The notes beneath the pieces are model-generated. The model saw nothing but the letters and a program-made list of their open reading frames with translations, made no database searches and had not been told where the DNA came from. A stretch of 64,000 nucleotides of DNA from an uncultured Macellibacteroides sp. Lineage in GTDB: Bacteria > Bacteroidota > Bacteroidia > Bacteroidales > Tannerellaceae. The DNA lies in contig NZ_OY762974.1 of NCBI RefSeq assembly GCF_963667135.1, positions 1,302,001 to 1,366,000 on the forward strand, in the 5' to 3' direction. Shown piece by piece: positions 1 through 64,000 of this stretch. The stretch's first letter is position 1, and each line of letters begins with the position of its first letter. The translations under genes and the position numbers were made by a program.

Positions 1-203
1 TTACTCTTAAAGTGAAGAGGCTTTAATGTTACGCCTCGGTATTGAGAAGGCAGATCTTTGTTATCTTCACTGGCGGGATATACGATAGTAACCTCCATAT
101 CATTCATCTTTCCAAGATAATAAGGAGTAAGGAAAACATCTTTCCCCAAGGCTATTTCCTGAAAATCAACAATAAGAAATATAAGCTTTCGTTTATCAGC
201 CAT
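1..203 (-). CDS. Truncated 5' end of a surface-polysaccharide gene (glycosyltransferase?)
   Basis: The ATG lies at 203-201 and the frame stays open for about 67 codons to the left edge, so only the N-terminus is present. It starts with a few charged residues and a hydrophobic strand (KLIFLIVDF), then GKDVFLTPYYLGK and an alternating hydrophobic strand MEVTIVYP, a beta-alpha pattern typical of the first Rossmann half of a GT-B glycosyltransferase. It begins 9 bp after the stop of the upstream GT2 gene, so it belongs to the same polysaccharide operon. The family cannot be fixed from this fragment; the glycosyltransferase call rests on fold pattern and context. Confidence 0.45.
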   Translation of the reverse strand, partial: MADKRKLIFLIVDFQEIALGKDVFLTPYYLGKMNDMEVTIVYPASEDNKDLPSQYRGVTLKPLHFKS

Positions 204-212
204 AGTTGAATG

Positions 213-1157
213 TTACTTCATTATATCGTTTAAAACCGACTTACCACAAACCGTACTTAGGTAATTCTGCCAGTAAGTTTTACGCCGTTCATTCTTCTTC
301 AGCGAATAAAGCATGTAGCCCAACAAGGATTTGCCGAAATGAATAAGCCAAAGTAAAGGGTAAACCTCCTTAAGATGCAGCCGTGTATAAGTAAGCTGAC
401 TACTTATGTAAAAAAACTTAGAGGGTTTATCGAACACCGTGTTCAGGTTGGTTGATGCGCCCTCAAAATGGATGATATTTGCTTTTGGAACCGAATGAAC
501 TTCAAATCCGGCTTTATGAATACGACTACATAAATCAGGTTCTTCATAATACATAAAAAACTGTTCATTGAATCGCCCGACACGTTCAAAAACCGTTCGT
601 TTAATCATCATATCTGCACCGCAGATCGTTCCCACTTTCTTGCTTTCGCCAGTATTGAAATGTTCCTTATTTCCAGTGTATCTTATATTCAGAGCGATGC
701 ATAGTTCGCGCAACCGGGAATGAACATCCAAACTATAAGAACCATTGTGAGTTCCTCCTGCTGTAAAAAGATTTCCTCCGCATAGGGCTACCGAAGCATT
801 TGCATCCAGGTAGGCCGCTAGGATAGAAATAGCATCATTCATTAGCACCGTGTCCGGATTAAGAAAAAAAACATACTTTCCTTTAGCCTCATCAAACGCC
901 CGGTTATTTGCGGCACCGAAACCAAGATTACGGTCAGATTCAATAACAGTAACTTTTGGATAATTATATTTCACCACCTGTACAGAATCGTCGGAGGAAG
1001 CATTATCGATGACAATTACTTCGAAAGAGACATTCTTCGTTTGTTCGAATACACTTCGCAAACACCCTAACAGATAATCTCGGGTATTGAAATTTACGAT
1101 AATCACTGATACCAAACAGTGTATAGGTGTGCAGGGTGAAGAAACAACAGAACTCAT
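213..1157 (-). CDS. GT2-family glycosyltransferase (rhamnosyltransferase-like)
   Basis: This is a cytoplasmic, membrane-associated GT-A glycosyltransferase of family 2, similar in organisation to WbbL-type rhamnosyltransferases of O-antigen and capsule clusters. The GT2 core starts at residue 16 with VSVIIVNFN, followed by the nucleotide-binding IDNASSDDS (50-58), the NLGFGAANN segment (about 77-85) and the metal-binding FLNPDT (98-103), where NPD stands for the usual DXD. A further acidic patch, MYYEEPDLC, sits near residue 210 and probably holds the catalytic base region. The last 70 residues are basic and hydrophobic. At 314 aa it has the usual length. It lies 34 bp after the WbsX-type gene in the same direction. 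Donor and acceptor sugars cannot be read from sequence. Confidence 0.85.
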   Translation of the reverse strand: MSSVVSSPCTPIHCLVSVIIVNFNTRDYLLGCLRSVFEQTKNVSFEVIVIDNASSDDSVQVVKYNYPKVTVIESDRNLGFGAANNRAFDEAKGKYVFFLNPDTVLMNDAISILAAYLDANASVALCGGNLFTAGGTHNGSYSLDVHSRLRELCIALNIRYTGNKEHFNTGESKKVGTICGADMMIKRTVFERVGRFNEQFFMYYEEPDLCSRIHKAGFEVHSVPKANIIHFEGASTNLNTVFDKPSKFFYISSQLTYTRLHLKEVYPLLWLIHFGKSLLGYMLYSLKKNERRKTYWQNYLSTVCGKSVLNDIMK

Positions 1158-1191
1158 AAATAATTCTTTTTCTATATCAATACTTTCGATA

Positions 1192-2274
1192 TTATTTAGT
1201 CAGCGCCTTTTTTAAAGCTTCAAGATAACCCCTCCCGTGCTTCAAGTCAGGTTCCATATAATTTCCTTCGGCCCATTCATTCCATGATTTCAACATAACG
1301 ATTTTGCGATCGTCCGTTTTGTTCCTTACGCTTTTCAAGGTCGTTTCCACATGCTTCTGAAACAATTCCGGTGTAGAATCTTTTAATATTACACCAAATT
1401 TGCCTGTCCGTGGAGAATGATCCCAGTTAGGTACCACCGTTGGGTAAACATCTTCACGGGTGTCTTCCTTTCCGGTAAAAAATTTCATGGCATCTTTATA
1501 GCTGCACCAGAAACCATGTTTAAATAGTTCACGCTTAATCTTATTGACAGCCATCCTAAAATACGAAAGGCCAAAACGCTGATATTCGAACAAACGCACT
1601 ACGTTTACTGCATCATAACCACGTGAGAGCAACATATCAATATTATCAGACTTGTAAGTATGCGCCACAAAATGAATTCCCTTCAATCCATTCTGCACAG
1701 CCAGGCGCTGCCAGCAATCAATAAATTCCCTTGAATCCGGTATCTCAAGCGGAGAAAATATAAGAAAGAAAGGCTTTCCGCCGACGGTTATATATCGTTT
1801 ATCTTTAAACGCAGGCAACACATCATAGAAGTGACGCTCATAATCTGCCACCCCGTTGTAGGTTTGTTCAATTAAAGGCTCCTTGCTCTTTACTCCACAA
1901 TAAATGCCATGCCAGCTATGGTTGGCCCATCCTAAACAAAAAGGAAAATCAGGATTTCCCGAAGCAAGCACTTCATTAAAAGGTCTCTCCAAAAGCCTGC
2001 GTCCGTTTCCGAACCAATAATGCCAGTAACAAAAACCTTCTACGCCATATTCCCTTGCCATCTCAGCCTGAGCTTCTCTGGTCTCGGGTACTCTCAAGTC
2101 ATAATAGCCCAGATCGGCAGGAACCTGAGGCTGATAGTGTCCCCTGAACAAAGGCTTTGCCTTTCCTACATTAGTCCACTCCGTAAATCCTTTTCCCCAC
2201 CACTCGTCGTTTTCGGGCGTTGGGTGAAACTGAGGTAAATAGAGAGCTATTACACGAGCTTTATTTTGTTCCAT
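1192..2274 (-). CDS. WbsX-family protein (glycosyltransferase / GH99-like)
   Basis: The 360-aa protein matches the WbsX family found in O-antigen and exopolysaccharide clusters, often annotated as glycosyltransferase WbsX or as glycoside hydrolase 99-like. Recognisable family signatures are the N-terminal ALYLPQFHP, then EWWGKGFTEWTNV, GHYQPQVPADLGYYDLR, the FCYWHYWFGNGR block and LGWANHSW, and at the C-terminus SWNEWAEGNYMEPD. These aromatic and acidic blocks form a GH99-like TIM barrel. There is no signal peptide, so it should act in the cytoplasm. Its start overlaps the end of the flippase gene by 14 bp, indicating translational coupling. Whether it transfers or trims sugar is not established by the sequence. 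Confidence 0.85.
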   Translation of the reverse strand: MEQNKARVIALYLPQFHPTPENDEWWGKGFTEWTNVGKAKPLFRGHYQPQVPADLGYYDLRVPETREAQAEMAREYGVEGFCYWHYWFGNGRRLLERPFNEVLASGNPDFPFCLGWANHSWHGIYCGVKSKEPLIEQTYNGVADYERHFYDVLPAFKDKRYITVGGKPFFLIFSPLEIPDSREFIDCWQRLAVQNGLKGIHFVAHTYKSDNIDMLLSRGYDAVNVVRLFEYQRFGLSYFRMAVNKIKRELFKHGFWCSYKDAMKFFTGKEDTREDVYPTVVPNWDHSPRTGKFGVILKDSTPELFQKHVETTLKSVRNKTDDRKIVMLKSWNEWAEGNYMEPDLKHGRGYLEALKKALTK

Positions 2275-3733
2275 TATTTATTTTATTCATTAATTTATGC
2301 TTCAATCCATTAAAATAAACAAGAATCTCTTCCATTATCACCACTCGAAGCAACTTCATTACAACGACATACAAGATGGCAGAAAGGACTATTTTAAGGA
2401 CAAGCAAAATATATATATTATCTACCGGCTTCAGCAGCAGAGATACCACAAAGAAAACAGCCATTGTAATAGCAACAAAAGGAATCACATCCCTGTAAAA
2501 ATCTGTCAAACCAAACCTTAACAGTTTCCATGAGACAATCTGATAAGCCACAAGCGTTAACAGGTTAATCCCTGTGGTAAAGAGCAAGAGCTTAACCACT
2601 CCGAGGTGAACCGTTGCTATGATGGTCGCGATCAGCAAACAGCCATTTACCAGACTAAAAGCCAGATTCACTCCGGGATGTCCTCTCGAAATCATTACGT
2701 TGGCATACAAACTATAAATTGGAGTAAATGCTCCCCAGATGCAAAGAATCTGCAAAATAGCAACCGCTCCGAGCCACTTATCAGTTACCAAAACAAGAAT
2801 AAACTCATTGGCGATAAACGCCAAACCTAAAATCATAGGGAAAGAGATAAAAGCTGTGAATCGCATCATCTTACGAAAAACAGCCCTTTGCCTGTCTTTT
2901 TCATCGCTAACTTCCGAAAGTACGGGAAGAGCTAATGTATTTATGATCCCGTAAACAATCGAATAGGGAATAGTATACCATTTATTCGCCTGCGTATAGT
3001 AACCAACCTGATCTGCATCGTAATATTTACCTAAAACAAACGAATAAGCTCCTCCTGCAAGTTGGGTAATAATTCCCGAAAACAATAGTTTCACGCTAAA
3101 AGGAAACATTTTTTTTAGAGCTGGCAAGCAAAGGGATGAAACCGGTCGCCAGCTACTCATTTTCCAAAGCAATATTGTTCTGAAAAAAGAGAGCGATACT
3201 GCCTGAATGGCAATGGCCCAGTGGGCATAATTCAACAAGGCAAAAATAAGTCCTAATATGCAGGACAGCAAGATGGAACCCAAATTAACCATCGCCAATT
3301 CCTTCTGGGCGATTCGTTTCGTAAGAATGGCATTCTGTATAATACCCAACGCATTAAACACAAAAGCCAGGAAGACTACCCGCGAATATGATGTCAATAT
3401 AGGTTCCTCAAAAAAATCGGCGATAAAAGGAGCCGAGACGAAAAGGATGAGATAAATTACAATACTGATAAGAACATTAAACCAGAAAACAGAAGAATAG
3501 TCCTCTTTTGTCGGAGCCGGCATTTTAATCAATGTAGAGGAAAACCCGCTTTCCTGAAGTGTATTGGCAATCATTGTAAAGACCGTAATCATTCCAATCA
3601 GTCCATAATCTCCGGGCGTAAGGATCCGGGCCATAATTATACCAAAACCCAGTTGAACAAGTTGCTGGGTAAAGGTATTAAACCCTCCCCAGAAAATTCC
3701 GTGAGCCGTGCGTTCCTTTAAAGATTTACCCAT
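2261..3733 (-). CDS. Wzx-like lipopolysaccharide/O-unit flippase
   Basis: This polytopic inner-membrane protein of 490 aa belongs to the MVF/MATE-like polysaccharide flippase superfamily (WzxC/LPS biosynthesis type). The N-terminus KERTAHGIFWGGFNTFTQQLVQLGFGIIMARILTP is family-typical, and GDYGLIGMITVF follows as the second conserved block. About 12-14 hydrophobic segments are spread along the chain, including a long stretch at residues 420-470. It probably flips undecaprenyl-linked oligosaccharide made by the neighbouring transferases. It overlaps the WbsX-type gene by 14 bp and follows the methyltransferase by 28 bp, so the genes look like one transcription unit. No Wzy polymerase is visible in this part of the cluster; it may lie beyond the left edge. 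Confidence 0.88.
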   Translation of the reverse strand: MGKSLKERTAHGIFWGGFNTFTQQLVQLGFGIIMARILTPGDYGLIGMITVFTMIANTLQESGFSSTLIKMPAPTKEDYSSVFWFNVLISIVIYLILFVSAPFIADFFEEPILTSYSRVVFLAFVFNALGIIQNAILTKRIAQKELAMVNLGSILLSCILGLIFALLNYAHWAIAIQAVSLSFFRTILLWKMSSWRPVSSLCLPALKKMFPFSVKLLFSGIITQLAGGAYSFVLGKYYDADQVGYYTQANKWYTIPYSIVYGIINTLALPVLSEVSDEKDRQRAVFRKMMRFTAFISFPMILGLAFIANEFILVLVTDKWLGAVAILQILCIWGAFTPIYSLYANVMISRGHPGVNLAFSLVNGCLLIATIIATVHLGVVKLLLFTTGINLLTLVAYQIVSWKLLRFGLTDFYRDVIPFVAITMAVFFVVSLLLKPVDNIYILLVLKIVLSAILYVVVMKLLRVVIMEEILVYFNGLKHKLMNKINNGTK

Positions 3734-3761
3734 TAAATATAGTACAAAATATTACTTTCAA

Positions 3762-4574
3762 TTATTTTATTTTCTTTTTCAAAGCTTTGGTTAAACTGTT
3801 TCCCATTCCGAATTTTATCCCCAAAAATTCATTCCAATCATCCATCAAAGCATGCAAAGCCTGACCGGGAGTCAGACGAATTCCACGAACTGGTTGATTC
3901 AAGATTGTTCCTTCTCCGGCGAGTCCCCATTTATTTACAAACTGGTATACATGAGCATCGGGGCGACGAATCAACAATATTGATTGTAGATTGAACCCAT
4001 AATATTTTTTGAGTTCGGTAGCATCGGGACGCATCAAGTTACTGTTTTCGTCCTGACACACCAATCCACACCCGTTAAATAGTTCGAACATACTTTTCCG
4101 GGTAAAAAAATGAACATGCGTATCGTCTAGTAAACCGTACGACTGGTAGTCGAACTCGCCTTTAAGCAATCCCATCAATACCGCATTATGGGAAATATTA
4201 GGAACCGATGAAAGTATATATCCCGTAGGCTTCAGCAAACGGACTGCTTTCTGCAGTGTCTTTTGGGGATTGCGCAAATGTTCAAGTACATCGCCCATTA
4301 CCACATAATCAAAAGGCCCTTCAATGGATTCATCCCATGGGTCGGTATCCAGATTGCCTACAATCATTTGATCGGCATAGCGGGCTGCATGTTTGGCCAT
4401 CTCCGCACTAATCTCGACCCCGGTAACCTTACAATCCAGCTCTTCCTTCATGTAACGGGTCATGTACCCCATTGCCGAACCTAATTCCAGCACCGAAGAT
4501 CCCGGAGTTACCCAACTAAGCAAAGGAGGCGGCGTATAACTGCTTTCCCCGTCTGTTCCATATATCTTTCCCAT
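3762..4574 (-). CDS. SAM-dependent class I methyltransferase
   Basis: This 270-aa methyltransferase has the Rossmann fold of the Methyltransf_23 type. Motif I is SSVLELGSAMGYMTRYM (about 26-42), the acidic end of strand 2 is VTGVEIS (about 50-56), and the substrate-side block DYVVMGDVLEHLRNP falls near 88-102. The C-terminal third (from about residue 170) is not typical of small ubiquinone-type enzymes and probably contacts a lipid-linked or nucleotide-linked sugar. The gene sits 8 bp downstream of the UDP-sugar dehydrogenase and before the flippase, so it likely methylates a glycan residue or a sugar precursor. The substrate is unknown. Confidence 0.8.
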   Translation of the reverse strand: MGKIYGTDGESSYTPPPLLSWVTPGSSVLELGSAMGYMTRYMKEELDCKVTGVEISAEMAKHAARYADQMIVGNLDTDPWDESIEGPFDYVVMGDVLEHLRNPQKTLQKAVRLLKPTGYILSSVPNISHNAVLMGLLKGEFDYQSYGLLDDTHVHFFTRKSMFELFNGCGLVCQDENSNLMRPDATELKKYYGFNLQSILLIRRPDAHVYQFVNKWGLAGEGTILNQPVRGIRLTPGQALHALMDDWNEFLGIKFGMGNSLTKALKKKIK

Positions 4575-4582
4575 ATAATATC

Positions 4583-5860
4583 TTATAACCTACCGTGCGA
4601 CAGATCCTTAGGTAATATTCCTTTCACATCAAAAAGAACGGTAGATTGATTTTTTACAAAACTAAAATCAATTGTTTTAAATGTATCATGACCTACAGCC
4701 AAAATAATAGCATCGTAAACCGCGAGATCAGGTAAATTGGGTAGCATGGAAATACCGTACTCCTGCTCTGCTTTATCGCGCAGGGCACAAGGGTCATACA
4801 CCTCAACCGAAACACCAAAATCCTTTAACTCGTCATAGATATCTATAATCCGTGTATTGCGCGTATCAGGACAGTTTTCCTTAAATGTAAAGCCAAGAAT
4901 CAACGCTTTGCTTTCACCAATACAGATTCCATGCTTACTCATCAGTTTAACCACCTTGGAAGCAACAAAATGCCCCATGCTGTCATTCACATTTCTTCCG
5001 GAAAGAATCACCTGAGGATGGTAACCCAAACACTGGGCTTTATGCAACAGGTAGTATGGATCGACACCAATGCAGTGACCACCCACCAACCCGGGCCGGA
5101 AGTTAAGAAAATTCCATTTTGTTGAAGCGGCCTCCAGGACCTCCTGGGTATCAATATTCATCCGGTCAAAGATCAAAGCCAATTCATTTACAAAGGAGAT
5201 GTTCACATCCCTTTGCGCGTTTTCAATCGCTTTACTGGCTTCGGCAACCTTGATGGAAGATGTTTTAAACACCCCGGCCTCAATAATGGATCCATAAAGA
5301 GCAACCAACTCGTCCGCCACTTTTTCCGTCGATCCTGAAACAACCTTCTTAATGGTTTCAAGACGGTTCTTTTTATCTCCGGGATTAATGCGCTCGGGCG
5401 AATAACCACAAAAGAAATCTATGTTATATTTTAAACCAGACACTTGCTCCAGCACCGGAACACAGTCCTCTTCCGTACAACCAGGATACACAGTCGACTC
5501 GTACACAACCACATCGCCTTTTTTCAATATCCCCCCGATCATAGCCGTGGCACTTAGCAAAGGAGACAAATCGGGCGACTTAAACCGGGTGATAGGTGTT
5601 GGGACCGTAACTATATAAACAGCACACGAACGGATAGATTCGGGGTTGTTGCTTATTACAAGGCCTGTTGGGTTATCAACAGTACTTTTCAACACCTCAA
5701 TCAGTTCATTTTCATTTGTTTCAAGAGTGTTATCAACACCCTGTTGCAACGCCTTTACACGTGCCTGATCTATATCAAAACCTGTTACCCGGAACTTTTT
5801 TGCAAAAGCAACTGCAAGAGGCAAACCTACATAACCGAGACCGATAATTGCTATTTCCAT
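4583..5860 (-). CDS. UDP-N-acetylhexosamine 6-dehydrogenase (TviB/WbpO type)
   Basis: This 425-aa enzyme oxidises C6 of a UDP-N-acetylhexosamine to the uronic acid using NAD. It follows the Salmonella TviB / Pseudomonas WbpO pattern closely: N-terminal Rossmann IIGLGYVGLPLA (5-16), the VTVPTP block (84-89), YESTVYPGCTEEDCVP, GYSPERINPGDK (152-163), and the catalytic-cysteine motif LVGGHCIGVDPYYL with Cys263. The C-terminal nucleotide-binding domain contains LGFTFKENCPDTRNT. The length is normal. It lies downstream of an aminotransferase and an oxidoreductase that usually act on its product. A promoter-like box precedes it at 5933-5940. UDP-GlcNAc versus UDP-GalNAc specificity cannot be decided here. 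Confidence 0.9.
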   Translation of the reverse strand: MEIAIIGLGYVGLPLAVAFAKKFRVTGFDIDQARVKALQQGVDNTLETNENELIEVLKSTVDNPTGLVISNNPESIRSCAVYIVTVPTPITRFKSPDLSPLLSATAMIGGILKKGDVVVYESTVYPGCTEEDCVPVLEQVSGLKYNIDFFCGYSPERINPGDKKNRLETIKKVVSGSTEKVADELVALYGSIIEAGVFKTSSIKVAEASKAIENAQRDVNISFVNELALIFDRMNIDTQEVLEAASTKWNFLNFRPGLVGGHCIGVDPYYLLHKAQCLGYHPQVILSGRNVNDSMGHFVASKVVKLMSKHGICIGESKALILGFTFKENCPDTRNTRIIDIYDELKDFGVSVEVYDPCALRDKAEQEYGISMLPNLPDLAVYDAIILAVGHDTFKTIDFSFVKNQSTVLFDVKGILPKDLSHGRL

Positions 5861-5932
5861 CTTTTTCGATATTTGCTGTCCGGATACACCACAGGCTCGT
5901 CACTCCCGTCCCCGAAAGCAACCAGCAGGGGA

Positions 5933-5940
5933 CAAAGATA
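5933..5940 (-). promoter_or_regulatory. TAnnTTTG -7 box before the UDP-sugar dehydrogenase
   Basis: On the minus strand the sequence reads TATCTTTG, an exact match to the Bacteroidota -7 consensus TAnnTTTG. It lies 73 bp before the dehydrogenase ATG and just after the upstream oxidoreductase stop, so the dehydrogenase and downstream genes may have their own transcript. Confidence 0.45.
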
Positions 5941-5957
5941 GTAAATTGGGAGAATAG

Positions 5958-7058
5958 TTATTCCTTTTTACTCTTTAACGCGTAAATACGCTGAATAATA
6001 TCCACAACTTTTAACCCTTCGAGGACATTGGTTGTAATACATTCTTTCCCTGATAATACCCGGATTACATTTTGAATTACATAATTATGATTTTGAGCGG
6101 AACCTTTATAAGCCCCGTAATCGTTTCCCGGATTGGTTGGAGCCAGTTCCGGCAACTGATAGTCCTTAATATGACAGTATTCTACTTCGTTCATATACTG
6201 ACCGCCTATCTTTACACTCCCGTTTTCTGCCACAATCAGGATACTGCTTTCCATGTTCTTATCCCATACGGATGTGGAATAGTTAATGGTACCCATCCCC
6301 CCATTAACAAAGTCGAAACTCACGAATCCTGAGTCTTCAAATGAAGTCACTTCCTTATGATTGAAATCTTGAAAACGTGCCTGAATATTCGTTATATCGC
6401 CAAATAACCAGTACATGATATCAATAAAGTGAGAAAACTGCGTAAACAAAGTCCCGCCATCCAGATCGGCCGTTCCATGCCATCCGCCTGACTTATAATA
6501 CCTCGCATCGCGGTTCCAGTAACAATTTAGCTGAACCATATACAGTGACCCAAGTTTACGGGAATCAACCAATTCTTTTATCCATACAGAAGGGGGCGAA
6601 TAGCGGTTCTGCATCACACAAAACACCTGTTTGCGGTATTTAAGAGCTGTATAAACAACCCGCTCAGCCTCTGTAACAGTTAACGCCAGCGGTTTTTCTA
6701 TCACCACATGATAGCCCGCTTCAATTGCCTTAATAGCCATTCCGGCGTGTAAACCATTGGGTGTACAGATTGAAACAACGTCTAAATCAAGTTCCGCAGC
6801 CAACAAAGATGACAAATCAGGATAAAACAAGGCAGAATCCAATGAACCGGTCCGATCTTCATTGCAGGGTATTCCCTGTTCAACCTTAATAAAAGACACT
6901 CCATCTGCTGGAAGGCTCAATTCATCAGGGGTTAAAACATCGCAAACGGCAACCAATTCGGCTCCTCCGTCTCTTCGTATCATCTCTATATGACGTTTCC
7001 CAATATGGCCGCAACCTACAACGGCAAAACGTATTTTCTTATTCTCTTCCATAGTCAT
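5958..7058 (-). CDS. Gfo/Idh/MocA oxidoreductase, WbpB/WlbA-like sugar 3-dehydrogenase
   Basis: The 366-aa protein has an N-terminal NAD-binding Rossmann domain (FAVVGCGHIGKRHIEMI, 11-27), the family signature STPNGLH-like SICTPNGLH (116-124) and the catalytic-lysine motif EKPLALT (140-146). The C-terminal GFO_IDH_MocA domain includes WHGTADLDGGTLFTQFSHFIDIMYW, where the histidines normally assist catalysis. In the WbpB/WlbA pathway this class oxidises C3 of UDP-GlcNAc-uronic acid before transamination. The flanking dehydrogenase and DegT-type aminotransferase fit that role. Two start codons are possible, Met1 and Met3, six bases apart. The pathway assignment is inferred from context. Confidence 0.82.
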   Translation of the reverse strand: MTMEENKKIRFAVVGCGHIGKRHIEMIRRDGGAELVAVCDVLTPDELSLPADGVSFIKVEQGIPCNEDRTGSLDSALFYPDLSSLLAAELDLDVVSICTPNGLHAGMAIKAIEAGYHVVIEKPLALTVTEAERVVYTALKYRKQVFCVMQNRYSPPSVWIKELVDSRKLGSLYMVQLNCYWNRDARYYKSGGWHGTADLDGGTLFTQFSHFIDIMYWLFGDITNIQARFQDFNHKEVTSFEDSGFVSFDFVNGGMGTINYSTSVWDKNMESSILIVAENGSVKIGGQYMNEVEYCHIKDYQLPELAPTNPGNDYGAYKGSAQNHNYVIQNVIRVLSGKECITTNVLEGLKVVDIIQRIYALKSKKE

Positions 7059-7107
7059 CTCGTCGTTTTCATGATAAATTGCTTTTCTTTCCGGAACTTT
7101 TTATAAT

Positions 7108-8277
7108 TCAAAAAAAAGCAAGCACCTGCTGTATTATGTATTGCACCTCTTGTTCTTTCATCTCTGTATGTATTGGCAACGACAGAACGCTTCGGCAAAG
7201 ATGGGCCGAAACCTCAAGCGAACTGCCATGACGGGCAATTGACCGGAAAGCCTCCTGTTCATGTAACGGCAATGGATAGTAAACCATCGACGGAACACTC
7301 CTCTCCTTAAGGAACTGCTGCAATGCATCTCGTTTGCCATTGGCAACCTGCAAGGTATACTGATGATAAACATGGGTAGAGTAAGCTGCCCGAACCGGTT
7401 TTTTTATTTCCTGACAGAGCTGAAAAGCTTCATCATATAGTCTGGCCACTTCCTGCCTTGCACTTGTAAATTCGCCCAGATGCGCCAGTTTCACCTCCAG
7501 CACAGCCGCCTGAATAGTGTCCAAACGGGAGTTACAACCGATTCGCTGATGGTGATATTTCGTTTGCTGCCCATGATTGGCTATCATGCTAAGAGCAGCC
7601 GCAATCCTTTGATTTCGGGTAAACATTGCACCTCCGTCGCCATAACAAGCCAATGGTTTAGATGGGAAAAAGGAAGTAGTGCCAATGACACCCATTGTTC
7701 CCGCCATTCGGGTGAAACCTTCGGGAAAAGTATAAACAGCGCCCATCGACTGGGCATTATCTTCTATTACAAAAAGAGAATGTTCTGCCGCAAAAGACAA
7801 TATAGGAGCCATATCGCAGCACTGACCAAACAGATGAACTGCCACAATTGCCCTGGTCCTCGAAGAAAAAGCCTGTTCTATCGTCGCAGGAGTAACAGTA
7901 AAAGTATCCTGATCCACATCTGCCCAAACAGGAGTAAGTCCGAGTAATGCTATAACCTCGGCTGCAGCCACATAAGTAAAAGCAGGCACAATCACTTCAT
8001 CGCCTTGCTTTAATTCAAGAGCCATCAGGGCAATTTGCAATGCATCCGTACCATTGCCGCAAGGAATTAGATAATTAACATCCAGATAATCGGCCAGCTT
8101 CCGTGCGAATTCATTCACACGCGGACCATTAATGAACACACCCTGCGCTACAGTGCCCAGCAACGCCTCATCAATTTCTTCTTTGAACCTATGATACTGC
8201 CGTTGCAAATCCACCATTTGAATCTTTTCCGGAAGCTTGTATTCTGTTTTTCCCATCTGATAAATCGTGTGTAACAT
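7108..8277 (-). CDS. DegT/DnrJ/EryC1 PLP-dependent sugar aminotransferase (WbpE/WlbC-like)
   Basis: This PLP enzyme of the nucleotide-sugar aminotransferase family carries the family pattern of MVDLQRQY near the N-terminus, IPCGNGTDALQIAL (71-84), the aspartate of VIEDNAQSMGA (170-180, Asp173) and the Schiff-base lysine in FFPSKPLACYGDGG (Lys207). In WbpE-type pathways it aminates C3 of a UDP-3-keto-uronic acid, in line with the two downstream oxidoreductases. The first Met gives 389 aa; Met8 (8256) is an alternative because family members usually begin shortly before the MVDL motif. It is the first gene of the leftward cluster. No acetyltransferase of the WbpD type is adjacent. Confidence 0.87.
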   Translation of the reverse strand: MLHTIYQMGKTEYKLPEKIQMVDLQRQYHRFKEEIDEALLGTVAQGVFINGPRVNEFARKLADYLDVNYLIPCGNGTDALQIALMALELKQGDEVIVPAFTYVAAAEVIALLGLTPVWADVDQDTFTVTPATIEQAFSSRTRAIVAVHLFGQCCDMAPILSFAAEHSLFVIEDNAQSMGAVYTFPEGFTRMAGTMGVIGTTSFFPSKPLACYGDGGAMFTRNQRIAAALSMIANHGQQTKYHHQRIGCNSRLDTIQAAVLEVKLAHLGEFTSARQEVARLYDEAFQLCQEIKKPVRAAYSTHVYHQYTLQVANGKRDALQQFLKERSVPSMVYYPLPLHEQEAFRSIARHGSSLEVSAHLCRSVLSLPIHTEMKEQEVQYIIQQVLAFF

Positions 8278-8390
8278 TCATAAAAACACGAAAATACCTG
8301 ATTTATTATGCAAACGGGAAATTTTCTTTCCAACATGCTTAACATAGATTAAAAGCACCCGTTAAGTATCATGTTCATAGATTATTTATC

Positions 8391-8398
8391 TATATTTG
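8391..8398 (+). promoter_or_regulatory. TAnnTTTG -7 box for the DsrE-like gene
   Basis: TATATTTG matches the Bacteroidota -7 consensus exactly and lies 46 bp before the ATG at 8445. No clear -33 TTTG was found at the usual spacing, so the call depends on the -7 box and its position. Confidence 0.4.
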
Positions 8399-8444
8399 GA
8401 AAGAGAATCACATGCTTTATAGTAACGATACTAACAGATAAGAT

Positions 8445-8765
8445 ATGAAACTAGGGATTATTCTGGAAACAAAAGAAGCCGAAAAGGCTTGGAACGCATT
8501 CCGATTTGCTGTAACAGCTCAAAAGCAGGGCAATGAAGTGAAAGTGTTTTTAATGGGCGAAGCAGTTGAATGCGAAAGCATCACTGAGGGAAAGTACAAT
8601 GTGAACGAACAGCTAAATAAATTCGTAGCGGTAAACGGATCCATTCTTGCATGTGGCACCTGCCTGAAGTCGAGACAACTTGAAAGTACCGAGGCATGCC
8701 CTATGTCCACCATGATTGATTGCGTGGAAATGGTTCAATGGGCTGATAAGGTGGTAACCTTTTAA
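8445..8765 (+). CDS. DsrE/DsrF-like small cytoplasmic protein
   Basis: This 106-aa protein resembles the DsrE family (small alpha/beta proteins linked to sulfur transfer). It has an N-terminal strand LGIILETKEAEKAWNAFRFA, the VFLMGEAVEC strand (about 33-42) and the conserved cysteine turn ACGTCLKSR (about 67-75), where DsrE-type proteins carry their active cysteine; a further cysteine follows in EACPM. No signal peptide or membrane helix is present. It stands alone between the polysaccharide cluster and the metal-efflux genes and has its own promoter-like box. Persulfide handling is plausible from the cysteines but the partner and pathway are unknown. Confidence 0.75.
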   Translation: MKLGIILETKEAEKAWNAFRFAVTAQKQGNEVKVFLMGEAVECESITEGKYNVNEQLNKFVAVNGSILACGTCLKSRQLESTEACPMSTMIDCVEMVQWADKVVTF

Positions 8766-8863
8766 GATGAATCGGACTTTTACTTTACCCCATGCCCGCC
8801 ATGATTAATTGCAACAACAAACGAATAATTCTTTAATTGGGAATAACATCCGGCAAAAATAAA

Positions 8864-8871
8864 TATCTTTG
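8864..8871 (+). promoter_or_regulatory. TAnnTTTG -7 box that fixes the start of the His-rich gene
   Basis: TATCTTTG matches the -7 consensus, with a TTG at 8837-8839 as a possible -33 element (24 bp apart). It overlaps a TTG codon at 8869, which therefore cannot be the translation start. The next in-frame start is GTG at 8893, giving a short leader. Confidence 0.5.
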
Positions 8872-8892
8872 CTGCTCATTAAATGCGTACCT

Positions 8893-9225
8893 GTGAGAAA
8901 AAAGATACTTTTCATATCAAAGGTTTTGCTGATACTTCTTTTTGTAAGTTATTACGGAGCAGTAACGGCATTTATGCACACGCATTATTCTCCTGAATAT
9001 GGAATAATAACTCACTCCCATCCCTTTTCGGGCGAGCATAGCCATACACAGACTCAGTATGAAACAATATACAGCCTTTCAAATTTCTTATCATCGCCCC
9101 AGGTGGCATTCTTTTCTGCATGTATAAGCATTCTTATTGGCATTATTTTTCTTATTAAGAGCTATGTTTTACCACGACTTTTTTATGCGTTTCACTCTTT
9201 ACGTGCCCCACCATCTTTTGCTTAA
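8893..9225 (+). CDS. Small His-rich membrane protein next to metal efflux genes
   Basis: I do not recognise this family. From the GTG at 8893 it has 110 residues: a basic start (RKKILF), one hydrophobic helix (about residues 5-27), an extracytoplasmic loop crowded with histidines (HTHYSP, THSHPF, EHSHTQTQ), a second helix (FFSACISILIGIIFLI) and a short basic tail. An upstream in-frame TTG at 8869 lies inside the promoter box and was rejected. The gene directly precedes a CzcCBA-type efflux operon in the same direction. The His loop suggests binding of zinc or similar divalent metals at the cell surface, as a sensor, buffer or delivery factor; this is inference from composition and neighbourhood. 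Confidence 0.7.
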   Translation: MRKKILFISKVLLILLFVSYYGAVTAFMHTHYSPEYGIITHSHPFSGEHSHTQTQYETIYSLSNFLSSPQVAFFSACISILIGIIFLIKSYVLPRLFYAFHSLRAPPSFA

Positions 9226-9237
9226 ATACAACTAGAT

Positions 9238-9257
9238 TTTAGACTTATTGGTCTAAA
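9238..9257. promoter_or_regulatory. Inverted repeat upstream of the czcB-like gene
   Basis: TTTAGAC (9238-9244) and GTCTAAA (9251-9257) form a perfect 7-bp inverted repeat with a 6-nt spacer, 35 bp before the efflux adaptor ATG. No TAnnTTTG box is visible in this gap. It could be an operator for a metal-responsive regulator or a weak stem after the preceding gene; there is no T-tract, which speaks against a terminator. Confidence 0.3.
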
Positions 9258-9292
9258 GACAAAATTAGATTAGTATATTAAAGCAATATTCG

Positions 9293-10399
9293 ATGAAACA
9301 TACAATTATACTGCTGCTTCTTATAGCAGCTGTGTCTTCCTGTAACAATAAACAGGAAGATAAAATCAGCCATGATCTGATAGTCAGCGGAGATACAATT
9401 ATTGTATCCGACCATTCCCCCCTAAGTGAAAAATTAAAAACCGGAAGAGTCAAAGAAGAACCTTACCAAATGGAGTTTACCACATCATGCGCGGTAAAAG
9501 CCATCCCAACAAATTACGCTGAAATAGCTTCACCATTTGCAGGACGAATTACCAAATCGTTTGTAAGATTAGGACAAAAAGTAGTTCCCGGAAGTCCTGT
9601 TTTCGAGATCAGTTCGCCCTCTTTTTTTGAAACCGGAAAGACTTACTATCAAGCTAAGCAGGAAATGGAACTGGCCCTTAAAAGTCTGAAGCGCGAACAG
9701 GATTTATTACAAAACCGGGTAGGTGTCCAAAAAGAAAAGGAAGAAGCAGAAGTAAACTATGAGTTAAAGAAAAAAGACTATGAAAATGCGCTTGCTTCTT
9801 TAAAAGTATACCAGATAAATCCCGATGAGCTTGTATTAGGAAAACCCCTCATAATTCGGTCTCCTATAGCCGGAGAGGTTGTAAAAAACAACGTAGTTTT
9901 AGGACAATACATGAAGGAAGATGCAGAGCCCGAAGCTGTAATTGCAAACCTGAGTAAAGTGTGGGTAGTGGCTAATGTTAAGGAGAAAGATCTAGGTTTG
10001 ATTCAGAACCTGAAAGAGGTTGAAGTCAGGTTGATTGCCATGCCCGACAAGGTTATAAAGGGAAAGATTTACCATATAAGTGAGATGCTGGACGAAGAGA
10101 CCCGTTCGATTGAGGTTCTGATTGAATGCGAAAACAATGAACGGATCATGAAACCAGGCATGTACGGGACTGTCAAACTCGCGGATTCGCCTACGAATGC
10201 AATATTTGTCCCTACAGCGGCCATTCTGCAGGACGAAGACAATAGCTATGTATTCATTTCTCTTGGAGTAAACAAATACGAGAAACGTAAAGTAATTACG
10301 GCTACTTCTGCCAACGGAAAAACGGTTGTGCTGTCTGGTTTATCCTCAGGCGAAAATATCGTAACCTCCGGGGCATTCTATTTAATCGGAGCCCGCTGA
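9293..10399 (+). CDS. CzcB-like periplasmic adaptor (membrane fusion) lipoprotein
   Basis: This is the membrane-fusion subunit of a heavy-metal RND efflux pump. The N-terminus is a lipoprotein signal with lipobox VSSC (Cys17), which should anchor the protein in the periplasm. After the lipoyl half IASPFAGRITKSFVRLGQKV (about 78-97) comes an alpha-helical hairpin rich in E, K and Q (about 115-175), then the second lipoyl half RSPIAGEVVKNNVVLGQ (about 188-204) and beta-barrel segments ending in FVPTAAIL. At 368 aa the length is usual. The gene ends 4 bp before the RND pump, so they are co-translated. No metal-binding N-terminal extension of the CusB/CusF Met type is present. Confidence 0.88.
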   Translation: MKHTIILLLLIAAVSSCNNKQEDKISHDLIVSGDTIIVSDHSPLSEKLKTGRVKEEPYQMEFTTSCAVKAIPTNYAEIASPFAGRITKSFVRLGQKVVPGSPVFEISSPSFFETGKTYYQAKQEMELALKSLKREQDLLQNRVGVQKEKEEAEVNYELKKKDYENALASLKVYQINPDELVLGKPLIIRSPIAGEVVKNNVVLGQYMKEDAEPEAVIANLSKVWVVANVKEKDLGLIQNLKEVEVRLIAMPDKVIKGKIYHISEMLDEETRSIEVLIECENNERIMKPGMYGTVKLADSPTNAIFVPTAAILQDEDNSYVFISLGVNKYEKRKVITATSANGKTVVLSGLSSGENIVTSGAFYLIGAR

Positions 10400-10403
10400 T
10401 ACT

Positions 10404-13400
10404 ATGAAGAAACTTATTTATATTGCGATACATCGGCGAGGCCTGATGTTCGTGTTATTTAGCTTTATAGCAGCAGTAGGATATTATTCGTGGACACAGC
10501 TGGCAATTGATGCTTACCCCGATATTGCCGATGTTACCGTACAGGTTGTTACACAAGTTCCCGGACTTGCTGCCGAAGAAATTGAACAACAGATAAGTGT
10601 TCCCATCGAACGGGCTATGAACGGATTACCGGGCCTAAATGTGATGCGTAGCAAAAACACATTTGGTCTTTCTACAGTTATCCTTGTTTTCGAGGACGGG
10701 ATCGACGATTATTGGGCACGACAGCGTGTGCAGGAACGTCTGTCTGATGTTGAACTTCCATATAATGCAGCCCCGGGATTAAATCCGCTGACTTCCCCTA
10801 CCGGCGAAATATTCCGGTATATTCTGGAAAGTAAAAATCACGATCTGCGCGAACTTACCGATCTGCATAAATGGGTAATCATTCCCCGGCTTAAGCAGGT
10901 TACAGGTGTTGCCGATGTAAGCAACTACGGTGGTATAACAACCCAATACCAGATTGAGATTGATCCCCGTAAGATGGAAGAGTATGGTATAACCCTGGCT
11001 GATATCACCGAAAAGATAGAAAAGAATAATATAAATGCCGGGGGAAGTATGCTTACCCACGGAGACCTGAGCTATGTAATCAGAGGTATCGGGCTCGTAA
11101 AGGACCTTGACGGTTTAGGACAAATTGTTGTTAAGTCGGAAAACGGAGTGCCGGTTTATTTAAGTGATATTGGTAAACTTAAATATGGAAATCTGGAAAG
11201 GAAGGGAGTGCTGGGGTTTGCCGACAGCCAGCGCGATTATTCGGACGGAGTGGAAGGTATTGTACAGATGCTACGAAACGAAAATCCTTCGAAAGTACTC
11301 GAAGATGTTCATAAGGCGGTGGATGAACTTAATAACGGAGGATTGCCCGAAGGAGTTACAATACACCCGTTTATGGACCGTACTGATCTGGTAAATACAA
11401 CGCTTAATACCGTTTCCCATACGCTTTTCGAAGGAATGGTTTTGGTTATTCTGATTCTTATTCTATTTCTGGGAAGCTGGCGTGGAGCATTGCTGGTGGC
11501 ACTTACGATCCCTCTTTCGTTGCTGATTGCCTTTTTACTTATGCACCTGACCAATATACCGGCCAATTTACTCTCGTTGGGGGCAATCGACTTTGGTATT
11601 ATAGTTGACGGGGCCATTGTAATGATGGAAACGATCCTCAAGAAAAGAGAAAAAAGCCCGCTGCAACCGTTTGAAGAAGAATCTATAATGACCCGGGCGC
11701 TTGAAGTGGCCCGCCCCATTCTCTTTTCAACACTTATTATTATCACTGCCTATATTCCTTTGTTTGCTTTCGAGCACATCGAAAAAAAGCTATTTACTCC
11801 CATGGCTTATACCGTGGGGTATGCCTTACTGGGTGCTTTGGCTGTTGCTTTCTTTTTAATTCCCGGACTTGCTTTTATGGCGTACCGGAAACCAGGGAAA
11901 GTGTACAGAAACCGTTGGCTTGAGAAACTATCTTCTGTTTATAACGCGCAGACTATACGGATCATCAGTAAACCAAAAGTCATCCTGGCTCCTCTGGTTG
12001 TTATTTTGATGGCTGCCGGAGCATTGAGTTATACGGTAGGAAAAGATTTTCTTCCTCCTTTGGACGAAGGTTCTCTCTGGATTCAGGTGCAGCTCCCTCC
12101 GGGCATTTCCATCGATAAGTCGAAGGAAATGGGAGCCGAACTTCGCAAAACAATCATGAAGTTTAACGAAGTATCTTATGTAATGACCCAGGTAGGTCGG
12201 GACGACGAAGGGGCTGAAGCTTATTCGCTTTCTCATATTGAATGTGGTGTAGGGCTGAAGCCTTATAACACGTGGGAAAGTGGCAAAACGAAAGCCGATC
12301 TTATCGAGGAAATGTCTGCTACCTTGCAAAAAATGCCGGGCTATTCCATCGGTTTTTCTCAGCCAATAATTGATATGGTAATGGATCAGATTGCCGGAGC
12401 TCACAGCGATCTTGCGGTAAAGATATATGGCGACGACCAGAAGAATGCCCGCCAGATTGCCCAACAAATCGAACATGTACTGAAACGAATACCTGGAGCC
12501 GTTGATGTTGCCGTAGATCAGGAGCCTCCGCTGCCACAGTTACAGATTATTGCGGACCGCGACCGGATAGCTCAGTACGGGCTTAATATCTCGGATGTAA
12601 CCGATCTGATTGAGCTGGCAATCGGAGGAACGGCTGTCTCCCAAATCTTTGTGGGAAGTAAATCGTACGATGTGATCTGCAGGTTTGACGAAGAAAGCCG
12701 GAACACGCCCGAACGCATTGGCGAACTAATGCTTACAAGCAGCACAGGCATAAAGATTCCTCTTTCGCAGGTGGCTCAGATCAAGATGACAACAGGGGCT
12801 AGTACTATAAACCGGGAAATGAATAAACGCCATCTCACCGTGCGGTTAAACCTAAGGGGTGTAGACTTAACCACTTTTTTACAAAAAGCGAATCGGGCCA
12901 TAAGTAAAGAGGTAGTATATAATAAAGATCAAATACAGATTAAGTGGGCCGGACAGTTTGAGAACCAACATCGGGCCTATTCTCGCCTGGCTTTGGTAAT
13001 TCCGCTGGCATTAGGTTTTATGTTGTTGCTGTTGTTTGCTGCCTTTGGTAGTTTCCGTCAGGCTTCTTTACTGATGTGTGTGGTACCTCTTGCCTTATTT
13101 GGTGGCATGCTGGCGTTGAATGTACGGGGAATGACACTCAATGTTTCTTCTGCCGTAGGATTTATTGCCCTTTTTGGGGTAGCCATTCAAAACGGAGTAA
13201 TTATGATTTCGCACATTAATAACCTGCGCAAAAAGGGAGAGAGTTTATACGAGTCTGTTATATCGGGAACGCGACACCGCTTTCGTCCGGTATTAATGAC
13301 AGCAACGGTGGCTGTACTAGGATTACTGCCGGCTTCGTTCTCGACCGGTATTGGCTCGGATGTGCAACGTCCGCTTGCTACAGTTATCGTATATGGGTTG

Positions 13401-13502
13401 CTTTTTGCAACCATAATAACCCTGTATGTTCTTCCCGCATTGTATTATATGATCGAACGTAAACAGGAAAGTAAAAGCACTAAAAAAACAAACGAGGCAT
13501 GA
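10404..13502 (+). CDS. CzcA-type heavy-metal RND efflux pump
   Basis: This 1032-aa inner-membrane proton antiporter belongs to the HME-RND branch. TM1 lies near the N-terminus, followed by a large periplasmic porter domain, TM2-6, a second porter domain (about 550-850) and TM8-12. The TM4 proton-relay motif reads DFGIIVDGAIVMME with Asp396, Asp402 and Glu409. That DFG-DGA-E pattern is typical of CzcA/CnrA-like pumps for Zn, Co, Cd or Ni; CusA-like Cu/Ag pumps usually have Ala in place of the first Asp. The His-rich upstream protein also fits divalent metals. The gene is the middle of a three-gene operon and overlaps the outer-membrane gene by ATGA. The exact metal is not determined. Confidence 0.93.
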   Translation: MKKLIYIAIHRRGLMFVLFSFIAAVGYYSWTQLAIDAYPDIADVTVQVVTQVPGLAAEEIEQQISVPIERAMNGLPGLNVMRSKNTFGLSTVILVFEDGIDDYWARQRVQERLSDVELPYNAAPGLNPLTSPTGEIFRYILESKNHDLRELTDLHKWVIIPRLKQVTGVADVSNYGGITTQYQIEIDPRKMEEYGITLADITEKIEKNNINAGGSMLTHGDLSYVIRGIGLVKDLDGLGQIVVKSENGVPVYLSDIGKLKYGNLERKGVLGFADSQRDYSDGVEGIVQMLRNENPSKVLEDVHKAVDELNNGGLPEGVTIHPFMDRTDLVNTTLNTVSHTLFEGMVLVILILILFLGSWRGALLVALTIPLSLLIAFLLMHLTNIPANLLSLGAIDFGIIVDGAIVMMETILKKREKSPLQPFEEESIMTRALEVARPILFSTLIIITAYIPLFAFEHIEKKLFTPMAYTVGYALLGALAVAFFLIPGLAFMAYRKPGKVYRNRWLEKLSSVYNAQTIRIISKPKVILAPLVVILMAAGALSYTVGKDFLPPLDEGSLWIQVQLPPGISIDKSKEMGAELRKTIMKFNEVSYVMTQVGRDDEGAEAYSLSHIECGVGLKPYNTWESGKTKADLIEEMSATLQKMPGYSIGFSQPIIDMVMDQIAGAHSDLAVKIYGDDQKNARQIAQQIEHVLKRIPGAVDVAVDQEPPLPQLQIIADRDRIAQYGLNISDVTDLIELAIGGTAVSQIFVGSKSYDVICRFDEESRNTPERIGELMLTSSTGIKIPLSQVAQIKMTTGASTINREMNKRHLTVRLNLRGVDLTTFLQKANRAISKEVVYNKDQIQIKWAGQFENQHRAYSRLALVIPLALGFMLLLLFAAFGSFRQASLLMCVVPLALFGGMLALNVRGMTLNVSSAVGFIALFGVAIQNGVIMISHINNLRKKGESLYESVISGTRHRFRPVLMTATVAVLGLLPASFSTGIGSDVQRPLATVIVYGLLFATIITLYVLPALYYMIERKQESKSTKKTNEA

Positions 13503-14761
13503 AAAAATATGTAATTATATGTCTTTTCTTTATTTCTTGTGTTGTATGTAAGGCCCAAACTTCTGTCCAGCCAATTACATATTCGCAATACATGGAAAAG
13601 GTAAACTCAGGAAACCTTGGGTATGCTGCCGAAAAACTAAACGTAAGTATTTCGGTAGCCGAAGCTGCTGCTGCCAATGTGTATAATGATCCGCAGCTTT
13701 CTGTCGAATACTTCAATAACGAACAACATAAAAAGAAAATGGGATACGGAGGTTCGGTCGGACTTTCCCAAACCGTTTCGTTTGGCAAGCGAAGCGCCGC
13801 AGTAGGGCTAGCTCGCAGCGAAAGTGAACTTACGAAAGCACTCTTATGCGATTACTTTCGCAATCTTCGGGCAGAAGCAACCATAACCTATCTGGATGCG
13901 TTAAAACAGAATCAGTTGTATGAAGTTAAGCGTAATGCTTATCAGAATATTCATCAGCTGGCTCAATCGGATAGTGTAAGGCATTCGCTTGGAAAAATAA
14001 TGGAAATAGATGCTATTCAGAGTAAGCTGGAAGCAGGTATTATCTACAATGAGTTGATCCAGACCGAGGCTGAATTAAGCAATTCGTTTGCCTCTCTTTC
14101 GTTGCTTACAGGAACGAAGGAGCCCGGAATAATCTATCAGCCTAAAGATTCACTGCAGCTGCCTCAACGAACATTTCTATTATCGGATCTTATAAACAAC
14201 GCTATTTTATCCAGGGCTGATCTTTTGGCTGCCATGCAAAACATTGATGTGGCAAAGCGAGCGCTTAAAGTAGCCCGACGGGAACGGAATATGGATGTTG
14301 ATATTTCTATTGGTATCAGCCGGAATGCCCGGGTGTTGAACGAAGAAGCTCCGGCTCCTCCTTTTACAGGTGTTACTGCAGGAATTGCTATTCCTCTTCA
14401 GTTTTCAAAGTTAAACAAGGGAGCCATTCATGCTGCGCAGTACCGGGCCGAACAAGCAGACGTACAATATAATCAGGTCGTTTTACAAGTTCAGAACGAG
14501 GTTATACAATCGTATAATCAATATCAGTCGCTCGTAAAACAGGTACATCATTACGAGAACGGAATGCTTGAACAAGCCAAGCTGGTATTGGGAGGCAAAA
14601 TATACAGCTACAACAGAGGTGAGGTTTCACTCCTTGAAGTTCTTAATGCCCAACGTACATACGACGAAGTGCAGACTATCTATTACGAAACGCTGTATAA
14701 TTATGCTGTGGCTTTAGTAAATCTGGAGAAAAATGCAGGTATATGGGATATTGAAATATAA
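13499..14761 (+). CDS. CzcC/TolC-like outer-membrane efflux protein
   Basis: The 420-aa protein is the outer-membrane channel of the metal pump. A signal peptide (KKYVIICLFFISCVVCKAQ) is followed by TolC-type repeats: alternating long amphipathic helices with the first repeat at about 30-200 and the second at about 210-415. Typical OEP signatures include DPQLSVEYFNNEQ, RADLLAAMQNIDVAKRAL and GEVSLLEVLNAQRTYDEVQ. It trimerises to form the exit duct that docks on the adaptor. Its ATG overlaps the pump stop codon (ATGA), so translation is coupled. The next region, 14762-15008, holds a promoter box and a large palindrome rather than another pump gene. Confidence 0.88.
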   Translation: MKKYVIICLFFISCVVCKAQTSVQPITYSQYMEKVNSGNLGYAAEKLNVSISVAEAAAANVYNDPQLSVEYFNNEQHKKKMGYGGSVGLSQTVSFGKRSAAVGLARSESELTKALLCDYFRNLRAEATITYLDALKQNQLYEVKRNAYQNIHQLAQSDSVRHSLGKIMEIDAIQSKLEAGIIYNELIQTEAELSNSFASLSLLTGTKEPGIIYQPKDSLQLPQRTFLLSDLINNAILSRADLLAAMQNIDVAKRALKVARRERNMDVDISIGISRNARVLNEEAPAPPFTGVTAGIAIPLQFSKLNKGAIHAAQYRAEQADVQYNQVVLQVQNEVIQSYNQYQSLVKQVHHYENGMLEQAKLVLGGKIYSYNRGEVSLLEVLNAQRTYDEVQTIYYETLYNYAVALVNLEKNAGIWDIEI

Positions 14762-14839
14762 TCCCGTACATCATTCATCTAGTTTCGGATTATTAATGAT
14801 TAATATCCCAATTATTAGCTCTTTCTATATAGTATTTAG

Positions 14840-14847
14840 TATCTTTG
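14840..14847 (+). promoter_or_regulatory. TAnnTTTG -7 box abutting the composite palindrome
   Basis: TATCTTTG matches the -7 consensus. Transcription from it would begin about 7 nt downstream, inside the first 22-bp unit of the palindromic element, and would run into the HU-like gene at 15009. The resulting leader would be about 150 nt long and mostly structured. Confidence 0.5.
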
Positions 14848-14966
14848 TATACAAATAAGTATTCATTCAACAGCTGTGTAACAATCATTCAACAGCTACT
14901 GAATGATTGTTACACAGCTGTTGAATGATAGTTTAACAACTGAAGAATGATTATTTGTTCGCTTAT
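14847..14966. repeat. Composite palindrome 1: five 22-bp units arranged C'A'-ABC
   Basis: A perfect 28-bp inverted repeat (14863-14890 and 14901-14928) with a 10-nt spacer (14891-14900) lies inside a larger 22-bp-periodic pattern. Forward-reading units to the right start with GAATGA at 14901, 14923 and 14945. Their inverted counterparts end with TCATTC at 14868 and 14890. The inner units A' (14869-14890) and A (14901-14922) are perfect complements. The outer units C' and C match in GAATGA and in TTATTTGT with a 4-nt offset. Unit B has no partner. It begins right after a promoter box. As RNA it could fold into a long interrupted hairpin; as DNA it offers repeated sites spaced two helical turns apart. 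I recognise no named repeat family. Confidence 0.85.
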
Positions 14967-15008
14967 TTGGTAATAAACAGTAGTATCCTTTTAATAAAAG
15001 AGAGTAGA

Positions 15009-15614
15009 ATGAGCGCTAAGTATAAGTTGGTAAAGAGTCCGCCGGCATCGCAAAAAGAGGGGGAAAGTAGTCTGCATGCGCGAATTGTTCCGCAAGAAAC
15101 GGTAAAGATTAATCAGTTGTGCGAGGAAATATCCACGATGAGCTCATTCAGTCCGGGGGATATCAAGGGTATGTTGGAATCGTTTTCGCTTTTGCTGGGC
15201 AGGCACCTGGACGGTGGGAGCAATGTGGAACTGGATGGTATCGGATACTTTTCGGTATCGCTTTCGTGTCCGCCAAACGTTACCAGCGAGAGCCAGATCC
15301 GGGCAAAATCAATCAAATTCAAAAATGTAAACTTCAGGTGTTCAACCATGTTGAAGAGGAGGCTGAAAACGATGAAACTGGAAAAGGCAACGCCTGTAAA
15401 GAAGGAATTGTTTACTCCGGAGCAACGTCAAAACCGTATTCTGTCTTATTTCAGGGAAAACCGTACATTAACAACCTCCTACTGTATGGCCATTAACCAG
15501 ACTAACCGTCATGTAGCACTGGCGGATTTGAAGTTACTTATTGAAGCCGGTAAGGTTGAAAGACTGGGAAAAGGTAGAAGTGTGTTGTATATTCTAGGAT
15601 CATCCGGTTTTTAG
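15009..15614 (+). CDS. HU-like DNA-binding protein with C-terminal winged helix
   Basis: The first 125 residues fit the HU/HIG-type fold of Bacteroidota: a short basic N-tail, ARIVPQETVKINQLCEEIS, FSPGDIKGMLESFSLLLGRHL, the glycine-rich DNA-facing strand GIGYFSVSL and a basic C-part (IKFKNVNFRCS, KRRLK). The last 60 residues (from FTPEQRQNRIL) form a helix-turn-helix with a wing: TTSYCMAINQTNRHVALADLK, then LIEAGKVERLGKGR. This suggests a sequence-specific regulator more than a chromosome packer. ATG at 15009 was chosen over one at 14955 because the latter would use codons lying in the palindromic element. It is monocistronic, between the efflux operon and the metG terminator. Targets are unknown; the upstream 22-bp repeats are obvious candidates. 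Confidence 0.8.
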   Translation: MSAKYKLVKSPPASQKEGESSLHARIVPQETVKINQLCEEISTMSSFSPGDIKGMLESFSLLLGRHLDGGSNVELDGIGYFSVSLSCPPNVTSESQIRAKSIKFKNVNFRCSTMLKRRLKTMKLEKATPVKKELFTPEQRQNRILSYFRENRTLTTSYCMAINQTNRHVALADLKLLIEAGKVERLGKGRSVLYILGSSGF

Positions 15615-15668
15615 TTTATTGTAAAAACCCTACGGGACAGGCTGTATTGCGCCTACCATTAAAAACAG

Positions 15669-15704
15669 CCGGGTGGTTAAACGAAAGAACGTTCAACCAC
15701 CCGG
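15669..15704 (-). terminator. Bidirectional terminator between metG and the HU-like gene
   Basis: A strong stem with arms CCGGGTGGTT (15669-15678) and AACCACCCGG (15695-15704) continues inward with one mismatch. On the minus strand it is followed by CTGTTTTTA, which fits rho-independent termination after metG. On the plus strand it is followed by TTTATAGTATA, so it may also end the HU-like transcript. Confidence 0.75.
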
Positions 15705-15740
15705 TTTATAGTATATCTTCTAAGATACTTTAGTAAATTG

Positions 15741-17780
15741 TTATTTTACTTCGCTACCGTTCTTTACTGGCTTTTCGGGCATAACCACAACCAGCTTACC
15801 ATCGTTGTTCTCGGCAGAAAGAATCATTCCTTCGGATACGATACCCTTCAATTTACGTGGAGCCAGGTTGGCAATGAAGCATACCTGCTTTCCAACCAGG
15901 TCTTCCGGTGCATAGTGTTGTGCAATACCGGAAATGATGGTTCTTCCTTCCAGTCCGTCGTCAATTTTAAACTGAAGCAGCTTGTCGGCTTTGGGAACTT
16001 TTGCACACTCCAGCACTGTTCCTACGCGAATATCCAGCTTTGTGAAGTCGTCGAATTCAACATTCTCGCGAATAGGTTTAGCCTTATAGTTGGCCTCTTC
16101 GTTGGCTCTCTTGGTATCGAGGAGTTTCTGCACCTGGGCTTCAATTACACTGTCCTCGATCTTTTCGAACAACAATTCAGATTTACCCAACTGGTGACCG
16201 GCTTCTAGCAGGTCGGTATGTCCCAAACGATCCCATCCAAAAGGCTGAACATTCAACATTTTACATAATGTTACCATGCTAAAAGGAAGGAAAGGTTCGA
16301 ACGCAATGGAAAGGTTGGCAGTAATCTGCAAGGCGATATTAAGGATAGTCTCCACACGCGCCATATCCGTCTTCGCCAGTTTCCAGGGTTCTGTATCGGC
16401 TAAGTATTTATTTCCGATGCGTGCCAGGTTCATGGCTTCCTTTTGTGCATCGCGGAAGCGATAGATATCCAGCAGGTTTTCGACCGAAGCCTTCACATCG
16501 GCAAAATCGGCCAGCGTTTGTTTGTCGTAATCCGTCAATTCTCCGCAAGCGGGCACCTTACCATCGAAATACTTTTCGGTAAGCACCAACGCGCGGTTTA
16601 CAAAGTTACCGAAGATGGCAACCAGTTCATTATTATTACGTGCCTGGAAATCCTTCCAGGTAAAGTCATTGTCTTTTGTTTCGGGAGCATTCGCAGTAAG
16701 TACATAACGAAGCACATCCTGTTTGTTTGGCAGATCAATCAAATACTCGTTCAACCATACCGCCCAGTTACGCGACGTGGAAATCTTATCGCCCTCGAGG
16801 TTAAGAAACTCGTTGGCCGGAACGTTTTCGGGTAAGTTGAAAGTACCTTCTGCCTTTAGCATAGCAGGGAACACGATGCAGTGGAATACGATATTGTCTT
16901 TACCAATAAAGTGAACCATCTTGGTTTCCGGATCTTTCCACCAGGTTTCCCAGGTTTCGGGAAGCAGTTCTTTCGTATTGGAGATGTATCCGATGGGGGC
17001 ATCGAACCAAACGTAAAGCACTTTTCCTTCGGCGCCTTCCACAGGAACGGGAATACCCCAATCCAGGTCGCGGCTAACGGCACGAGGCTGCAATCCCATA
17101 TCTAACCAGGACTTGCATTGTCCGTATACATTGGACTTCCATTCTTTATGGTCTTCCAGAATCCACTGACGAAGGAACGGTTCGTGTTTATCCAAAGGCA
17201 GGTACCAGTGTTTGGTTTCGCGCATTTCGGGAACACTTCCGCTGATAGCCGATTTCGGATTAATCAAATCCGTAGCATTGAGGGATGTCCCACAAGATTC
17301 GCACTGGTCGCCATAAGCCCGCTCGTTTCCACAATGAGGGCAAGTACCTGTTATATAACGGTCGGCAAGAAATTGCTTTGCTTCCGGGTCGTAATATTGT
17401 TCGCTTGTTTTTTCTATAAACTCTCCCTTATCGTACAATTTACGAAAGAAATCGGAAGCAACCTCCCGGTGAGTTTGGGAAGTGGTACGTGAATAAATAT
17501 CGAACGTTATCCCAAAATCTTCGAAAGACTTCTTAATGATGCTGTGGTAGCGATCTACTACTTCCTGAGGTGTGATACCTTCTGCCTTTGCTTTCAGGGC
17601 AATGGGTACACCGTGTTCGTCCGAACCACCTATCATTAATACTTCTTCGCCTTTCAACCGAAGGTAGCGGGCGTATATATCGGCAGGGACGTATACTCCG
17701 GCAAGGTGACCAATGTGCACCGGACCGTTAGCATACGGCAATGCCGTAGTAATCAGCGTTCTTTTAAAATTCTTTTCCAT
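15741..17780 (-). CDS. metG: Methionyl-tRNA synthetase
   Basis: This cytoplasmic class I synthetase charges tRNA-Met. The HIGH motif is present as HIGH (22-25) in [13 protein letters not shown] zinc knuckle reads [18 protein letters not shown] (about 145-162). The KMSKS loop appears as KISTS (about 332-336), a common variant. The anticodon-binding alpha-bundle domain follows. Residues from about 575 form a C-terminal EMAP/Trbp111-like tRNA-binding OB domain ([21 protein letters not shown]), which allows dimerisation. The length of 679 aa is normal for the long form. It is transcribed leftwards from a TAnnTTTG box at 17805-17812 and ends at the 15669-15704 terminator. Confidence 0.97.
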
Positions 17781-17804
17781 ACCGTATAATCTTCATTTGA
17801 GGTG

Positions 17805-17812
17805 CAAAGGTA
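17805..17812 (-). promoter_or_regulatory. TAnnTTTG -7 box for metG
   Basis: The minus strand reads TACCTTTG, an exact consensus match 24 bp before the metG ATG, giving a short leader of about 18 nt. Confidence 0.5.
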
Positions 17813-17887
17813 GAGAATTTTTACCAAAAAGATACAGTAACTTCCTATTTAATAGGGATTGCGGTCAAATTCATGTCGATAAAATAA

Positions 17888-19426
17888 TTACATTCCCCAT
17901 CCTTCCCTGTCCAGGTTCCTGTAATGAATAGCTTCGGCCAAATGACTTGTCTTAATGGTATCCGCTCCATCCAGATCGGCAATCGTTCGCGAAACTTTCA
18001 ATATTCGGTCGTACGCCCTGGCAGATAGACTCAGCCGGGTCATGGCCTGCTTCAAAAGCTCCAGTCCGGCTGCATCTGGAACTGCAAATTGATGAAGTTG
18101 TTTGGCTTCCATCTGGGCATTGCAATAGATTCCGTCGAAGGATTCGAAACGCTTCTCCTGAATTGCCCTTGCCTTAATTACTCTTTCACGAACTTCGGCG
18201 CTGGGTTCGGAAGGTGTCTGATCAGAGATCTTTTCGAAAGGTACAGGCACTATCTCGATCTGGATATCGATACGATCGAGAAGCGGACCGGATATCTTGT
18301 TCATATACTTCTGGACCGCACCCGGCGCACACAGACAAGCCCGGTCGGGATGGTTGTAATAGCCGCAAGGACAAGGATTCATGGAAGCCACCAGCATAAA
18401 TCCAGCCGGATAGTTTACGGTAAACCTAGCCCTGGAGATACAAATTTGTCTATCCTCAAGCGGTTGCCTCATTACTTCAAGCACATTTCGGTTGAATTCA
18501 GGGAGTTCGTCCAGAAACAAAACTCCATTATGGGAGAGGCTTATTTCGCCCGGTTGGGGGAAAGAACCGCCTCCAACCATTGCAACATTCGAAATGGAGT
18601 GATGTGGTGCACGGAACGGGCGTTGCGTCATCAGAGATGAACCACCTCCAATCTTACCGGCAACGGAATGAATCTTGGTTGTTTCAAGTGATTCTTGCAG
18701 TGTAAAGGGTGGGAGAATGGAGGGAAGTCGCTTAGCAAGCATGGACTTACCGCTTCCCGGCGGACCAACCATAAGTAGATTATGTCCTCCGGCTGCCGAC
18801 ACTTCAAGTGCACGTTTCACATTTTCTTGTCCTCTTACATCGGAAAAGTCGAACTGAAACGCTTCCTGTTTTGCATAAAACTCTTCCCGCGTGTTCACTT
18901 CCGTGGGTTCAAGCGTACGCTTTCCGTCCACAAACTCTATTACTTCTTTGATATTGTCGACTCCAAAGACTTCCAGATTATTCACCACCGCGGCTTCTCT
19001 GGCATTCTGACGGGGCAAAATAAAGCCTTTGAATCCTTCTTCACGGGCTTTGATGGCAATGGGCAGGACTCCTTTTACAGGCATAAGACTTCCGTCTAGT
19101 GAAAGTTCGCCCATCATCAGGTATTTATCAAGACGGGAACTGTCTACTTGCCCGGCTGCAGCAAGAATTGCAACGGCCAATGGCAGATCGTATGCGGATC
19201 CTTCTTTCCGGATATCGGCAGGAGCCATATTAACTACTACCCGGTTACCCGGAAATTTATAGCCGTTAACCTGCAGAGCAGAGATGATGCGTTCATGACT
19301 TTCGCGGACAGCCACATCTGGCAATCCAACGAGAAAGAAGCTAACGCCCTTCGTACAATTTACTTCGATTGTTACAATAGTAGCTGTGATGCCCTGAACG
19401 GCAGCAGCGAATGATTTGACAAGCAT
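17888..19426 (-). CDS. YifB/ComM-like Mg-chelatase-type AAA+ ATPase
   Basis: The 512-aa protein belongs to the YifB/ComM family. The N-terminal ChlI domain (residues 1-160) includes VEVNCTKGVSFFLVGLPDVAVRESHERI and VVNMAPADIRKEGSAYDLP. The central AAA+ module has Walker A GPPGSGKSMLAKRLPSILPP (about 219-238) and Walker B GVLFLDELPEF. Conserved cysteines (CPCGYYNHPDRACLC, about 351-365) probably bind zinc. The C-terminal Mg_chelatase_C region ends in SLSARAYDRILKVSRTIADL. ComM is a hexameric helicase that promotes branch migration during natural transformation; whether this homologue does so is unknown. It follows the TlpA-like gene by 37 bp and precedes metG, which has its own promoter. Confidence 0.92.
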   Translation of the reverse strand: MLVKSFAAAVQGITATIVTIEVNCTKGVSFFLVGLPDVAVRESHERIISALQVNGYKFPGNRVVVNMAPADIRKEGSAYDLPLAVAILAAAGQVDSSRLDKYLMMGELSLDGSLMPVKGVLPIAIKAREEGFKGFILPRQNAREAAVVNNLEVFGVDNIKEVIEFVDGKRTLEPTEVNTREEFYAKQEAFQFDFSDVRGQENVKRALEVSAAGGHNLLMVGPPGSGKSMLAKRLPSILPPFTLQESLETTKIHSVAGKIGGGSSLMTQRPFRAPHHSISNVAMVGGGSFPQPGEISLSHNGVLFLDELPEFNRNVLEVMRQPLEDRQICISRARFTVNYPAGFMLVASMNPCPCGYYNHPDRACLCAPGAVQKYMNKISGPLLDRIDIQIEIVPVPFEKISDQTPSEPSAEVRERVIKARAIQEKRFESFDGIYCNAQMEAKQLHQFAVPDAAGLELLKQAMTRLSLSARAYDRILKVSRTIADLDGADTIKTSHLAEAIHYRNLDREGWGM

Positions 19427-19463
19427 TAGGTTTTGGTTTTACAAATTAAATGGAGAGCGTATT

Positions 19464-20564
19464 CTATTTTTTGATTACCTGCTCCAGTAGTTTTTTTACT
19501 TCCAGTCCGTTATCTGTTTTTAAAATGATTTTTCCTTCGTTATCTATGAGGAAACAACGTGGCAGTGCCGTTACGTTGTATAGTTCCAACATCGTGGTTG
19601 CCTGTCCCGCAGAGTCGGTTACCAGATTCCACTTTATGGTATCTGCATCAACAATCTTCCTCACTTGAGTCTGATCTGTATCTAAACTTATTAACAGCAT
19701 ATCCACTTTGTCTTTCGGGAATTCCCTCTTTATATCATCAAGATACAAATTATCCGTCTGGCACATTTCGCACCAGGGGGCTGTAAAACTTAACAGCAGG
19801 TACTTGTTCGCAAACGAATCAAGGCTTACAGGCTGGTTGTAGATATTTTTAAGATCAAATCCGGGAGCTTCTGCTCCAATGGCAGTCCGCTTAGCTCTGG
19901 CTGTAAACGATTCAAGCTCTTTTACAAGAAAGAAATCCTTTAATGACGGTTCGAGCAGGGCAAGAAATTCATCAAGAAGTCTTGTATCTTCGTTATTTCT
20001 GAAAAAACGGTATATTAATACAACAGAAGCAGCTTCGGAGGGATTTTTACGAATGTAAGACTCAGCTCTTTCCTGCAGCTGATGATTCACGTTTATAAGT
20101 TTGGAAGTCGTGGTTGTCTCGTTTGTTACCAACGAGTCCGGTTCGGCATTTAGCTTTTGTTGCAACAAAGCACGTTCTTTAATAAGGGACGATTGTCCTT
20201 TGTAGAAAGCTGTTAGCTTGTCGTTTATATCACCCCCTTTAATCTCAAGAAGTTCGGGAATCTGAATGTCGCCGGAGAGGGAAATCTTTTCACCCGATTC
20301 AGGATAAAGAGTTATCCAACGCGATTTATGTTCAAAAAGCAAGGTTACGCTAGTGTAATTTGCCTGCTTCTGAATTAGGTGGAATCGTCCGCTTTTCTCA
20401 CACTTAATTGTATCAACAAGCTTTTTATCCGGACCTTCAAATACGGCATAAATAGTTTGATCTTTCAAATTGGAAAGGTTTCCTTCCAACTGAAAAACTG
20501 TTTTCTTTCCACAAGAAAGCAAACAAAACAGCGTACATAGTACGATTACACCCCTTTTTATCAT
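19464..20564 (-). CDS. TlpA/ResA-like thioredoxin-fold lipoprotein with DUF4369-like N-domain
   Basis: A lipoprotein signal ends in LLSC (Cys18), placing the 366-aa protein in the periplasm. Residues 25-125 form a beta-rich DUF4369-like domain (FQLEGNLSNLKDQTIYAVFEG). A helical linker follows. The C-terminal AhpC/TSA-Redoxin domain starts near residue 225 with IGAEAPGFDLKNIYNQPVSL and contains the redox motif APWCEMCQTDN. Such proteins in Bacteroidota are thought to reduce periplasmic disulfides and often appear in many paralogues. The CEMC spacer differs from CGPC of classical thioredoxins. It probably shares a transcript with the yifB-like gene downstream. Confidence 0.85.
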   Translation of the reverse strand: MIKRGVIVLCTLFCLLSCGKKTVFQLEGNLSNLKDQTIYAVFEGPDKKLVDTIKCEKSGRFHLIQKQANYTSVTLLFEHKSRWITLYPESGEKISLSGDIQIPELLEIKGGDINDKLTAFYKGQSSLIKERALLQQKLNAEPDSLVTNETTTTSKLINVNHQLQERAESYIRKNPSEAASVVLIYRFFRNNEDTRLLDEFLALLEPSLKDFFLVKELESFTARAKRTAIGAEAPGFDLKNIYNQPVSLDSFANKYLLLSFTAPWCEMCQTDNLYLDDIKREFPKDKVDMLLISLDTDQTQVRKIVDADTIKWNLVTDSAGQATTMLELYNVTALPRCFLIDNEGKIILKTDNGLEVKKLLEQVIKK

Positions 20565-20730
20565 TTGTTGCAGTTCAGATTCACGTAAATTCTTTGGGGA
20601 TAAAGATATAAAAAATAATTAAAAGAAACCTATTATTACATAAAATTTGACAAAAACGATCTAACACACTTGAATGCTGCAAATTATATGAAGGCAATAC
20701 AACTGAATAAGTGAGGGATAGTATGAAATA

Positions 20731-20768
20731 AAAAGAGGGAGAAATCACGATGTGATCCTCCCTCTTTT
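20731..20768 (-). terminator. Rho-independent terminator after pckA
   Basis: The arms AAAAGAGGGA and TCCCTCTTTT plus an inner ATCAC/GTGAT pairing form a stem with a 3-nt loop (GAT, 20749-20751) and one bulge. On the minus strand the stem is followed by a T-rich run (CTTTTTATTT). It lies about 42 bp beyond the pckA stop. Confidence 0.75.
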
Positions 20769-20809
20769 GTATATTAGTATATGAGCAAAGTCTATACCAT
20801 GTAATTAAA

Positions 20810-22417
20810 TTACAATTTTGGACCTGCAGCAACTAAAGCCTTACCAGCTTCGTTTCCTGTGAACTTAGCAAAGTTCTTGATAAAACGGGCAGCCAAATCC
20901 TGAGCCTTTGTATCCCATGCTGAAGCATCAGCATAAGTGTCGCGAGGATCAAGAATCTTAGAATCAACACCTGGAAGAGCGGTAGGCACTTCAAATGAGA
21001 AGTAAGGAATTGATTTTGTTGCAGCTTTGTCGATTGAGCCATCAAGGATAGCATCGATAATACCACGTGTATCTTTGATAGAAATACGCTTGCCGCTTCC
21101 GTTCCAACCTGTGTTAACCAAGTAAGCAGTTGCACCAGACATTTTCATCTTCTTAACCAATTCTTCGCCGTATTTTGTTGGGTGCAATGACAAGAATGCA
21201 GCACCGAAACAAGCAGAGAACGTAGGCGTTGGTTCAGTAATACCACGCTCTGTTCCAGCCAATTTAGCAGTAAATCCAGAAAGGAAATAATACTGTGTTT
21301 GTTCTGGAGTAAGGATAGATACCGGAGGCAATACACCAAAAGCATCTGCCGACAAGAAAATTACTTTCTTAGCAGGACCAGCTTTTGATACAGGCTTAAC
21401 GATATTATCGATATGATAAATAGGATAAGAAACACGTGTGTTTTCTGTTACAGATTTATCATCGAAATTAATTTTTCCATCAGCTGCTACAGTTACGTTT
21501 TCAAGTAAAGCGTCACGTTTGATAGCATTCCAGATATCCGGTTCATTTTCCTGGCTTAGGTTGATAACCTTAGCATAGCAACCGCCTTCGAAGTTGAATA
21601 CACCTTGATCATCCCAACCGTGTTCGTCGTCACCAATAAGCTGACGTTTTGGGTCTGTAGACAATGTTGTTTTTCCTGTTCCGGAAAGACCGAAGAAGAT
21701 AGCTGTTTCATCCTTTTCGTTTGTGTTGGCAGAGCAGTGCATAGAAGCCATACCTTGTAAAGGCAACAAGTAGTTCATATAAGAGAACATACCTTTCTTC
21801 ATTTCACCACCATACCAAGAACCACCGATCAACTGAATTTTTTCAGTAAGGTTGAATACAACGAAAGTCTTAGAATTCAAACCAAGAGATGCGTAGTCGT
21901 CGCCTGCATTACATTTTGAACCGTTCATTACAACGAAATCAGGTTCACCATAGTTTGCCAATTCTTCTTCAGAAGGACGGATAAACATGTTCTTCACGAA
22001 GTGTGCCTGCCAGGCTACTTCCATAATAAAACGAACCTTAATACGTGAACTTTCGTTAGCTCCACAGAAAGTATCTACTACAAACAAACGCTTGTTTGAA
22101 AGTTCCTTCTGTACAATAGCTTTAAGCTTACCCCATGCTTCAACAGAAAGGGGTTTGTTGTCGTTTTTGTATTCGTCGGAAGTCCACCAGATTGTATCTT
22201 TGGTAGTTTCGTCCATAACAAAAAATTTGTCTTTAGGTGAACGACCGGTATAAACACCTGTCATTACATTAATAGCTCCCATTTCTGTTTGCTGACCTAC
22301 TTCAAAACCTTCCAGACCTGGCTTTGTTTCTTCTGCGAACAATTGTTCGTAAGACGGGTTATGCAGGACTTCAGTTGCTCCTGTAATGCCGTACTTGCTT
22401 AAATCTAAATTAGCCAT
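20810..22417 (-). CDS. pckA: Phosphoenolpyruvate carboxykinase (ATP)
   Basis: This 535-aa enzyme interconverts oxaloacetate plus ATP with PEP plus CO2 and ADP; in Bacteroidales it commonly runs towards oxaloacetate in succinate and propionate formation. Family motifs are GRSPKDKF (58-65), the kinase-1a P-loop [16 protein letters not shown] (about 240-255), the metal-binding [10 protein letters not shown], and the [13 protein letters not shown] adenine-binding segment. Length and motifs are those of the ATP-dependent class. The promoter region is unusual: a perfect 13-bp inverted repeat (22486-22519) covers the -7 box about 90 bp before the ATG, which suggests control by a dimeric regulator. 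A hairpin terminator follows. Confidence 0.97.
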
Positions 22418-22485
22418 TTTAAATAATTAGTTAAATTGATTGACTTATATAACTTTTCTAATACTCAATATATCACAAGAAAACA

Positions 22486-22519
22486 TATTACTTTTGTATA
22501 TGATTGTACAAAAGTAATA
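22486..22519 (-). promoter_or_regulatory. 13-bp inverted repeat overlapping the pckA -7 box
   Basis: The arms 22486-22498 (TATTACTTTTGTA) and 22507-22519 are perfect complements separated by 8 nt. Each arm contains TACTTTTG, a TAnnTTTG -7 box, one on each strand. The minus-strand box (22509-22516) points at pckA. The plus-strand box (22489-22496) would give antisense transcription into korB. The symmetry suggests an operator that occludes the promoter, or a back-to-back promoter pair. Confidence 0.55.
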
Positions 22520-22566
22520 CATTTTTCAAAAGGAAAAACACAATTAAGGAAATTTTTCAGTAATTA

Positions 22567-23589
22567 TCATTTAACTTGCCAAATCTCCCCGCTCATTAAA
22601 AATTCCTTAAGTTTGCGGATTGGTTTCTTAGCCTGAACTTCCTCAATTTGTTTATGTAATTCTTCTCCATAAACAAAACTGTCTACGTCGCGAATAACTC
22701 CTAAAGCTACAGGCATGTCTCCACACATCATCGATAAAAGAAGATGCATCGTATTTTCCGGAGTCTTGGCATCATGAACCAGAATATCATCCAACGTGTA
22801 TCCATCTTGTCCGATGGTTACTACCTTTAATTTAAGTCCATCCAATACAAGACCTTTTTCATTCTCTTTACCAAACAACATTTTTTCTCCGTGGCGAAGG
22901 AATATCGTGCGATCGGCTCTGTTTTCCTTATCTGCAATCTCCTTGTGGGTACCATCATTGAAAATAACACAGTTTACCAATACCTCGACAACCGATGTAC
23001 CTTTGTGTTTTGCCGAAGCAATCAAAATATCCGTAGAGTTCTTCAAATCTACATCGATGCTTCTGGCAAAGAAAGTACCTCTGGATCCCAAAGTTAATTC
23101 CGCTGGAATAAAAGGCTCTTCAACCGTTCCAAAAGGAGAGCTTTTGGAAACAAATCCTCTATCTGAAGTTGGTGAATACTGCCCCTTGGTGAGTCCGTAT
23201 ATTTTATTATTAAACAACACGATATTCAAATCCACATTTCGGCGAACAGCATGAATAAAATGATTTCCGCCAATAGCAAGACAGTCGCCGTCGCCTGTAA
23301 TCAACCAAACCGAAAGATCTGGCTGCGCGGTTTTTACTCCAGTTGCAATAGCAGCTCCGCGACCATGAATGGTATGGAAACCATAGGTATTCATATAATA
23401 AGGCAACCGGGAAGAACAACCAATCCCTGAAATTACAGCTGTTTTATGCGGAGGGATGGATAGTTCGGCCATTGCCTTATGAAGACAGTTAAGAACTGCG
23501 TGGTCTCCACAACCCGGACACCAGCGAACATACTGGTCGCTCTTATAGTCTTTTGCTACATATTTAGCATACTTTACTTCGATACTCAT
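22567..23589 (-). CDS. korB: 2-oxoglutarate:ferredoxin oxidoreductase, beta subunit
   Basis: The 340-aa thiamine-diphosphate-binding subunit carries WCPGCGDHAVLNCLHKA (23-39), the SGIGCSSRLPYY block and the ThDP/Mg motif GDGDCLAIGGNHFIHAVRRN with LFNNKIYGLTKGQYSPTS (about 98-145). Together with the alpha subunit it oxidatively decarboxylates a 2-oxoacid (most likely 2-oxoglutarate) to the acyl-CoA and reduces ferredoxin, or runs in reverse. No 4Fe-4S ferredoxin-like domain is present in the sequence, and no delta/ferredoxin gene lies in the pair. It starts 3 bp after korA. Substrate choice among 2-oxoacids rests on the KorAB two-subunit organisation, not on a tested residue. Confidence 0.92.
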   Translation of the reverse strand: MSIEVKYAKYVAKDYKSDQYVRWCPGCGDHAVLNCLHKAMAELSIPPHKTAVISGIGCSSRLPYYMNTYGFHTIHGRGAAIATGVKTAQPDLSVWLITGDGDCLAIGGNHFIHAVRRNVDLNIVLFNNKIYGLTKGQYSPTSDRGFVSKSSPFGTVEEPFIPAELTLGSRGTFFARSIDVDLKNSTDILIASAKHKGTSVVEVLVNCVIFNDGTHKEIADKENRADRTIFLRHGEKMLFGKENEKGLVLDGLKLKVVTIGQDGYTLDDILVHDAKTPENTMHLLLSMMCGDMPVALGVIRDVDSFVYGEELHKQIEEVQAKKPIRKLKEFLMSGEIWQVK

Positions 23590-23592
23590 TGT

Positions 23593-25446
23593 TTATGCCT
23601 CCAATAATTTCGTAAATTCCTCAACTAATCTTGAAACGACAAAAGGTTGTCCCTTTACCCGGTTAAATTGATACGGATTGAATCCGGAAATTTTACCACG
23701 CAGGTAATTTGCAAACTGCCCGTTATTTTGTTCCACCACCACTACTTTCTTAAAGCGAGCCAGAACTTCAGCCGTATTTTTAGGAAGAGGCTGAATAAAT
23801 TTAAAGTGAGCCAAAGCAACTTTCTTTCCCTGATCCTGCATATCTTCCATGGCTTCATAGAGGTGACCGTAGGTTCCGCCCCATCCAACAATCAATAATT
23901 CGGCATCCTGGTCTCCTTCCACTTTCTGGTCGGGAATATAGTTTGATATATAATCTACTTTTGCCTGACGAACAGTTACCATTTTCTGGTGATTAGCCGC
24001 GTCTGTAGAAATCGCACTGGTTTCATAGTCTTTTTCCAAACCTCCGATACGATGCATAAATTCTTCCATTCCGGGAACTGCCCAGTAGCGAACCAAAGAC
24101 TCTTCGTCTCTTAGGTAAGGCTTCCAGGGGGCTTCTCCTTTATAGTTCGTTACATAATTCGGTGTTATTGCAGGATAATTTTCCAGGTCGGGAATCTTCC
24201 ATGCAGATGATCCGTTAGCAATAAATGAATCGGTAAGCAAGATTACCGGTGTCATATGTTCGACAGCCAGTTTTCCTGCCCAAAATGCAGCATCGAAGCA
24301 GTCGGTTGGAGTAGAGGCGGCAAGAACCACCGCAGGACTTTCACCATTTCGTCCGTACAAAGCCTGCATCAAATCGGTTTGTTCACTCTTGGTTGGCATA
24401 CCAGTAGAAGGACCTCCACGCTGAACATCAACAACAACCAAGGGTATCTCGGCAATCACAGCCAGACCTATAGCCTCGCTCTTTAATGCCAAACCCGGAC
24501 CAGAAGTTGATGTAGCAGCCAGACATCCTGCAAAGCTTGCACCAATAGCTGTACAAACACCGGCAATTTCGTCTTCGGCCTGTACTGTAATAACACCTAA
24601 ATCCTTACGTTTGGCAAGTTCATGTAAAATATCTGTTGCAGGAGTAATAGGATAACTACCAAGAAATAAACGCAAGTCCGCTTTTTCGGCAGCCGCGATT
24701 AATCCGTAAGAAGTAGCCTTATTTCCGTTTACATCTGTATAAAAGGCTGGTTCAACATTCGTACTTTCAATACGGTATGTAGAAACAGTGGCATGTGTAT
24801 TATGACCGTAGTTATAACCGTCTGTCAGGGCTTTAATATTGGCTTTAACGATGGCAGGTTTTTTTGCGAACTTATTCTGCAGCATGTGCATCGCCTCTTC
24901 AAGCGGGCGTTCAAATAACCAGCAAACCAAGCCTAGCGCAAACATGTTTTTACAACGCAAAGCCGATTTGTTATCCAGCTCGAATTCAAACAGTCCGTCC
25001 TTAACCATTGTTGAAATAGGAACAGCAACCACCTGAACACTTGTCAGACCTAATTCTTCAAACGGTTCATCTGTCGTAAAAAGTGCCTTTGTCAAATCAT
25101 TTTTCTGAAATGAGTCAGTATCAATAATTACAATCGCATTCTGTTTGATATTTTTTACATTAACTTTTAAAGCGGCCGGATTCATAGCAACCAATACATC
25201 CGCTTTATCTCCCGGAGTATAAATCTTTCTCGATCCTAAATGGACCTGAAACCCAGATACACCACTTAGCGTTCCTTGCGGAGCACGAATTTCTGCCGGA
25301 AAGTCGGGGAATGTAGAAATTTCATTTCCCAAGATTGCAGACAGATTTGAAAAGATAGTTCCAGTTAATTGCATACCGTCTCCCGAGTCTCCCGAGAAAC
25401 GAACAACAACCTTCTCCAACGTTGTAACTTTCGTTTGTTCTGCCAT
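23593..25446 (-). CDS. korA: 2-oxoglutarate:ferredoxin oxidoreductase, alpha subunit (gamma-alpha fusion)
   Basis: The 617-aa chain fuses the gamma domain (residues 1-190, RFSGDSGDGMQLTGTIFSNLSA, FPDFPAEIRAPQGTLSGVSGFQVH) with the pyrimidine-binding alpha domain (about 230-480, LGSYPITPATDILHELAKR, ATSTSGPGLALKSEAIGLA, PSTGMPTKSEQTDL) and the C-terminal domain II (ELLIVGWGGTYG). This fused arrangement is usual in Bacteroidota. The protein is cytoplasmic and forms a heterodimeric or heterotetrameric complex with KorB, whose gene follows after 3 bp. A TAnnTTTG box at 25499-25506 probably drives korAB separately from the upstream alanine-dehydrogenase-like gene. Confidence 0.93.
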   Translation of the reverse strand: MAEQTKVTTLEKVVVRFSGDSGDGMQLTGTIFSNLSAILGNEISTFPDFPAEIRAPQGTLSGVSGFQVHLGSRKIYTPGDKADVLVAMNPAALKVNVKNIKQNAIVIIDTDSFQKNDLTKALFTTDEPFEELGLTSVQVVAVPISTMVKDGLFEFELDNKSALRCKNMFALGLVCWLFERPLEEAMHMLQNKFAKKPAIVKANIKALTDGYNYGHNTHATVSTYRIESTNVEPAFYTDVNGNKATSYGLIAAAEKADLRLFLGSYPITPATDILHELAKRKDLGVITVQAEDEIAGVCTAIGASFAGCLAATSTSGPGLALKSEAIGLAVIAEIPLVVVDVQRGGPSTGMPTKSEQTDLMQALYGRNGESPAVVLAASTPTDCFDAAFWAGKLAVEHMTPVILLTDSFIANGSSAWKIPDLENYPAITPNYVTNYKGEAPWKPYLRDEESLVRYWAVPGMEEFMHRIGGLEKDYETSAISTDAANHQKMVTVRQAKVDYISNYIPDQKVEGDQDAELLIVGWGGTYGHLYEAMEDMQDQGKKVALAHFKFIQPLPKNTAEVLARFKKVVVVEQNNGQFANYLRGKISGFNPYQFNRVKGQPFVVSRLVEEFTKLLEA

Positions 25447-25498
25447 AATAATTTATATTAGCTTTTATTCTCTGATTGCCATATTTTAAATAACGAGA

Positions 25499-25506
25499 CA
25501 AAGGTA
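25499..25506 (-). promoter_or_regulatory. TAnnTTTG -7 box for korAB
   Basis: The minus strand reads TACCTTTG, 52 bp before the korA ATG and about 50 bp after the stop of the preceding gene. Confidence 0.5.
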
Positions 25507-25557
25507 AGTAATAAACTTTGCGCGTTCAAAAAAATTACAATATATTCTACTTAATAC

Positions 25558-26769
25558 CTAAAATGCCGACAAATAGATACTAATATCCGCCGATAACAGA
25601 TTAAAATGATTTGCCACATACCTATTTACCGGCTTTCCGGCATACATGTATATTCCTGCGCGAAACCCCAGATCTGCTTTAATCAAGGCTTGAACAGATC
25701 CTGCGTCACTAATGGAAAACAGCATCGGCACAAAAATATTACTAAAGCCCATCGATGTCGTTCGCGCTACATAATTGCTTATATTCGATTTGCAATAATG
25801 ATAAATCCCATATTGTTGAAAAACCGATGGATCGGAAGACGTTAATCCGCACGTAGTTTCAAAACAACCTCCCTGATTGACCCGAAGATCAATTATCAGT
25901 GCACCTTTTTTCATGGAGCTGATCATCTCTTCGGCAATCACATAGCGTTTACGCGAGTTTATATAGCGCATAGCACCGATCACAACATCTGCAGACCTGA
26001 AAGCATTATGCAAAACATTCGGCTGGAAGTTAGAGGTAAACAGCGACTGACCTAACACCTGTTGAATAGTCCGTAACTTGTTTATATCTTCGTCAAACAC
26101 CTTCACCATAGCACCCATCCCCAGGGCAGCCCTGGCCGCTGCGGTTCCGGCAATACCGGCGCCAATAATAATAACCTCCGTGGGAGGAACGCCCGAAATT
26201 CCGCCAAAGAGAAGTCCTTTCCCCCCTCTTGCGTTGCTCAACATTTCTGATGCAATCGAAATGGAAGCTCTCCCCTCAATTTCGGAAATAATATTTAATA
26301 TCGGTAATTTGTTCTGGTCGTCTGCCAACAATTCGTACCCAATGGCATTAATCCGCTTTGCCATCATAAGCTCAAATGCTTCCGGAGCAAATAAATTAAG
26401 CTGCACCATGGAGAAAAGAGTTGAACGGGGTTTCATAAGTGCCACTTCTCCGGGTAAAGGAGGAAGTACTTTCAAAATCAGGTCCGCCTGATAAACTTCT
26501 TGCGGAGTAGCCACAATCTCGGCACCAGCTTCAGAGAAGTGATTGTCGGAATAGTTTATACCTAAGCCGGCATTTGTTTCTACCAAAACCCTATAGCCAA
26601 AGTCAGTCAGCATATCAACAGCCTCGGGGGTCAAGGCAAGACGCCTCTCTTCCTCATTACGCTCACGGGGAATACCTATCAGCAAACGATTGTTCGTCTT
26701 ACTGATTTCCTTCAATAGTTCCTGGGGAATATACTTCCCCTGACATGATTTACCGCCTGTTGAATCCAT
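25558..26769 (-). CDS. Alanine dehydrogenase-like protein with altered active site
   Basis: This 403-aa protein has the AlaDh/PNT N-terminal domain (IGIPRERNEEERRLALTPEAV, 31-51) and the NAD-binding C-terminal domain (VIIIGAGIAGTAAARAALGMGA, 199-220). Compared with Bacillus alanine dehydrogenase, the pyruvate-binding Arg (Arg43) and Lys (Lys100 in LKVLPP) are kept. The catalytic His of the YLHLA segment is Gln123 (MVQLNL) and the catalytic Asp of the VDQGG-type segment is Asn298 (RVNQGG). It also has an N-terminal extension of about 28 residues with two cysteines. Classical L-alanine deamination is therefore doubtful; another NAD-linked activity or a binding role is possible. It is co-transcribed with aroK, 2 bp upstream. 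Confidence 0.8.
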   Translation of the reverse strand: MDSTGGKSCQGKYIPQELLKEISKTNNRLLIGIPRERNEEERRLALTPEAVDMLTDFGYRVLVETNAGLGINYSDNHFSEAGAEIVATPQEVYQADLILKVLPPLPGEVALMKPRSTLFSMVQLNLFAPEAFELMMAKRINAIGYELLADDQNKLPILNIISEIEGRASISIASEMLSNARGGKGLLFGGISGVPPTEVIIIGAGIAGTAAARAALGMGAMVKVFDEDINKLRTIQQVLGQSLFTSNFQPNVLHNAFRSADVVIGAMRYINSRKRYVIAEEMISSMKKGALIIDLRVNQGGCFETTCGLTSSDPSVFQQYGIYHYCKSNISNYVARTTSMGFSNIFVPMLFSISDAGSVQALIKADLGFRAGIYMYAGKPVNRYVANHFNLLSADISIYLSAF

Positions 26770-26771
26770 AT

Positions 26772-27293
26772 TTATAAAATCTTTTCCAAAGCTTTAGCAA
26801 TCTCGATTACATCTGTATCATTACCCATTGCCTCTGCTTCAAAAACAACATTTGCCTGCTCGTAATTGTTTTTTCTTTTTTGCAATGTTTCATTTATATA
26901 ACTTCGAAGCTCCTCTTTGCTTTTATCTTTTAACAAAGGACGGGTACCCTTACACACTTCGAGTCTGTTAGCCAGTTCGTTGACAGAAACCTTCAGATAC
27001 ACCGTTGTACCATGCGAATTCATAAACTCCATATTATCATAAAAACAGGGAGCTCCTCCACCCGTAGATATCAGCACATCTTCAAAAAGAGCAACCTCAT
27101 GAAGCATCTTTTGTTCGATCATCCGGAATCCTTCTTCGCCTTTCTCAGCGAAAAGCTGCTGAACAGATTTCAGATAACGACTTTCAATATAATGATCCAG
27201 GTCTACAAATGAAAGGCCCATTCGTTTTGAAAGGCACACTCCCACAGTGGTTTTCCCGGCGCCCATGAATCCTATCAAAAATACACGTTTCAT
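26772..27293 (-). CDS. aroK: Shikimate kinase
   Basis: The 173-aa cytoplasmic kinase phosphorylates shikimate at O3 in aromatic amino-acid synthesis. The P-loop is GFMGAGKTTVG (8-18), the shikimate-binding Asp lies in FVDLDHYIESR (30-40), the second substrate block is GGGAPCF (78-84), and the lid contains KGTRPLLKD (about 115-123). Length is normal. It has a TAnnTTTG box 23 bp upstream of the ATG and is followed after 2 bp by the alanine-dehydrogenase-like gene, so the two share a transcript. It diverges from rnhA. Confidence 0.95.
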   Translation of the reverse strand: MKRVFLIGFMGAGKTTVGVCLSKRMGLSFVDLDHYIESRYLKSVQQLFAEKGEEGFRMIEQKMLHEVALFEDVLISTGGGAPCFYDNMEFMNSHGTTVYLKVSVNELANRLEVCKGTRPLLKDKSKEELRSYINETLQKRKNNYEQANVVFEAEAMGNDTDVIEIAKALEKIL

Positions 27294-27316
27294 TGCTGGA
27301 TTTAAATAGTTTCTTG

Positions 27317-27324
27317 CAAATGTA
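27317..27324 (-). promoter_or_regulatory. TAnnTTTG -7 box for aroK
   Basis: The minus strand reads TACATTTG, 23 bp before the aroK ATG; the predicted leader is short. Confidence 0.45.
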
Positions 27325-27412
27325 GTTGATAATCGTATAACTTCTTCTTTCTGATTGTATAATTCTGTTCTTAACCTGCAAATTCTCCGTCTGCTAATCT
27401 TAAAATAAATTG

Positions 27413-27420
27413 TATCTTTG
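27413..27420 (+). promoter_or_regulatory. TAnnTTTG -7 box for rnhA
   Basis: TATCTTTG lies 26 bp before the rnhA ATG and diverges from the aroK promoter about 90 bp away. Confidence 0.5.
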
Positions 27421-27446
27421 CAAACACAAAATCAAGAAAGTGTAGA

Positions 27447-28076
27447 ATGGCCAAAAACAAGTATTACGTAGTCTGGAAAGGTCTCAACCCAGGTGTTTAC
27501 GACAACTGGGCTGCATGCAAAATGCAGGTAGAAGGACAAGAAGGTGCTAAATACAAGTCGTTCGAAACACGTGAGGAGGCATCCGAAGCCTTTGGAAAAG
27601 ATTTTAAGGAGTTTATCAAACCCGCATCGTCTTCGCGGATTGCTTCGGCCACCACAGTTAGCGGGGGGAAACCAATCATGAACAGCATTGCCGTTGATGC
27701 CGCCTGCAGCGGGAATCCGGGAATGATGGAATACAGGGGTGTTTATACAGCCACTAAACAAGAGTTATTTCATGTAGGGCCTTTTGAACAAGGGACCAAC
27801 AACATTGGCGAATTCCTGGCTTTGGTTCACGGACTAGCTTTCCTGAAACAGCAAAACAGCGTTCTTCCACTTTACTCGGATAGCCGAAACGCCATTGGAT
27901 GGGTACAAAAAAAGAAATGTAAAACGCTTTTGGAAAGAGAACCCCGCAACGAGGCTATTTTCGACTTAATAGAACGAGCCGAGAAGTGGCTGAACGAAAA
28001 CAACTATACCACTCCTATCCTTAAATGGGAAACGTCCGAATGGGGAGAGATCCCTGCAGACTTCGGTAGAAAATAA
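27447..28076 (+). CDS. rnhA: Ribonuclease HI with viroplasmin-like N-terminal domain
   Basis: The first 55 residues are the caulimovirus viroplasmin/RNase H1 N-domain (KYYVVWKGLNPGVYDNWAAC, SFETREEASEAFG), which binds RNA-DNA hybrids. The catalytic RNase H fold begins at residue 80 with AVDAACSGNPG (Asp84), NNIGEFLALVHGL (Glu122) and YSDSRNAI (Asp145). The enzyme removes RNA from hybrids, for example R-loops and Okazaki primers. At 209 aa it is complete. A decayed duplicate of its 3' half lies about 2.6 kb downstream (30470-30693), beyond the galactofuranose genes, so this locus has been rearranged. Sequence identity includes the 3' flank up to the ATGAATGTTAA stretch. Confidence 0.94.
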   Translation: MAKNKYYVVWKGLNPGVYDNWAACKMQVEGQEGAKYKSFETREEASEAFGKDFKEFIKPASSSRIASATTVSGGKPIMNSIAVDAACSGNPGMMEYRGVYTATKQELFHVGPFEQGTNNIGEFLALVHGLAFLKQQNSVLPLYSDSRNAIGWVQKKKCKTLLEREPRNEAIFDLIERAEKWLNENNYTTPILKWETSEWGEIPADFGRK

Positions 28077-28152
28077 TTGATTAAAAGATGAATGTTAACC
28101 TTCCTCTTCCTTATATATTCTGTTTTCACTTCCCAATACAATAAGATTGAGA

Positions 28153-28160
28153 TATATTTG
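28153..28160 (+). promoter_or_regulatory. TAnnTTTG -7 box for glf
   Basis: TATATTTG lies 64 bp before the glf ATG in an AT-rich gap following rnhA. It suggests an independent promoter for glf and the transferase behind it. Confidence 0.4.
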
Positions 28161-28224
28161 GTTTGTAATGATATTTATAGTTATTTTGTTTCATGTAAAA
28201 TTTATTGAACACTAACTTTAATTA

Positions 28225-29355
28225 ATGAAAAAGAGTAACGAAAGCATATACGATTATATCATTGTAGGGGCAGGGCTTTTTGGAGCAGTGTTTACACAGC
28301 AAGCTGTCAAAGCAGGGAAGAAATGCCTGATTATTGACAAGCGTCGTCAAATAGGAGGTAATCTCTATACCGAAAATATTGACTCCATTAATGTTCATAA
28401 ATATGGGGCGCACATTTTCCATACAAGTAATAGAGAAATCTGGAATTATATTAATCAGTTTGCCTATTTTAATAATTTCATCAACTCTCCGCTTGCTAAC
28501 TACAACGGTAAACTTTATAATTTACCGTTTAACATGAATACCTTTTATCAGTTATGGGGAACGCAAACTCCATTGGAAGCAAAAGCAAAAATAGCCGAGC
28601 AGTGCAAAAAATACGATTACATAACTCATCCAGCCAATTTGGAAGAGCACGCATTAAAGATGTGTGGTGATGATATTTATAACACATTTATTAAAGGATA
28701 TACAGAAAAGCAGTGGGGACGGAGAGCTACAGAATTACCTTCTTTCATCATTAAACGTATACCTTTAAGATTCGTTTATAATAATAATTACTTTAATGAC
28801 CCGTACCAGGGAATACCTGTAGGAGGGTATAATCCGATTATAGAATCAATGATTGAAGGTGCCGATGTACAAATTAATACCGATTACTTTGAAAACAAAA
28901 CCTACTTTGATTCATTGGCTCCCAAAATGATTTTCACCGGACGTATAGATGAATTCTTCGATTTCAAATTCGGGAAGCTGGAATACAGAAGCTTGCACTT
29001 TGAACATGAAAGGCTGGAAATAAATGATTTTCAAGGAAATGCGGTGGTTAATTACAACGAATTTGATGTCTCGTTTACCCGAATTATAGAGCATAAACAC
29101 TTTGAATTCGGCACACAACCATTTACAATTGTTTCCAAAGAATTTCCCAATGAATACAGCAAAGACTCTGAGCCTTACTATCCTGTGAATGATGAAAGAA
29201 ATCACACAATTCTAGGAAAGTACAAGGAGCTTGCTAAAACTTTTGCCAATATATATTTTGGCGGACGACTAGCCCAATATGCCTATTTTGATATGGATGA
29301 TACCATAGAAGCCGCCTTCGAAGTAGCCAGAAAAGAATTCAAATTTATAAAATAA
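28225..29355 (+). CDS. glf: UDP-galactopyranose mutase
   Basis: This 376-aa FAD enzyme converts UDP-galactopyranose to UDP-galactofuranose in the cytoplasm. The FAD dinucleotide fold is YIIVGAGLFGAVFTQQA (11-27), followed by IIDKRRQIGGNLYTE (about 36-50) and the family signature VHKYGAHIFHTSN (56-68). GYTEKQWGR (about 155-163) and the C-terminal FGGRLAQYAYFDMDD complete the active-site set. Length is typical. It is followed after 8 bp by a WbbI-like galactofuranosyltransferase, which would use its product. The gene pair is flanked by two copies of rnhA 3' sequence, suggesting acquisition as a block. Confidence 0.96.
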   Translation: MKKSNESIYDYIIVGAGLFGAVFTQQAVKAGKKCLIIDKRRQIGGNLYTENIDSINVHKYGAHIFHTSNREIWNYINQFAYFNNFINSPLANYNGKLYNLPFNMNTFYQLWGTQTPLEAKAKIAEQCKKYDYITHPANLEEHALKMCGDDIYNTFIKGYTEKQWGRRATELPSFIIKRIPLRFVYNNNYFNDPYQGIPVGGYNPIIESMIEGADVQINTDYFENKTYFDSLAPKMIFTGRIDEFFDFKFGKLEYRSLHFEHERLEINDFQGNAVVNYNEFDVSFTRIIEHKHFEFGTQPFTIVSKEFPNEYSKDSEPYYPVNDERNHTILGKYKELAKTFANIYFGGRLAQYAYFDMDDTIEAAFEVARKEFKFIK

Positions 29356-29363
29356 AAAAGGAA

Positions 29364-30392
29364 ATGGAAAAATACTTTTTCTCTAAAAACTACAAGGAAA
29401 CAAAAAGCGCAGGTAATAAAGCCAAGACAGACATCGAAGAGATTCTTTTAACTAACGGATATAAAAATATTGGAGTAAGAAGCAACTATAAAGGTTCGAT
29501 TATGGGCTTTATAGCAACTTTGGTCAGTCTCATAAAGGCTTGTTTATCCATTCAGCCCAATAGTGTGCTTGTTTTGCAGTATCCTTTGAAAAAATACTAT
29601 ACGTTCCTTTGCCGAATTGCACATCTGCGTAATTGCGAAGTGATAACTATAATTCACGACTTAGGCAGTTTCAGACGCAAACGACTAACTATTGAGCAAG
29701 AGGTGGCACGCCTGAGTCAATCGGACTATATCATTGCGCATAACGACACAATGAAAATCTGGCTGCAAGAACATGGAGTGACATCAAAACTTTATAGCCT
29801 CGGCATTTTTGATTATCTGTCGAAAAGTACTCCTCAACCTAACACAAATAAGGATCAGTACAGGGTTCTGTACGCCGGAGCTTTAAGCCCAAGAAAAAAT
29901 CCTTTTCTCAAACAAATTGGAGCAATTATTAAATCCTATAAGTTTTACCTTTACGGATCAGGTTTCGAAGCTCAAAAGAAGTATAATAATATAATTAATT
30001 ATAAGGGTTTTGTTCCCTCCGACAAACTTATATCTACGGCCGAAGGCGATTTCGGACTTGTTTGGGATGGCGATTCCATCTCCTCATGCAGCGGAGAATT
30101 GGGAGAATATCTAAAATTCAATAACCCTCACAAGACCTCTCTTTATATTCGTTGCCACCTACCTATTATCATTTGGTCCAAAGCTGCGTTAGCTCCCTTC
30201 ATAAAGGAAAATGAAATTGGCTTTTGCATAGACTCTCTGGATCAAATCGATAATCTGCTATTAGAACTAAGAAAAGAGGACTATGATGAAATTCGCAAAA
30301 ATGTAATAAAAATTAGTGATAAATTGTCGGAGGGATATTATACAACAACGGCCCTAAATAAAATACTGAAACAAAAAGAAAATTATAAATAA
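29364..30392 (+). CDS. WbbI-like beta-1,6-galactofuranosyltransferase
   Basis: The 342-aa protein shares the pattern of E. coli WbbI: a short N-terminal strand with KNYKETKSAGNKAKTDIE, VLVLQYPLKKYY, IIHDLGSFRR (about 94-103), IAHNDTMKIWL, the donor-side strand VLYAGALSPRKNPF (about 168-181) and the diagnostic block FGLVWDGDSISSCSG followed by GEYLKFNNPHKTSLYI. It should transfer galactofuranose from UDP-Galf to a lipid-linked glycan, in agreement with glf 8 bp upstream. No signal peptide. Its acceptor cannot be inferred. Downstream lies a decayed rnhA segment instead of a terminator. Confidence 0.88.
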   Translation: MEKYFFSKNYKETKSAGNKAKTDIEEILLTNGYKNIGVRSNYKGSIMGFIATLVSLIKACLSIQPNSVLVLQYPLKKYYTFLCRIAHLRNCEVITIIHDLGSFRRKRLTIEQEVARLSQSDYIIAHNDTMKIWLQEHGVTSKLYSLGIFDYLSKSTPQPNTNKDQYRVLYAGALSPRKNPFLKQIGAIIKSYKFYLYGSGFEAQKKYNNIINYKGFVPSDKLISTAEGDFGLVWDGDSISSCSGELGEYLKFNNPHKTSLYIRCHLPIIIWSKAALAPFIKENEIGFCIDSLDQIDNLLLELRKEDYDEIRKNVIKISDKLSEGYYTTTALNKILKQKENYK

Positions 30393-30453
30393 ATTTACTA
30401 ATTCTAAATAGTCAATTATAAATCAACCTACCAACTGTGTATTCAAAAAATGC

Positions 30454-30461
30454 TATCTTTG
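30454..30461 (+). promoter_or_regulatory. TAnnTTTG -7 box in front of the rnhA remnant
   Basis: TATCTTTG stands at the left border of the decayed rnhA copy, about 225 bp before the next intact gene. It may drive that gene with a long leader that contains the pseudogene. Confidence 0.35.
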
Positions 30462-30469
30462 CACAAAAA

Positions 30470-30693
30470 CAAGAACTGTTTCATATTGTTCCTGTTGAAC
30501 CAGACACGAACAATACCGGCAACCGGCATTGGCTCGCAAAATGGTATCCCTAAAACAACAAAACGGCACCCTTCCTCTTTACTTCGGATAACCGAAACGT
30601 AGTTGGATGGGGACAAAAGAAAAAAATGCAAAACGCTTTTGGATATAGAACCCTGCAGACTTTGGTAGAAAATAATTGATTTAAAGATGAATG
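30470..30693 (+). pseudogene. rnhA: Decayed duplicate of the rnhA 3' half
   Basis: Positions 30554-30652 align with rnhA 27848-27943 with about four in five bases identical, including AAAACGCTTTTGGA and GAACCC. After a missing segment of about 110 bp, 30653-30693 aligns with 28055-28098 nearly without change (CTGCAGACTT, GGTAGAAAATAATTGAT). Upstream, 30470-30553 matches 27755-27847 more weakly. Frameshifts and stops make the copy non-coding. The copy places a direct repeat on the far side of glf and the galactofuranosyltransferase, pointing to insertion or duplication of that block. The similarity continues into the first codons of the next gene. Confidence 0.85.
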
Positions 30694-31469
30694 TTAAGAT
30701 TGTTATTCCCATTTATAAGCCTCAACTGTCTGACTTGGAAGTGAGATCGCTTGAACAGGCATATAATGTATTTTTAAACCATATACTGGTAGTAATAAAA
30801 CCAGAAAGCTTAGATTTATCGTTATTACAAAGCCAATATCCCAGACTAACCATTGAATCTTTTGATGACTCATTTTTTAAAGGGATATCCAGCTACAATC
30901 GGCTTATGCTTTCAACTTGCTTCTACGAACGGTTTCTCGATAGCGATTACATCCTTATATATCAGCTCGATGCATACGTGTTCAAAGACGAACTAAACGA
31001 ATGGTGTAATAAGAAGTACGACTATATTGGGGCTCCATGGTTGCAAAGGCCTATCTACAGGCTTCCTTTGGTGCGACATTCTCTTCATGTTCTTCGATTT
31101 ATTGGAAAAAAACTAGGAAAACCCAATAGACAATATCTGAATAACCGTGTCGGTAATGGAGGATTATCTCTCAGAAAAGTCCAAAGTCATTACAAAATAA
31201 CTTTATCGCATAAAAAAAGAATTGATTTCTTCTTAACTCAAAAACGATCGCATTTTTATAATGAAGACGTGTTTTGGGCAACGGAAATTAATAAGGAAAA
31301 AACAATATTTCACTATCCTAATGTACAGGAGGCTCTGAAATTTTCGTTTGATAAATATCCGGATCTTTGCTATAAATTAAACGGGAATAAACTTCCATTC
31401 GGCTGTCACTCATGGTATAAAAGGAAAATGAAAAAATTCTGGCAACCAATCATAGGGTTTTCATTATAG
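30687..31469 (+). CDS. DUF5672-type glycosyltransferase-like protein
   Basis: The 260-aa protein resembles DUF5672 proteins found in O-antigen and glycan clusters. It has VKIVIPIYKPQLSD at the start, YNRLMLSTCFYERFLDSDYILIYQLDAYVF (about 70-99) with a DXD-like LDAY, KYDYIGAPWL (about 108-117), RVGNGGLSLRKV (about 151-162) and NEDVFWA (about 192-198). These blocks correspond to GT-A donor-binding and catalytic elements. The substrate is unknown. Its ATG lies inside sequence duplicated from behind rnhA (ATGAATGTTAA), so its 5' end coincides with a rearrangement border. It may form a transcript with the next gene 33 bp away. Confidence 0.78.
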   Translation: MNVKIVIPIYKPQLSDLEVRSLEQAYNVFLNHILVVIKPESLDLSLLQSQYPRLTIESFDDSFFKGISSYNRLMLSTCFYERFLDSDYILIYQLDAYVFKDELNEWCNKKYDYIGAPWLQRPIYRLPLVRHSLHVLRFIGKKLGKPNRQYLNNRVGNGGLSLRKVQSHYKITLSHKKRIDFFLTQKRSHFYNEDVFWATEINKEKTIFHYPNVQEALKFSFDKYPDLCYKLNGNKLPFGCHSWYKRKMKKFWQPIIGFSL

Positions 31470-31502
31470 TTATAAGTATGGCTAAACTATAAAAATAAAA
31501 AA

Positions 31503-32258
31503 ATGAGTCACATTTTTAAACAAGGTAAAAATATTATCTTATCTCGTTATTATCACTTCATGGAATTTCTTTTTCCTTCTGCAATCAAAGAAGCAAGAGA
31601 AATCCCCATTATAATAAATAACTTCAATCGGCTTGACACATTGGTTGGATTAATAAAGGCCCTTGAAAAAAGAGGCTACTTGAATATCTATATAATAGAT
31701 AATCTATCCACATACCCACCCCTACTGGAATATTACAAAATTTGTCCGTATAAAGTCTTTATGTTGGGGAAAAATTTGGGTTTTAAAGCTCTCTGGAAAT
31801 CAAAATTATCAAATCAATTTTGTAATGATTATTACATCTACACTGATTCTGACGTTATTCCCGTCGATGAATGTCCAAATGACTTTATCGACCATTTATT
31901 TAAACTCCTAAAAAAGTATAAATACGCCAGTAAAATAGGCCTCTCACTCCGAATTGATAATTTACCAGATCATTATGCATTGAAAGATAAAGTAATCGAA
32001 TGGGAAAGTAAATTCTATAAATTCAGAAACAATGACGCACTTTATCTAGCACCCATTGATACAACTTTTGCCCTATACAGGCCGCGAGTTGGGCTAAGTC
32101 GTAGTCGCTTCGTTGAATGTTACCGTACAAGCTTTCCATATCAGGTTGAGCATATCCCTTGGTATTCTAACTCTGCAAACCTTTCAGATGAAGAAAAATA
32201 TTATGTTAACCACTGTGCACAGCCAACAGAGTGGAGCAAATATTCGCATAAAAAATAA
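31503..32258 (+). CDS. GT2-like glycosyltransferase
   Basis: The 251-aa protein has a GT-A fold pattern: IPIIINNFNRLDTLVGLIKALE (35-56), NIYIIDNLSTYPPLLEYY (about 61-78), MLGKNLGFKALW and the metal-binding YIYTDSDVIPVDECP (about 115-129) with a DSD motif. The second half, with LYLAPIDTTFALYRP, VEHIPWYSN and EEKYYVNH, is similar to small transferases of Bacteroidota and phage-like glycan loci. There is no membrane anchor. It ends 6 bp before the convergent kinase gene. Donor and acceptor are unknown. Confidence 0.75.
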   Translation: MSHIFKQGKNIILSRYYHFMEFLFPSAIKEAREIPIIINNFNRLDTLVGLIKALEKRGYLNIYIIDNLSTYPPLLEYYKICPYKVFMLGKNLGFKALWKSKLSNQFCNDYYIYTDSDVIPVDECPNDFIDHLFKLLKKYKYASKIGLSLRIDNLPDHYALKDKVIEWESKFYKFRNNDALYLAPIDTTFALYRPRVGLSRSRFVECYRTSFPYQVEHIPWYSNSANLSDEEKYYVNHCAQPTEWSKYSHKK

Positions 32259-32264
32259 GCTTAT

Positions 32265-33182
32265 CTACTCGTGCAATAATACTTTTCGGAAATCGTATTC
32301 AGCAATATACTGTGCGTATAGCTGTTGTTTTTTCAATAAAAGTTTTTCTTTGCAAGAAAAAGAAATAAACGAGAATTTAGACACCCAAAGGTAAGTCTTG
32401 TATTTCCATATTGGATTATTCAAAATTGAACCTCCCATTTTTCGCCACGATTTATTGGCCAACCGATATGCATAGTTTTTAAAGTAAGTATCACTTTGGG
32501 ATGACATATTGTAGTCTGTTTCATTTATATCCCAGCCTCTACATAATGCATATTGCTTAGCAATTAAAGATAAAGCCGAAGGAGAAAAAGAAAGACGAGC
32601 CAGATTAACATAAGCCTCTTCTTTTGATACGCTCTTAAACTGCATTCGGTTTATGTCAATAAGCGAAAATTGATATGTATTATCAGGCAAATTCTTAATA
32701 AGAACATTCCCAGGAGAATAGTCTACATGATAGATTCCCGCTTCATGTAATGCGGCGGTAAAGGAGGCAAAGCTACGTAATTTATTCTCCGAATCGGGTA
32801 CATTTTCTCCGGCCATCAGGGAGCGAACAGTTTCAGAGGCCGAATCGTAGACAGATACAAAATAGCTTCCTTTCAAAAGACCTCCTTTATAGGTTTCAAC
32901 ATAAGCTATGGGATCAGGAGTGAGGAATCCACGTCTTTTAATCTCAAAAGCGTAATAATAAGAACGGGCAGCTTTGGATTTTCGAAAATAGGTATAGGCG
33001 AGTCTATTCACTAAAAGAGGCACCTTAAAACTCTTAACAGCAATATCTATATTCTTAATAGTGTATTGCTTTATGGTATTACGCCCCTCATAAATAATCT
33101 CTCCCTCAGATTCAAAACAATCCGGAAGATTATTTATAAAATCTGATAAAAATAGATAGACTGGATTAATAACAACTTTCAT
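32265..33182 (-). CDS. Lipopolysaccharide kinase (Kdo/WaaP, InaA-like)
   Basis: The 305-aa protein belongs to the LPS-kinase superfamily with a eukaryotic-kinase-like fold. The catalytic loop is YHVDYSPGNVLI (about 154-165), close to the family form HGDxxxxN, and the metal-binding SLIDINRMQF follows (about 174-183). The ATP-binding lysine probably lies in KNIDIAVKSFKVP (about 43-55). Such enzymes phosphorylate Kdo or heptose in the LPS inner core on the cytoplasmic side. It overlaps the heptosyltransferase gene by ATGA, which supports an inner-core role. The His-Val-Asp in place of His-Gly-Asp is a small deviation. Confidence 0.82.
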   Translation of the reverse strand: MKVVINPVYLFLSDFINNLPDCFESEGEIIYEGRNTIKQYTIKNIDIAVKSFKVPLLVNRLAYTYFRKSKAARSYYYAFEIKRRGFLTPDPIAYVETYKGGLLKGSYFVSVYDSASETVRSLMAGENVPDSENKLRSFASFTAALHEAGIYHVDYSPGNVLIKNLPDNTYQFSLIDINRMQFKSVSKEEAYVNLARLSFSPSALSLIAKQYALCRGWDINETDYNMSSQSDTYFKNYAYRLANKSWRKMGGSILNNPIWKYKTYLWVSKFSFISFSCKEKLLLKKQQLYAQYIAEYDFRKVLLHE

Positions 33183-34210
33183 GAATAGAGAATCTCTTCA
33201 ACTTTATTAATAATTACTTCAGCGCTAATTTGGTTCAAGCAAGCCTTATCACCTCTAAAGCAAGGTTTTTCTCCAAATACTGAACAAGGGCGGCAGCTTA
33301 AATCAAGCTGAATAATATTGTCCGGATTCTGGTGATAGCCGTAAAACCCTGCATAAGGATGAGTAGCTCCCCAGACTGAAAGAACTTTAGTTCCTACCAA
33401 TGAAGCAAAATGCATATTTGCAGAATCCATTGAAATCAATAAATCAAGCTGACTTATAAGCGCTAGTTCCTGATCCAACCTGTATTTGCCAACAACCGTT
33501 TTCACGTTCCGATATCGTAATGCCCATTCTGCAAGAACCGATTCTTCATGCCCCTTTCCTCCAAATAGAAAAATAGTAAAATCATCTCTTTCAGATAATT
33601 TGGCCACTACTTCTTCCATCCGATCCAAAGGATATATTTTACCCTGATGTTTTGCAAAAGGAGCCACTCCTATCCACTTATTTCTTTTGGGAAAAATTTC
33701 TGACTCAAGAAAAGAGAGGTCGGAGGATTTTTCTTGATAAAGTGAAACAAAATCCTCTACATAGAGCAACCCAGCTTCCCTAAATACATCAGCATAACGT
33801 TTTATTACCGATTCAAGGGGCTTAAATACTTTATGATCGCGGGCAGTTAGTAATGCTCTGGCATGACGATCTTTTTTGTAAACGATTACTTTAGTGCCTT
33901 TTATGGTGAACAGACTTCTCAGAATCTTAGTTCGGATTACATTGTGAAGATCCAACACCATATCAAAGTCATACTGTACCAAAGCAGAGCCGAACCGAAG
34001 TAATCCCGCCAATGTCTTTTCCGGACCTTTGGTGTTTATACCCAACACCTTTATATTATCCGGACGATTCATAAAAACAGGAATCAAAAACGTCTGAGTA
34101 AGCACCGTAAACGAGTCCATAGGATTCGACTTGGCAGCGCTATAAAGAACTGGAATTGTCATCGCCACATCTCCAATAGCAGAAAGTCTTATCACCAATA
34201 TATTAGCCAT
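33179..34210 (-). CDS. LPS heptosyltransferase-family protein (GT9)
   Basis: The 343-aa GT-B enzyme belongs to family 9. The N-terminus ILVIRLSAIGDVAMTIPVL (4-22) is the family signature, followed by FDMVLDLHNVIRTKIL (about 82-97). The C-terminal donor site includes IGVAPFAKHQGKIYPLDRMEEVV (about 197-219), FLFGGKGHE and LISMDSANMHFASLVGTKVLSVWGATHP (about 264-291). A cysteine-rich segment near the end, LSCRPCSVFGEKPC, is also typical. It adds heptose or a related sugar to the inner core. It lies between DUF4254 (3 bp upstream) and the LPS kinase (overlap). Confidence 0.9.
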   Translation of the reverse strand: MANILVIRLSAIGDVAMTIPVLYSAAKSNPMDSFTVLTQTFLIPVFMNRPDNIKVLGINTKGPEKTLAGLLRFGSALVQYDFDMVLDLHNVIRTKILRSLFTIKGTKVIVYKKDRHARALLTARDHKVFKPLESVIKRYADVFREAGLLYVEDFVSLYQEKSSDLSFLESEIFPKRNKWIGVAPFAKHQGKIYPLDRMEEVVAKLSERDDFTIFLFGGKGHEESVLAEWALRYRNVKTVVGKYRLDQELALISQLDLLISMDSANMHFASLVGTKVLSVWGATHPYAGFYGYHQNPDNIIQLDLSCRPCSVFGEKPCFRGDKACLNQISAEVIINKVEEILYS

Positions 34211-34213
34211 TCT

Positions 34214-34819
34214 TTATTTCTTTCCGTACAACACGGGGTTCAATGAAGGATCATTATACATTTTCATCTGTTTATAAACCTTCATGTATTTATCTCCGGT
34301 TTCAATATCATTCAATAACTGATCCAAAGCTTCAGATAAATCGGCCTTTTGTTCCAGCAAAACAGCCAACTTGTTTTTGCATGAAGCGATATGATCTGGC
34401 AAAGCATCCATACGATCGGCTTCTTGCTGCATATGATACACTTTCAGGCAAAGAATAGAAAGACGATCTATTGCCCAAGCCGGACTTTCTGTATTAATCC
34501 TCGCGGTAGGTTTCACAACAACCGATCTGTATTTATCTAAGAAGTAACTATCAATAAGCTCTACCAGATCAGTACGATCCTGATTGGATTTATCGATACG
34601 ACGTTTAATCACCAGCGCTTCGATTGGGTCAATTTCCGGATTCCGAATTATATCTTCCAGGTGCCATTGCACTGCATCTATCCAATTTTTCAAATAAAGA
34701 TAAAACTCAATACTTTTCTCTTCGTAAGGGTTATTGATAGAGGCATCCACATGGTTGCTTACATGGTACGCTTTGGTAGACTCTTCAAAAATCTGGTAAC
34801 AAATGTTGCTAAATTTCAT
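34214..34819 (-). CDS. DUF4254 domain protein
   Basis: The 201-aa protein matches DUF4254, a Bacteroidota family of unknown function that is regularly found beside heptosyltransferases. It is entirely helical in appearance, with SIEFYLYLKNWIDAVQWHLEDIIRNPEIDP (about 35-64) and ALVIKRRIDKSNQDRTDLVELID (about 68-90) as its best conserved stretches. There is no signal peptide or membrane segment. It is the first gene of a three-gene operon (DUF4254, GT9, LPS kinase) with gaps of 3 and -4 bp and a promoter-like box at 34854-34861. A role in LPS core assembly is likely from context only. Confidence 0.85.
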   Translation of the reverse strand: MKFSNICYQIFEESTKAYHVSNHVDASINNPYEEKSIEFYLYLKNWIDAVQWHLEDIIRNPEIDPIEALVIKRRIDKSNQDRTDLVELIDSYFLDKYRSVVVKPTARINTESPAWAIDRLSILCLKVYHMQQEADRMDALPDHIASCKNKLAVLLEQKADLSEALDQLLNDIETGDKYMKVYKQMKMYNDPSLNPVLYGKK

Positions 34820-34853
34820 AATTATCGTATTTCTTTACTATCTTATTAAACCG

Positions 34854-34861
34854 CAAATGTA
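34854..34861 (-). promoter_or_regulatory. TAnnTTTG -7 box for the DUF4254 operon
   Basis: The minus strand reads TACATTTG, 34 bp before the DUF4254 ATG. Confidence 0.45.
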
Positions 34862-34890
34862 CTAAAACTTTCTATTCAGTCAACGCTATC

Positions 34891-34922
34891 TTTGGACATT
34901 GACATACTTTACCGTACTTTTG
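34891..34922 (+). promoter_or_regulatory. Promoter with -33 TTTG and -7 TACTTTTG for pdxB
   Basis: TTTG at 34891-34894 and TACTTTTG at 34915-34922 are 20 bp apart, close to the known Bacteroidota spacing. Transcription would start near 34929, which makes an ATG at 34933 almost leaderless and favours ATG 34957 as the pdxB start. A second box TATCTTTG at 34887-34894 overlaps the -33 element. Confidence 0.55.
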
Positions 34923-34956
34923 CCTGCTCTATATGAGTGTACATAAATTCAAGCTT

Positions 34957-36063
34957 ATGAAAATCATAGCAGACAATACAATTCCTTACCTGCGCGGAAT
35001 TGCCGAACCATTTGCCGAAATTACCTATATAGCGCCGGAAGAGTTTACCCGCGAAATTATTAGGGAAGCAGATGCCCTGATTATTCGCAGCATAGATAAA
35101 TGTACACGCGAAGTGCTGGAGGGTAGCCGGGTGAAACTGATTACTACTGCCACCATCGGGTTCGATCATATTGACACTCGTTATTGCGATGAAGCAGGCA
35201 TTACCTGGGCAAACGCTCCAGGGTGCAACGCCGATTCGGTTGCTCAGTATGTATTCACCTCTTTACTCACCCTATCCATCCGCAAGGGAATTTCTCTAAA
35301 AGGAAAGACACTGGGAGTTGTGGGTGTTGGACATGTAGGAAAGGCTGTAGAGAAACTCTGCAAAGCATACGGCATGCACATATTGTGTAACGACCCTCCC
35401 CGCGAAGAGAAGGAAGGCCCCGAAGAATTTGTTTCTCTCCAAACCATTGCTCGTGAAAGCGACATCATCACTTTCCATGTTCCTTATACCAAAACAGGGA
35501 AACACGCCACCTGGCATCTGGCAAATGAAGCATTCTTTAAGGAAGTAAAAAAGAGCCCGTGGTTTTTGAATACATGCAGAGGGGCTGTTCATGATACGGG
35601 AGCATTGCTAAAAGCAAAAAAAGAAGGAATCCTTTCGGAGCTTATCATCGACTGTTGGGAGAATGAGCCCCATATCGACCAGCAGCTTCTTGCGGAAACA
35701 GCCATTGCCACGCCACACGTCGCCGGATTCTCGGCCGACGGCAAAGCAAACGGTACCCGGGCATGCCTTGAAACAATTGGCCGTTTTTATGGAGTTGAGA
35801 TCGAAAAGCTAAAGGATGTGATACCTCCTGCCCCGGCAAACCCGGTTATAGACCTGAACAAGTTCGCGTCGAACAGAATGGAACAGGCCATACTAACCAC
35901 ATTCAAACCGGAAACGGTAGACGAAAGGTTACGGCAGGCTCCGGAAAAATTCGAATGGTTTCGCAACAACTACCCCCACCCCCGGGAATTCAAAGCTTAC
36001 ACATTAATAAATATAAGGGAAGAAGAATATGCATTAGCCGATACGCTTGGGTTCAATCGGTAA
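34957..36063 (+). CDS. pdxB: Erythronate-4-phosphate dehydrogenase
   Basis: This D-2-hydroxyacid dehydrogenase oxidises 4-phosphoerythronate in pyridoxal-phosphate synthesis. From ATG 34957 it has 368 residues starting KIIADNTIPYLRG, a typical PdxB start. Further signatures are DALIIRSIDKCTREVLEGS, TATIGFDHID (about 70-79), the NAD-binding GVVGVGHVGKAVEKL (about 117-131) and the catalytic region NTCRGAVHDTGAL, DCWENEP and TPHVAGFSADGK (His in the last). The C-terminal dimerisation domain is present. ATG 34933 is nearer the promoter box but has almost no leader. The last 11 bp overlap the convergent purN. Confidence 0.92.
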   Translation: MKIIADNTIPYLRGIAEPFAEITYIAPEEFTREIIREADALIIRSIDKCTREVLEGSRVKLITTATIGFDHIDTRYCDEAGITWANAPGCNADSVAQYVFTSLLTLSIRKGISLKGKTLGVVGVGHVGKAVEKLCKAYGMHILCNDPPREEKEGPEEFVSLQTIARESDIITFHVPYTKTGKHATWHLANEAFFKEVKKSPWFLNTCRGAVHDTGALLKAKKEGILSELIIDCWENEPHIDQQLLAETAIATPHVAGFSADGKANGTRACLETIGRFYGVEIEKLKDVIPPAPANPVIDLNKFASNRMEQAILTTFKPETVDERLRQAPEKFEWFRNNYPHPREFKAYTLINIREEEYALADTLGFNR

Positions 36064-36619
36064 GTAAATCTGCTATTACTTTAGGATACCATTTATGTTC
36101 AAGCTCGTGTACTCTTTCGCATAGCGATTCGGGCGAATCATCGGGTAAAACCGGACAAGTAGCCTGATAAATTACCGGACCCTCATCATAATGCTCATCT
36201 ATATAATGTATAGTAATACCAGACTCAGTATCGCCCGCGGCAAGCACCGCACGATGAACATGCATACCATACATCCCTTTCCCTCCATACCGGGGAAGCA
36301 AAGCCGGATGAATATTTACAATTTTACGGGGAAATGCCTCGATCAGCCCATCAGCCACTTTCGACAGAAATCCGGCAAGCACAATAAAATCAACCTGATA
36401 GGCTTTGAGCGTTTCCAAAATAACATCTCCGGCGGCAAACTCCTCCCGGGAGAACGTCAAGGAAGGAATTCCAAGAACCTTTGCCCGGTTGTGCACACCC
36501 GCACCGGCATTATTAGACAACACAACAGCCACTTTAATAAATTCACTATGAGAGAAATATCGGATGATATTCTCCGCATTTGATCCGGAACCGGATGCTA
36601 AAATGGCTAAACTCTTCAT
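36053..36619 (-). CDS. purN: Phosphoribosylglycinamide formyltransferase
   Basis: The 188-aa enzyme transfers the formyl group of 10-formyltetrahydrofolate to GAR in purine synthesis. It shows ILASGSGSNAENIIRYF (6-22), the catalytic block VNIHPALLPRYGGKGMYG (about 101-118) with the Asn and His of the GART family, HYIDEHYDEGPVI (about 137-149, catalytic Asp) and ESLCERVHELEH. Length is typical. It converges on pdxB with an 11-bp overlap of coding ends and diverges from acpP 150 bp away. Confidence 0.95.
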   Translation of the reverse strand: MKSLAILASGSGSNAENIIRYFSHSEFIKVAVVLSNNAGAGVHNRAKVLGIPSLTFSREEFAAGDVILETLKAYQVDFIVLAGFLSKVADGLIEAFPRKIVNIHPALLPRYGGKGMYGMHVHRAVLAAGDTESGITIHYIDEHYDEGPVIYQATCPVLPDDSPESLCERVHELEHKWYPKVIADLLTD

Positions 36620-36772
36620 TATTTCTATGTTTTAATGCACAAGAAAAGAAAAAATGTGCAGTTTTCCACATTTTTAGTAGATAATATTTGTTTTGTAACA
36701 TAAAAAATTCTTTTCTTTGCACTGCAAATTTAAAAAGTAAATTCGTATTAATTAATCTAAATTGAAAAAGTT

Positions 36773-37009
36773 ATGTCTGAAGTTGCATCAAGAGTAAAAG
36801 CGATTATCGTTGATAAATTAAGTGTTGAAGAAACAGAAGTTACAAACGAAGCTAGCTTTACTAACGATTTAGGAGCAGACTCTCTTGACACAGTGGAATT
36901 GATTATGGAATTCGAAAAGGAATTCGGTATCTCTATCCCTGACGATCAAGCAGAAAAGATTACAACTGTAGGTGATGCAGTTGCTTATATCGAAGCTAAC
37001 GCGAAGTAA
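36773..37009 (+). CDS. acpP: Acyl carrier protein
   Basis: The 78-aa acidic protein carries growing fatty-acyl chains on a phosphopantetheine arm attached to Ser37 in [16 protein letters not shown]. The remaining helices ([38 protein letters not shown]) are as in other bacterial ACPs. fabF follows after 18 bp, the standard arrangement in bacteria, and rnc comes third. The gap upstream contains TTTCTTTG at 36712-36719, one base off the -7 consensus, as the only promoter candidate. Confidence 0.97.
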
Positions 37010-37027
37010 TCCTTTTACGTTGAAAGT

Positions 37028-38284
37028 ATGGAATTAAAAAGAGTTGTAGTAACAGGTCTTGGAGCTATAACACCGCTTGGCAAGACCCTCACAGAAACAT
37101 GGGAGGGTCTTGTTAACGGTAAGAGTGGCGCCAGACCTATTACTCATTTTGATGCATCGAAGTTCAAAACACAGTTCGCCTGTGAAGTAAAGGACTTCGA
37201 GCCGACCCAGTATTTCGACCGTAAAGAAGCTCGCAAACTCGATCGTTATGCCCAATTTGCACTAGTTGCTGCAGATGAAGCGGTAGCCGATTCAGGATTG
37301 GACGTTGAAAAACTTGATCTTGATCGTATAGGCGTAATTTTTTCATCCGGAATCGGAGGTATAAGTACCTTCCAGGAAGAAGTAGAAAATTACGACGAAG
37401 AACGCGGACCTCGTTTCAATCCATTTTTCATTCCAAAGATGATTGCAGATATTGCTGCAGGTCATATTTCAATGAAATACGGATTCAGGGGACCGAACTT
37501 CTCTGTAGTTTCGGCTTGCGCATCTTCAACAAATGCAATTGCCGACGCATGTAATTACATTCGTTTGGGAAAAGCAAATGCGATTGTAACCGGAGGAGCT
37601 GAAGCTGCTATAACAAGTGCAGGTGTTGGTGGGTTCAACGCTATAAACGCACTATCAACCAGAAACGATTCTCCCGAAACAGCTTCGCGCCCCTTTAGCG
37701 CAAGCCGCGACGGATTCGTAATGGGAGAAGGTGCTGCATGCCTTATACTGGAAGAAATGGAACACGCCCTTGCAAGAGGTGCGAAAATCTATTGCGAAGT
37801 GGCAGGAACAGGATTGTCTGCCGATGCTTACCACATTACAGCCACTCACCCTGAGGGGTTAGGAGCCAAGTTGGTTATGCGTAACGCTTTGGAAGATGCT
37901 GAAATGAAACCGGAAGAAATCGATTATATCAATGTGCACGGAACATCCACTCCTGTTGGAGACCTCTCTGAAGTAAAAGCTATTAAAGAGGTATTTGGAG
38001 ATCATGCATATAAGCTGAATATTAGTTCTACCAAATCGATGACTGGCCACCTGCTGGGTGCAACCGGCGCGTTGGAAGCTGCTGCTTGTATTTTAGCGAT
38101 GAAAAATGGAATTGTACCTCCGACAATTAATTTTACCGAAGGTGATGAAGATCCGGAAATTGATTACACATTGAATTTTACATTCAATAAAGCACAGAAA
38201 AGAGAAATCAATGCTGCCTTATCCAATACCTTTGGTTTTGGAGGTCATAATGCCAGCATGATCGTTAAAAAATTTGTGAAATAA
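37028..38284 (+). CDS. fabF: Beta-ketoacyl-ACP synthase II
   Basis: The 418-aa condensing enzyme extends acyl-ACP with malonyl-ACP in type II fatty-acid synthesis. The catalytic triad is visible: Cys164 in VVSACASSTNA, His in NVHGTSTPVGD (about residue 304) and His in GHLLGATGALE (about 340). The glycine-rich FGFGGHNAS near the C-terminus is also conserved. The length is standard. Its stop is separated by one base from the GTG start of rnc, so the genes are translationally close. The only strong hairpin after fabF lies inside the rnc coding region. Confidence 0.97.
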   Translation: MELKRVVVTGLGAITPLGKTLTETWEGLVNGKSGARPITHFDASKFKTQFACEVKDFEPTQYFDRKEARKLDRYAQFALVAADEAVADSGLDVEKLDLDRIGVIFSSGIGGISTFQEEVENYDEERGPRFNPFFIPKMIADIAAGHISMKYGFRGPNFSVVSACASSTNAIADACNYIRLGKANAIVTGGAEAAITSAGVGGFNAINALSTRNDSPETASRPFSASRDGFVMGEGAACLILEEMEHALARGAKIYCEVAGTGLSADAYHITATHPEGLGAKLVMRNALEDAEMKPEEIDYINVHGTSTPVGDLSEVKAIKEVFGDHAYKLNISSTKSMTGHLLGATGALEAAACILAMKNGIVPPTINFTEGDEDPEIDYTLNFTFNKAQKREINAALSNTFGFGGHNASMIVKKFVK

Positions 38285-38285
38285 A

Positions 38286-39128
38286 GTGTTTATACAATTA
38301 TACAAAAAAATAAGGCTCCTCCTGTTGAAAAACAAGGAGCCTTATTCTTCTTTACACAAGATACTAGGCTTTTACCCTGATAAGATAGAACTTTACCAAC
38401 AGGCATTTATCCATAAATCGGCCATAGCAGAAGGTATCATAGAGCAGTCCTGGAGAAACAACGAACGGTTGGAATTTCTCGGGGACGCTATTCTTAGTAC
38501 CGTAGTGGCTGATATTCTATATGTAAAATTCCGCAACAAGCGCGAAGGCTTTCTTACCAATACCCGTTCCAAAATTGTTCAACGCGAAACGTTGAACCGT
38601 GTTGCACTCGATCTTGGCCTCGACAAGCACATTGTTTGCGCCAAAAAGATGCACACCCACGGAAACGACCTTTACGGAAACACGCTCGAAGCATTAATCG
38701 GAGCCATCTACCTGGACAAAGGTTACGAAGCTTGTCACAAGTTCGTTTCGAAGGTATTGATTGGCAAATACATCAATGTAGACAATCTGGCACGTAAGGA
38801 GGTTAATTTTAAATCGGCCCTTATTGAATGGAGTCAGAAAACAAAATTCGAAATCTCTTTCGAGCTCATCGAATCTTTTATGGACGAAGAAAGCAACCCT
38901 GTTTTTCAGTATGCAGTCATGCTTTCTGACATTCAGCTGGGCGTAGGCATCGGATTCTCCAAAAAAGAAGCACAACAAAATGCTTCCAAAATGGCTATCA
39001 AGAAGATACGAAAAGATCCCGCCACACAAGAAATTATAGCCGGACTTAAAAAAGCAAATGATTCGGAAGCTGTTAATGACGAACAGCAGGAAGAAAAACA
39101 ACTGGAGATTCTTCCCGCCGAAGAATAA
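38286..39128 (+). CDS. rnc: Ribonuclease III
   Basis: The 280-aa endonuclease cuts double-stranded RNA in rRNA and mRNA processing. The RNase III signature NNERLEFLGDAILS lies at about 58-71, with the second acidic cluster GNTLEALIGAIYLDKG (about 130-145). A double-stranded RNA-binding domain follows (about 175-250, FKSALIEWSQK, GIGFSKKEAQQNASKMAIKKI). The tail is acidic. The start is a GTG one base after the fabF stop; homologues keep the N-terminal region with KEPYSSLHKILGFYP, so this start is preferred. A perfect 10-bp hairpin followed by a T-rich run lies in codons 9-20 and may affect expression. Confidence 0.93.
   Translation: MFIQLYKKIRLLLLKNKEPYSSLHKILGFYPDKIELYQQAFIHKSAIAEGIIEQSWRNNERLEFLGDAILSTVVADILYVKFRNKREGFLTNTRSKIVQRETLNRVALDLGLDKHIVCAKKMHTHGNDLYGNTLEALIGAIYLDKGYEACHKFVSKVLIGKYINVDNLARKEVNFKSALIEWSQKTKFEISFELIESFMDEESNPVFQYAVMLSDIQLGVGIGFSKKEAQQNASKMAIKKIRKDPATQEIIAGLKKANDSEAVNDEQQEEKQLEILPAEE
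38311..38344 (+). promoter_or_regulatory. Terminator-like hairpin inside the 5' end of rnc
   Basis: Arms 38311-38320 (TAAGGCTCCT) and 38335-38344 are perfect complements with a 14-nt loop, followed by TTCTTCTTT. It lies 26 bases after the fabF stop but within the rnc frame. It may terminate part of the acpP-fabF transcripts, or serve as an RNase III cleavage site. Confidence 0.55.
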
Positions 39129-39146
39129 ACACCACGCAACAAAACA

Positions 39147-39166
39147 AGGGATGCAATCGCATCCCT
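39147..39166 (-). terminator. Hairpin at the pfkA stop codon
   Basis: AGGGATGC (39147-39154) and GCATCCCT (39159-39166) pair with a 4-nt loop; the pfkA stop codon overlaps the stem. On the minus strand it is followed by TGTTTTGTTG. It probably ends pfkA transcripts and may also stop rnc read-through. Confidence 0.6.
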
Positions 39167-40190
39167 AACTTCCGAAGTTAATTCCCATCCGAAGTCCCTG
39201 AACAATAAGCTCGTGCTCTTTTGTTACCACTTTTAGTTTCCCTGCCACCTCGCCCAGCGGCGTCGAAGTTACCGTGTTGCCACACATGCAAACCATCCGT
39301 CCGAACTGACCTTGCGAAATAAGCTCCGTAGCATGTCCACCCAGACGGGTAGCAAGATTGCGATCATACGGAGATGGATTTCCGCCACGCTGAATATAAC
39401 CAAGCACCGTTTCACGGGTTTCAATACCTGTAGTCTCTTCAATCGCTTTGGTAATATAATCGGCAGGCCTGGTTTTACCTGGAGAAGCAACACCCTCAGC
39501 CACCACAACAATAGAATAAGGCTTACCCCGGTGTGCCCGGTCCAGTATGGCTTCGTTCACTTTTTCCATATTATAGCCAAGCTCGGGCAACAAAATTACA
39601 TCCGCGCCACCGGCCATCCCGGCATACAAAGCAATCCACCCGGCATGGTGACCCATTACCTCAACCACCATCACCCGTTTATGAGAACTAGCGGTGCTAT
39701 GCAGGCGGTCAATCGCTTCGGTGGCAATATTCACCGCCGTATCAAAACCAAACGTAATATCCGTCCCCCACACATCGTTATCAATTGTTTTGGGAACACC
39801 AATAATATTCAATCCAAGCTGCGAAAGCATATTGGCAGTTTTTTGGGTTCCGTTACCCCCAATGCACACCAAACAATCCAGTCCCAGGGCTTCATAGTTC
39901 TCTTTAATAACATGAGGCTTTTCCGTATCACCCGAAGCAAGCAACTTCCGAAAAGGCTTCTCGCGAGAAGTACCAAGGATAGTCCCGCCCAGATTGAGGA
40001 TGCCCGAAAGACTCCGCTCCGTAAAAACCTCGACATCCTTATTCAGCAATCCAACAAAACCGCTGTGTATCCCGATCACCTCCATACCGTAGTGCATAAT
40101 GGCTGTTTTACCTACACCCCGAATGGTTGCATTGATGCCGGGGCAGTCGCCACCGGACGAAAGAATCCCTATTTTCATTGTTTTACTCAT
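39165..40190 (-). CDS. pfkA: 6-phosphofructokinase (ATP/PPi specificity uncertain)
   Basis: The 341-aa enzyme phosphorylates fructose 6-phosphate. It has the GGDCPGINATIRG motif (13-25), the phosphoryl-donor loop CIGGNGTQKTANML (109-122) and the catalytic VPKTIDND (132-139). In ATP enzymes the donor loop is usually GGDGS and the catalytic segment is GTIDND; PPi enzymes have GGDD and KTIDND. Here Gly114 is ATP-like, Lys134 is PPi-like and the usual Asp is Asn113, so the donor is uncertain. Sugar-binding VMGHHAGWIALYAG and RMVCM follow. Met5 (40178) is an alternative start because the -7 box at 40203-40210 leaves only about 7 nt before Met1. Confidence 0.9.
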   Translation of the reverse strand: MSKTMKIGILSSGGDCPGINATIRGVGKTAIMHYGMEVIGIHSGFVGLLNKDVEVFTERSLSGILNLGGTILGTSREKPFRKLLASGDTEKPHVIKENYEALGLDCLVCIGGNGTQKTANMLSQLGLNIIGVPKTIDNDVWGTDITFGFDTAVNIATEAIDRLHSTASSHKRVMVVEVMGHHAGWIALYAGMAGGADVILLPELGYNMEKVNEAILDRAHRGKPYSIVVVAEGVASPGKTRPADYITKAIEETTGIETRETVLGYIQRGGNPSPYDRNLATRLGGHATELISQGQFGRMVCMCGNTVTSTPLGEVAGKLKVVTKEHELIVQGLRMGINFGS

Positions 40191-40202
40191 TTATGTACGT
40201 AA

Positions 40203-40210
40203 CAAAGATA
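40203..40210 (-). promoter_or_regulatory. TAnnTTTG -7 box for pfkA
   Basis: The minus strand reads TATCTTTG, 12 bp before the first pfkA ATG. It lies in the 34-bp gap shared with the divergent GH3-family gene. Confidence 0.45.
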
Positions 40211-40224
40211 TAAATAAAAAGAGA

Positions 40225-41787
40225 ATGGTTAAATTTGCCGGGAACACAATTAAAAAAGTCATGGATTTTTTAACAAAAGCGGTTTTACCTTTCTTTCGTT
40301 ACAGATTAAAACAGATCGAATCGCATGTTATGCATGCCGATGCCGTACAGCAAAAACAGCTGTCCCGGCTTATCGACGTATCTAAACAAACGGAATGGGG
40401 GAAGAAATACGATTATAAAAGTATCCGAAATTACGAAATATTTCAGGAACGTATTCCTATACAACAATACGACGATGTAAAACCCTATGTGGAACGGATG
40501 CTGCAGGGAGAACAAGGCCTAATATGGCCCACCCCTGTAAAATGGTTCGCCAAGTCGAGCGGAACCACCAACGACAAGAGCAAATACCTGCCTGTATCCA
40601 AAGAAATACTTTGGCGGTGCCACTACAAGGGAGGCTTCGATGCCGTTGCGTTATACCTGGGCAACAACCCGTCGAGCAATTTTTTCGGGCGGAAGGGACT
40701 CATACTCGGCGGCAGTCACAAGCCGGTAGCCCTGAACCAGCACGCCCATTGCGGAGACCTTTCGGCCGTGCTGCTGCAACAGCTCAACCCCCTTGTCAAC
40801 CTTGTGAGAGTTCCCCCCAAACGTATCATTCTGATGGACGAATGGGAAAGTAAAATAAAAGCCATTGTAGAAAACACCTGGAACAAAGACCTGAACAGCA
40901 TTTCGGGCGTACCTTCCTGGATGCTGGTATTAATAAAAGCACTTCTGGAACGTACCGGAAAAGAATCGCTCACCGAAGTCTGGCCCAATCTGGAAGTCTT
41001 TTTCCACGGAGGTATCAGTTTCAGCCCCTACCGCGCACAATACAAAGCCCTTATTCCCTCGGATAAGATGCACTATGTGGAAACCTACAACGCTTCCGAA
41101 GGATTTTTCGGCATACAAAGCGACCTGAACGATCCCTCCATGCTGCTTACCCTGGATTACGGAATCTTTTATGAGTTTATACCCATGAGCGAGATAGAGA
41201 GAGAACAACCCTCCGTTCTTCCCCTCGAAGCCGTGGCAACCGGCGTTAATTATGCCATGGTAATAACAACCTGCGGAGGATTGTGGCGTTACCTTATCGG
41301 AGACACCATCCGTTTTACCTCCACCAACCCCTATAAATTTATTATCACCGGACGTACAAAGCACTTTATCAATGCCTTTGGCGAAGAACTCATGGTAGAT
41401 AACGCCGACAAGGGTATGGCACGTGCCTGCGAACTAACCGGCGCCAAAGTAAAAGAATACACGGCAGCACCCCTGTTTATGTTAAACGCGGCACAAGGAA
41501 AACACCAATGGTTTATTGAATTTGAGAAAATGCCTTCCTCCTTGTCCGAATTCGCGCGCATATTAGACAGCACCTTGCAACAACTCAATTCCGATTACGA
41601 AGCCAAACGCTACCGAAGCATGTCCTTACTACCGCCAGAAATAATTCCGGCCCGCGAAGGCGTCTTTTATGAATGGCTCAAGGAAAAAGGCAAACTGGGC
41701 GGGCAACATAAAATCCCGAGGCTAAGCAACCAACGCACACACATCGAACAGCTACTTCTGTTAAATCAGAACCTGAGCGACAAGTAA
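40225..41787 (+). CDS. GH3 auxin-responsive promoter family protein (acyl-adenylate type)
   Basis: The roughly 520-aa protein belongs to the GH3 family of the adenylate-forming superfamily, named after plant amido synthetases but widespread in Bacteroidota. ATP-binding blocks are FAKSSGTTNDKSKYLPVS (about 112-129), VETYNASEGFFGIQ (about 287-300) and the YLIGDTIRFTSTNPYKFIITGRTKHFINAFGEEL region (about 355-388). The C-terminal domain with ITGRTK matches the rotating domain. Members join carboxylates to amino acids in plants; the bacterial substrate is unknown. ATG 40225 is preferred, ATG 40261 is possible. Longer upstream reading frame overlaps pfkA and is rejected. Its end overlaps the PAP2 gene by 22 bp. 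Confidence 0.85.
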   Translation: MVKFAGNTIKKVMDFLTKAVLPFFRYRLKQIESHVMHADAVQQKQLSRLIDVSKQTEWGKKYDYKSIRNYEIFQERIPIQQYDDVKPYVERMLQGEQGLIWPTPVKWFAKSSGTTNDKSKYLPVSKEILWRCHYKGGFDAVALYLGNNPSSNFFGRKGLILGGSHKPVALNQHAHCGDLSAVLLQQLNPLVNLVRVPPKRIILMDEWESKIKAIVENTWNKDLNSISGVPSWMLVLIKALLERTGKESLTEVWPNLEVFFHGGISFSPYRAQYKALIPSDKMHYVETYNASEGFFGIQSDLNDPSMLLTLDYGIFYEFIPMSEIEREQPSVLPLEAVATGVNYAMVITTCGGLWRYLIGDTIRFTSTNPYKFIITGRTKHFINAFGEELMVDNADKGMARACELTGAKVKEYTAAPLFMLNAAQGKHQWFIEFEKMPSSLSEFARILDSTLQQLNSDYEAKRYRSMSLLPPEIIPAREGVFYEWLKEKGKLGGQHKIPRLSNQRTHIEQLLLLNQNLSDK

Positions 41788-42542
41788 ACACCTCCCCCCT
41801 GGGGAGTGAAAGTGGGAGCAAGAATAAGATTATCAGCCATCTTGCTCTTCGTCTTTTTTACAAGCAGATTACGAATCGGGAAATAGACAAGATAAGACAA
41901 CTCCACAGAAAGGATGCCAAAGCCGGCCCCCGCAGCCACATCGGCCACCCAATGACGGTTGTTATAGACCCGCGAAGCCGCCACAAAACCCGCCAGGGCA
42001 TATCCGGAGTAAGCAAGCACAGGCGAGCTGTCTTTAAATTCCTTATAAGCCATATGGGCACCCAGAAAAGCATTGGCCGTATGTCCCGAAGGAAACGAAT
42101 ACGGACTGCCATCCGGCCGCACAACCTTCAGATTATTCTTTAATCCGTGTACCGCGGCAGCATTAATCCCCTCGGCAATAGAAAGCAGGAAAAACTGATC
42201 CACCACACTGTGTTTCTCCTTCCCCATCAGGTCGCAAACAAAAACCCAGCCCAGCATACCCCATTCCATATAATCGTCGATCCGCACCTGCGACACAGAA
42301 TCCTTGCGGCTAAGCAAATGAAAATCGTTCATCCCATGTACAGCCGTACCGAAAGCCCCCACCGCAATAAGCGAAGCAGGCAAAACAAGCTGTCCGGGCG
42401 AAAAGTGTTGCACCCCTACAGTAAGATCGTTCTTCAGAGAATCAGCAAGAATAGTTTCCTGAGCCCGCGACTGAAAGCCGCAGCCAAATAAAAAAACAAT
42501 CCCCGCCAGCCATGCCAACACCCCCGGTTTACATCCACCCAT
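41766..42542 (-). CDS. PAP2-family phosphatase, exported
   Basis: The 258-aa protein has an N-terminal signal (VLAWLAGIVFLFGCGFQSRAQ), then a PAP2 core with the three phosphatase motifs: LKNNLKVVRPDGSPYSF (KxxxxxxRP, about 137-153), PSGHTANAF (about 154-162) and SRVYNNRHWVADVAAG (about 191-206) with the catalytic His. It should act in the periplasm or membrane on lipid phosphates such as undecaprenyl pyrophosphate or phosphatidyl-glycerophosphate. A cysteine in the signal (FGC) may alternatively be a lipidation site. It converges on the GH3-family gene and is the last conserved gene before the accessory patch. Confidence 0.85.
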   Translation of the reverse strand: MGGCKPGVLAWLAGIVFLFGCGFQSRAQETILADSLKNDLTVGVQHFSPGQLVLPASLIAVGAFGTAVHGMNDFHLLSRKDSVSQVRIDDYMEWGMLGWVFVCDLMGKEKHSVVDQFFLLSIAEGINAAAVHGLKNNLKVVRPDGSPYSFPSGHTANAFLGAHMAYKEFKDSSPVLAYSGYALAGFVAASRVYNNRHWVADVAAGAGFGILSVELSYLVYFPIRNLLVKKTKSKMADNLILAPTFTPQGGGVYLSLRF

Positions 42543-42875
42543 ACAAACTCCAATTTCTAACTATGTTATTCATTCACGTAATGAAGGTACAAAGAAACAA
42601 AAAAGAAAAGTAACTTTATTCCAAATACCACAGCGTAAACCCGTTCCAACACGAATAAAACGCAAAATCATCTTACATCTCACACTTTTGGGGGATAACA
42701 CCCTGTTTACCAATAAGTAAAAAGGTGACAGATGCCTAAAACCCATCTGTCACCTTCTTTCATCTGTCACCACCGGCAAGCTACATCGGCAACACCGCTA
42801 TATTACCAACTCACTATCTTTCCCCAACACTAAAGGAAAGTAATTCAAACACTATATACAAGTACAATTTTGCAT
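42543..42875. other. Intergenic region with a short hairpin array
   Basis: There is no credible coding region here. The notable contents are the inverted repeat at 42722-42771 and, at the right end, a near-consensus -7 box CAATTTTG (42865-42872) just before composite palindrome 2. A CACTTTTG at 42683-42690 is also one base off the -7 consensus. Confidence 0.6.
42722..42771. repeat. Short palindromic repeat with CATCTGTCACC units
   Basis: A perfect 13-bp inverted repeat (AAGGTGACAGATG at 42722-42734 and its complement at 42744-42756) has a 9-nt loop. The word CATCTGTCACC recurs at 42761-42771, 17 bp after the first forward copy. The layout A'-A-B resembles the larger element downstream at smaller scale. 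TTCTTT after the stem also permits a weak terminator. Confidence 0.6.
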
Positions 42876-42987
42876 CCGAACAACTAATTATCGGACCATG
42901 GTCAACTTATCATCGGACCAGGGTCCGATGATAAGTTGACCATGGTCCGATGAAAGATACACCCAGGTCCGATGATTAGTTGTTCGT
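42876..42987. repeat. Composite palindrome 2: five 22-bp units arranged C'A'-ABC
   Basis: Units run 42876-42897 (C'), 42898-42919 (A'), a 2-nt spacer, then 42922-42943 (A), 42944-42965 (B) and 42966-42987 (C). Each right-hand unit starts with GGTCCGATGA. A' and A are perfect complements; the perfect inverted repeat is 30 bp long (42890-42919 and 42922-42951). C' and C pair in 20 of 22 positions. B is unpaired beyond its first ten bases. The element starts 4 bp after a near-consensus -7 box and ends at the IS target-site duplication. It repeats the layout of 14847-14966 with unrelated sequence. Confidence 0.88.
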
Positions 42988-42992
42988 AATGC
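42984..42992. repeat. Left 9-bp target-site duplication of the IS
   Basis: TCGTAATGC is repeated at 44624-44632 on the other side of the IS. The left copy overlaps the last four bases of composite palindrome 2. Confidence 0.85.
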
Positions 42993-43006
42993 CAGGGCAG
43001 ACGCAT

Positions 43007-43449
43007 ATTATTATAGAGCTAAAAGTCCTAGGTGTATCATTTAATATGTACGTATATGATGCAGTATTTCAATATATTACACATCAAATCTTTGATGCTC
43101 TATATGTCTTCTTCACCGAATGTTGCTAACATAAACTAACATTAAAATGGGCATAATTAGTATTTATAAACATATTGAGCGTTATAAAATTTGCTTCATA
43201 GATAACAACCTTCTCTGAAAATTGGATCTTTCTTTTTACAACGATAATTTCGTTAAGTTGAATAATCAAATCAGAACGTTTATGTTATGTCTGGAATCAT
43301 ATTGACATTACTTAAAAGAGACCAAAAACAGTAATTATAACTACGAAAAGAAAGATAATAAATGTCCAAAACAATCACTTAAATACATTGATATCTCAGT
43401 AAATATTTGTATATTTGTCTTATTATCAACGTATTAAATATACAAATAT
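43007..43449. other. Non-coding leader inside the IS
   Basis: This AT-rich stretch has no credible coding region on either strand. It holds the transposase promoter box at its right end. An imperfect stem around AATGTTGCTAACATAAACTAACATT-like sequence near 43120-43150 is visible, but nothing else is recognisable. Confidence 0.5.
43410..43417 (+). promoter_or_regulatory. TAnnTTTG -7 box for the transposase
   Basis: TATATTTG lies 32 bp before the transposase ATG and matches the host consensus. Confidence 0.45.
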
Positions 43450-44610
43450 ATGACATTGCTTGCATTTGCTTCAAGTATTGAAGACTATCGTTTTGACAGG
43501 AATAAAGTTCATTCAGCCGAAACTATTATTTATATTACGTTAGCTGCCGTTATTTGTGGGGCCGAGACATGGAACGAAATAGAGGATTTCGGTCGGTGTA
43601 AAATTGATTTTTTCTCTCGCACTATTCCTTCTTTTAATGGAATACCCTCACATGATACTTTTAACCGATTTTTCACAGTATTGGATTCCACCTATTTTGA
43701 AAATCAATTCAGAGAATGGGTTAAGTGTATTTGTGGAAAGTATAAAGGAGTGGTTGCTATTGACGGCAAAACAATATGCGGAGCATATGAGTCTGAAGAG
43801 GCTAAATTGTTGCGAGGTACCTACCTAAAACCCTCGAGCCCCCAATACAAACTTCACATGGTAAGTGCCTGGGCCGCTGACAATGGAATAAGCCTTGGAC
43901 AAATCAAAACAGAGGAAAAATCGAATGAAATTACCGCTATCCCCGAACTATTAGAGGCATTAGATATTAAAGAGTGTATAATCACTATTGATGCTATGGG
44001 ATGTCAAAAGACTATAGCATCTAAAATAATAGAAAAAGAAGCAGATTACGTTTTGGCTGTTAAAAACAACCATAAGCATTTATATAGAAAAATCAAACAT
44101 TTTTTCACCATTTGGAGAGCTGAGAAGCCTAACCGGGTAAGTGTTTACGAGAATACCGAGACTGGACATGGCCGTTTGGAAAAAAGAACTTGCATAGTCT
44201 GTGACAATCTATACTGGTTAAATGCTAACGATTACACCCAATGGGCTGGATTAAAAACATTTGTCTGTGTGCTTACGGAACGTACCATTCCCGGCGAAAA
44301 TGGACCTCGTAAACAAAAAGAAACCAGATACTATATTTCTTCATTAGTTTTGGATGCTGAATTAATTGCTAATTCAGTCCGAAAACATTGGTCTGTTGAA
44401 AATAATTTACATTGGCAGTTGGATGTCTCGTTTAATGAAGATTACGGACGAAAGAAGAACAATGCCGCTGTAAACTTTTCTCTTGTCTCAAAAACAGCTT
44501 TATCTATGTTAAAGCACTATGAAAGCAAAAGTAGTATTGCTCGCAAAAGAAAAACAGCCGGATGGTCTGACGACGTTCTGCAAGGCATACTTTCTGTGGA
44601 TAAATTTTAA
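43450..44610 (+). CDS. ISAs1-family DDE transposase
   Basis: The 386-aa transposase has the H-repeat/ISAs1 pattern: an N-terminal DDE_Tnp_1-associated domain (LAFASSIEDYRFDRNKVH, WNEIEDFGRCK, GIPSHDTFNRFF), then the catalytic core. The DDE residues are Asp105 in VVAIDGKTICGA, Asp181 in ITIDAMGCQ and Glu317 in HWSVENNLHWQLDVSF. YVLAVKNNHK and ETRYYISSL are also typical. No frameshift or stop interrupts the frame, so the protein should be active. The stop codon overlaps the right inverted repeat, as is common in compact IS. Confidence 0.95.
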   Translation: MTLLAFASSIEDYRFDRNKVHSAETIIYITLAAVICGAETWNEIEDFGRCKIDFFSRTIPSFNGIPSHDTFNRFFTVLDSTYFENQFREWVKCICGKYKGVVAIDGKTICGAYESEEAKLLRGTYLKPSSPQYKLHMVSAWAADNGISLGQIKTEEKSNEITAIPELLEALDIKECIITIDAMGCQKTIASKIIEKEADYVLAVKNNHKHLYRKIKHFFTIWRAEKPNRVSVYENTETGHGRLEKRTCIVCDNLYWLNANDYTQWAGLKTFVCVLTERTIPGENGPRKQKETRYYISSLVLDAELIANSVRKHWSVENNLHWQLDVSFNEDYGRKKNNAAVNFSLVSKTALSMLKHYESKSSIARKRKTAGWSDDVLQGILSVDKF

Positions 44611-44623
44611 TGCGTCTGCCCTG

Positions 44624-44632
44624 TCGTAATGC
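44624..44632. repeat. Right 9-bp target-site duplication of the IS
   Basis: TCGTAATGC here matches 42984-42992. The next three bases (CAG) also match the IS left end, probably by chance. Confidence 0.85.
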
Positions 44633-44641
44633 CAGTGATAG

Positions 44642-44830
44642 TTTGTCATAGTGTTAGAGATAGATTGTAAGACATGCTGTATTTATAGACGAAGGCATGT
44701 CACAAAGAGAACGCTTGACGAAACTTACGAAGAACTTGCCGGATGCAACAAGAGGTTGTATCTTTGCGGAGATGCATATTCTGCGGCGGGGGTCCTGCTG
44801 GGCACGAACATCTGTCCATACTTGGATTAA
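44642..44830 (+). pseudogene. Possible remnant coding sequence between the IS and the immunity-like gene
   Basis: The sequence is richer in G and C than its neighbours from about 44690 on. One frame (44642-44830) ends in LDETYEELAGCNKRLYLCGD and then a normal-looking C-terminus with stop TAA. A second frame is open from 44664 to a TGA at 44841-44843 that overlaps the next ATG as ATGA. Neither has a good start, and I recognise no family. It could be the 3' end of a gene lost or cut when the IS and palindrome region rearranged. Both readings may also be chance. Confidence 0.3.
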
Positions 44831-44839
44831 TAAATATAA

Positions 44840-45241
44840 ATGAAGACGAAGAATATAACGTTTAAAAATAATTACGGACTTGATATCCTTTATTTTGAAA
44901 ATATCGAGTTGCTGTTTGATAACGAGCTTAAACTGATAAGATTTCAACTGAGAATTGAATTCGAATTCTTTAGGGCAAATACTTTATTGGAAGTAGAAGA
45001 ATTTGATTTTATGAAATTGAATGAATGTCTATATAAGATGTATAATGGTCAATTAAAAACATTTCTCTTCAATCCAATTGGGGAACAGTTTATTATGAAA
45101 TTTGAATTGCAGGAGAACGGTCAAATAAAAGTATCAGTTATACTAAATAATTCCTTGTTTACAGGTAAGCTTGAATTCAACTATATTACAGATCAGTCTT
45201 TTATTCCAGACTTATTAAAAAATTTAGAGATTAGTTTTTAA
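44840..45241 (+). CDS. Small protein resembling WapI-family immunity proteins
   Basis: The 133-aa cytoplasmic protein has no signal or membrane segment. The layout, ELKLIRFQLRIEFEFFRANTLLEVEEFDFMKLNECLYKM, a basic turn, EQFIMKFELQENGQIKVSVILNN and a final LEFNYITDQSFIPDLLKNLEISF, resembles WapI-like immunity proteins of polymorphic toxins: an early beta meander, a helix with LNECL, and a last strand-helix pair. This is a pattern judgement and not a firm assignment. Base composition is AT-rich relative to the core genes. No intact toxin gene is adjacent, so it would be an orphan immunity gene. Confidence 0.5.
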   Translation: MKTKNITFKNNYGLDILYFENIELLFDNELKLIRFQLRIEFEFFRANTLLEVEEFDFMKLNECLYKMYNGQLKTFLFNPIGEQFIMKFELQENGQIKVSVILNNSLFTGKLEFNYITDQSFIPDLLKNLEISF

Positions 45242-45426
45242 TTATGGTCTTATTTGTACATAATGCCAAGAGCTAAACAATTTTACATAGTATCTTCTAA
45301 ATAACAAATTAATGCTATACTGTAAAATGATAACTACAAGTGAGACTGGGTTCATTAACAGTCACTTTTACTATTTAGAAATATTCCTGTTCTTAGACCT
45401 GTTCCACACTTTTAAATTTTAATGAG

Positions 45427-46143
45427 ATGAATAAAATAGCTAAAAAAATAATCTTAACGTTTGGATGTTTAATTATAGGATATGTTATATATTTTATTGC
45501 AGATGAGACAATGAATAGTCATTCAGTTTTTACCAATCGTAAGGAATGGAAAGAGTATGTTCATCTTTTTAACGACTCTATTGTTCAAGATGTTGATACA
45601 CTTTCGGCTTCTACCTTCGTTGGAAATAAGGATATTTACATGAGCTTTAATTATGTTCCAGGTCTTTCTTTTCTTGATAAACATGAACGGGCCATTTTCA
45701 GATCGAAAAAAGACACGGTTTACTTCGTTACATTCTGGGCATTTAAAGAATTGGACCATTTTCCTTTGGACAGTATAAATTTTCGTTTTAATCAGCCTCT
45801 GGATCATTTGAAAGTTGGAAGAGGCGAAGTTCTTTCACCTTATTCTAAACAACCTGTTTCTATTTGTTATGGGTATAAATATAATGACATAACGATCAAT
45901 GTGGATAACAAGAGTAGTAATGTTAAACTGATTAACGGTAAAAATTACAAAGGCTTTTTGGGGGATCTAAACCGAGTGTCTTTTAGTAATGAGAAGGAAG
46001 AGCATGACATATTTATTGATTATGAGTTCAAAAGGCCTGTTTTGTTCTTGGTCGCTAAAATAGATTCTACGCTTTATCTCATTACAATAAATAGTGAAAT
46101 CAAATTTGATGAGTCCATCCTTTCTATTATTGATTTTAAGTAA
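45427..46143 (+). CDS. Membrane-anchored protein of unknown function, tandem copy 1
   Basis: I do not recognise this family. The 238-aa protein has one N-terminal membrane helix (IILTFGCLIIGYVIYFIAD, about 8-26) preceded by lysines, so the rest should face the periplasm. The soluble part is beta-rich with repeated aromatic and acidic turns (KDIYMSFNYVPGLSF, TVYFVTFWAFKELDHFPLDS, HDIFIDYEFKRPVLFLVAKID). A near-identical paralogue follows 871 bp further on. The 5' flank (TTTTAAATTTTAATGA) and the 3' flank (TAATGCAATAACAATTATGACA... first 20 bases) are also duplicated. AT-rich, in an accessory region beside an immunity-like gene. Confidence 0.75.
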   Translation: MNKIAKKIILTFGCLIIGYVIYFIADETMNSHSVFTNRKEWKEYVHLFNDSIVQDVDTLSASTFVGNKDIYMSFNYVPGLSFLDKHERAIFRSKKDTVYFVTFWAFKELDHFPLDSINFRFNQPLDHLKVGRGEVLSPYSKQPVSICYGYKYNDITINVDNKSSNVKLINGKNYKGFLGDLNRVSFSNEKEEHDIFIDYEFKRPVLFLVAKIDSTLYLITINSEIKFDESILSIIDFK

Positions 46144-46297
46144 TGCAATAACAATTATGACATATATGCAGTCTTTGTAAGAAGTAAAACATTTGATGGA
46201 ATGAAAACGACAAAGGGGGCTAGTCTAATTAAAAGTCTCTTCTGTTATTTAGTATTTCTGATTTTCAACCTGTTCTACTCTTTTAAATTTTAATGAT

Positions 46298-47014
46298 ATG
46301 AATAAAATAGCTAAAAAAATAATCTTAACGCTTGGATGTTTAATCATAGGATATGTTATTTTTTACATTACAGATGTGGCAATAAACAGCCGTCTATTCT
46401 TAGGAGATAATAAAGAGTGGAAAGAATATATTCATCTTTTTAATGACTCTATTGTTCAGGATGTTGATACTCTGACGGCTTGTACATACGTTGGAAATAA
46501 GGATATTTACATGAGCTTTAATTATGTCCCAGGTCTTTCTTTTCTTAATAAAGAAGATCGGGCTTTTTTCAGATCGAAAAAGGATACGGTTTATTTTGTT
46601 ACATTTTGGGCATTTAAAGAATTGGACCATTTTCCTTTGGACAGTATCGATTTTCGTTTTAATCAGTCTCTGGATCATTTGAAAGTAGGAAGAGGTGAAG
46701 TCCTTGAACCTCATTCTAGACTGCCTGTTTCTATTTGTTATGGGTATAAATATAATGACTTAACGATCAATGTGGATAACAAAAGCGGCAATGTGAAATT
46801 GATTAGCGGTAAAAATTACAAAGGTTTTTTGGGGGATTTAAACCGTGTGTCTTTTAGTAATGAAAAGGAAGAACATGACATATTTATTGATTATAAGCCT
46901 AAAAGACCTATTTTATTCTTGGTCGCTAAAATTGATTCTGCACTCTATCTCATTACAATAAATAGTGAAATCAAATTTGATGAGTCCATCCTTTCTATTA
47001 TTGATTTTAAGTAA
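46298..47014 (+). CDS. Membrane-anchored protein of unknown function, tandem copy 2
   Basis: This is the second copy of the preceding 238-aa protein with the same length and no gaps. Most differences cluster in residues 20-60 (just after the membrane helix: DVAINSRLFLGDNKEWKEY versus DETMNSHSVFTNRKEWKEY) and around 130-170. The C-terminal 30 residues are almost unchanged. Clustered changes in one segment of a recent duplicate can reflect divergent specificity. It is followed by a weak hairpin at 47068-47087. Confidence 0.75.
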   Translation: MNKIAKKIILTLGCLIIGYVIFYITDVAINSRLFLGDNKEWKEYIHLFNDSIVQDVDTLTACTYVGNKDIYMSFNYVPGLSFLNKEDRAFFRSKKDTVYFVTFWAFKELDHFPLDSIDFRFNQSLDHLKVGRGEVLEPHSRLPVSICYGYKYNDLTINVDNKSGNVKLISGKNYKGFLGDLNRVSFSNEKEEHDIFIDYKPKRPILFLVAKIDSALYLITINSEIKFDESILSIIDFK

Positions 47015-47067
47015 TGCAATAACAATTATGACAAAGCTGACTTAGTTTATGATGATAAACGGATGCC

Positions 47068-47087
47068 AGAGATCCCGGGGAATCTCT
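47068..47087 (+). terminator. Weak hairpin after the tandem paralogues
   Basis: AGAGAT (47068-47073) pairs with ATCTCT (47082-47087) and is followed by TTT. The stem is short, so the call is tentative. Confidence 0.3.
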
Positions 47088-47097
47088 TTTGACAGGT

Positions 47098-48234
47098 TCA
47101 CCGATCTGTTTTTATATTGTTTCCCGTAAAATATTCAGTAGGTGTCATACCTGTTATTTGGCGGAAGTTACGCAAGGCAGTTGTACGCGAGCGGAATCCT
47201 GCATCATAGAATGCATCCTGGTAGTTGACTAAAGAATTGTTTGTTACGCAATAAACAAAATCGTCAAAGCGTAATTTATTTATGTATGCAGTGTAATTTC
47301 CGTATTCACTCTTCTGAATAGCAATGGAAAGAGTTGTACGATTGGTATGCATTATTGCTGAAAGTTTATTTAATGTAAGGTCCGGGTCTCGCCATGCCGC
47401 GTTTCTTTTCATGTATTCATCCAGTCTGTTAAAAAGTACAGAATTAGTATTTTCTGTTTTGTCACCGGAGTTAGCTGGCATACTCGGTTCACTTTGGCAT
47501 ACTACTTCTTCGAAAACTTTACTTGACATCTCAGGAGAAAAAGTCTCAGATATCGGATATCGTATAATTCGGGTGGATAGTTCGGCATAGGCTATTGCTA
47601 AAAAGCATCCTGTACCGATATAATAATATAGGACACTGGTTGTTATAGTTCTTTCCCATAATACAACCAAGAAAGAAATTGTATTTATCGAAAAAATAGT
47701 AGTATATATCCATTTCCACCGATAGGTAGTGTTGCTATATTTCTTGGTGTAAGGCACTAAAAATATAAATAATACAGGGCATAGTATCAAAAAACATAAT
47801 ACTAAGCGAAACCACACATCAATATTGCTTATATAAGGGAGCATTTCTTGCAAAGAATTATATTGAGTATATTCAACTCCACACCACAATGTGATTTGCC
47901 ATATCCCGTAAAGTACCCCAACGGGCGAATAGAGCAAAATAATACGCTTGAAATTAATCCAGCCGGGCGAAACAACCTCAATGGGATACATAATAAAAGA
48001 TGTGATCATGAATAAGGCTATTAAAAGCATAGGCGTTGATACCACCTGCATTGGAAGCTGCCCATGAATGGCGGACCAATAACGGGAAGCATAATGAAAA
48101 ATAGTAAAGAGAGAGATGATTGCTAGAATAATACGTGAACGCTCGCCCTCACGGCAACGTGCAAAAAGATAGATAGTTGTCAATAAGCGAACAATGGTTA
48201 CAGTAAAAATAGCCTCTGATAATAAATCCCTCAT
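47098..48234 (-). CDS. AraC-family regulator with N-terminal seven-helix membrane domain
   Basis: The 378-aa protein has about seven hydrophobic segments between residues 5 and 235 (for example LLLIALFMITSFIMYP, IILLYSPVGVLYGIWQITLW, LVLCFLILCPVLFIFLVPY), a linker rich in Ser, Glu and Asn, and a C-terminal AraC HTH (about 280-372: DPDLTLNKLSAIMHTNRTTLS, YQDAFYDAGFRSRTTALRNFRQITGMTPTEYF). This topology suggests a membrane-bound regulator that senses an external signal and binds DNA inside. It follows the TonB-dependent receptor gene in the same direction but has its own -7 box. Its target is unknown; the neighbouring receptor is a natural candidate. Confidence 0.85.
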   Translation of the reverse strand: MRDLLSEAIFTVTIVRLLTTIYLFARCREGERSRIILAIISLFTIFHYASRYWSAIHGQLPMQVVSTPMLLIALFMITSFIMYPIEVVSPGWINFKRIILLYSPVGVLYGIWQITLWCGVEYTQYNSLQEMLPYISNIDVWFRLVLCFLILCPVLFIFLVPYTKKYSNTTYRWKWIYTTIFSINTISFLVVLWERTITTSVLYYYIGTGCFLAIAYAELSTRIIRYPISETFSPEMSSKVFEEVVCQSEPSMPANSGDKTENTNSVLFNRLDEYMKRNAAWRDPDLTLNKLSAIMHTNRTTLSIAIQKSEYGNYTAYINKLRFDDFVYCVTNNSLVNYQDAFYDAGFRSRTTALRNFRQITGMTPTEYFTGNNIKTDR

Positions 48235-48270
48235 AAGTACTTTATATGATTTATATTATATAAAAGAATA

Positions 48271-48278
48271 CAAAGATA
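48271..48278 (-). promoter_or_regulatory. TAnnTTTG -7 box for the AraC-type gene
   Basis: The minus strand reads TATCTTTG, 36 bp before the regulator ATG. Confidence 0.45.
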
Positions 48279-48311
48279 GATAAAAACAGAAACATAACCG
48301 GTCGAGATTTC

Positions 48312-50708
48312 TTATAAGTCTATCATAATCCCGATGCTGGGAAGCAAAGTTCCTGAGGATCGTTTTACGGCTTTCAGTTCGTAGCGTTGTTGGGATGCAG
48401 GGGCTTCGGGGTTTACAATGTTGCCGGTTTTAATGTATACGTCGGGTTCGTTGTAGGTGCTTTTCATCGCATTCTGTACGTCCAGATAGATGGTTAACAT
48501 CCATTTTTTGAATGAGTAGGTTTTATCCACACGTATATCGAGCTGCGAAAACGGTTTGAGGCGTTCGCTGTTGAAACGGCTGTAATCGTAATACAGGTTT
48601 CCTTTGGCATCCCAGGCTTCCACAAGACTGCTCTTTTCTATATCGTAAGGAGTATAGGGTGCAGGTCCTACCAGGCGAAACTTGGCGCCGATGTCCCAGT
48701 TACGGGGCAGAGAGTAAGTGCCGCTAAAGGTGAAAAGGTACTTATTGTCCCATGCCGATGGCAGGTACTTGTCCGGATTACGTCCGTCTTTATACTCACT
48801 ACGTACCCATGTATAGGATGCGATAAAGGTAAGGCCTTTGTAGTTGTACCAGCGACCCATTAATTCGAGACCGTAGGCTCTTCCGGATGCAGTGGATGTT
48901 ACTGCTTCATTGCCCAATACACCAAAGTCGGCTCCCTTGGAAGCCAAAGGGACTGAATCAAGCACCGACATAGGGTAGTGATTGTAGTGTTTGTAAAAAC
49001 CTTCGGCGGTAAACTTGAGGTAAGATGCGGGGCGGAACTCAATCCCTGCGCCTGCCTGGTCGCTTCGGATGTATCGTAATCCGTTAGTCTTATTTACGTA
49101 TTCGTCCTTGTTATTTTTGAATCCCAGTGTGGTATAAGGAGGCAATTCATAGAAACGCCCTACGTTTCCGTTCAGATAGATGTCTTTATACAATCTATAG
49201 GAAAGGGATAGACGGGGCGAAAGCTGGTTTATCAGGTTATTCATTTCATTGCTGTAATCGTTGGCATCTGCGCGCAAGCCCAGCGAAGCGGTGAAACGTT
49301 CGTTGTAGCTTTCGTAAACCGCCGTTGCATACAAGCCCCATTTCATCAGGCCCAGTGCTGTCCGGTAATCTTGTACAACCGGTGTATTTGTGTATAGTTT
49401 CTGGTAGGTATCGTTGGTGTAACGGGCGTATTCCAAATTTCCACCGGCAGTTATATGCACAAAAGGTAAATGGAAAAGGTTCTCCGAACGCAGTTTGAAC
49501 TCCGACTCGCCCGAACGATACTTTAGGGAGAGGTTTTCGGGCTCTTCTATGTTGCCTTTATACTTGACATTACGGTTGTCCATATAACTGGTACTTCCGA
49601 TAAGTGAATATATATTGTGACCGGCAAAGTGCTTGTAAACAGCTCCGAGGGTGTAGGTTTTCTGTTTAACCACGGGGAGGTATTCGAGAATGTACTTATT
49701 CTCGTCACTCATGTCTTTCATGTCTGTGTTTAGTTTCATATCGTCTATCGCACCCAACCCAAGCACAGTTAGTTCATTGTGTCTGTCGAACTGGTGTTTT
49801 ATCTTAAACTGGGCATCCGTAAAGGTGGGTAGAAAGGGTAGTCCGATGAGTTCGAAGAGAAACTGGAGATACGACCGGCGAACAGAAACCAGATAGGTGG
49901 TTTTCTTTCCCAGCGGACCGTTTGCCGAAAAGGCTATTTCCGAAGCTCCAAGCACTGCCCGGGCGGAAGATTTTTCGGGATTTCCGTCCTGCAGCTTAAA
50001 GTCTAGCACAGAACTGAGGGCATTGCCTCTGGCTGCCGGAAATGCGGCCGAATAGAAGTTGACTTCCCGTACAAAGTCGGGGTTGATTATTCCAACCGGA
50101 CCTCCAGATGCTCCTTGGGTAGAGAAATGGTTGATATTGGGAATTTCTACCCCGTCCAGAAAGAATCGGTTCTCTGAAGGACCTCCGCCTCTTACAACCA
50201 GGTCGTTTCTATAGGCAGCCGTAGAGGCTACTCCGGGAAAGGACTGAACTACACGGGAGATATCACGGTTGCCTCCGGCACTCTTTTCTATTTCTTTAAA
50301 ACCTATTACACGTAAACCCAGCGGACTCTCGGCTGTTTTTCGGAACGGAGAAGCTACCACACTGACTTCTTCCAGATTCTGACTGGATTCCTCCAGCTCG
50401 ATAGGGAAAAACACGTCCGATTTAACTACCCTGAATTCGGCAGTCACAAAGGGTTTGAATCCAACAAAAGAGGCCTGAAGCCGGTAACTTCCGGGTGTAA
50501 CTCCCGAAATGGCAAAGGTTCCGTCGTTGCCGGTTACCGATCCGTTGACTGTATTCCATATTACCACGTTGACAAAGGGTAAAGGTTCTCCGCTAAGATT
50601 ATCTTTAACGACCCCTTTTATCGTATAGGTTTGTTGTGCTGTAGCCGAGATCAATGCTACATACATAAAAATCAGGATAAGGAATAAATGTCGTTGTTTC
50701 ATAGCCAA
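48312..50708 (-). CDS. TonB-dependent receptor with CarboxypepD_reg N-domain
   Basis: The 798-aa outer-membrane protein has a signal peptide (LFLILIFMYVALISATAQQ), a CarboxypepD-regulatory-like beta domain (about 27-110, IKGVVKDNLSGEPLPFVNVVIW), a plug domain (about 120-235, RVVQSFPGVASTAAYRNDLVVRGGGPSENRFFLDGVEIPN) and a 22-strand barrel rich in aromatic and charged turns, ending with SGTLLPSIGIMIDL. It has no SusD-like partner, and no glycan hydrolases are nearby, so it is unlikely to be a classic Sus transporter. The ligand could be a siderophore, metal, peptide or small molecule. It precedes the AraC-type gene by 77 bp. Confidence 0.9.
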   Translation of the reverse strand: MAMKQRHLFLILIFMYVALISATAQQTYTIKGVVKDNLSGEPLPFVNVVIWNTVNGSVTGNDGTFAISGVTPGSYRLQASFVGFKPFVTAEFRVVKSDVFFPIELEESSQNLEEVSVVASPFRKTAESPLGLRVIGFKEIEKSAGGNRDISRVVQSFPGVASTAAYRNDLVVRGGGPSENRFFLDGVEIPNINHFSTQGASGGPVGIINPDFVREVNFYSAAFPAARGNALSSVLDFKLQDGNPEKSSARAVLGASEIAFSANGPLGKKTTYLVSVRRSYLQFLFELIGLPFLPTFTDAQFKIKHQFDRHNELTVLGLGAIDDMKLNTDMKDMSDENKYILEYLPVVKQKTYTLGAVYKHFAGHNIYSLIGSTSYMDNRNVKYKGNIEEPENLSLKYRSGESEFKLRSENLFHLPFVHITAGGNLEYARYTNDTYQKLYTNTPVVQDYRTALGLMKWGLYATAVYESYNERFTASLGLRADANDYSNEMNNLINQLSPRLSLSYRLYKDIYLNGNVGRFYELPPYTTLGFKNNKDEYVNKTNGLRYIRSDQAGAGIEFRPASYLKFTAEGFYKHYNHYPMSVLDSVPLASKGADFGVLGNEAVTSTASGRAYGLELMGRWYNYKGLTFIASYTWVRSEYKDGRNPDKYLPSAWDNKYLFTFSGTYSLPRNWDIGAKFRLVGPAPYTPYDIEKSSLVEAWDAKGNLYYDYSRFNSERLKPFSQLDIRVDKTYSFKKWMLTIYLDVQNAMKSTYNEPDVYIKTGNIVNPEAPASQQRYELKAVKRSSGTLLPSIGIMIDL

Positions 50709-50753
50709 ATGTTGATAAATTTCATTTCATTATACTAGTAACAAGGAAAGATG

Positions 50754-50761
50754 TACTTTTG
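50754..50761 (+). promoter_or_regulatory. TAnnTTTG -7 box that fixes the mnmD start
   Basis: TACTTTTG overlaps an upstream in-frame ATG at 50751, which therefore precedes the transcript. The next ATG at 50799 is used instead, leaving a leader of about 30 nt. Confidence 0.5.
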
Positions 50762-50798
50762 TGCAAAGAAACCGATTATTTTTAAGGAATTAATTACA

Positions 50799-51491
50799 AT
50801 GAGTACCGGATATAACGCGCAGCAAGCAATATTTACAGTTAGGGAACTACAGATTACGGCAGATGGCAGTCATACGCTGTTTGTCCCGTCCATGGACGAA
50901 CATTATCATTCGGTAAACGGTGCCGTTCAGGAATCTGCCCACGTTTTTATTGAAGCTGGACTGCATCAGGTCGCTAAAAAAGAGATCCGTTTGCTTGAAA
51001 TCGGATTCGGAACCGGACTCAATGCCTTACTAACCTTACTGGATGCTGAGGGGAAGGAAAAGATAGTTACTTACTATTCGTTCGAACTTTATCCGCTGGA
51101 ACTGTCTCTTGTGGAGAAACTTAATTATGGAAAAATAATCTGTCCCGGACAAGCGGATCTGTTTATTGACCTGCACCGCGCTACATGGAATGAGTCTGTA
51201 GCAATCACTCCGGCGTTTACCCTGCACAAAATAGAGGGGGACAGTAATAGCAGCGCACTTCCTCAAAACATCGATCTGGTCTACTTTGATGCCTTTGCTC
51301 CCGACAAACAGCCGGAGATGTGGAATCCTGAAATATTCAAAAAGTTATATGAATGCATGAATCAGGGAGGGATCCTTACTACTTACTGCGCAAAGGGAGT
51401 GGTGCGCCGTACAATGAAAGAGGCCGGATTCTCTGTTGAAAGAATACCCGGCCCTCCTGGAAAGCGCGAAATGCTGCGCGCTGTAAAATAA
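50799..51491 (+). CDS. mnmD: tRNA (mnm5s2U34)-methyltransferase, MnmD (DUF752)
   Basis: The 230-aa enzyme methylates 5-aminomethyl-2-thiouridine in the tRNA wobble position, the job of the methyltransferase half of MnmC. Signatures are TADGSHTLFVPSMDEHYHSVNGAVQES, the SAM-binding motif IRLLEIGFGTGLNALLTL (about 66-83), DLVYFDAFAPDKQPEMWNPEIFKKL (about 160-184) and LTTYCAKGVVRRTMKEAGF. The oxidoreductase half of MnmC is absent, as in stand-alone MnmD. Start 50799 was chosen because the 50751 ATG overlaps the promoter box. It converges on trxA with a 4-bp gap. Confidence 0.9.
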   Translation: MSTGYNAQQAIFTVRELQITADGSHTLFVPSMDEHYHSVNGAVQESAHVFIEAGLHQVAKKEIRLLEIGFGTGLNALLTLLDAEGKEKIVTYYSFELYPLELSLVEKLNYGKIICPGQADLFIDLHRATWNESVAITPAFTLHKIEGDSNSSALPQNIDLVYFDAFAPDKQPEMWNPEIFKKLYECMNQGGILTTYCAKGVVRRTMKEAGFSVERIPGPPGKREMLRAVK

Positions 51492-51495
51492 TCTC

Positions 51496-51810
51496 TTACA
51501 ATATGGCGTCGATTTTCGTAACAAAAGTAGCCTTTGGAGCTGCTCCTACTTGCTTGTCAACAACTTTTCCGTCTTTAAAGAAAAGGATGGTGGGTATATT
51601 ACGGATACCAAACTGAGAAACAACATCGTCGTTGTTATCTACATCAAGCTTTCCAATAATTACTTTACCATCGTATTCGGCTGCCAATTCGTCGATGATA
51701 GGACCTACCATGCGGCAAGGGCCACACCATTCTGCCCAAAAATCGAGAACCATGGGCTTACCCGAGTTTACCAACTCTTCAAAATTTGCATCTGTTACTT
51801 GTAGTGCCAT
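51496..51810 (-). CDS. trxA: Thioredoxin
   Basis: From ATG 51810 the protein has 104 residues with the canonical fold and active site WAEWCGPCR (Cys29, Cys32), a cis-proline segment RNIPTILFF (about 71-79) and GAAPKATF near the end. It reduces cytoplasmic disulfides. A longer reading frame from 51879 would add 23 residues, but a -7 box (51850-51857) lies within that extension, so the shorter start is preferred. It follows dnaE on the same strand with its own promoter. Confidence 0.95.
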   Translation of the reverse strand: MALQVTDANFEELVNSGKPMVLDFWAEWCGPCRMVGPIIDELAAEYDGKVIIGKLDVDNNDDVVSQFGIRNIPTILFFKDGKVVDKQVGAAPKATFVTKIDAIL

Positions 51811-51849
51811 AACTTTATTTCCTTTAGTTTTTGTTTGTCTTAATGACGT

Positions 51850-51857
51850 CAAAAATA
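51850..51857 (-). promoter_or_regulatory. TAnnTTTG -7 box for trxA
   Basis: The minus strand reads TATTTTTG, 39 bp before ATG 51810 and within the longer alternative frame. Confidence 0.5.
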
Positions 51858-51883
51858 CGAATTCTTTAACGTCGTACAAAGTT

Positions 51884-54800
51884 TCAATTAATTTTAAAAT
51901 CTACATTTTCGTTTTCAGCAAGAAAATCAACCAGTTCGCGGGTAACACGAAAACGTACATTCTGAGAAAACAGGTTCAGCGAAACGTTATGCTCGCCATC
52001 CATTACTTTGAAATATAACAAACTATTTCCGGGATTGTTTTTTATCAAAACCGAAAGCTCGTTAATCAGGGGTTCGTCCAGATCGTGAATAGGTAATGTA
52101 ATCCTGATTTTTTCAATCAATTTGTCTTTCTCTTCATTTAGCATGCGTATCATACCTATTTTGAAATCCAACTCGTTCTCGTTCCACTTCCGAGGTTGCA
52201 CAGACGCGTTTATAAGCAGCGTAAGTCCTATCTTGCAGTATTTACTGAACTCAATATAATCGTTTCCAAACAAGGCTATCTCTCCACTGCCTGTAAAGTC
52301 TTCGAGCTTCAGAATACCGTAAGGCTTACCCATCTTGGTCATCCCCTCACGGAAAGCTGTCACAATTCCCCCCATCAGAATTTCGCGTCCTTTCAATGCA
52401 TCCCTGTCGGTTAGCTCTGCTACGCCGGTGTTGCATACATAATTCAGCACAATCCAATATTCGTCCAGCGGATGGGCCGAAAGATAAATTCCCACCAGAT
52501 CCTTTTCTTTATTTAACCGTTCCAGATCACTCCATTTGTCTCCAACAGGAATCTCCGGGCGGGCAATAGCAACAAAGTCGTCGCCCCCAAACAAAGAGTT
52601 GGTCGCCGAATTTTTATCAACCTGAAACTTATTGCCATAGCGAACAAGCACATCCAGAAAGGTTTCGCCCTTTCCGGCATCGGCCACAAATTGTTCGCGG
52701 CGAACTTCGGGAAAGTTATCAAATGCACCGGCAAGTGCCAATGATTCGATTGTTTTCTTATTGCAGGAAGAGAGGTTTACCCGTTCCACAAAATCGAATA
52801 CGCTTTTAAACGGTCCGTTTTTGCGCTCTTCAATGATATTCAATACCGCCGATTCGCCAACACCCTTGATGGCTCCCATGCCAAAACGAACGTCGCCATT
52901 TGCATTAACACCAAATTTAAGATGCGATTCATTTACATCCGGGCCTAATACCTGCATACCCATGGCCTTACATTCGTCCATGAATTTGGTAATTTCCACA
53001 ATGTTGGAAATATTCCGGCTCAGTACCGCAGCCATGTATTCAGAAGGATAGTTTGCCTTAAGGTAGGCTGTTTGATAGGCTATCCATGAATAACAGGTAG
53101 CGTGACTCTTATTGAACGCATAGGAGGCGAACTTTTCCCAGTCGGCCCATATCTTTAATAATACGTCTTCCTTATGTCCGTTTGCTTTTCCTCCGTCGAT
53201 AAACTTGACCTTCAGGTGGTTCATCTTCTCAATAAGCTTCTTACCCATGGCTTTACGCAGCTCGTCGGACTGACCGCGGGTAAAGTTGGCAAGTAACCTT
53301 GACAGAAGCATCACCTGTTCCTGGTAAACGGTAATACCGTATGTATCCTTCAGATAACGTTCCATAATTGGAATATCATAAGAAATCGGTTCTGATCCGT
53401 TCTTACGGGCGATAAACGAAGGAATATAATCCATTGGCCCCGGACGATAGAGGGCATTCATGGCAATCAAGTCTTCAAACTTACTGGGCTGCAGTTCCTT
53501 CAGGTACTTCTGCATACCCGCCGATTCAAACTGGAAGGTTCCGGTGGTTTTACCTTTACTATACAGTTCGTATGTTTTGGTATCTTCCAGATCGATTTTA
53601 TCAATATCGATCTCCTTCCCGGTTGTTTGTTTTATATTTTCCAATGCCTCTTTAAGGATGGAGAGGGTTTTCAATCCCAGAAAGTCCATCTTAATAAGGC
53701 CTGTATCTTCAATTACCGAACCTTCGTACTGGGTAACCAACATTTCCTCGCCGGTATCTTTATCCTTGGCTGTACTTACCGGAACCACATCCGAAATATC
53801 GTACTTGCCAATAATTACACCGCAGGCATGAACTCCCGTATTCCGCACATTGCCCTCCAGCATCTGCGCGTATTTCAAGGTATCGCGCATTACCGGATCC
53901 GAAGAACTGGCAGCTTCCCTTAGTTCGGGTACATAGTCGATGGCATCCTTAAGCTTGAACTTCTTCATATCCGGAATCTTGTCAGGCACTAGTTTAGCCA
54001 GCCTGTTTGATTCCGAAAGCGGCAATTTCTGAACCCGTGCCACATCCTTGATCGCCGACTTGGTAGCCATGGTTCCATAGGTAATGATATGAGCCACACG
54101 ATCTTTCCCGTATTTCTCGGTAACCCAACGCAGCACTTCACCCCGACCATCGTCGTCGAAGTCGACATCTATATCGGGCATTGAGATACGGTCGGGATTT
54201 AAGAAACGTTCAAACAGCAAGTCGTATTTAATAGGATCAATATCTGTAATTCCCAGGCAATAGGCAACTGCCGACCCGGCCGCCGATCCACGACCCGGTC
54301 CCACGGCAACGCCCATTCCACGGGCGGCAGCGATAAAGTCCTGCACAATAAGAAAATATCCGGGAAATCCCATCCCTTTAATTACGCCTAATTCAAAATC
54401 AATCCGTTCTCTTACTTCGTCGGTAAGATTCTCCGCATATTTCTTTTCCGCCCCTACATAGGTAAGATGGCGCAAATAATCATCATCATTTTCAAATTCC
54501 GGAGGTATGGGGAAATCGGGCATTAAGGCCTTATGGTCTATGGAATAGAATTCCACCTTATTGGCAATTTCCAGCGTATTTTCCAATGCCTCGGGTACAT
54601 CAGCAAAGATACGGTTCATCTCTTCCGTCGATTTCATCCATTCCTGTTTGGAATAACGCATACGGTCGGGATCATCAAGGTCCTTTCCTGTACTAAGACA
54701 GATAAGGCGGTCGTGTGCCTCGGCATCTTCCTCGTTGGCAAAATGGACATCGTTGGTGGCTATCAGCTTTACGCCGTATTTACGCGAAAGTTCGATAAGT

Positions 54801-55528
54801 ACTTTGTTTACTGCCTGCTGCTTTGGGAAGGTTGTCTGATCTGCATTGGGACTATGTGTTTCGTGCCGCTGCATCTCCAAATAAAAATCGTCGCCAAACA
54901 GGTCTTTGAACCAGCAAATAGCCTTTTCGGCCTCACCCAACCGATCTTTCATAATATGCTGGGGGACTTCTCCTCCAAGACATGCCGAACTCACGATGAG
55001 TCCTTCGTGATATTTTTCAAGCAAATCTTTATCGATACGGGGCCTTCCGTAAAATCCTTCGGTCCACGAAAGCGAAACCATTTTTATTAAATTCTTATAG
55101 CCCTGTAAATTTTTAGCCAGCACGATAAGGTGATATCCGCTTAGATGTTCTTTTCCGGCTTTATCAAAACGATTGGTCCGGGCACAGTAACATTCGCAGC
55201 CAATGATGGGTTTGAACAAAGAGGCTTTACATTCGCCAATTTTTTCGGTAAGTTTAGCGATACGTTCTTCCTCTTCCGAAGTAAGCGTCTCTTTATCTTT
55301 AAGAACATTCAGTTCCTTTTCGCAATCTTTGATTGTACCAACGTACTTGCTGTTCTTCTTATTTACCTTATTAAAGAACTCTTTGATACCAAACATATTT
55401 CCGTGATCGGTGATGGCAATAGCCGGCATACCATCGTGTTGCGCCTTTTCAATAAGGGAGTCGATGGATGCCTGTCCGTCCAGCATCGAATACTGGGTGT
55501 GTACATGTAAATGAACAAAAGGATTCAT
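51884..55528 (-). CDS. dnaE: DNA polymerase III alpha subunit
   Basis: The 1214-aa replicative polymerase has an N-terminal PHP domain (FVHLHVHTQYSMLDG, ITDHGNMFG), and an insertion rich in Lys and Glu near residues 60-95. The C-family polymerase core contains GPGRGSAAGSAVAYCLGI (about 410-427), the catalytic PDIDVDFDDDGR (451-462) and FNKSHATCYSWIAYQTAYLKANYP. A helix-hairpin-helix region and a C-terminal OB/tau-binding region follow (ILMGGIVTAFREGMTKMGKPYGILKLEDFTG). Length fits the DnaE1 type. It stands upstream of trxA, which has its own promoter. Confidence 0.97.
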   Translation of the reverse strand: MNPFVHLHVHTQYSMLDGQASIDSLIEKAQHDGMPAIAITDHGNMFGIKEFFNKVNKKNSKYVGTIKDCEKELNVLKDKETLTSEEEERIAKLTEKIGECKASLFKPIIGCECYCARTNRFDKAGKEHLSGYHLIVLAKNLQGYKNLIKMVSLSWTEGFYGRPRIDKDLLEKYHEGLIVSSACLGGEVPQHIMKDRLGEAEKAICWFKDLFGDDFYLEMQRHETHSPNADQTTFPKQQAVNKVLIELSRKYGVKLIATNDVHFANEEDAEAHDRLICLSTGKDLDDPDRMRYSKQEWMKSTEEMNRIFADVPEALENTLEIANKVEFYSIDHKALMPDFPIPPEFENDDDYLRHLTYVGAEKKYAENLTDEVRERIDFELGVIKGMGFPGYFLIVQDFIAAARGMGVAVGPGRGSAAGSAVAYCLGITDIDPIKYDLLFERFLNPDRISMPDIDVDFDDDGRGEVLRWVTEKYGKDRVAHIITYGTMATKSAIKDVARVQKLPLSESNRLAKLVPDKIPDMKKFKLKDAIDYVPELREAASSSDPVMRDTLKYAQMLEGNVRNTGVHACGVIIGKYDISDVVPVSTAKDKDTGEEMLVTQYEGSVIEDTGLIKMDFLGLKTLSILKEALENIKQTTGKEIDIDKIDLEDTKTYELYSKGKTTGTFQFESAGMQKYLKELQPSKFEDLIAMNALYRPGPMDYIPSFIARKNGSEPISYDIPIMERYLKDTYGITVYQEQVMLLSRLLANFTRGQSDELRKAMGKKLIEKMNHLKVKFIDGGKANGHKEDVLLKIWADWEKFASYAFNKSHATCYSWIAYQTAYLKANYPSEYMAAVLSRNISNIVEITKFMDECKAMGMQVLGPDVNESHLKFGVNANGDVRFGMGAIKGVGESAVLNIIEERKNGPFKSVFDFVERVNLSSCNKKTIESLALAGAFDNFPEVRREQFVADAGKGETFLDVLVRYGNKFQVDKNSATNSLFGGDDFVAIARPEIPVGDKWSDLERLNKEKDLVGIYLSAHPLDEYWIVLNYVCNTGVAELTDRDALKGREILMGGIVTAFREGMTKMGKPYGILKLEDFTGSGEIALFGNDYIEFSKYCKIGLTLLINASVQPRKWNENELDFKIGMIRMLNEEKDKLIEKIRITLPIHDLDEPLINELSVLIKNNPGNSLLYFKVMDGEHNVSLNLFSQNVRFRVTRELVDFLAENENVDFKIN

Positions 55529-55701
55529 GCAATATGTTTTTCTATTTTCGGAGGATAAAGATAGGGATTTTCGACGGGATGCTAAACCTATGCCCCTTTT
55601 TTTCTCCTTCCAATTAAACCCTCCTTAAAATTTACTGTCATAATAGTCATTGCTGATGCAAAAGTATTACTTTTATGACCAATCATTTAATAAGAGAGAA
55701 G

Positions 55702-56790
55702 ATGACCAAGAGTGTAAAATGGGGCCTGACAGCGTCTATCGTTGTATTTATTGCAGCTTTGGCCTTTTATCCGGATTTAAAAAAAAGATTTCAGGGTACC
55801 GATAAGGAAACCGCGGCCCCTTCCGGCAAAAAAGGAGGAGGACGAAATCAGGTGCTTAACGTAAATGCCGAAGTGCTGAAATATCAAACGCTTACCGACA
55901 AAATTATGAGTACCGGAAGTATTATTCCTGACGAGGAGGTAGATCTTTCTTTTGAATCATCCGGCAAAATAACTTCTATCTACTTTAAGGAGGGTTCGCA
56001 TGTTAAAAAAGGCGTTTTACTGGCAAAAATCAATGATCTGCCTTTACAGGCTCAATTAAAAAAACTGGAAGCTCAGATTCCTTTAGCCAAAGACCGTGTA
56101 TTCCGTCAGCGTACACTGCTGCAGCGGGATGCCGTTAGTCAGGAAGCTTTCGAACAGGTTCAGACAGAATATGATAAACTGATGGCTGATATCGATTTGG
56201 TTAAAGCAAATATTGCCCAAACCGAATTAAGGGCCCCTTTCGATGGGATTATCGGATTAAGGGCTGTAAGTGAGGGAGCTTATACTTCTCCGTCGACAGT
56301 TATTGCGAAATTAACCAAAATCTCTCCTCTAAAAATAGATTTTTCCATTCCCGAAAGATATGCCAGTGAAATAAAAAAAGGTACGCGCATCACTTTCCGT
56401 ATGGATGGTTCTTTACAGGATTTTTACGCTAACGTTTACGCTGTGGAGTCTAAAGTAAATATGGTGACAAGAACTCTTAACGTGCGTGCAACCTATCCCA
56501 ATGTCAACGAATCGATCCTTCCGGGGCGTTATGTGTCTGTGGAAATCAACATGAAAGAAATTAAGAATGCCCTGGCTGTCCCAAGTGAAGCAATCACTCC
56601 CGAGATGGGGAAAAATATAGTTTATTTGTATAAATCAGGGAAAGCGGAGCCGGTAGAAATTATTATTGGTCTGCGTACAGAAAGCCATGTTCAGGCACTT
56701 GAGGGGGTAGCTCCCGGAGATACACTTCTAGTATCCGGAGTAATGCAGTTGCGGACAGGTATGCCGGTTACTATCGATGATCTTAATTAA
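55702..56790 (+). CDS. AcrA/MexA-like periplasmic adaptor of an RND pump
   Basis: The membrane-fusion protein starts with a basic residue stretch and a single hydrophobic anchor (LTASIVVFIAALAFYPD), without a lipobox. The lipoyl halves are VDLSFESSGKITSIYFKEGSHVKKG and TELRAPFDGIIGLRAVSEGAY, bracketing a short helical hairpin (about 110-165). Beta-barrel and membrane-proximal segments end in ALAVPSEAITPEMG. ATG 55702 is preferred to 55675 because the latter overlaps a near-consensus -7 box (TACTTTTA, 55668-55675). It is 18 bp upstream of the pump gene and forms a three-gene operon with it and the TolC-like gene. Confidence 0.9.
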   Translation: MTKSVKWGLTASIVVFIAALAFYPDLKKRFQGTDKETAAPSGKKGGGRNQVLNVNAEVLKYQTLTDKIMSTGSIIPDEEVDLSFESSGKITSIYFKEGSHVKKGVLLAKINDLPLQAQLKKLEAQIPLAKDRVFRQRTLLQRDAVSQEAFEQVQTEYDKLMADIDLVKANIAQTELRAPFDGIIGLRAVSEGAYTSPSTVIAKLTKISPLKIDFSIPERYASEIKKGTRITFRMDGSLQDFYANVYAVESKVNMVTRTLNVRATYPNVNESILPGRYVSVEINMKEIKNALAVPSEAITPEMGKNIVYLYKSGKAEPVEIIIGLRTESHVQALEGVAPGDTLLVSGVMQLRTGMPVTIDDLN

Positions 56791-56808
56791 TTTCGTAACA
56801 AACAAGCT

Positions 56809-59800
56809 ATGAATTTATCCGAATTAAGTATAAAAAGACCGGTTTTAGCGACCGTTATGGTGCTTGTAATCGTCTTATTTGGTATTATCGGCTATCGTTA
56901 TTTGGGTGTACGTGAGTATCCCAGCGTAGACCAGCCAATCATTTCGGTCAATGTTTCCTATCCGGGGGCAAATGCCGATGTGATTATGAACCAGATTACC
57001 GAGCCTCTCGAACAGAATATTAACGGGATTCCGGGAATCCGGTCCTTATCCAGCGTAAGTAGTCAGGGTAGCAGCCGCATTACAGTGGAATTTGAGTTGA
57101 GTGTCGATATGGAAACGGCTGCCAATGATGTGCGCGATAAGGTTTCAAAGGCTCAGCGCTTGTTGCCCCGCGACTGCGACCCGCCTACTGTTTCAAAAGC
57201 GGATGCGGATGCTTCTCCGATTATACAGATTGCAGTCCAAAGCAAGAAAAGGTCGTTGATGGAAATTAGCGAGATTGCCGAACTAACGGTAAAGGAAAGG
57301 TTGCAGACCATTCCGAATGTTAGTGCCGTGGATATCTGGGGACAAAAACGTTATTCTATGCGTTTGTGGCTGGATCCCATCAAGATGGCCGGTTACGGAG
57401 TAACTCCGATTGATGTGAAAAATGCAATCGACCGTGAAAATGTGGAATTGCCTTCAGGAAGTATCGAGGGAAATACAACGGAGCTCTCTATCCGTACGCT
57501 GGGGTTGATGCATACTTCGAAAGAGTTTAATGACCTTATCATTAAAGATGATGGCGTAAATATTATCCGTTTCAGTGATGTGGGTATGGCGGAACTGGCT
57601 CCCGAGGATATCCGTAGTTTACTGAAAAAGAATGGAGAGCCTATGGTTATGACGGTTTTAATCCCTCAGCCCGGAGCCAATCATGTTGAAATTGCAGATG
57701 AGGCTTACAAGCGTATCGAGCAATTGAAAAAGGATTTACCGGAAGATGTAACCGTGGAAATGGTGTATGATAACACGCGCTTTATCAGGGCTTCCATTTT
57801 TGAAGTGGAGGAGACTATCTATGTGGCTTTCCTGCTGGTTGTAATTATTATCTTCCTGTTTCTTCGCGACTGGCGGGTAACGTTAGTGCCGGTGGTTGTT
57901 ATTCCGGTTTCGCTGGTGGGGGCTTTCTTTGTTATGTATCTGGCGGACTTTTCGATTAATGTGCTTACCATGTTAGCTGTCGTTCTTTCGGTAGGACTTG
58001 TGGTTGACGATGCGATTGTGGTTGCCGAGAATATTTATGTACGTATCGAAAAGGGTATAAAACCCATCGAAGCAGGGATTGAAGGTGCTAAAGAAATTTT
58101 CTTCGCCGTTGTGTCTACCACTATTACGTTAATCTCGGTATTCCTCCCGATTGTATTTATGGAAGGGATGACAGGGCGACTTTTTAAGGAGTTTAGTATT
58201 GTTATTGCTGGTTCGGTTGGCATCTCGGCTTTTGTCGCACTCACATTTACGCCGATGCTTGCGACCAAGCTGTTAAAGCACCGGGAGAAAAAGAACTGGT
58301 TCTATGTGATGACTGAACCATTTTTTGATGGAATGAATCGCTTCTATAGCAATACGCTTTCCATGTTTCTAAAGCATCGCAAATGGGCTTTGGCTATTGT
58401 TGCTGTGCTGTTTGTTTCTATTGGATTTCTCTGGCGAAGTATCCCTTCGGAGCTTTCGCCTATGGAAGACCGATCGATGGTTACCATTAATCTTCGTGGT
58501 CAGGAGGGGGCAACCTTCGAATTTATAAGAGACTATGCAGATCGGATTGAATACTTGGCTGATTCTGTGGCATATGAACGAAAATCGGTTATTGTTCGTT
58601 CGTCAAGCGGAGGAGGCTTCGTTAATATTATCTTACCTGATATAGGTGATCGTCCAAGAACGCAAATGGAAATTGCCGACAGCCTTAGTGCTATTGTTAA
58701 AAAAGAGACAATGGCTCGTAGTTTTGTTCAGCAACAATCTACATTCGGCGGACGACGGGGAGGTATGCCAATTCAGTATGTATTACAGGCTCCTAACCTG
58801 GAAGAACTGCAGAAGGTTCTTCCGGCATTTATGGATAAAGTAAATGCAAACCCTGTATTTGAGATGGCTGATGTAAACCTGAAGTTTACCAAACCTGAAA
58901 CCCGAATAGAGATTAACCGCGACAAAGCAACCTTATTGGGTGTAAGCACGCGTAACATCGCTCAGACACTTCAATATGCATTAAGCGGTCAGCGTATGGG
59001 ATATTTCTATCTGAATGGAAAACAATACCAGATACTGGGAGAGATTAACAGGCAACAACGAAATAAACCGCTCGATTTAAAGTCTATTTACGTACGTAGC
59101 GATAACGGTGAAATGATTCAGCTTGATAACCTGGTTACACTGGAAGAGAATGTAGCTCCTCCTCAGCTTTACAGGTACAACCGTTTTGTCTCGGCTACAA
59201 TTTCATCGGGACTGGCGAAAGGATATACCATTGGAAATGGGTTGGACGAGATGGATAAAATCGCTGCCGAAACACTGCCAGGTAGCTTCCGCACGGCTCT
59301 GTCGGGCGAGTCCAAAGAATTCCGGGAGAGTTCTTCCAGCTTGATGTTTGCCATGATTCTGGCATTGGTCATGATTTTCCTTGTTCTGGCCGCGCAGTTC
59401 GAAAGTTTTAAAGATCCGTTGATCGTTATGATTACCGTTCCACTTGCGCTTGCCGGAGGATTACTCTTTATGATTATATCGGGTGTTACCATGAATATTT
59501 TCAGTCAGATCGGGATGATTATGCTTATTGGACTGGTGGCTAAGAATGGGATTCTTATCGTGGAGTTTGCCAACCAGCGACAAGAGGCGGGGCTGACAAA
59601 GATGGAGGCTATCCATTCGGCTGCAGCACAGCGTTTACGTCCGATCCTTATGACAAGTTTATCCACAATCCTGGGATTGATTCCTCTTGTATATGCTTCG
59701 GGCGAAGGAGCGAACAGTCGAATCGCCATGGGTGTATCTGTTGTAGGAGGAATGATTATTTCAACCATTCTGACTCTTTATATTGTGCCAGCTGTCTACA

Positions 59801-59844
59801 GCTATGTTTCTACCGTAAGACTGCATAAAACAATCGAAAAATGA
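56809..59844 (+). CDS. AcrB/MexB-type RND multidrug efflux pump
   Basis: The 1011-aa inner-membrane pump belongs to the HAE-1 branch for hydrophobic and amphiphilic compounds. Family blocks are LSIKRPVLATVMVLVIVLFG (TM1), REYPSVDQPIISVNVSYPGA, the TM4 proton-relay VGLVVDDAIVVAEN with Asp400 and Asp401, GMTGRLFKEFSIVIAGSVGISAFVALTFTPML, and the C-terminal PLALAGGLLFMII, GLVAKNGILIVEFAN and RLRPILMTSLSTILGLIPL. It is slightly shorter than the usual 1030-1050. It partners with the adjacent adaptor and TolC-like channel; its substrates may include bile salts and antibiotics, which is general knowledge of the class and not shown here. Confidence 0.93.
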   Translation: MNLSELSIKRPVLATVMVLVIVLFGIIGYRYLGVREYPSVDQPIISVNVSYPGANADVIMNQITEPLEQNINGIPGIRSLSSVSSQGSSRITVEFELSVDMETAANDVRDKVSKAQRLLPRDCDPPTVSKADADASPIIQIAVQSKKRSLMEISEIAELTVKERLQTIPNVSAVDIWGQKRYSMRLWLDPIKMAGYGVTPIDVKNAIDRENVELPSGSIEGNTTELSIRTLGLMHTSKEFNDLIIKDDGVNIIRFSDVGMAELAPEDIRSLLKKNGEPMVMTVLIPQPGANHVEIADEAYKRIEQLKKDLPEDVTVEMVYDNTRFIRASIFEVEETIYVAFLLVVIIIFLFLRDWRVTLVPVVVIPVSLVGAFFVMYLADFSINVLTMLAVVLSVGLVVDDAIVVAENIYVRIEKGIKPIEAGIEGAKEIFFAVVSTTITLISVFLPIVFMEGMTGRLFKEFSIVIAGSVGISAFVALTFTPMLATKLLKHREKKNWFYVMTEPFFDGMNRFYSNTLSMFLKHRKWALAIVAVLFVSIGFLWRSIPSELSPMEDRSMVTINLRGQEGATFEFIRDYADRIEYLADSVAYERKSVIVRSSSGGGFVNIILPDIGDRPRTQMEIADSLSAIVKKETMARSFVQQQSTFGGRRGGMPIQYVLQAPNLEELQKVLPAFMDKVNANPVFEMADVNLKFTKPETRIEINRDKATLLGVSTRNIAQTLQYALSGQRMGYFYLNGKQYQILGEINRQQRNKPLDLKSIYVRSDNGEMIQLDNLVTLEENVAPPQLYRYNRFVSATISSGLAKGYTIGNGLDEMDKIAAETLPGSFRTALSGESKEFRESSSSLMFAMILALVMIFLVLAAQFESFKDPLIVMITVPLALAGGLLFMIISGVTMNIFSQIGMIMLIGLVAKNGILIVEFANQRQEAGLTKMEAIHSAAAQRLRPILMTSLSTILGLIPLVYASGEGANSRIAMGVSVVGGMIISTILTLYIVPAVYSYVSTVRLHKTIEK

Positions 59845-61166
59845 TAAGAAAATCCATAATAGCATCGCTGATTGTCTGTGCCTCAGCAATGGCAAACGGG
59901 CAGGAGGTCTATAGCCTCAAAAAATGTATCGAGACTGGATTGGAAAAGAATTATTCAATCCGGATTATTAAAAACGAACAACAGAAAAGCAAGAACAATG
60001 CCACCCCGGGCAACGCAGGGTACTTACCCACGTTGGATCTGAACGGAGGTTATAGCGGAAACATTAACAATACCCGCTCCACACTTACCGACGGGACTGT
60101 AGAAAAAACGAATGGGATATCTACAGAAACTGCGAATGCAGGGCTTAACCTGAATTGGACAGTTTTCGATGGGTTTGGCATTCAGGCTACTTACAACAAA
60201 TTAAAGGAACTGCAGCAGATGGGTGAGTTGAATACCCGCATGACCATCGAAGATTTTGTTGCCAATCTGACAAGTGAATACTACAATTTGATTCGTCAGA
60301 AAATAAGGATGAGGAATCTTCGTTCGTCGGTCGACCTTTCCAAAGAGCGTTTGCGAATTGTTGAAGAACGTTACTCAATAGGCTCCATGTCGCGTCTTGA
60401 TTTGCAACAAGCACAGGTTGACTTCAATGCCGACAGTTCCAAACTGCTTACGCAGTTTGAGGCTGTGAATAGTTCACGCATCAGATTAAATGAACTAATG
60501 GCCCTGGATGAGGTTGGGAACGAGTTATTTATTAAGGATTCGGTAATTTATCCGAATCCTCTTTTGGATGAAACTGTCTTGTGGAAGCAAACGATGGAAG
60601 CAAACACGTCGCTGCTCGCAGCGCAAAAGAACCGGACTCTTTCTGAACTTGATTACAAGAAAGCAAAAAGCCGCAACTATCCTTATGTTAAGCTTAATGC
60701 CGGCTATGGCTACACTGCCAACTGGTATGAAGTGGGGACAACCGATTTGCAACAGCGGCTGGGAATCAATTATGGTCTTACCATCGGATTTAATATCTTT
60801 GACGGAATGAACAAGCGACGCGAACAGCGGAATGCAAAACTGGACATTCAGAATCAAGAGCTTCGTATGCAGGAACTGGAACTTTCGCTTCGCGCAGATA
60901 TGAGTAACTTATGGATGGCATACAAAAACAACCTGGAACTCTGGAAACTGGAAAAGGAGAATCAGGTTGTTGCACAGGAAAATTACAGCATTGCCATAGA
61001 TCGTTACAAGTTGGGTGATTTATCCGGAATAGAACTTCGTGAAGCACAAAACAGTCTTCTTGAAGCCGAAGAACGCCAGTCCATAGCAGAGTATGCAACT
61101 AAACTATGCGAGATATCGCTTCTTCAGCTGAGCGGACAGATACTAACCTATCTGAATCAGAATTAA
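59841..61166 (+). CDS. TolC-like outer-membrane channel
   Basis: The 441-aa outer-membrane factor has a signal peptide (SIIASLIVCASAMANGQ) and two OEP repeats: the first with KKCIETGLEKNYSIRIIKNEQQ and NLTSEYYNLIRQKIRMRNL, the second with SLLAAQKNRTLSELDYKKAKSRNYPYVKLNAGYGYT and IELREAQNSLLEAEERQSIAEYATKL. It forms the trimeric exit channel of the operon. Its start overlaps the pump stop by ATGA. The operon ends at the 20-bp stem at 61186-61230. Confidence 0.9.
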   Translation: MIRKSIIASLIVCASAMANGQEVYSLKKCIETGLEKNYSIRIIKNEQQKSKNNATPGNAGYLPTLDLNGGYSGNINNTRSTLTDGTVEKTNGISTETANAGLNLNWTVFDGFGIQATYNKLKELQQMGELNTRMTIEDFVANLTSEYYNLIRQKIRMRNLRSSVDLSKERLRIVEERYSIGSMSRLDLQQAQVDFNADSSKLLTQFEAVNSSRIRLNELMALDEVGNELFIKDSVIYPNPLLDETVLWKQTMEANTSLLAAQKNRTLSELDYKKAKSRNYPYVKLNAGYGYTANWYEVGTTDLQQRLGINYGLTIGFNIFDGMNKRREQRNAKLDIQNQELRMQELELSLRADMSNLWMAYKNNLELWKLEKENQVVAQENYSIAIDRYKLGDLSGIELREAQNSLLEAEERQSIAEYATKLCEISLLQLSGQILTYLNQN

Positions 61167-61185
61167 ATCCGGAACCGGATGTCTA

Positions 61186-61230
61186 TAAAAAACAAGAGGT
61201 GTCTGCATAACAGACACCTCTTGTTTTTTA
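61186..61230. terminator. Strong bidirectional terminator
   Basis: A perfect 20-bp stem (61186-61205 and 61211-61230) has the 5-nt loop CATAA. The outer pairs form an A-run on one side and a T-run on the other, so it can end both the efflux operon (plus) and the SulP gene (minus). Confidence 0.9.
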
Positions 61231-61258
61231 TAAGCTTATTTGATAGATTGATTGTCTG

Positions 61259-62938
61259 TTATTTTCCAACAAACTGTCCGGCTTTTTGAATAGCCTCATT
61301 AATATTCGAACAGATATTCTCGTCACCTATTTTATCTGCAAAGCCTGATTTAGCAAGAACACCGTGCACCTGAGGATTTACTCCTGAAAGGATAATGTGT
61401 ATGTGCTCTGTTTTAGATAAACGATATAAACTTTCAAGGTTATGTAATCCTGTGGAATCCATAAAGGGAACCTTTCTCATTCTTATAATGCGGACTTTCG
61501 GTTTATCTCCGATCACCTTCATACTCTCGTCGAATTTATTGGCAATACCAAAGAAAAATGGGCCGTCGATTTCATAAACCTCCACTCCTTCAGGTAAAAC
61601 CAGCACACTATCGTCATGAACAATCTCTCCGTCTTCCGACAAGTCGATCACATCCTTTGTTACAGAGACCTTTGTAGTTTCGGCCACTCGACGCATAAAC
61701 AGAAGCATGGCGATAAGCATTCCCAATTCAATGGCAATTGTAAGGTCGAAAATCACAGTAAGGAAGAAAGTCGTAAGCAACACAGCCACGTCACTCTTCG
61801 GATTTTTCATCAAAGAACGGAATGTGCGCCATTCACTCATGTTGTAGGAAACAATAATCAGTACACCTGCTAAACATGCCATGGGAATATGCTTGGTCAA
61901 CGGACCCAGAAATAAAAGGATCAGCAGCAAAACAACCGCATGGATAATCCCCGCGATCGGCGAACGTCCGCCGTTGTTTATGTTTGTCATTGTACGGGCA
62001 ATAGCACCTGTAACAGGTATACCTCCAAAAATGGGGACTATTATATTGGCAGCTCCCTGAGCAATAAGTTCGGTATTGGAATTATGCTTATCACCCGTTA
62101 CACCGTCGGCCACTGTTGCAGAAAGCAAGGACTCTATGGCTCCCAAAATCGCGATGGTGAAAGCAGAAGGCAAGAGCTTGTTGATTGTTTCCATTGAAAA
62201 GGGAATAGACTCGGGTGAAGGGATAGAGGCGTTAATGGTAAAACGGTCTCCAATCGTTTCTACTCCCGTAATCCCGGCATAATTCTTCATCGCATAAACA
62301 ATCACTGTAACAACAACAATTGCAACCAGAGACCCGGGGATTTTTTTTAGAAACTTTGGTGTGATAACAATGATAAAAATACTGATAATTCCAATTAAGA
62401 AAGACCAGTGATTAATGGTTCCAAAGCTATCACCATAAGCAATCCATTTGGAAATAAAATCGGCAGGAACCTTGTCCATCGTAAGGCCAAATAAATCTTT
62501 CATCTGGGTAGTAAAGATGGTAAGCGCGATACCGCTGGTAAATCCAACTACAATCGGATAAGGAATAAATTTAATTACCGTCCCTAGCTTAAGAACCCCC
62601 ATCAAAACGAGGAAAATACCGGCAAGGACCGTTGCGATAGCGAGCCCTTCTATTCCAAAGTTCTGAATAATTCCATAAACAATTACAATAAAAGCACCTG
62701 TGGGTCCACCAATCTGGACAGAACTACCACCTAACAAAGAAACAATAAAACCGCCTAAAATGGCTGTAATCAAACCCTTCTCCGGGCTAACCCCTGATGC
62801 AATACCAAATGCAATTGCAAGCGGCAGGGCAACAATACCCACGATAATGCCGGCCATAAGGTCGGTCATAAACCTCTCTTTGGAATAATTTTTCAGCACA
62901 GCAAATAGCTTGGGCTGAAAATCAAACTTACTCTTCAT
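61259..62938 (-). CDS. SulP-family anion transporter with STAS domain
   Basis: The 559-aa protein has the SLC26/SulP membrane domain: MTDLMAGIIVGIVALPLAIAFGIASGVSPEKGLITAILGGFIVSLLGGSSVQIGGPTGAF is the family core (written here in part as ALPLAIAFGIASGVSP and QIGGPTGAF), followed by some ten further membrane segments and NNGGRSPIAGI. The C-terminal STAS domain (about 440-555, VEVYEIDGPFFFGIANKF, VPFMDSTGLHNL) is intact. It may carry sulfate, bicarbonate or dicarboxylates with protons or sodium. No carbonic anhydrase or sulfate genes are adjacent to decide. A -7 box lies at 62968-62975. Confidence 0.92.
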   Translation of the reverse strand: MKSKFDFQPKLFAVLKNYSKERFMTDLMAGIIVGIVALPLAIAFGIASGVSPEKGLITAILGGFIVSLLGGSSVQIGGPTGAFIVIVYGIIQNFGIEGLAIATVLAGIFLVLMGVLKLGTVIKFIPYPIVVGFTSGIALTIFTTQMKDLFGLTMDKVPADFISKWIAYGDSFGTINHWSFLIGIISIFIIVITPKFLKKIPGSLVAIVVVTVIVYAMKNYAGITGVETIGDRFTINASIPSPESIPFSMETINKLLPSAFTIAILGAIESLLSATVADGVTGDKHNSNTELIAQGAANIIVPIFGGIPVTGAIARTMTNINNGGRSPIAGIIHAVVLLLILLFLGPLTKHIPMACLAGVLIIVSYNMSEWRTFRSLMKNPKSDVAVLLTTFFLTVIFDLTIAIELGMLIAMLLFMRRVAETTKVSVTKDVIDLSEDGEIVHDDSVLVLPEGVEVYEIDGPFFFGIANKFDESMKVIGDKPKVRIIRMRKVPFMDSTGLHNLESLYRLSKTEHIHIILSGVNPQVHGVLAKSGFADKIGDENICSNINEAIQKAGQFVGK

Positions 62939-62967
62939 TCTTTTTGCCTGTTAAATTAATGAGTTTG

Positions 62968-62975
62968 CAAAGGTA
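62968..62975 (-). promoter_or_regulatory. TAnnTTTG -7 box for the SulP gene
   Basis: The minus strand reads TACCTTTG, 29 bp before the transporter ATG. Confidence 0.45.
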
Positions 62976-63044
62976 TGAATAAAAACAACACCTCTAAAAT
63001 ATAAATTTCTTCAATTAATGCGCTGAAATTTCCTATTATATTCC

Positions 63045-63052
63045 TATATTTG
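63045..63052 (+). promoter_or_regulatory. TAnnTTTG -7 box for rubrerythrin
   Basis: TATATTTG lies 56 bp before the rubrerythrin ATG. Confidence 0.45.
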
Positions 63053-63108
63053 GACTTATAACACTTCTTTAGAAAGAATTTTCTCATTAAAATATCATAT
63101 TTAAAATT

Positions 63109-63687
63109 ATGGAAAAAAGTATTAAAGGTACAGAAACCGAAAAAAACTTATTGAAATCGTTTGCCGGAGAATCTCAGGCAAGAAGCCGTTACACATTCTT
63201 CGCAAGTGTTGCAAAGAAAGAGGGTTTCGAACAAATTGCAGGTGTTTTTGCTGAAACAGCCGAACAGGAAAAAGAGCATGCGGAACGGTTCTTTAAATTT
63301 TTAGAAGGTGGTATGCTTGAAATTACTGCTTCTTATCCTGCAGGATCAATAGGTACAACTGCCGAAAACCTTGCAGCAGCTGCCGCCGGTGAAAACGAAG
63401 AATGGACTGAATTGTATCCTGAGTTTGCCAGAATTGCAGAAGAAGAAGGATTTAAAGCTATTGCTGTTGCATATCGCCAGATTGCCAAAGTAGAAGCTGA
63501 ACATGAAGCTCGTTACCGTAAATTACTTGCTAATGTAACTGAAGGTAAAGTATTTGAAAAAGACGAAGAAATTATGTGGCAATGCCGCAACTGCGGTTGG
63601 GTATTCAAGGGAAAGAAAGCGCCTAAAACTTGTCCGGCCTGCGAGCACGCTCAATCTTATTTTGAACCGATGAAGCAGAACTATTAA
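63109..63687 (+). CDS. Rubrerythrin
   Basis: The 192-aa cytoplasmic peroxidase protects anaerobes by reducing hydrogen peroxide. The N-terminal four-helix diiron domain carries the EXXH-type ligands (LLKSFAGESQARSRYTFFA, FAETAEQEKEHAERFFKFL, EEEGFKAIAVAYRQIAKVEAEHEARY). The C-terminal rubredoxin-like FeS4 domain has two CXXC pairs, CRNCGW and CPACEH. The domain order and length match classical rubrerythrin. It is monocistronic with its own promoter box and a strong terminator. Confidence 0.96.
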   Translation: MEKSIKGTETEKNLLKSFAGESQARSRYTFFASVAKKEGFEQIAGVFAETAEQEKEHAERFFKFLEGGMLEITASYPAGSIGTTAENLAAAAAGENEEWTELYPEFARIAEEEGFKAIAVAYRQIAKVEAEHEARYRKLLANVTEGKVFEKDEEIMWQCRNCGWVFKGKKAPKTCPACEHAQSYFEPMKQNY

Positions 63688-63708
63688 TTCTGTATCGCTA
63701 AAAAACTC

Positions 63709-63748
63709 AATCCCCCTTAGGTGCTTACTAATTCGCCTAAGGGGGATT
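63709..63748. terminator. Bidirectional terminator between rubrerythrin and nadB
   Basis: Arms AATCCCCCTTAGGTG (63709-63723) and CGCCTAAGGGGGATT (63734-63748) pair with one G-T. T-runs follow on the plus strand (TTTTAATTTTTATT); the minus strand has TTGAGTTTTT after the stem. Confidence 0.85.
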
Positions 63749-63758
63749 TTAATTTTTA

Positions 63759-64000
63759 TTACTCGTATTCCTTAATAGAAATCTTATCCGGATAATCCAG
63801 GGTATAATGCAGTCCCCTGCTTTCTTTTCTTTCCATAGCCTGTCTGATAACCAGGTAAGCCGTATTGATAATATTGCGGAGTTCACAAATTTCCTTCGAA
63901 ACGACAGATCGCATGAATAAGTTCTCTGTTTCTATATACAATATATCCAATCGGTCGAAAGCACGTTTTAAACGAAGATTCGAACGTACGATACCTACAT
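63759..64000 (-). CDS. nadB: L-aspartate oxidase, C-terminal part (runs off the right edge)
   Basis: Only the last 79 or so codons are present. The frame reads VGIVRSNLRLKRAFDRLDIL, then IETENLFMRSVVSKEICELRN and the ending SRGLHYTLDYPD, which are typical of the NadB C-terminal helical domain (RRESRGLHYxxDYP in family members). NadB oxidises L-aspartate to iminoaspartate in NAD synthesis. The FAD domain lies outside the window. The stop is 11 bp from the shared terminator. Confidence 0.85.
   Translation of the reverse strand, partial: VGIVRSNLRLKRAFDRLDILYIETENLFMRSVVSKEICELRNIINTAYLVIRQAMERKESRGLHYTLDYPDKISIKEYE

What the first reader, a model, noticed from the sequence alone, without database searches (positions are those of the whole stretch)
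14847..42987. Two unrelated sequences share one architecture: five 22-bp units as C'A'-ABC directly after a promoter box
Seen directly: 14847-14966 and 42876-42987 have no common sequence, yet both consist of 22-bp units in the order C', A' (inverted), short spacer (10 or 2 nt), A, B, C. In both, A'/A is a perfect 22-bp pair inside a longer perfect inverted repeat (28 and 30 bp), C'/C pair imperfectly, and B is unpaired. Both begin 0-4 bp after a TAnnTTTG or near-TAnnTTTG box. Conservation of layout without conservation of sequence suggests selection on structure, or a process that regenerates the layout. Inference: a class of RNA leaders or protein-binding arrays in which each copy has its own specificity.
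Basis: partly seen in the sequence, partly recalled or inferred. Interest (0 to 1): 0.8.

Follow-up and report, generated by a model that had tools for sequence, protein, structure and literature searches.

The report
Private binding-site arrays of HU-type proteins
In the Bacteroidales bacteria examined, most long genes of one family of DNA-packaging-like proteins begin with a row of about four mirror-symmetric DNA sites spaced two helix turns apart; the layout is kept while the letters differ from gene to gene, which looks like each protein having its own private landing strip, with further copies scattered over the chromosome.

Summary
The two sites are the only places in the 64 kb window with the layout (scores 176 and 172; next 109; maximum of 20 shuffles 118). 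Site 1 lies between a TATCTTTG box and a gene for an HU-HIG protein (HU domain plus predicted winged helix). Site 2 is a solitary copy whose leader was split by an ISAs1-family insertion. A sequence-independent scan found such arrays upstream of 75 of 95 long HU-HIG genes (z > 6) and 12 of 75 short ones, with very different sequences. Array sequence follows the winged-helix part of the adjacent protein more closely than its HU part. Mismatches show no G-U excess, so DNA palindromes fit better than RNA stems. Best reading: cooperative DNA operator arrays private to each HU-HIG protein, at the start of its own transcript (autoregulation inferred), with solitary copies perhaps bound in trans (inferred). 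Ten paper searches found no description. Binding and regulation are untested.

The parts
14840..14847 (+). -7-type box TATCTTTG of site 1, ends 22 bp before core 1
   Evidence: same offset in 31 of 77 arrays and 18 further occurrences at 20, 21 or 23
14851..14962 (+). site 1 array (112 bp, outer tips included), operator-like array of the HU-HIG gene
14870..14877 (.). site 1 core 1 ACAGCTGT
14892..14899 (.). site 1 core 2 ACAGCTAC
14914..14921 (.). site 1 core 3 ACAGCTGT
14936..14943 (.). site 1 core 4 ACAACTGA
14963..15008 (+). leader between array and start codon
15009..15614 (+). HU-HIG gene, 201 aa: HU domain plus C-terminal winged helix (predicted recognition helix residues 167-179)
   Evidence: PF18291 E 9.2e-37; TIGR01201; AlphaFold2 model mean pLDDT 87.1, pTM 0.52; Foldseek
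15669..15704 (.). terminator-like stem-loop (found on the - strand) between the HU-HIG gene and the convergent methionyl-tRNA synthetase gene
42865..42872 (+). CAATTTTG at the box position of site 2 (one mismatch to TAnnTTTG)
42876..42987 (+). site 2 array (112 bp), solitary copy closest to the operator of the HU-HIG gene at G000:1929506
42895..42902 (.). site 2 core 1 ACCATGGT
42917..42924 (.). site 2 core 2 ACCAGGGT
42939..42946 (.). site 2 core 3 ACCATGGT
42961..42968 (.). site 2 core 4 ACCCAGGT
42984..42992 (.). left copy of the 9-bp target duplication TCGTAATGC of the insertion sequence
   Evidence: letters, read by eye
42993..44623 (+). ISAs1-family insertion sequence (ends CAGGGCAGACGC / GCGTCTGCCCTG) in the leader of site 2; transposase 43450-44610
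   Evidence: NF033564 E 4.5e-109
44624..44632 (.). right copy of the target duplication; a leader resembling that of other arrays continues beyond it
   Evidence: letters, read by eye

Best explanation
The element is a DNA binding-site array for a dimeric HU-HIG protein: usually four palindromic sites, 22 bp (two helix turns) apart on one face of the DNA, within an array that is mirror-symmetric overall. It lies at or just after the presumed transcription start of the gene for that same protein. Shown: the layout, its position relative to the box and the gene, its presence at most long HU-HIG genes examined, and co-variation of its sequence with the protein's winged helix. Inferred: a dimer of the HU-HIG protein reads each palindrome with its two winged helices, neighbouring dimers bind cooperatively because of the 22-bp phasing, the HU domains bend or bridge the DNA, and the complex blocks or tunes transcription from the promoter just upstream (autoregulation). 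Solitary arrays, such as site 2, are derived copies of the unit, some of which kept both ends and lost the coding region; they are probably bound in trans by the HU-HIG protein of the same specificity.
For: Arrays upstream of long HU-HIG genes: 33 of 35, 33 of 48, 9 of 12 in further records. Best period 22 in 33 of 35 long and 6 of 29 short genes. Downstream control 0 of 22 long genes measured. Box TAnnTTT[GA] exactly 22 bp before core 1 in 31 of 77 arrays, 18 further occurrences at 20, 21 or 23, no other offset more than 3 times. Palindromy of single sites, centre pair included (0.53 against 0.28 expected), over 268 sites in 67 arrays. Array distance follows winged-helix distance (55 non-redundant pairs: r 0.25, p 0.001; partial on HU 0.225, p 0.001), not HU distance given winged helix (0.033, p 0.33). 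Best-associated residue is 168, at the start of the predicted recognition helix (column p 0.001; model). Solitary arrays are closer to an own-genome operator than to any of 51 operators of genomes other than the sister species: 28 of 28 and 15 of 15.
Against: No binding, expression or start-site data. 20 of 95 long genes have no array by the cut-off; of the 17 misses of the first two sets, six show weak 22-bp arrays and three have period 21 or 23 after a wider post-hoc search, eight remain without support; of the three misses two have best period 21. Residue 168 gives p 0.06 after correction over columns, and 12 of the 17 columns with p below 0.01 lie outside the winged helix, the second-best (119) among them. 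HU distance alone also correlates weakly with array distance (0.117, p 0.04); shared descent may add to all these correlations. Resemblance of solitary arrays to own-genome operators is expected from descent too, the profile that found them was built from these genomes, and in 4 of 28 and 2 of 15 cases an operator of the sister species is closer still. Short HU-HIG loci have arrays upstream in 3 of 29 and 9 of 46 cases and downstream in 8 of 45.
Confidence: 0.72

Rival explanations
1. The array works as an RNA leader: the transcribed palindromes form stem-loops that control stability or translation of the HU-HIG mRNA.
For: Position between box and start codon; both window arrays fold far better than shuffles (z -10.5 and -12.2); median z -7.3 over 67 arrays, 37 of 67 fold as one hairpin and 36 of these are centred on the middle of the array. 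The mirror symmetry of the whole array, which also favours such a hairpin, is real (complementary in 0.64 against 0.39 expected).
Against: Mismatches in single palindromes do not favour G-U over A-C: 223 against 186 with 289 and 258 expected (offsets 3-11; offsets 1 and 2 left out: 22 against 27 and 18 against 9); 254 against 212 with 349 and 314 expected for the whole-array mirror. Palindromy includes the two innermost bases, which a hairpin loop does not need. 30 of 67 fold with 2 to 4 hairpin loops, and the turning point differs between copies. A single central hairpin is what mirrored repeats give in any case. Sequence tracks a DNA-binding domain.
Confidence: 0.08
2. The arrays are primarily chromosome-organising or partition-like sites (centromere or bridging sites) and only secondarily operators; the HU-HIG proteins tie dispersed arrays together. 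Compatible in part with the best explanation.
For: About 40 arrays spread over the chromosome; most lack a gene but resemble the operator of a gene in the same genome; an arm variant is uniform in the arrays of one type within each species, also at one orthologous solitary array; the model resembles HU and, in its winged helix, the pNOB8 centromere-binding protein AspA and TubR, with low TM-scores by query length (0.27-0.30).
Against: No partition partner was looked for and spacing along the chromosome was not tested. The position at the promoter is the most constant feature.
Confidence: 0.15
3. Solitary arrays, site 2 included, are non-functional debris or miniature mobile derivatives of an HU-HIG unit; the layout is shared only through descent.
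For: Five of the 16 gene-less units compared match the intact unit on the far side of the missing coding region (3023, 829, 3783, 961 and, more weakly, 1832); two keep recognisable first codons (L128, L134; weak tblastn hits and by eye).
Against: Does not explain arrays with unrelated sequence at intact genes. The arm change is uniform within each species (27 to 0 and 46 to 0). No ends, target duplications or empty site of the unit could be shown.
Confidence: 0.12
4. The arrays are products or targets of the ISAs1-family insertion sequence.
For: 5 of its 7 copies in the genome lie within 35 bp of an array and a sixth in an array-type leader.
Against: 25 of the 31 profile-detected arrays of this genome are not next to it; it carries a target duplication and lies outside the array, so it is a visitor. 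Its targeting is a separate finding.
Confidence: 0.03

Closest known systems
Iteron arrays of plasmids (R6K, pPS10) bound by winged-helix Rep proteins
   Same: Repeats of 22 bp in some plasmids, winged-helix reader, cooperative binding lost when two iterons are moved apart by half a helical turn (passages of PMC4980987); autorepression by the R6K protein was seen there only as a reference title.
   Different: Iterons are repeated sites in plasmid replication origins; here units are palindromic, the array is mirror-symmetric and chromosomal, and the presumed reader is an HU-HIG protein, not Rep.
Centromere-binding winged-helix proteins (AspA of pNOB8, TubR)
   Same: Structural similarity of the winged helix (Foldseek).
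   Different: An HU domain stands in front; no partition partner examined; many arrays of several specificities in one genome.
BrickBuilt miniature element of Porphyromonas gingivalis (PMC4596501; abstract, section 5 and part 1 of 2 of section 7 read)
   Same: Bacteroidales, intergenic, short repeated units, 19 copies in one strain, promoter elements reported in its abstract.
   Different: 23-nt direct repeats, 1 to 22.8 per element, IS5-type ends; no dyad and no HU-HIG link in the parts read (one element lies next to a PF00216 DNA-binding gene in its Table 1).
HU PG0121 and the 77-bp inverted repeat of the P. gingivalis capsule locus; E. coli hupA promoter repeat (PMC3969353; abstract and passages read)
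   Same: An HU-type protein and a large inverted repeat near a promoter; the authors cite negative autoregulation of hupA and hupB.
   Different: The authors report similar affinity for all probes apart from a modest preference for loops and bulges; no 22-bp periodic palindromes in the passages read.
HU-HIG expansion in Bacteroidetes (Burroughs and others, Cell Cycle 2017; recalled, not held)
   Same: The protein family and, as recalled, a proposed role against mobile elements.
   Different: I recall no operator arrays there; not checked.

Membership tests
HU-HIG protein family (PF18291) | match over curated cut-off | tested here: met
   site 1 gene 126.3 bits against cut-off 26.2; 29 of 29 members of alignment A2 match at E 0.01 or better
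HU-HIG protein family, winged-helix class | C-terminal winged helix after the HU domain | tested here: met
   by prediction: helices 137-150, 156-163, 167-179 and strands 183-186, 193-196; Foldseek matches to AspA, TubR, MarR
BrickBuilt element | 23-nt direct tandem repeat | tested here: not met
   period 22, mirror-symmetric; best window score at period 23 is 111 and not at the two sites
BrickBuilt element | IS5-type ends GAGACCTTTGCA | tested here: not met
   with one mismatch only at 27474 and 61665 in the window, not at the arrays
Plasmid iterons | located in a plasmid replication origin and read by a Rep protein | tested here: not met
   dispersed on a 4.46 Mb contig that carries dnaA; neighbour gene is HU-HIG
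Plasmid iterons | cooperative phased binding of a winged-helix protein | not testable with these tools
   phasing and predicted winged helix present; binding not tested
RNA leader or riboswitch class | known family or compensatory pairing of RNA type | tested here: not met
   no Rfam match at gathering score in the window; no G-U excess
Miniature transposable element | terminal inverted repeats and target duplications of the whole unit, empty sites | tested here: inconclusive
   internal-deletion forms exist but no target duplication or empty site could be shown
REP/REPIN with RAYT transposase | linked RAYT gene | not tested
   no search for RAYT was made

The most novel reading that the evidence does not exclude
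Bacteroidales run a family of privately addressed nucleoid proteins: each HU-HIG paralogue has its own array code, written once at its own promoter and again in solitary arrays over the chromosome, so that each protein assembles a separate set of phased, HU-bent complexes that link or insulate chosen loci. Codes diverge between species together with the recognition helix and are rewritten at all copies, giving many parallel, non-cross-talking chromosome-organising or silencing networks in one cell.
Probability: 0.25. Interest if true: 0.92.

Novelty: new variant of a known kind. Interest (0 to 1): 0.76.

Why it matters
The arrays give most long members examined a predicted DNA target, a predicted start of transcription and a predicted set of trans sites, so the question of what these proteins do becomes directly testable by gel shift, ChIP-seq and start-site mapping. 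It is also a natural data set of dozens of protein and site pairs for learning winged-helix specificity, and a clear case of geometry conserved while sequence is not.

Tried and rejected
Considered and dropped: terminus-clustered sites (the first nine copies lay at 1.19-2.53 Mb; the longer list runs from 6 kb to 4.14 Mb). Simple tandem minisatellite or BrickBuilt (period and ends differ). Known RNA family and tRNA: none in the window. RNA stem selection: tested and not supported. Proof of mobility: the flank of one solitary copy (829) was sought in the sister species; only about 70 bp at its array-side end matched, and no clear target duplication was seen by eye in the flanks of 12 units, so mobility stays unproven. 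The only genome-contig scan gave 9 loci. A class-wide search found HU-HIG at E 1e-12 in 4 of 60 genomes and an order-wide one at E 1e-18 in 5 of 31, the own genome included in both. Relatives of the site 1 protein also lie on 6 phage-collection and 15 plasmid-collection records.

Rows dropped or flawed: L280 (98 bp upstream) was dropped; among its 46 short rows two had no readable frame (L227, L231) and one no z (L248). Arrays scoring under 130 were left out. L144, whose gene is cut by the fetched stretch, counted as long but not in 69 and 71. L172 was asked for twice and counted once. One search used 12 of the 16 listed hits. One solitary array (g1_21) had only a weak three-site score. Profile searches were capped: 25 candidates scored per genome with strict filters, 150 of 829, so copy numbers are lower bounds. 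Literature: ten searches; three papers opened in part (89; 117).
Full report
Observation. The two sites are as described, with small corrections: perfect arms of 29 and 30 nt, 8 and 2 nt apart. In a better register each is four 8-bp cores, mostly palindromic, at exact 22-bp steps, framed by arms: every 14-bp spacer has one GC-richer and one AT-rich arm, both outer arms point outward, and tips ACGAAC...GTTCGT (or a relative) close a 112-bp, roughly mirror-symmetric element. The turning point differs between copies (core 1 in L014, core 2 in L030, core 3 in L013, core 4 in L026; one copy, L006, has two). A position-by-position scan that ignores sequence and scores mutual similarity of eight arms at 22-bp steps gives 176 and 172 at the two sites and at most 109 elsewhere in 64 kb; 20 shuffles peak at 118.

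Copies in the genome. Blast and a sequence profile built from 17 copies show dispersed families: 31 places at E 0.02 or better in this genome and, with nine found by gene, weaker match or structure, about 40. Matches at E 0.01 occur in 53 of 147 relatives. dnaA lies at 19.6 kb; the copies run from 6 kb to 4.4 Mb.

The partner gene. Site 1 is followed by a 201-aa gene at 15009-15614 whose protein is HU-HIG. The profile search lists 20 HU-HIG matches in the genome. Of the 31 profile-detected arrays five have an HU-HIG gene directly downstream and a sixth has one behind an inserted element (2719920); the other 25 have none at the listed places. In the intact unit the order is box, array, about 50 bp of leader, gene, stem-loop tail. 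Of 22 units compared 16 lack the gene; five of these still match the intact unit beyond the missing coding region (3023, 829, 3783, 961 and, more weakly, 1832).

Test by structure, independent of sequence. For HU-HIG genes of five genomes I took up to 400 bp upstream and scored the best four-site array against dinucleotide shuffles. Long genes (190 aa or more, plus one cut by its stretch): 33 of 35 with z above 7; short genes: 3 of 29 above 6. The best period from 15 to 33 is 22 for 33 of 35 long genes and scattered for short ones (6 of 29 at 22). A second set (48 long, 46 short, further genomes): 33 of 48 and 9 of 46 with z above 6; downstream control 0 of 22 long genes measured, but 8 of 45 short. 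A third set of 12 long genes from named records, 8 of them labelled Bacteroides or Phocaeicola: 9 of 12; two of the three misses have best period 21. In all 75 of 95 long and 12 of 75 short. At least ten of these genes were already known or suspected to carry arrays (L066, L062, L131, L125, L130, L144, L152, L162, L314, L315). Of the 17 misses in the first two sets, a wider post-hoc search (more periods, three to five sites, eight shuffles) gives weak 22-bp arrays for six (L213, L216, L250, L264, L296, L318), period 21 or 23 for three (L179, L320, L312), and no support for eight. 62 of 67 arrays have four cores by the rule used, five have five.

Anchoring. The box TAnnTTT[GA] ends exactly 22 bp before core 1 in 31 of 77 arrays, with 18 further occurrences at 20, 21 or 23 bp; no other offset is seen more than three times. 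The box itself is at chance frequency in the window, so position, not presence, is the evidence. That it is the Bacteroides -7 element is recalled knowledge.

DNA or RNA. If RNA stems were selected, G-U mismatches should outnumber A-C ones; in DNA palindromes they should not. Over 268 sites of 67 arrays G-T and A-C mismatches are 223 and 186 (expected from composition 289 and 258; offsets 3-11 summed; offsets 1 and 2 give 22 and 27, 18 and 9), and for the mirror of the whole array 254 and 212 (349 and 314). The two innermost bases are complementary in 53% of sites (28% expected), which a hairpin loop does not need. For the RNA view: the arrays can fold (z -10.5 and -12.2 for the two sites; median -7.3 over 67), and 37 of 67 form one hairpin, 36 of them centred on the array; mirrored repeats would give this in any case. 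I read the pattern as DNA dyads.

Specificity. Half-site profiles were compared with protein distances. For 55 non-redundant pairs array distance correlates with winged-helix distance (0.25, p 0.001), also with HU distance held constant (0.225, p 0.001); HU distance alone gives 0.117 (p 0.04) and, with the winged helix held constant, 0.033 (p 0.33). The most associated residue is 168 (column p 0.001; 0.06 when corrected for all columns). Of 199 columns tested 17 have p below 0.01; five lie in the winged helix (159, 163, 166, 168, 172) and 12 elsewhere, so the per-residue signal is not confined to it. In the AlphaFold2 model (mean pLDDT 87.1, pTM 0.52, ten sequences) residue 168 is the second of helix 167-179, the recognition helix of the winged helix. 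Foldseek finds a Bacteroides putative DNA-binding protein (4fmr), HU and IHF proteins, and, for the winged helix, AspA of pNOB8, DIP2311, TubR and MarR. A weak class-wide half-site consensus exists (G at position 3 in 76%, T at 4 in 69%, A at 8 in 70%).

Trans copies. Each of 28 solitary arrays here and 15 in the sister species is closer to an operator of its own genome (10 and 6 compared) than to any of 51 operators of other genomes, the sister species left out; in 4 and 2 cases an operator of the sister species is closer still. Descent explains part of this. In one family the arm reads CCGA in all 27 counted places here and CCAA in all 46 in the sister species (6 and 10 arrays), and a solitary array with the two variants stands at an orthologous place (73.8% identity over 2996 bp). 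At three other places (G001 440, 344, 368 against G000 1737, 1832, 1428) the same neighbouring gene has an array of another type in the two species (one flank only). So sequence can be rewritten while place and layout stay.

Site 2. It is a solitary copy closest to the operator of the gene at 1929506, with a one-mismatch box, and its leader is split by an ISAs1-family element with a 9-bp duplication TCGTAATGC. Seven near-identical copies of this element exist in the genome; five lie within 35 bp of an array, a sixth (by eye) between an array-type promoter end and an HU-HIG-type leader without an array, the seventh in another sequence with a 10-bp duplication. In the sister species a relative 87-89% identical sits beside three arrays. 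The element seems to prefer array leaders.

Organism.

Mechanism, with its steps marked. Shown: layout, place, linkage, period, DNA-type symmetry, co-variation with the winged helix. Inferred: binding by the neighbouring protein; cooperative phased assembly; autoregulation through a complex at the transcription start; binding of solitary copies in trans. Not known: signal, sign of regulation, purpose of the dispersed copies.

Novelty. The ten paper searches listed under Tried and rejected found no description of such arrays; the library lacks most subscription journals, and the paper on HU-HIG expansion that I recall was not held.

Noticed in passing
window 42993-44623; G000 copies at 4645, 625693, 1344993, 2240258, 2528441, 2720081, 4279753: ISAs1-family element with apparent target preference for array leaders: 5 of 7 copies within 35 bp of an array and a sixth in an array-type leader; a relative beside three arrays in the sister species.
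   Followed up: partly
L282, L245, L214, L244 (downstream of 126-128 aa HU-HIG genes of other genomes): 22-bp periodic palindromic arrays (AAAAGGCGGGCAGCTTTT-like in some) 11 to 132 bp after the stop codon of short HU-HIG genes; best period 22 in these four.
   Followed up: partly
L064 (G000:1428743) and L140 (G000:2241896): Mosaic arrays that combine cores and arms of two specificities in one element.
   Followed up: no
L338 (G001:C2:525628) and L125 (G000:2836837): 734 bp of one flank are shared (84%), with an HU-HIG unit here and an array of another type in the sister species.
   Followed up: no
G000 units at 829569, 3023440, 294634 and others: A tail with GTGACAGATGAGAGAT / ATCTGTCACC-like stem-loops recurs after many units; a similar stem lies near 42723-42770 of the window.
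   Followed up: no
L203 (JAQUZN010000125.1): A contig labelled Candidatus Izemoplasmatales encodes an HU-HIG protein 56% identical to the window's, probably a misplaced contig.
   Followed up: no
L356, L354, L357: In Bacteroides records HU-HIG genes lie next to VapE-domain, DUF3874 or BT4734/BF3469-type genes.
   Followed up: no
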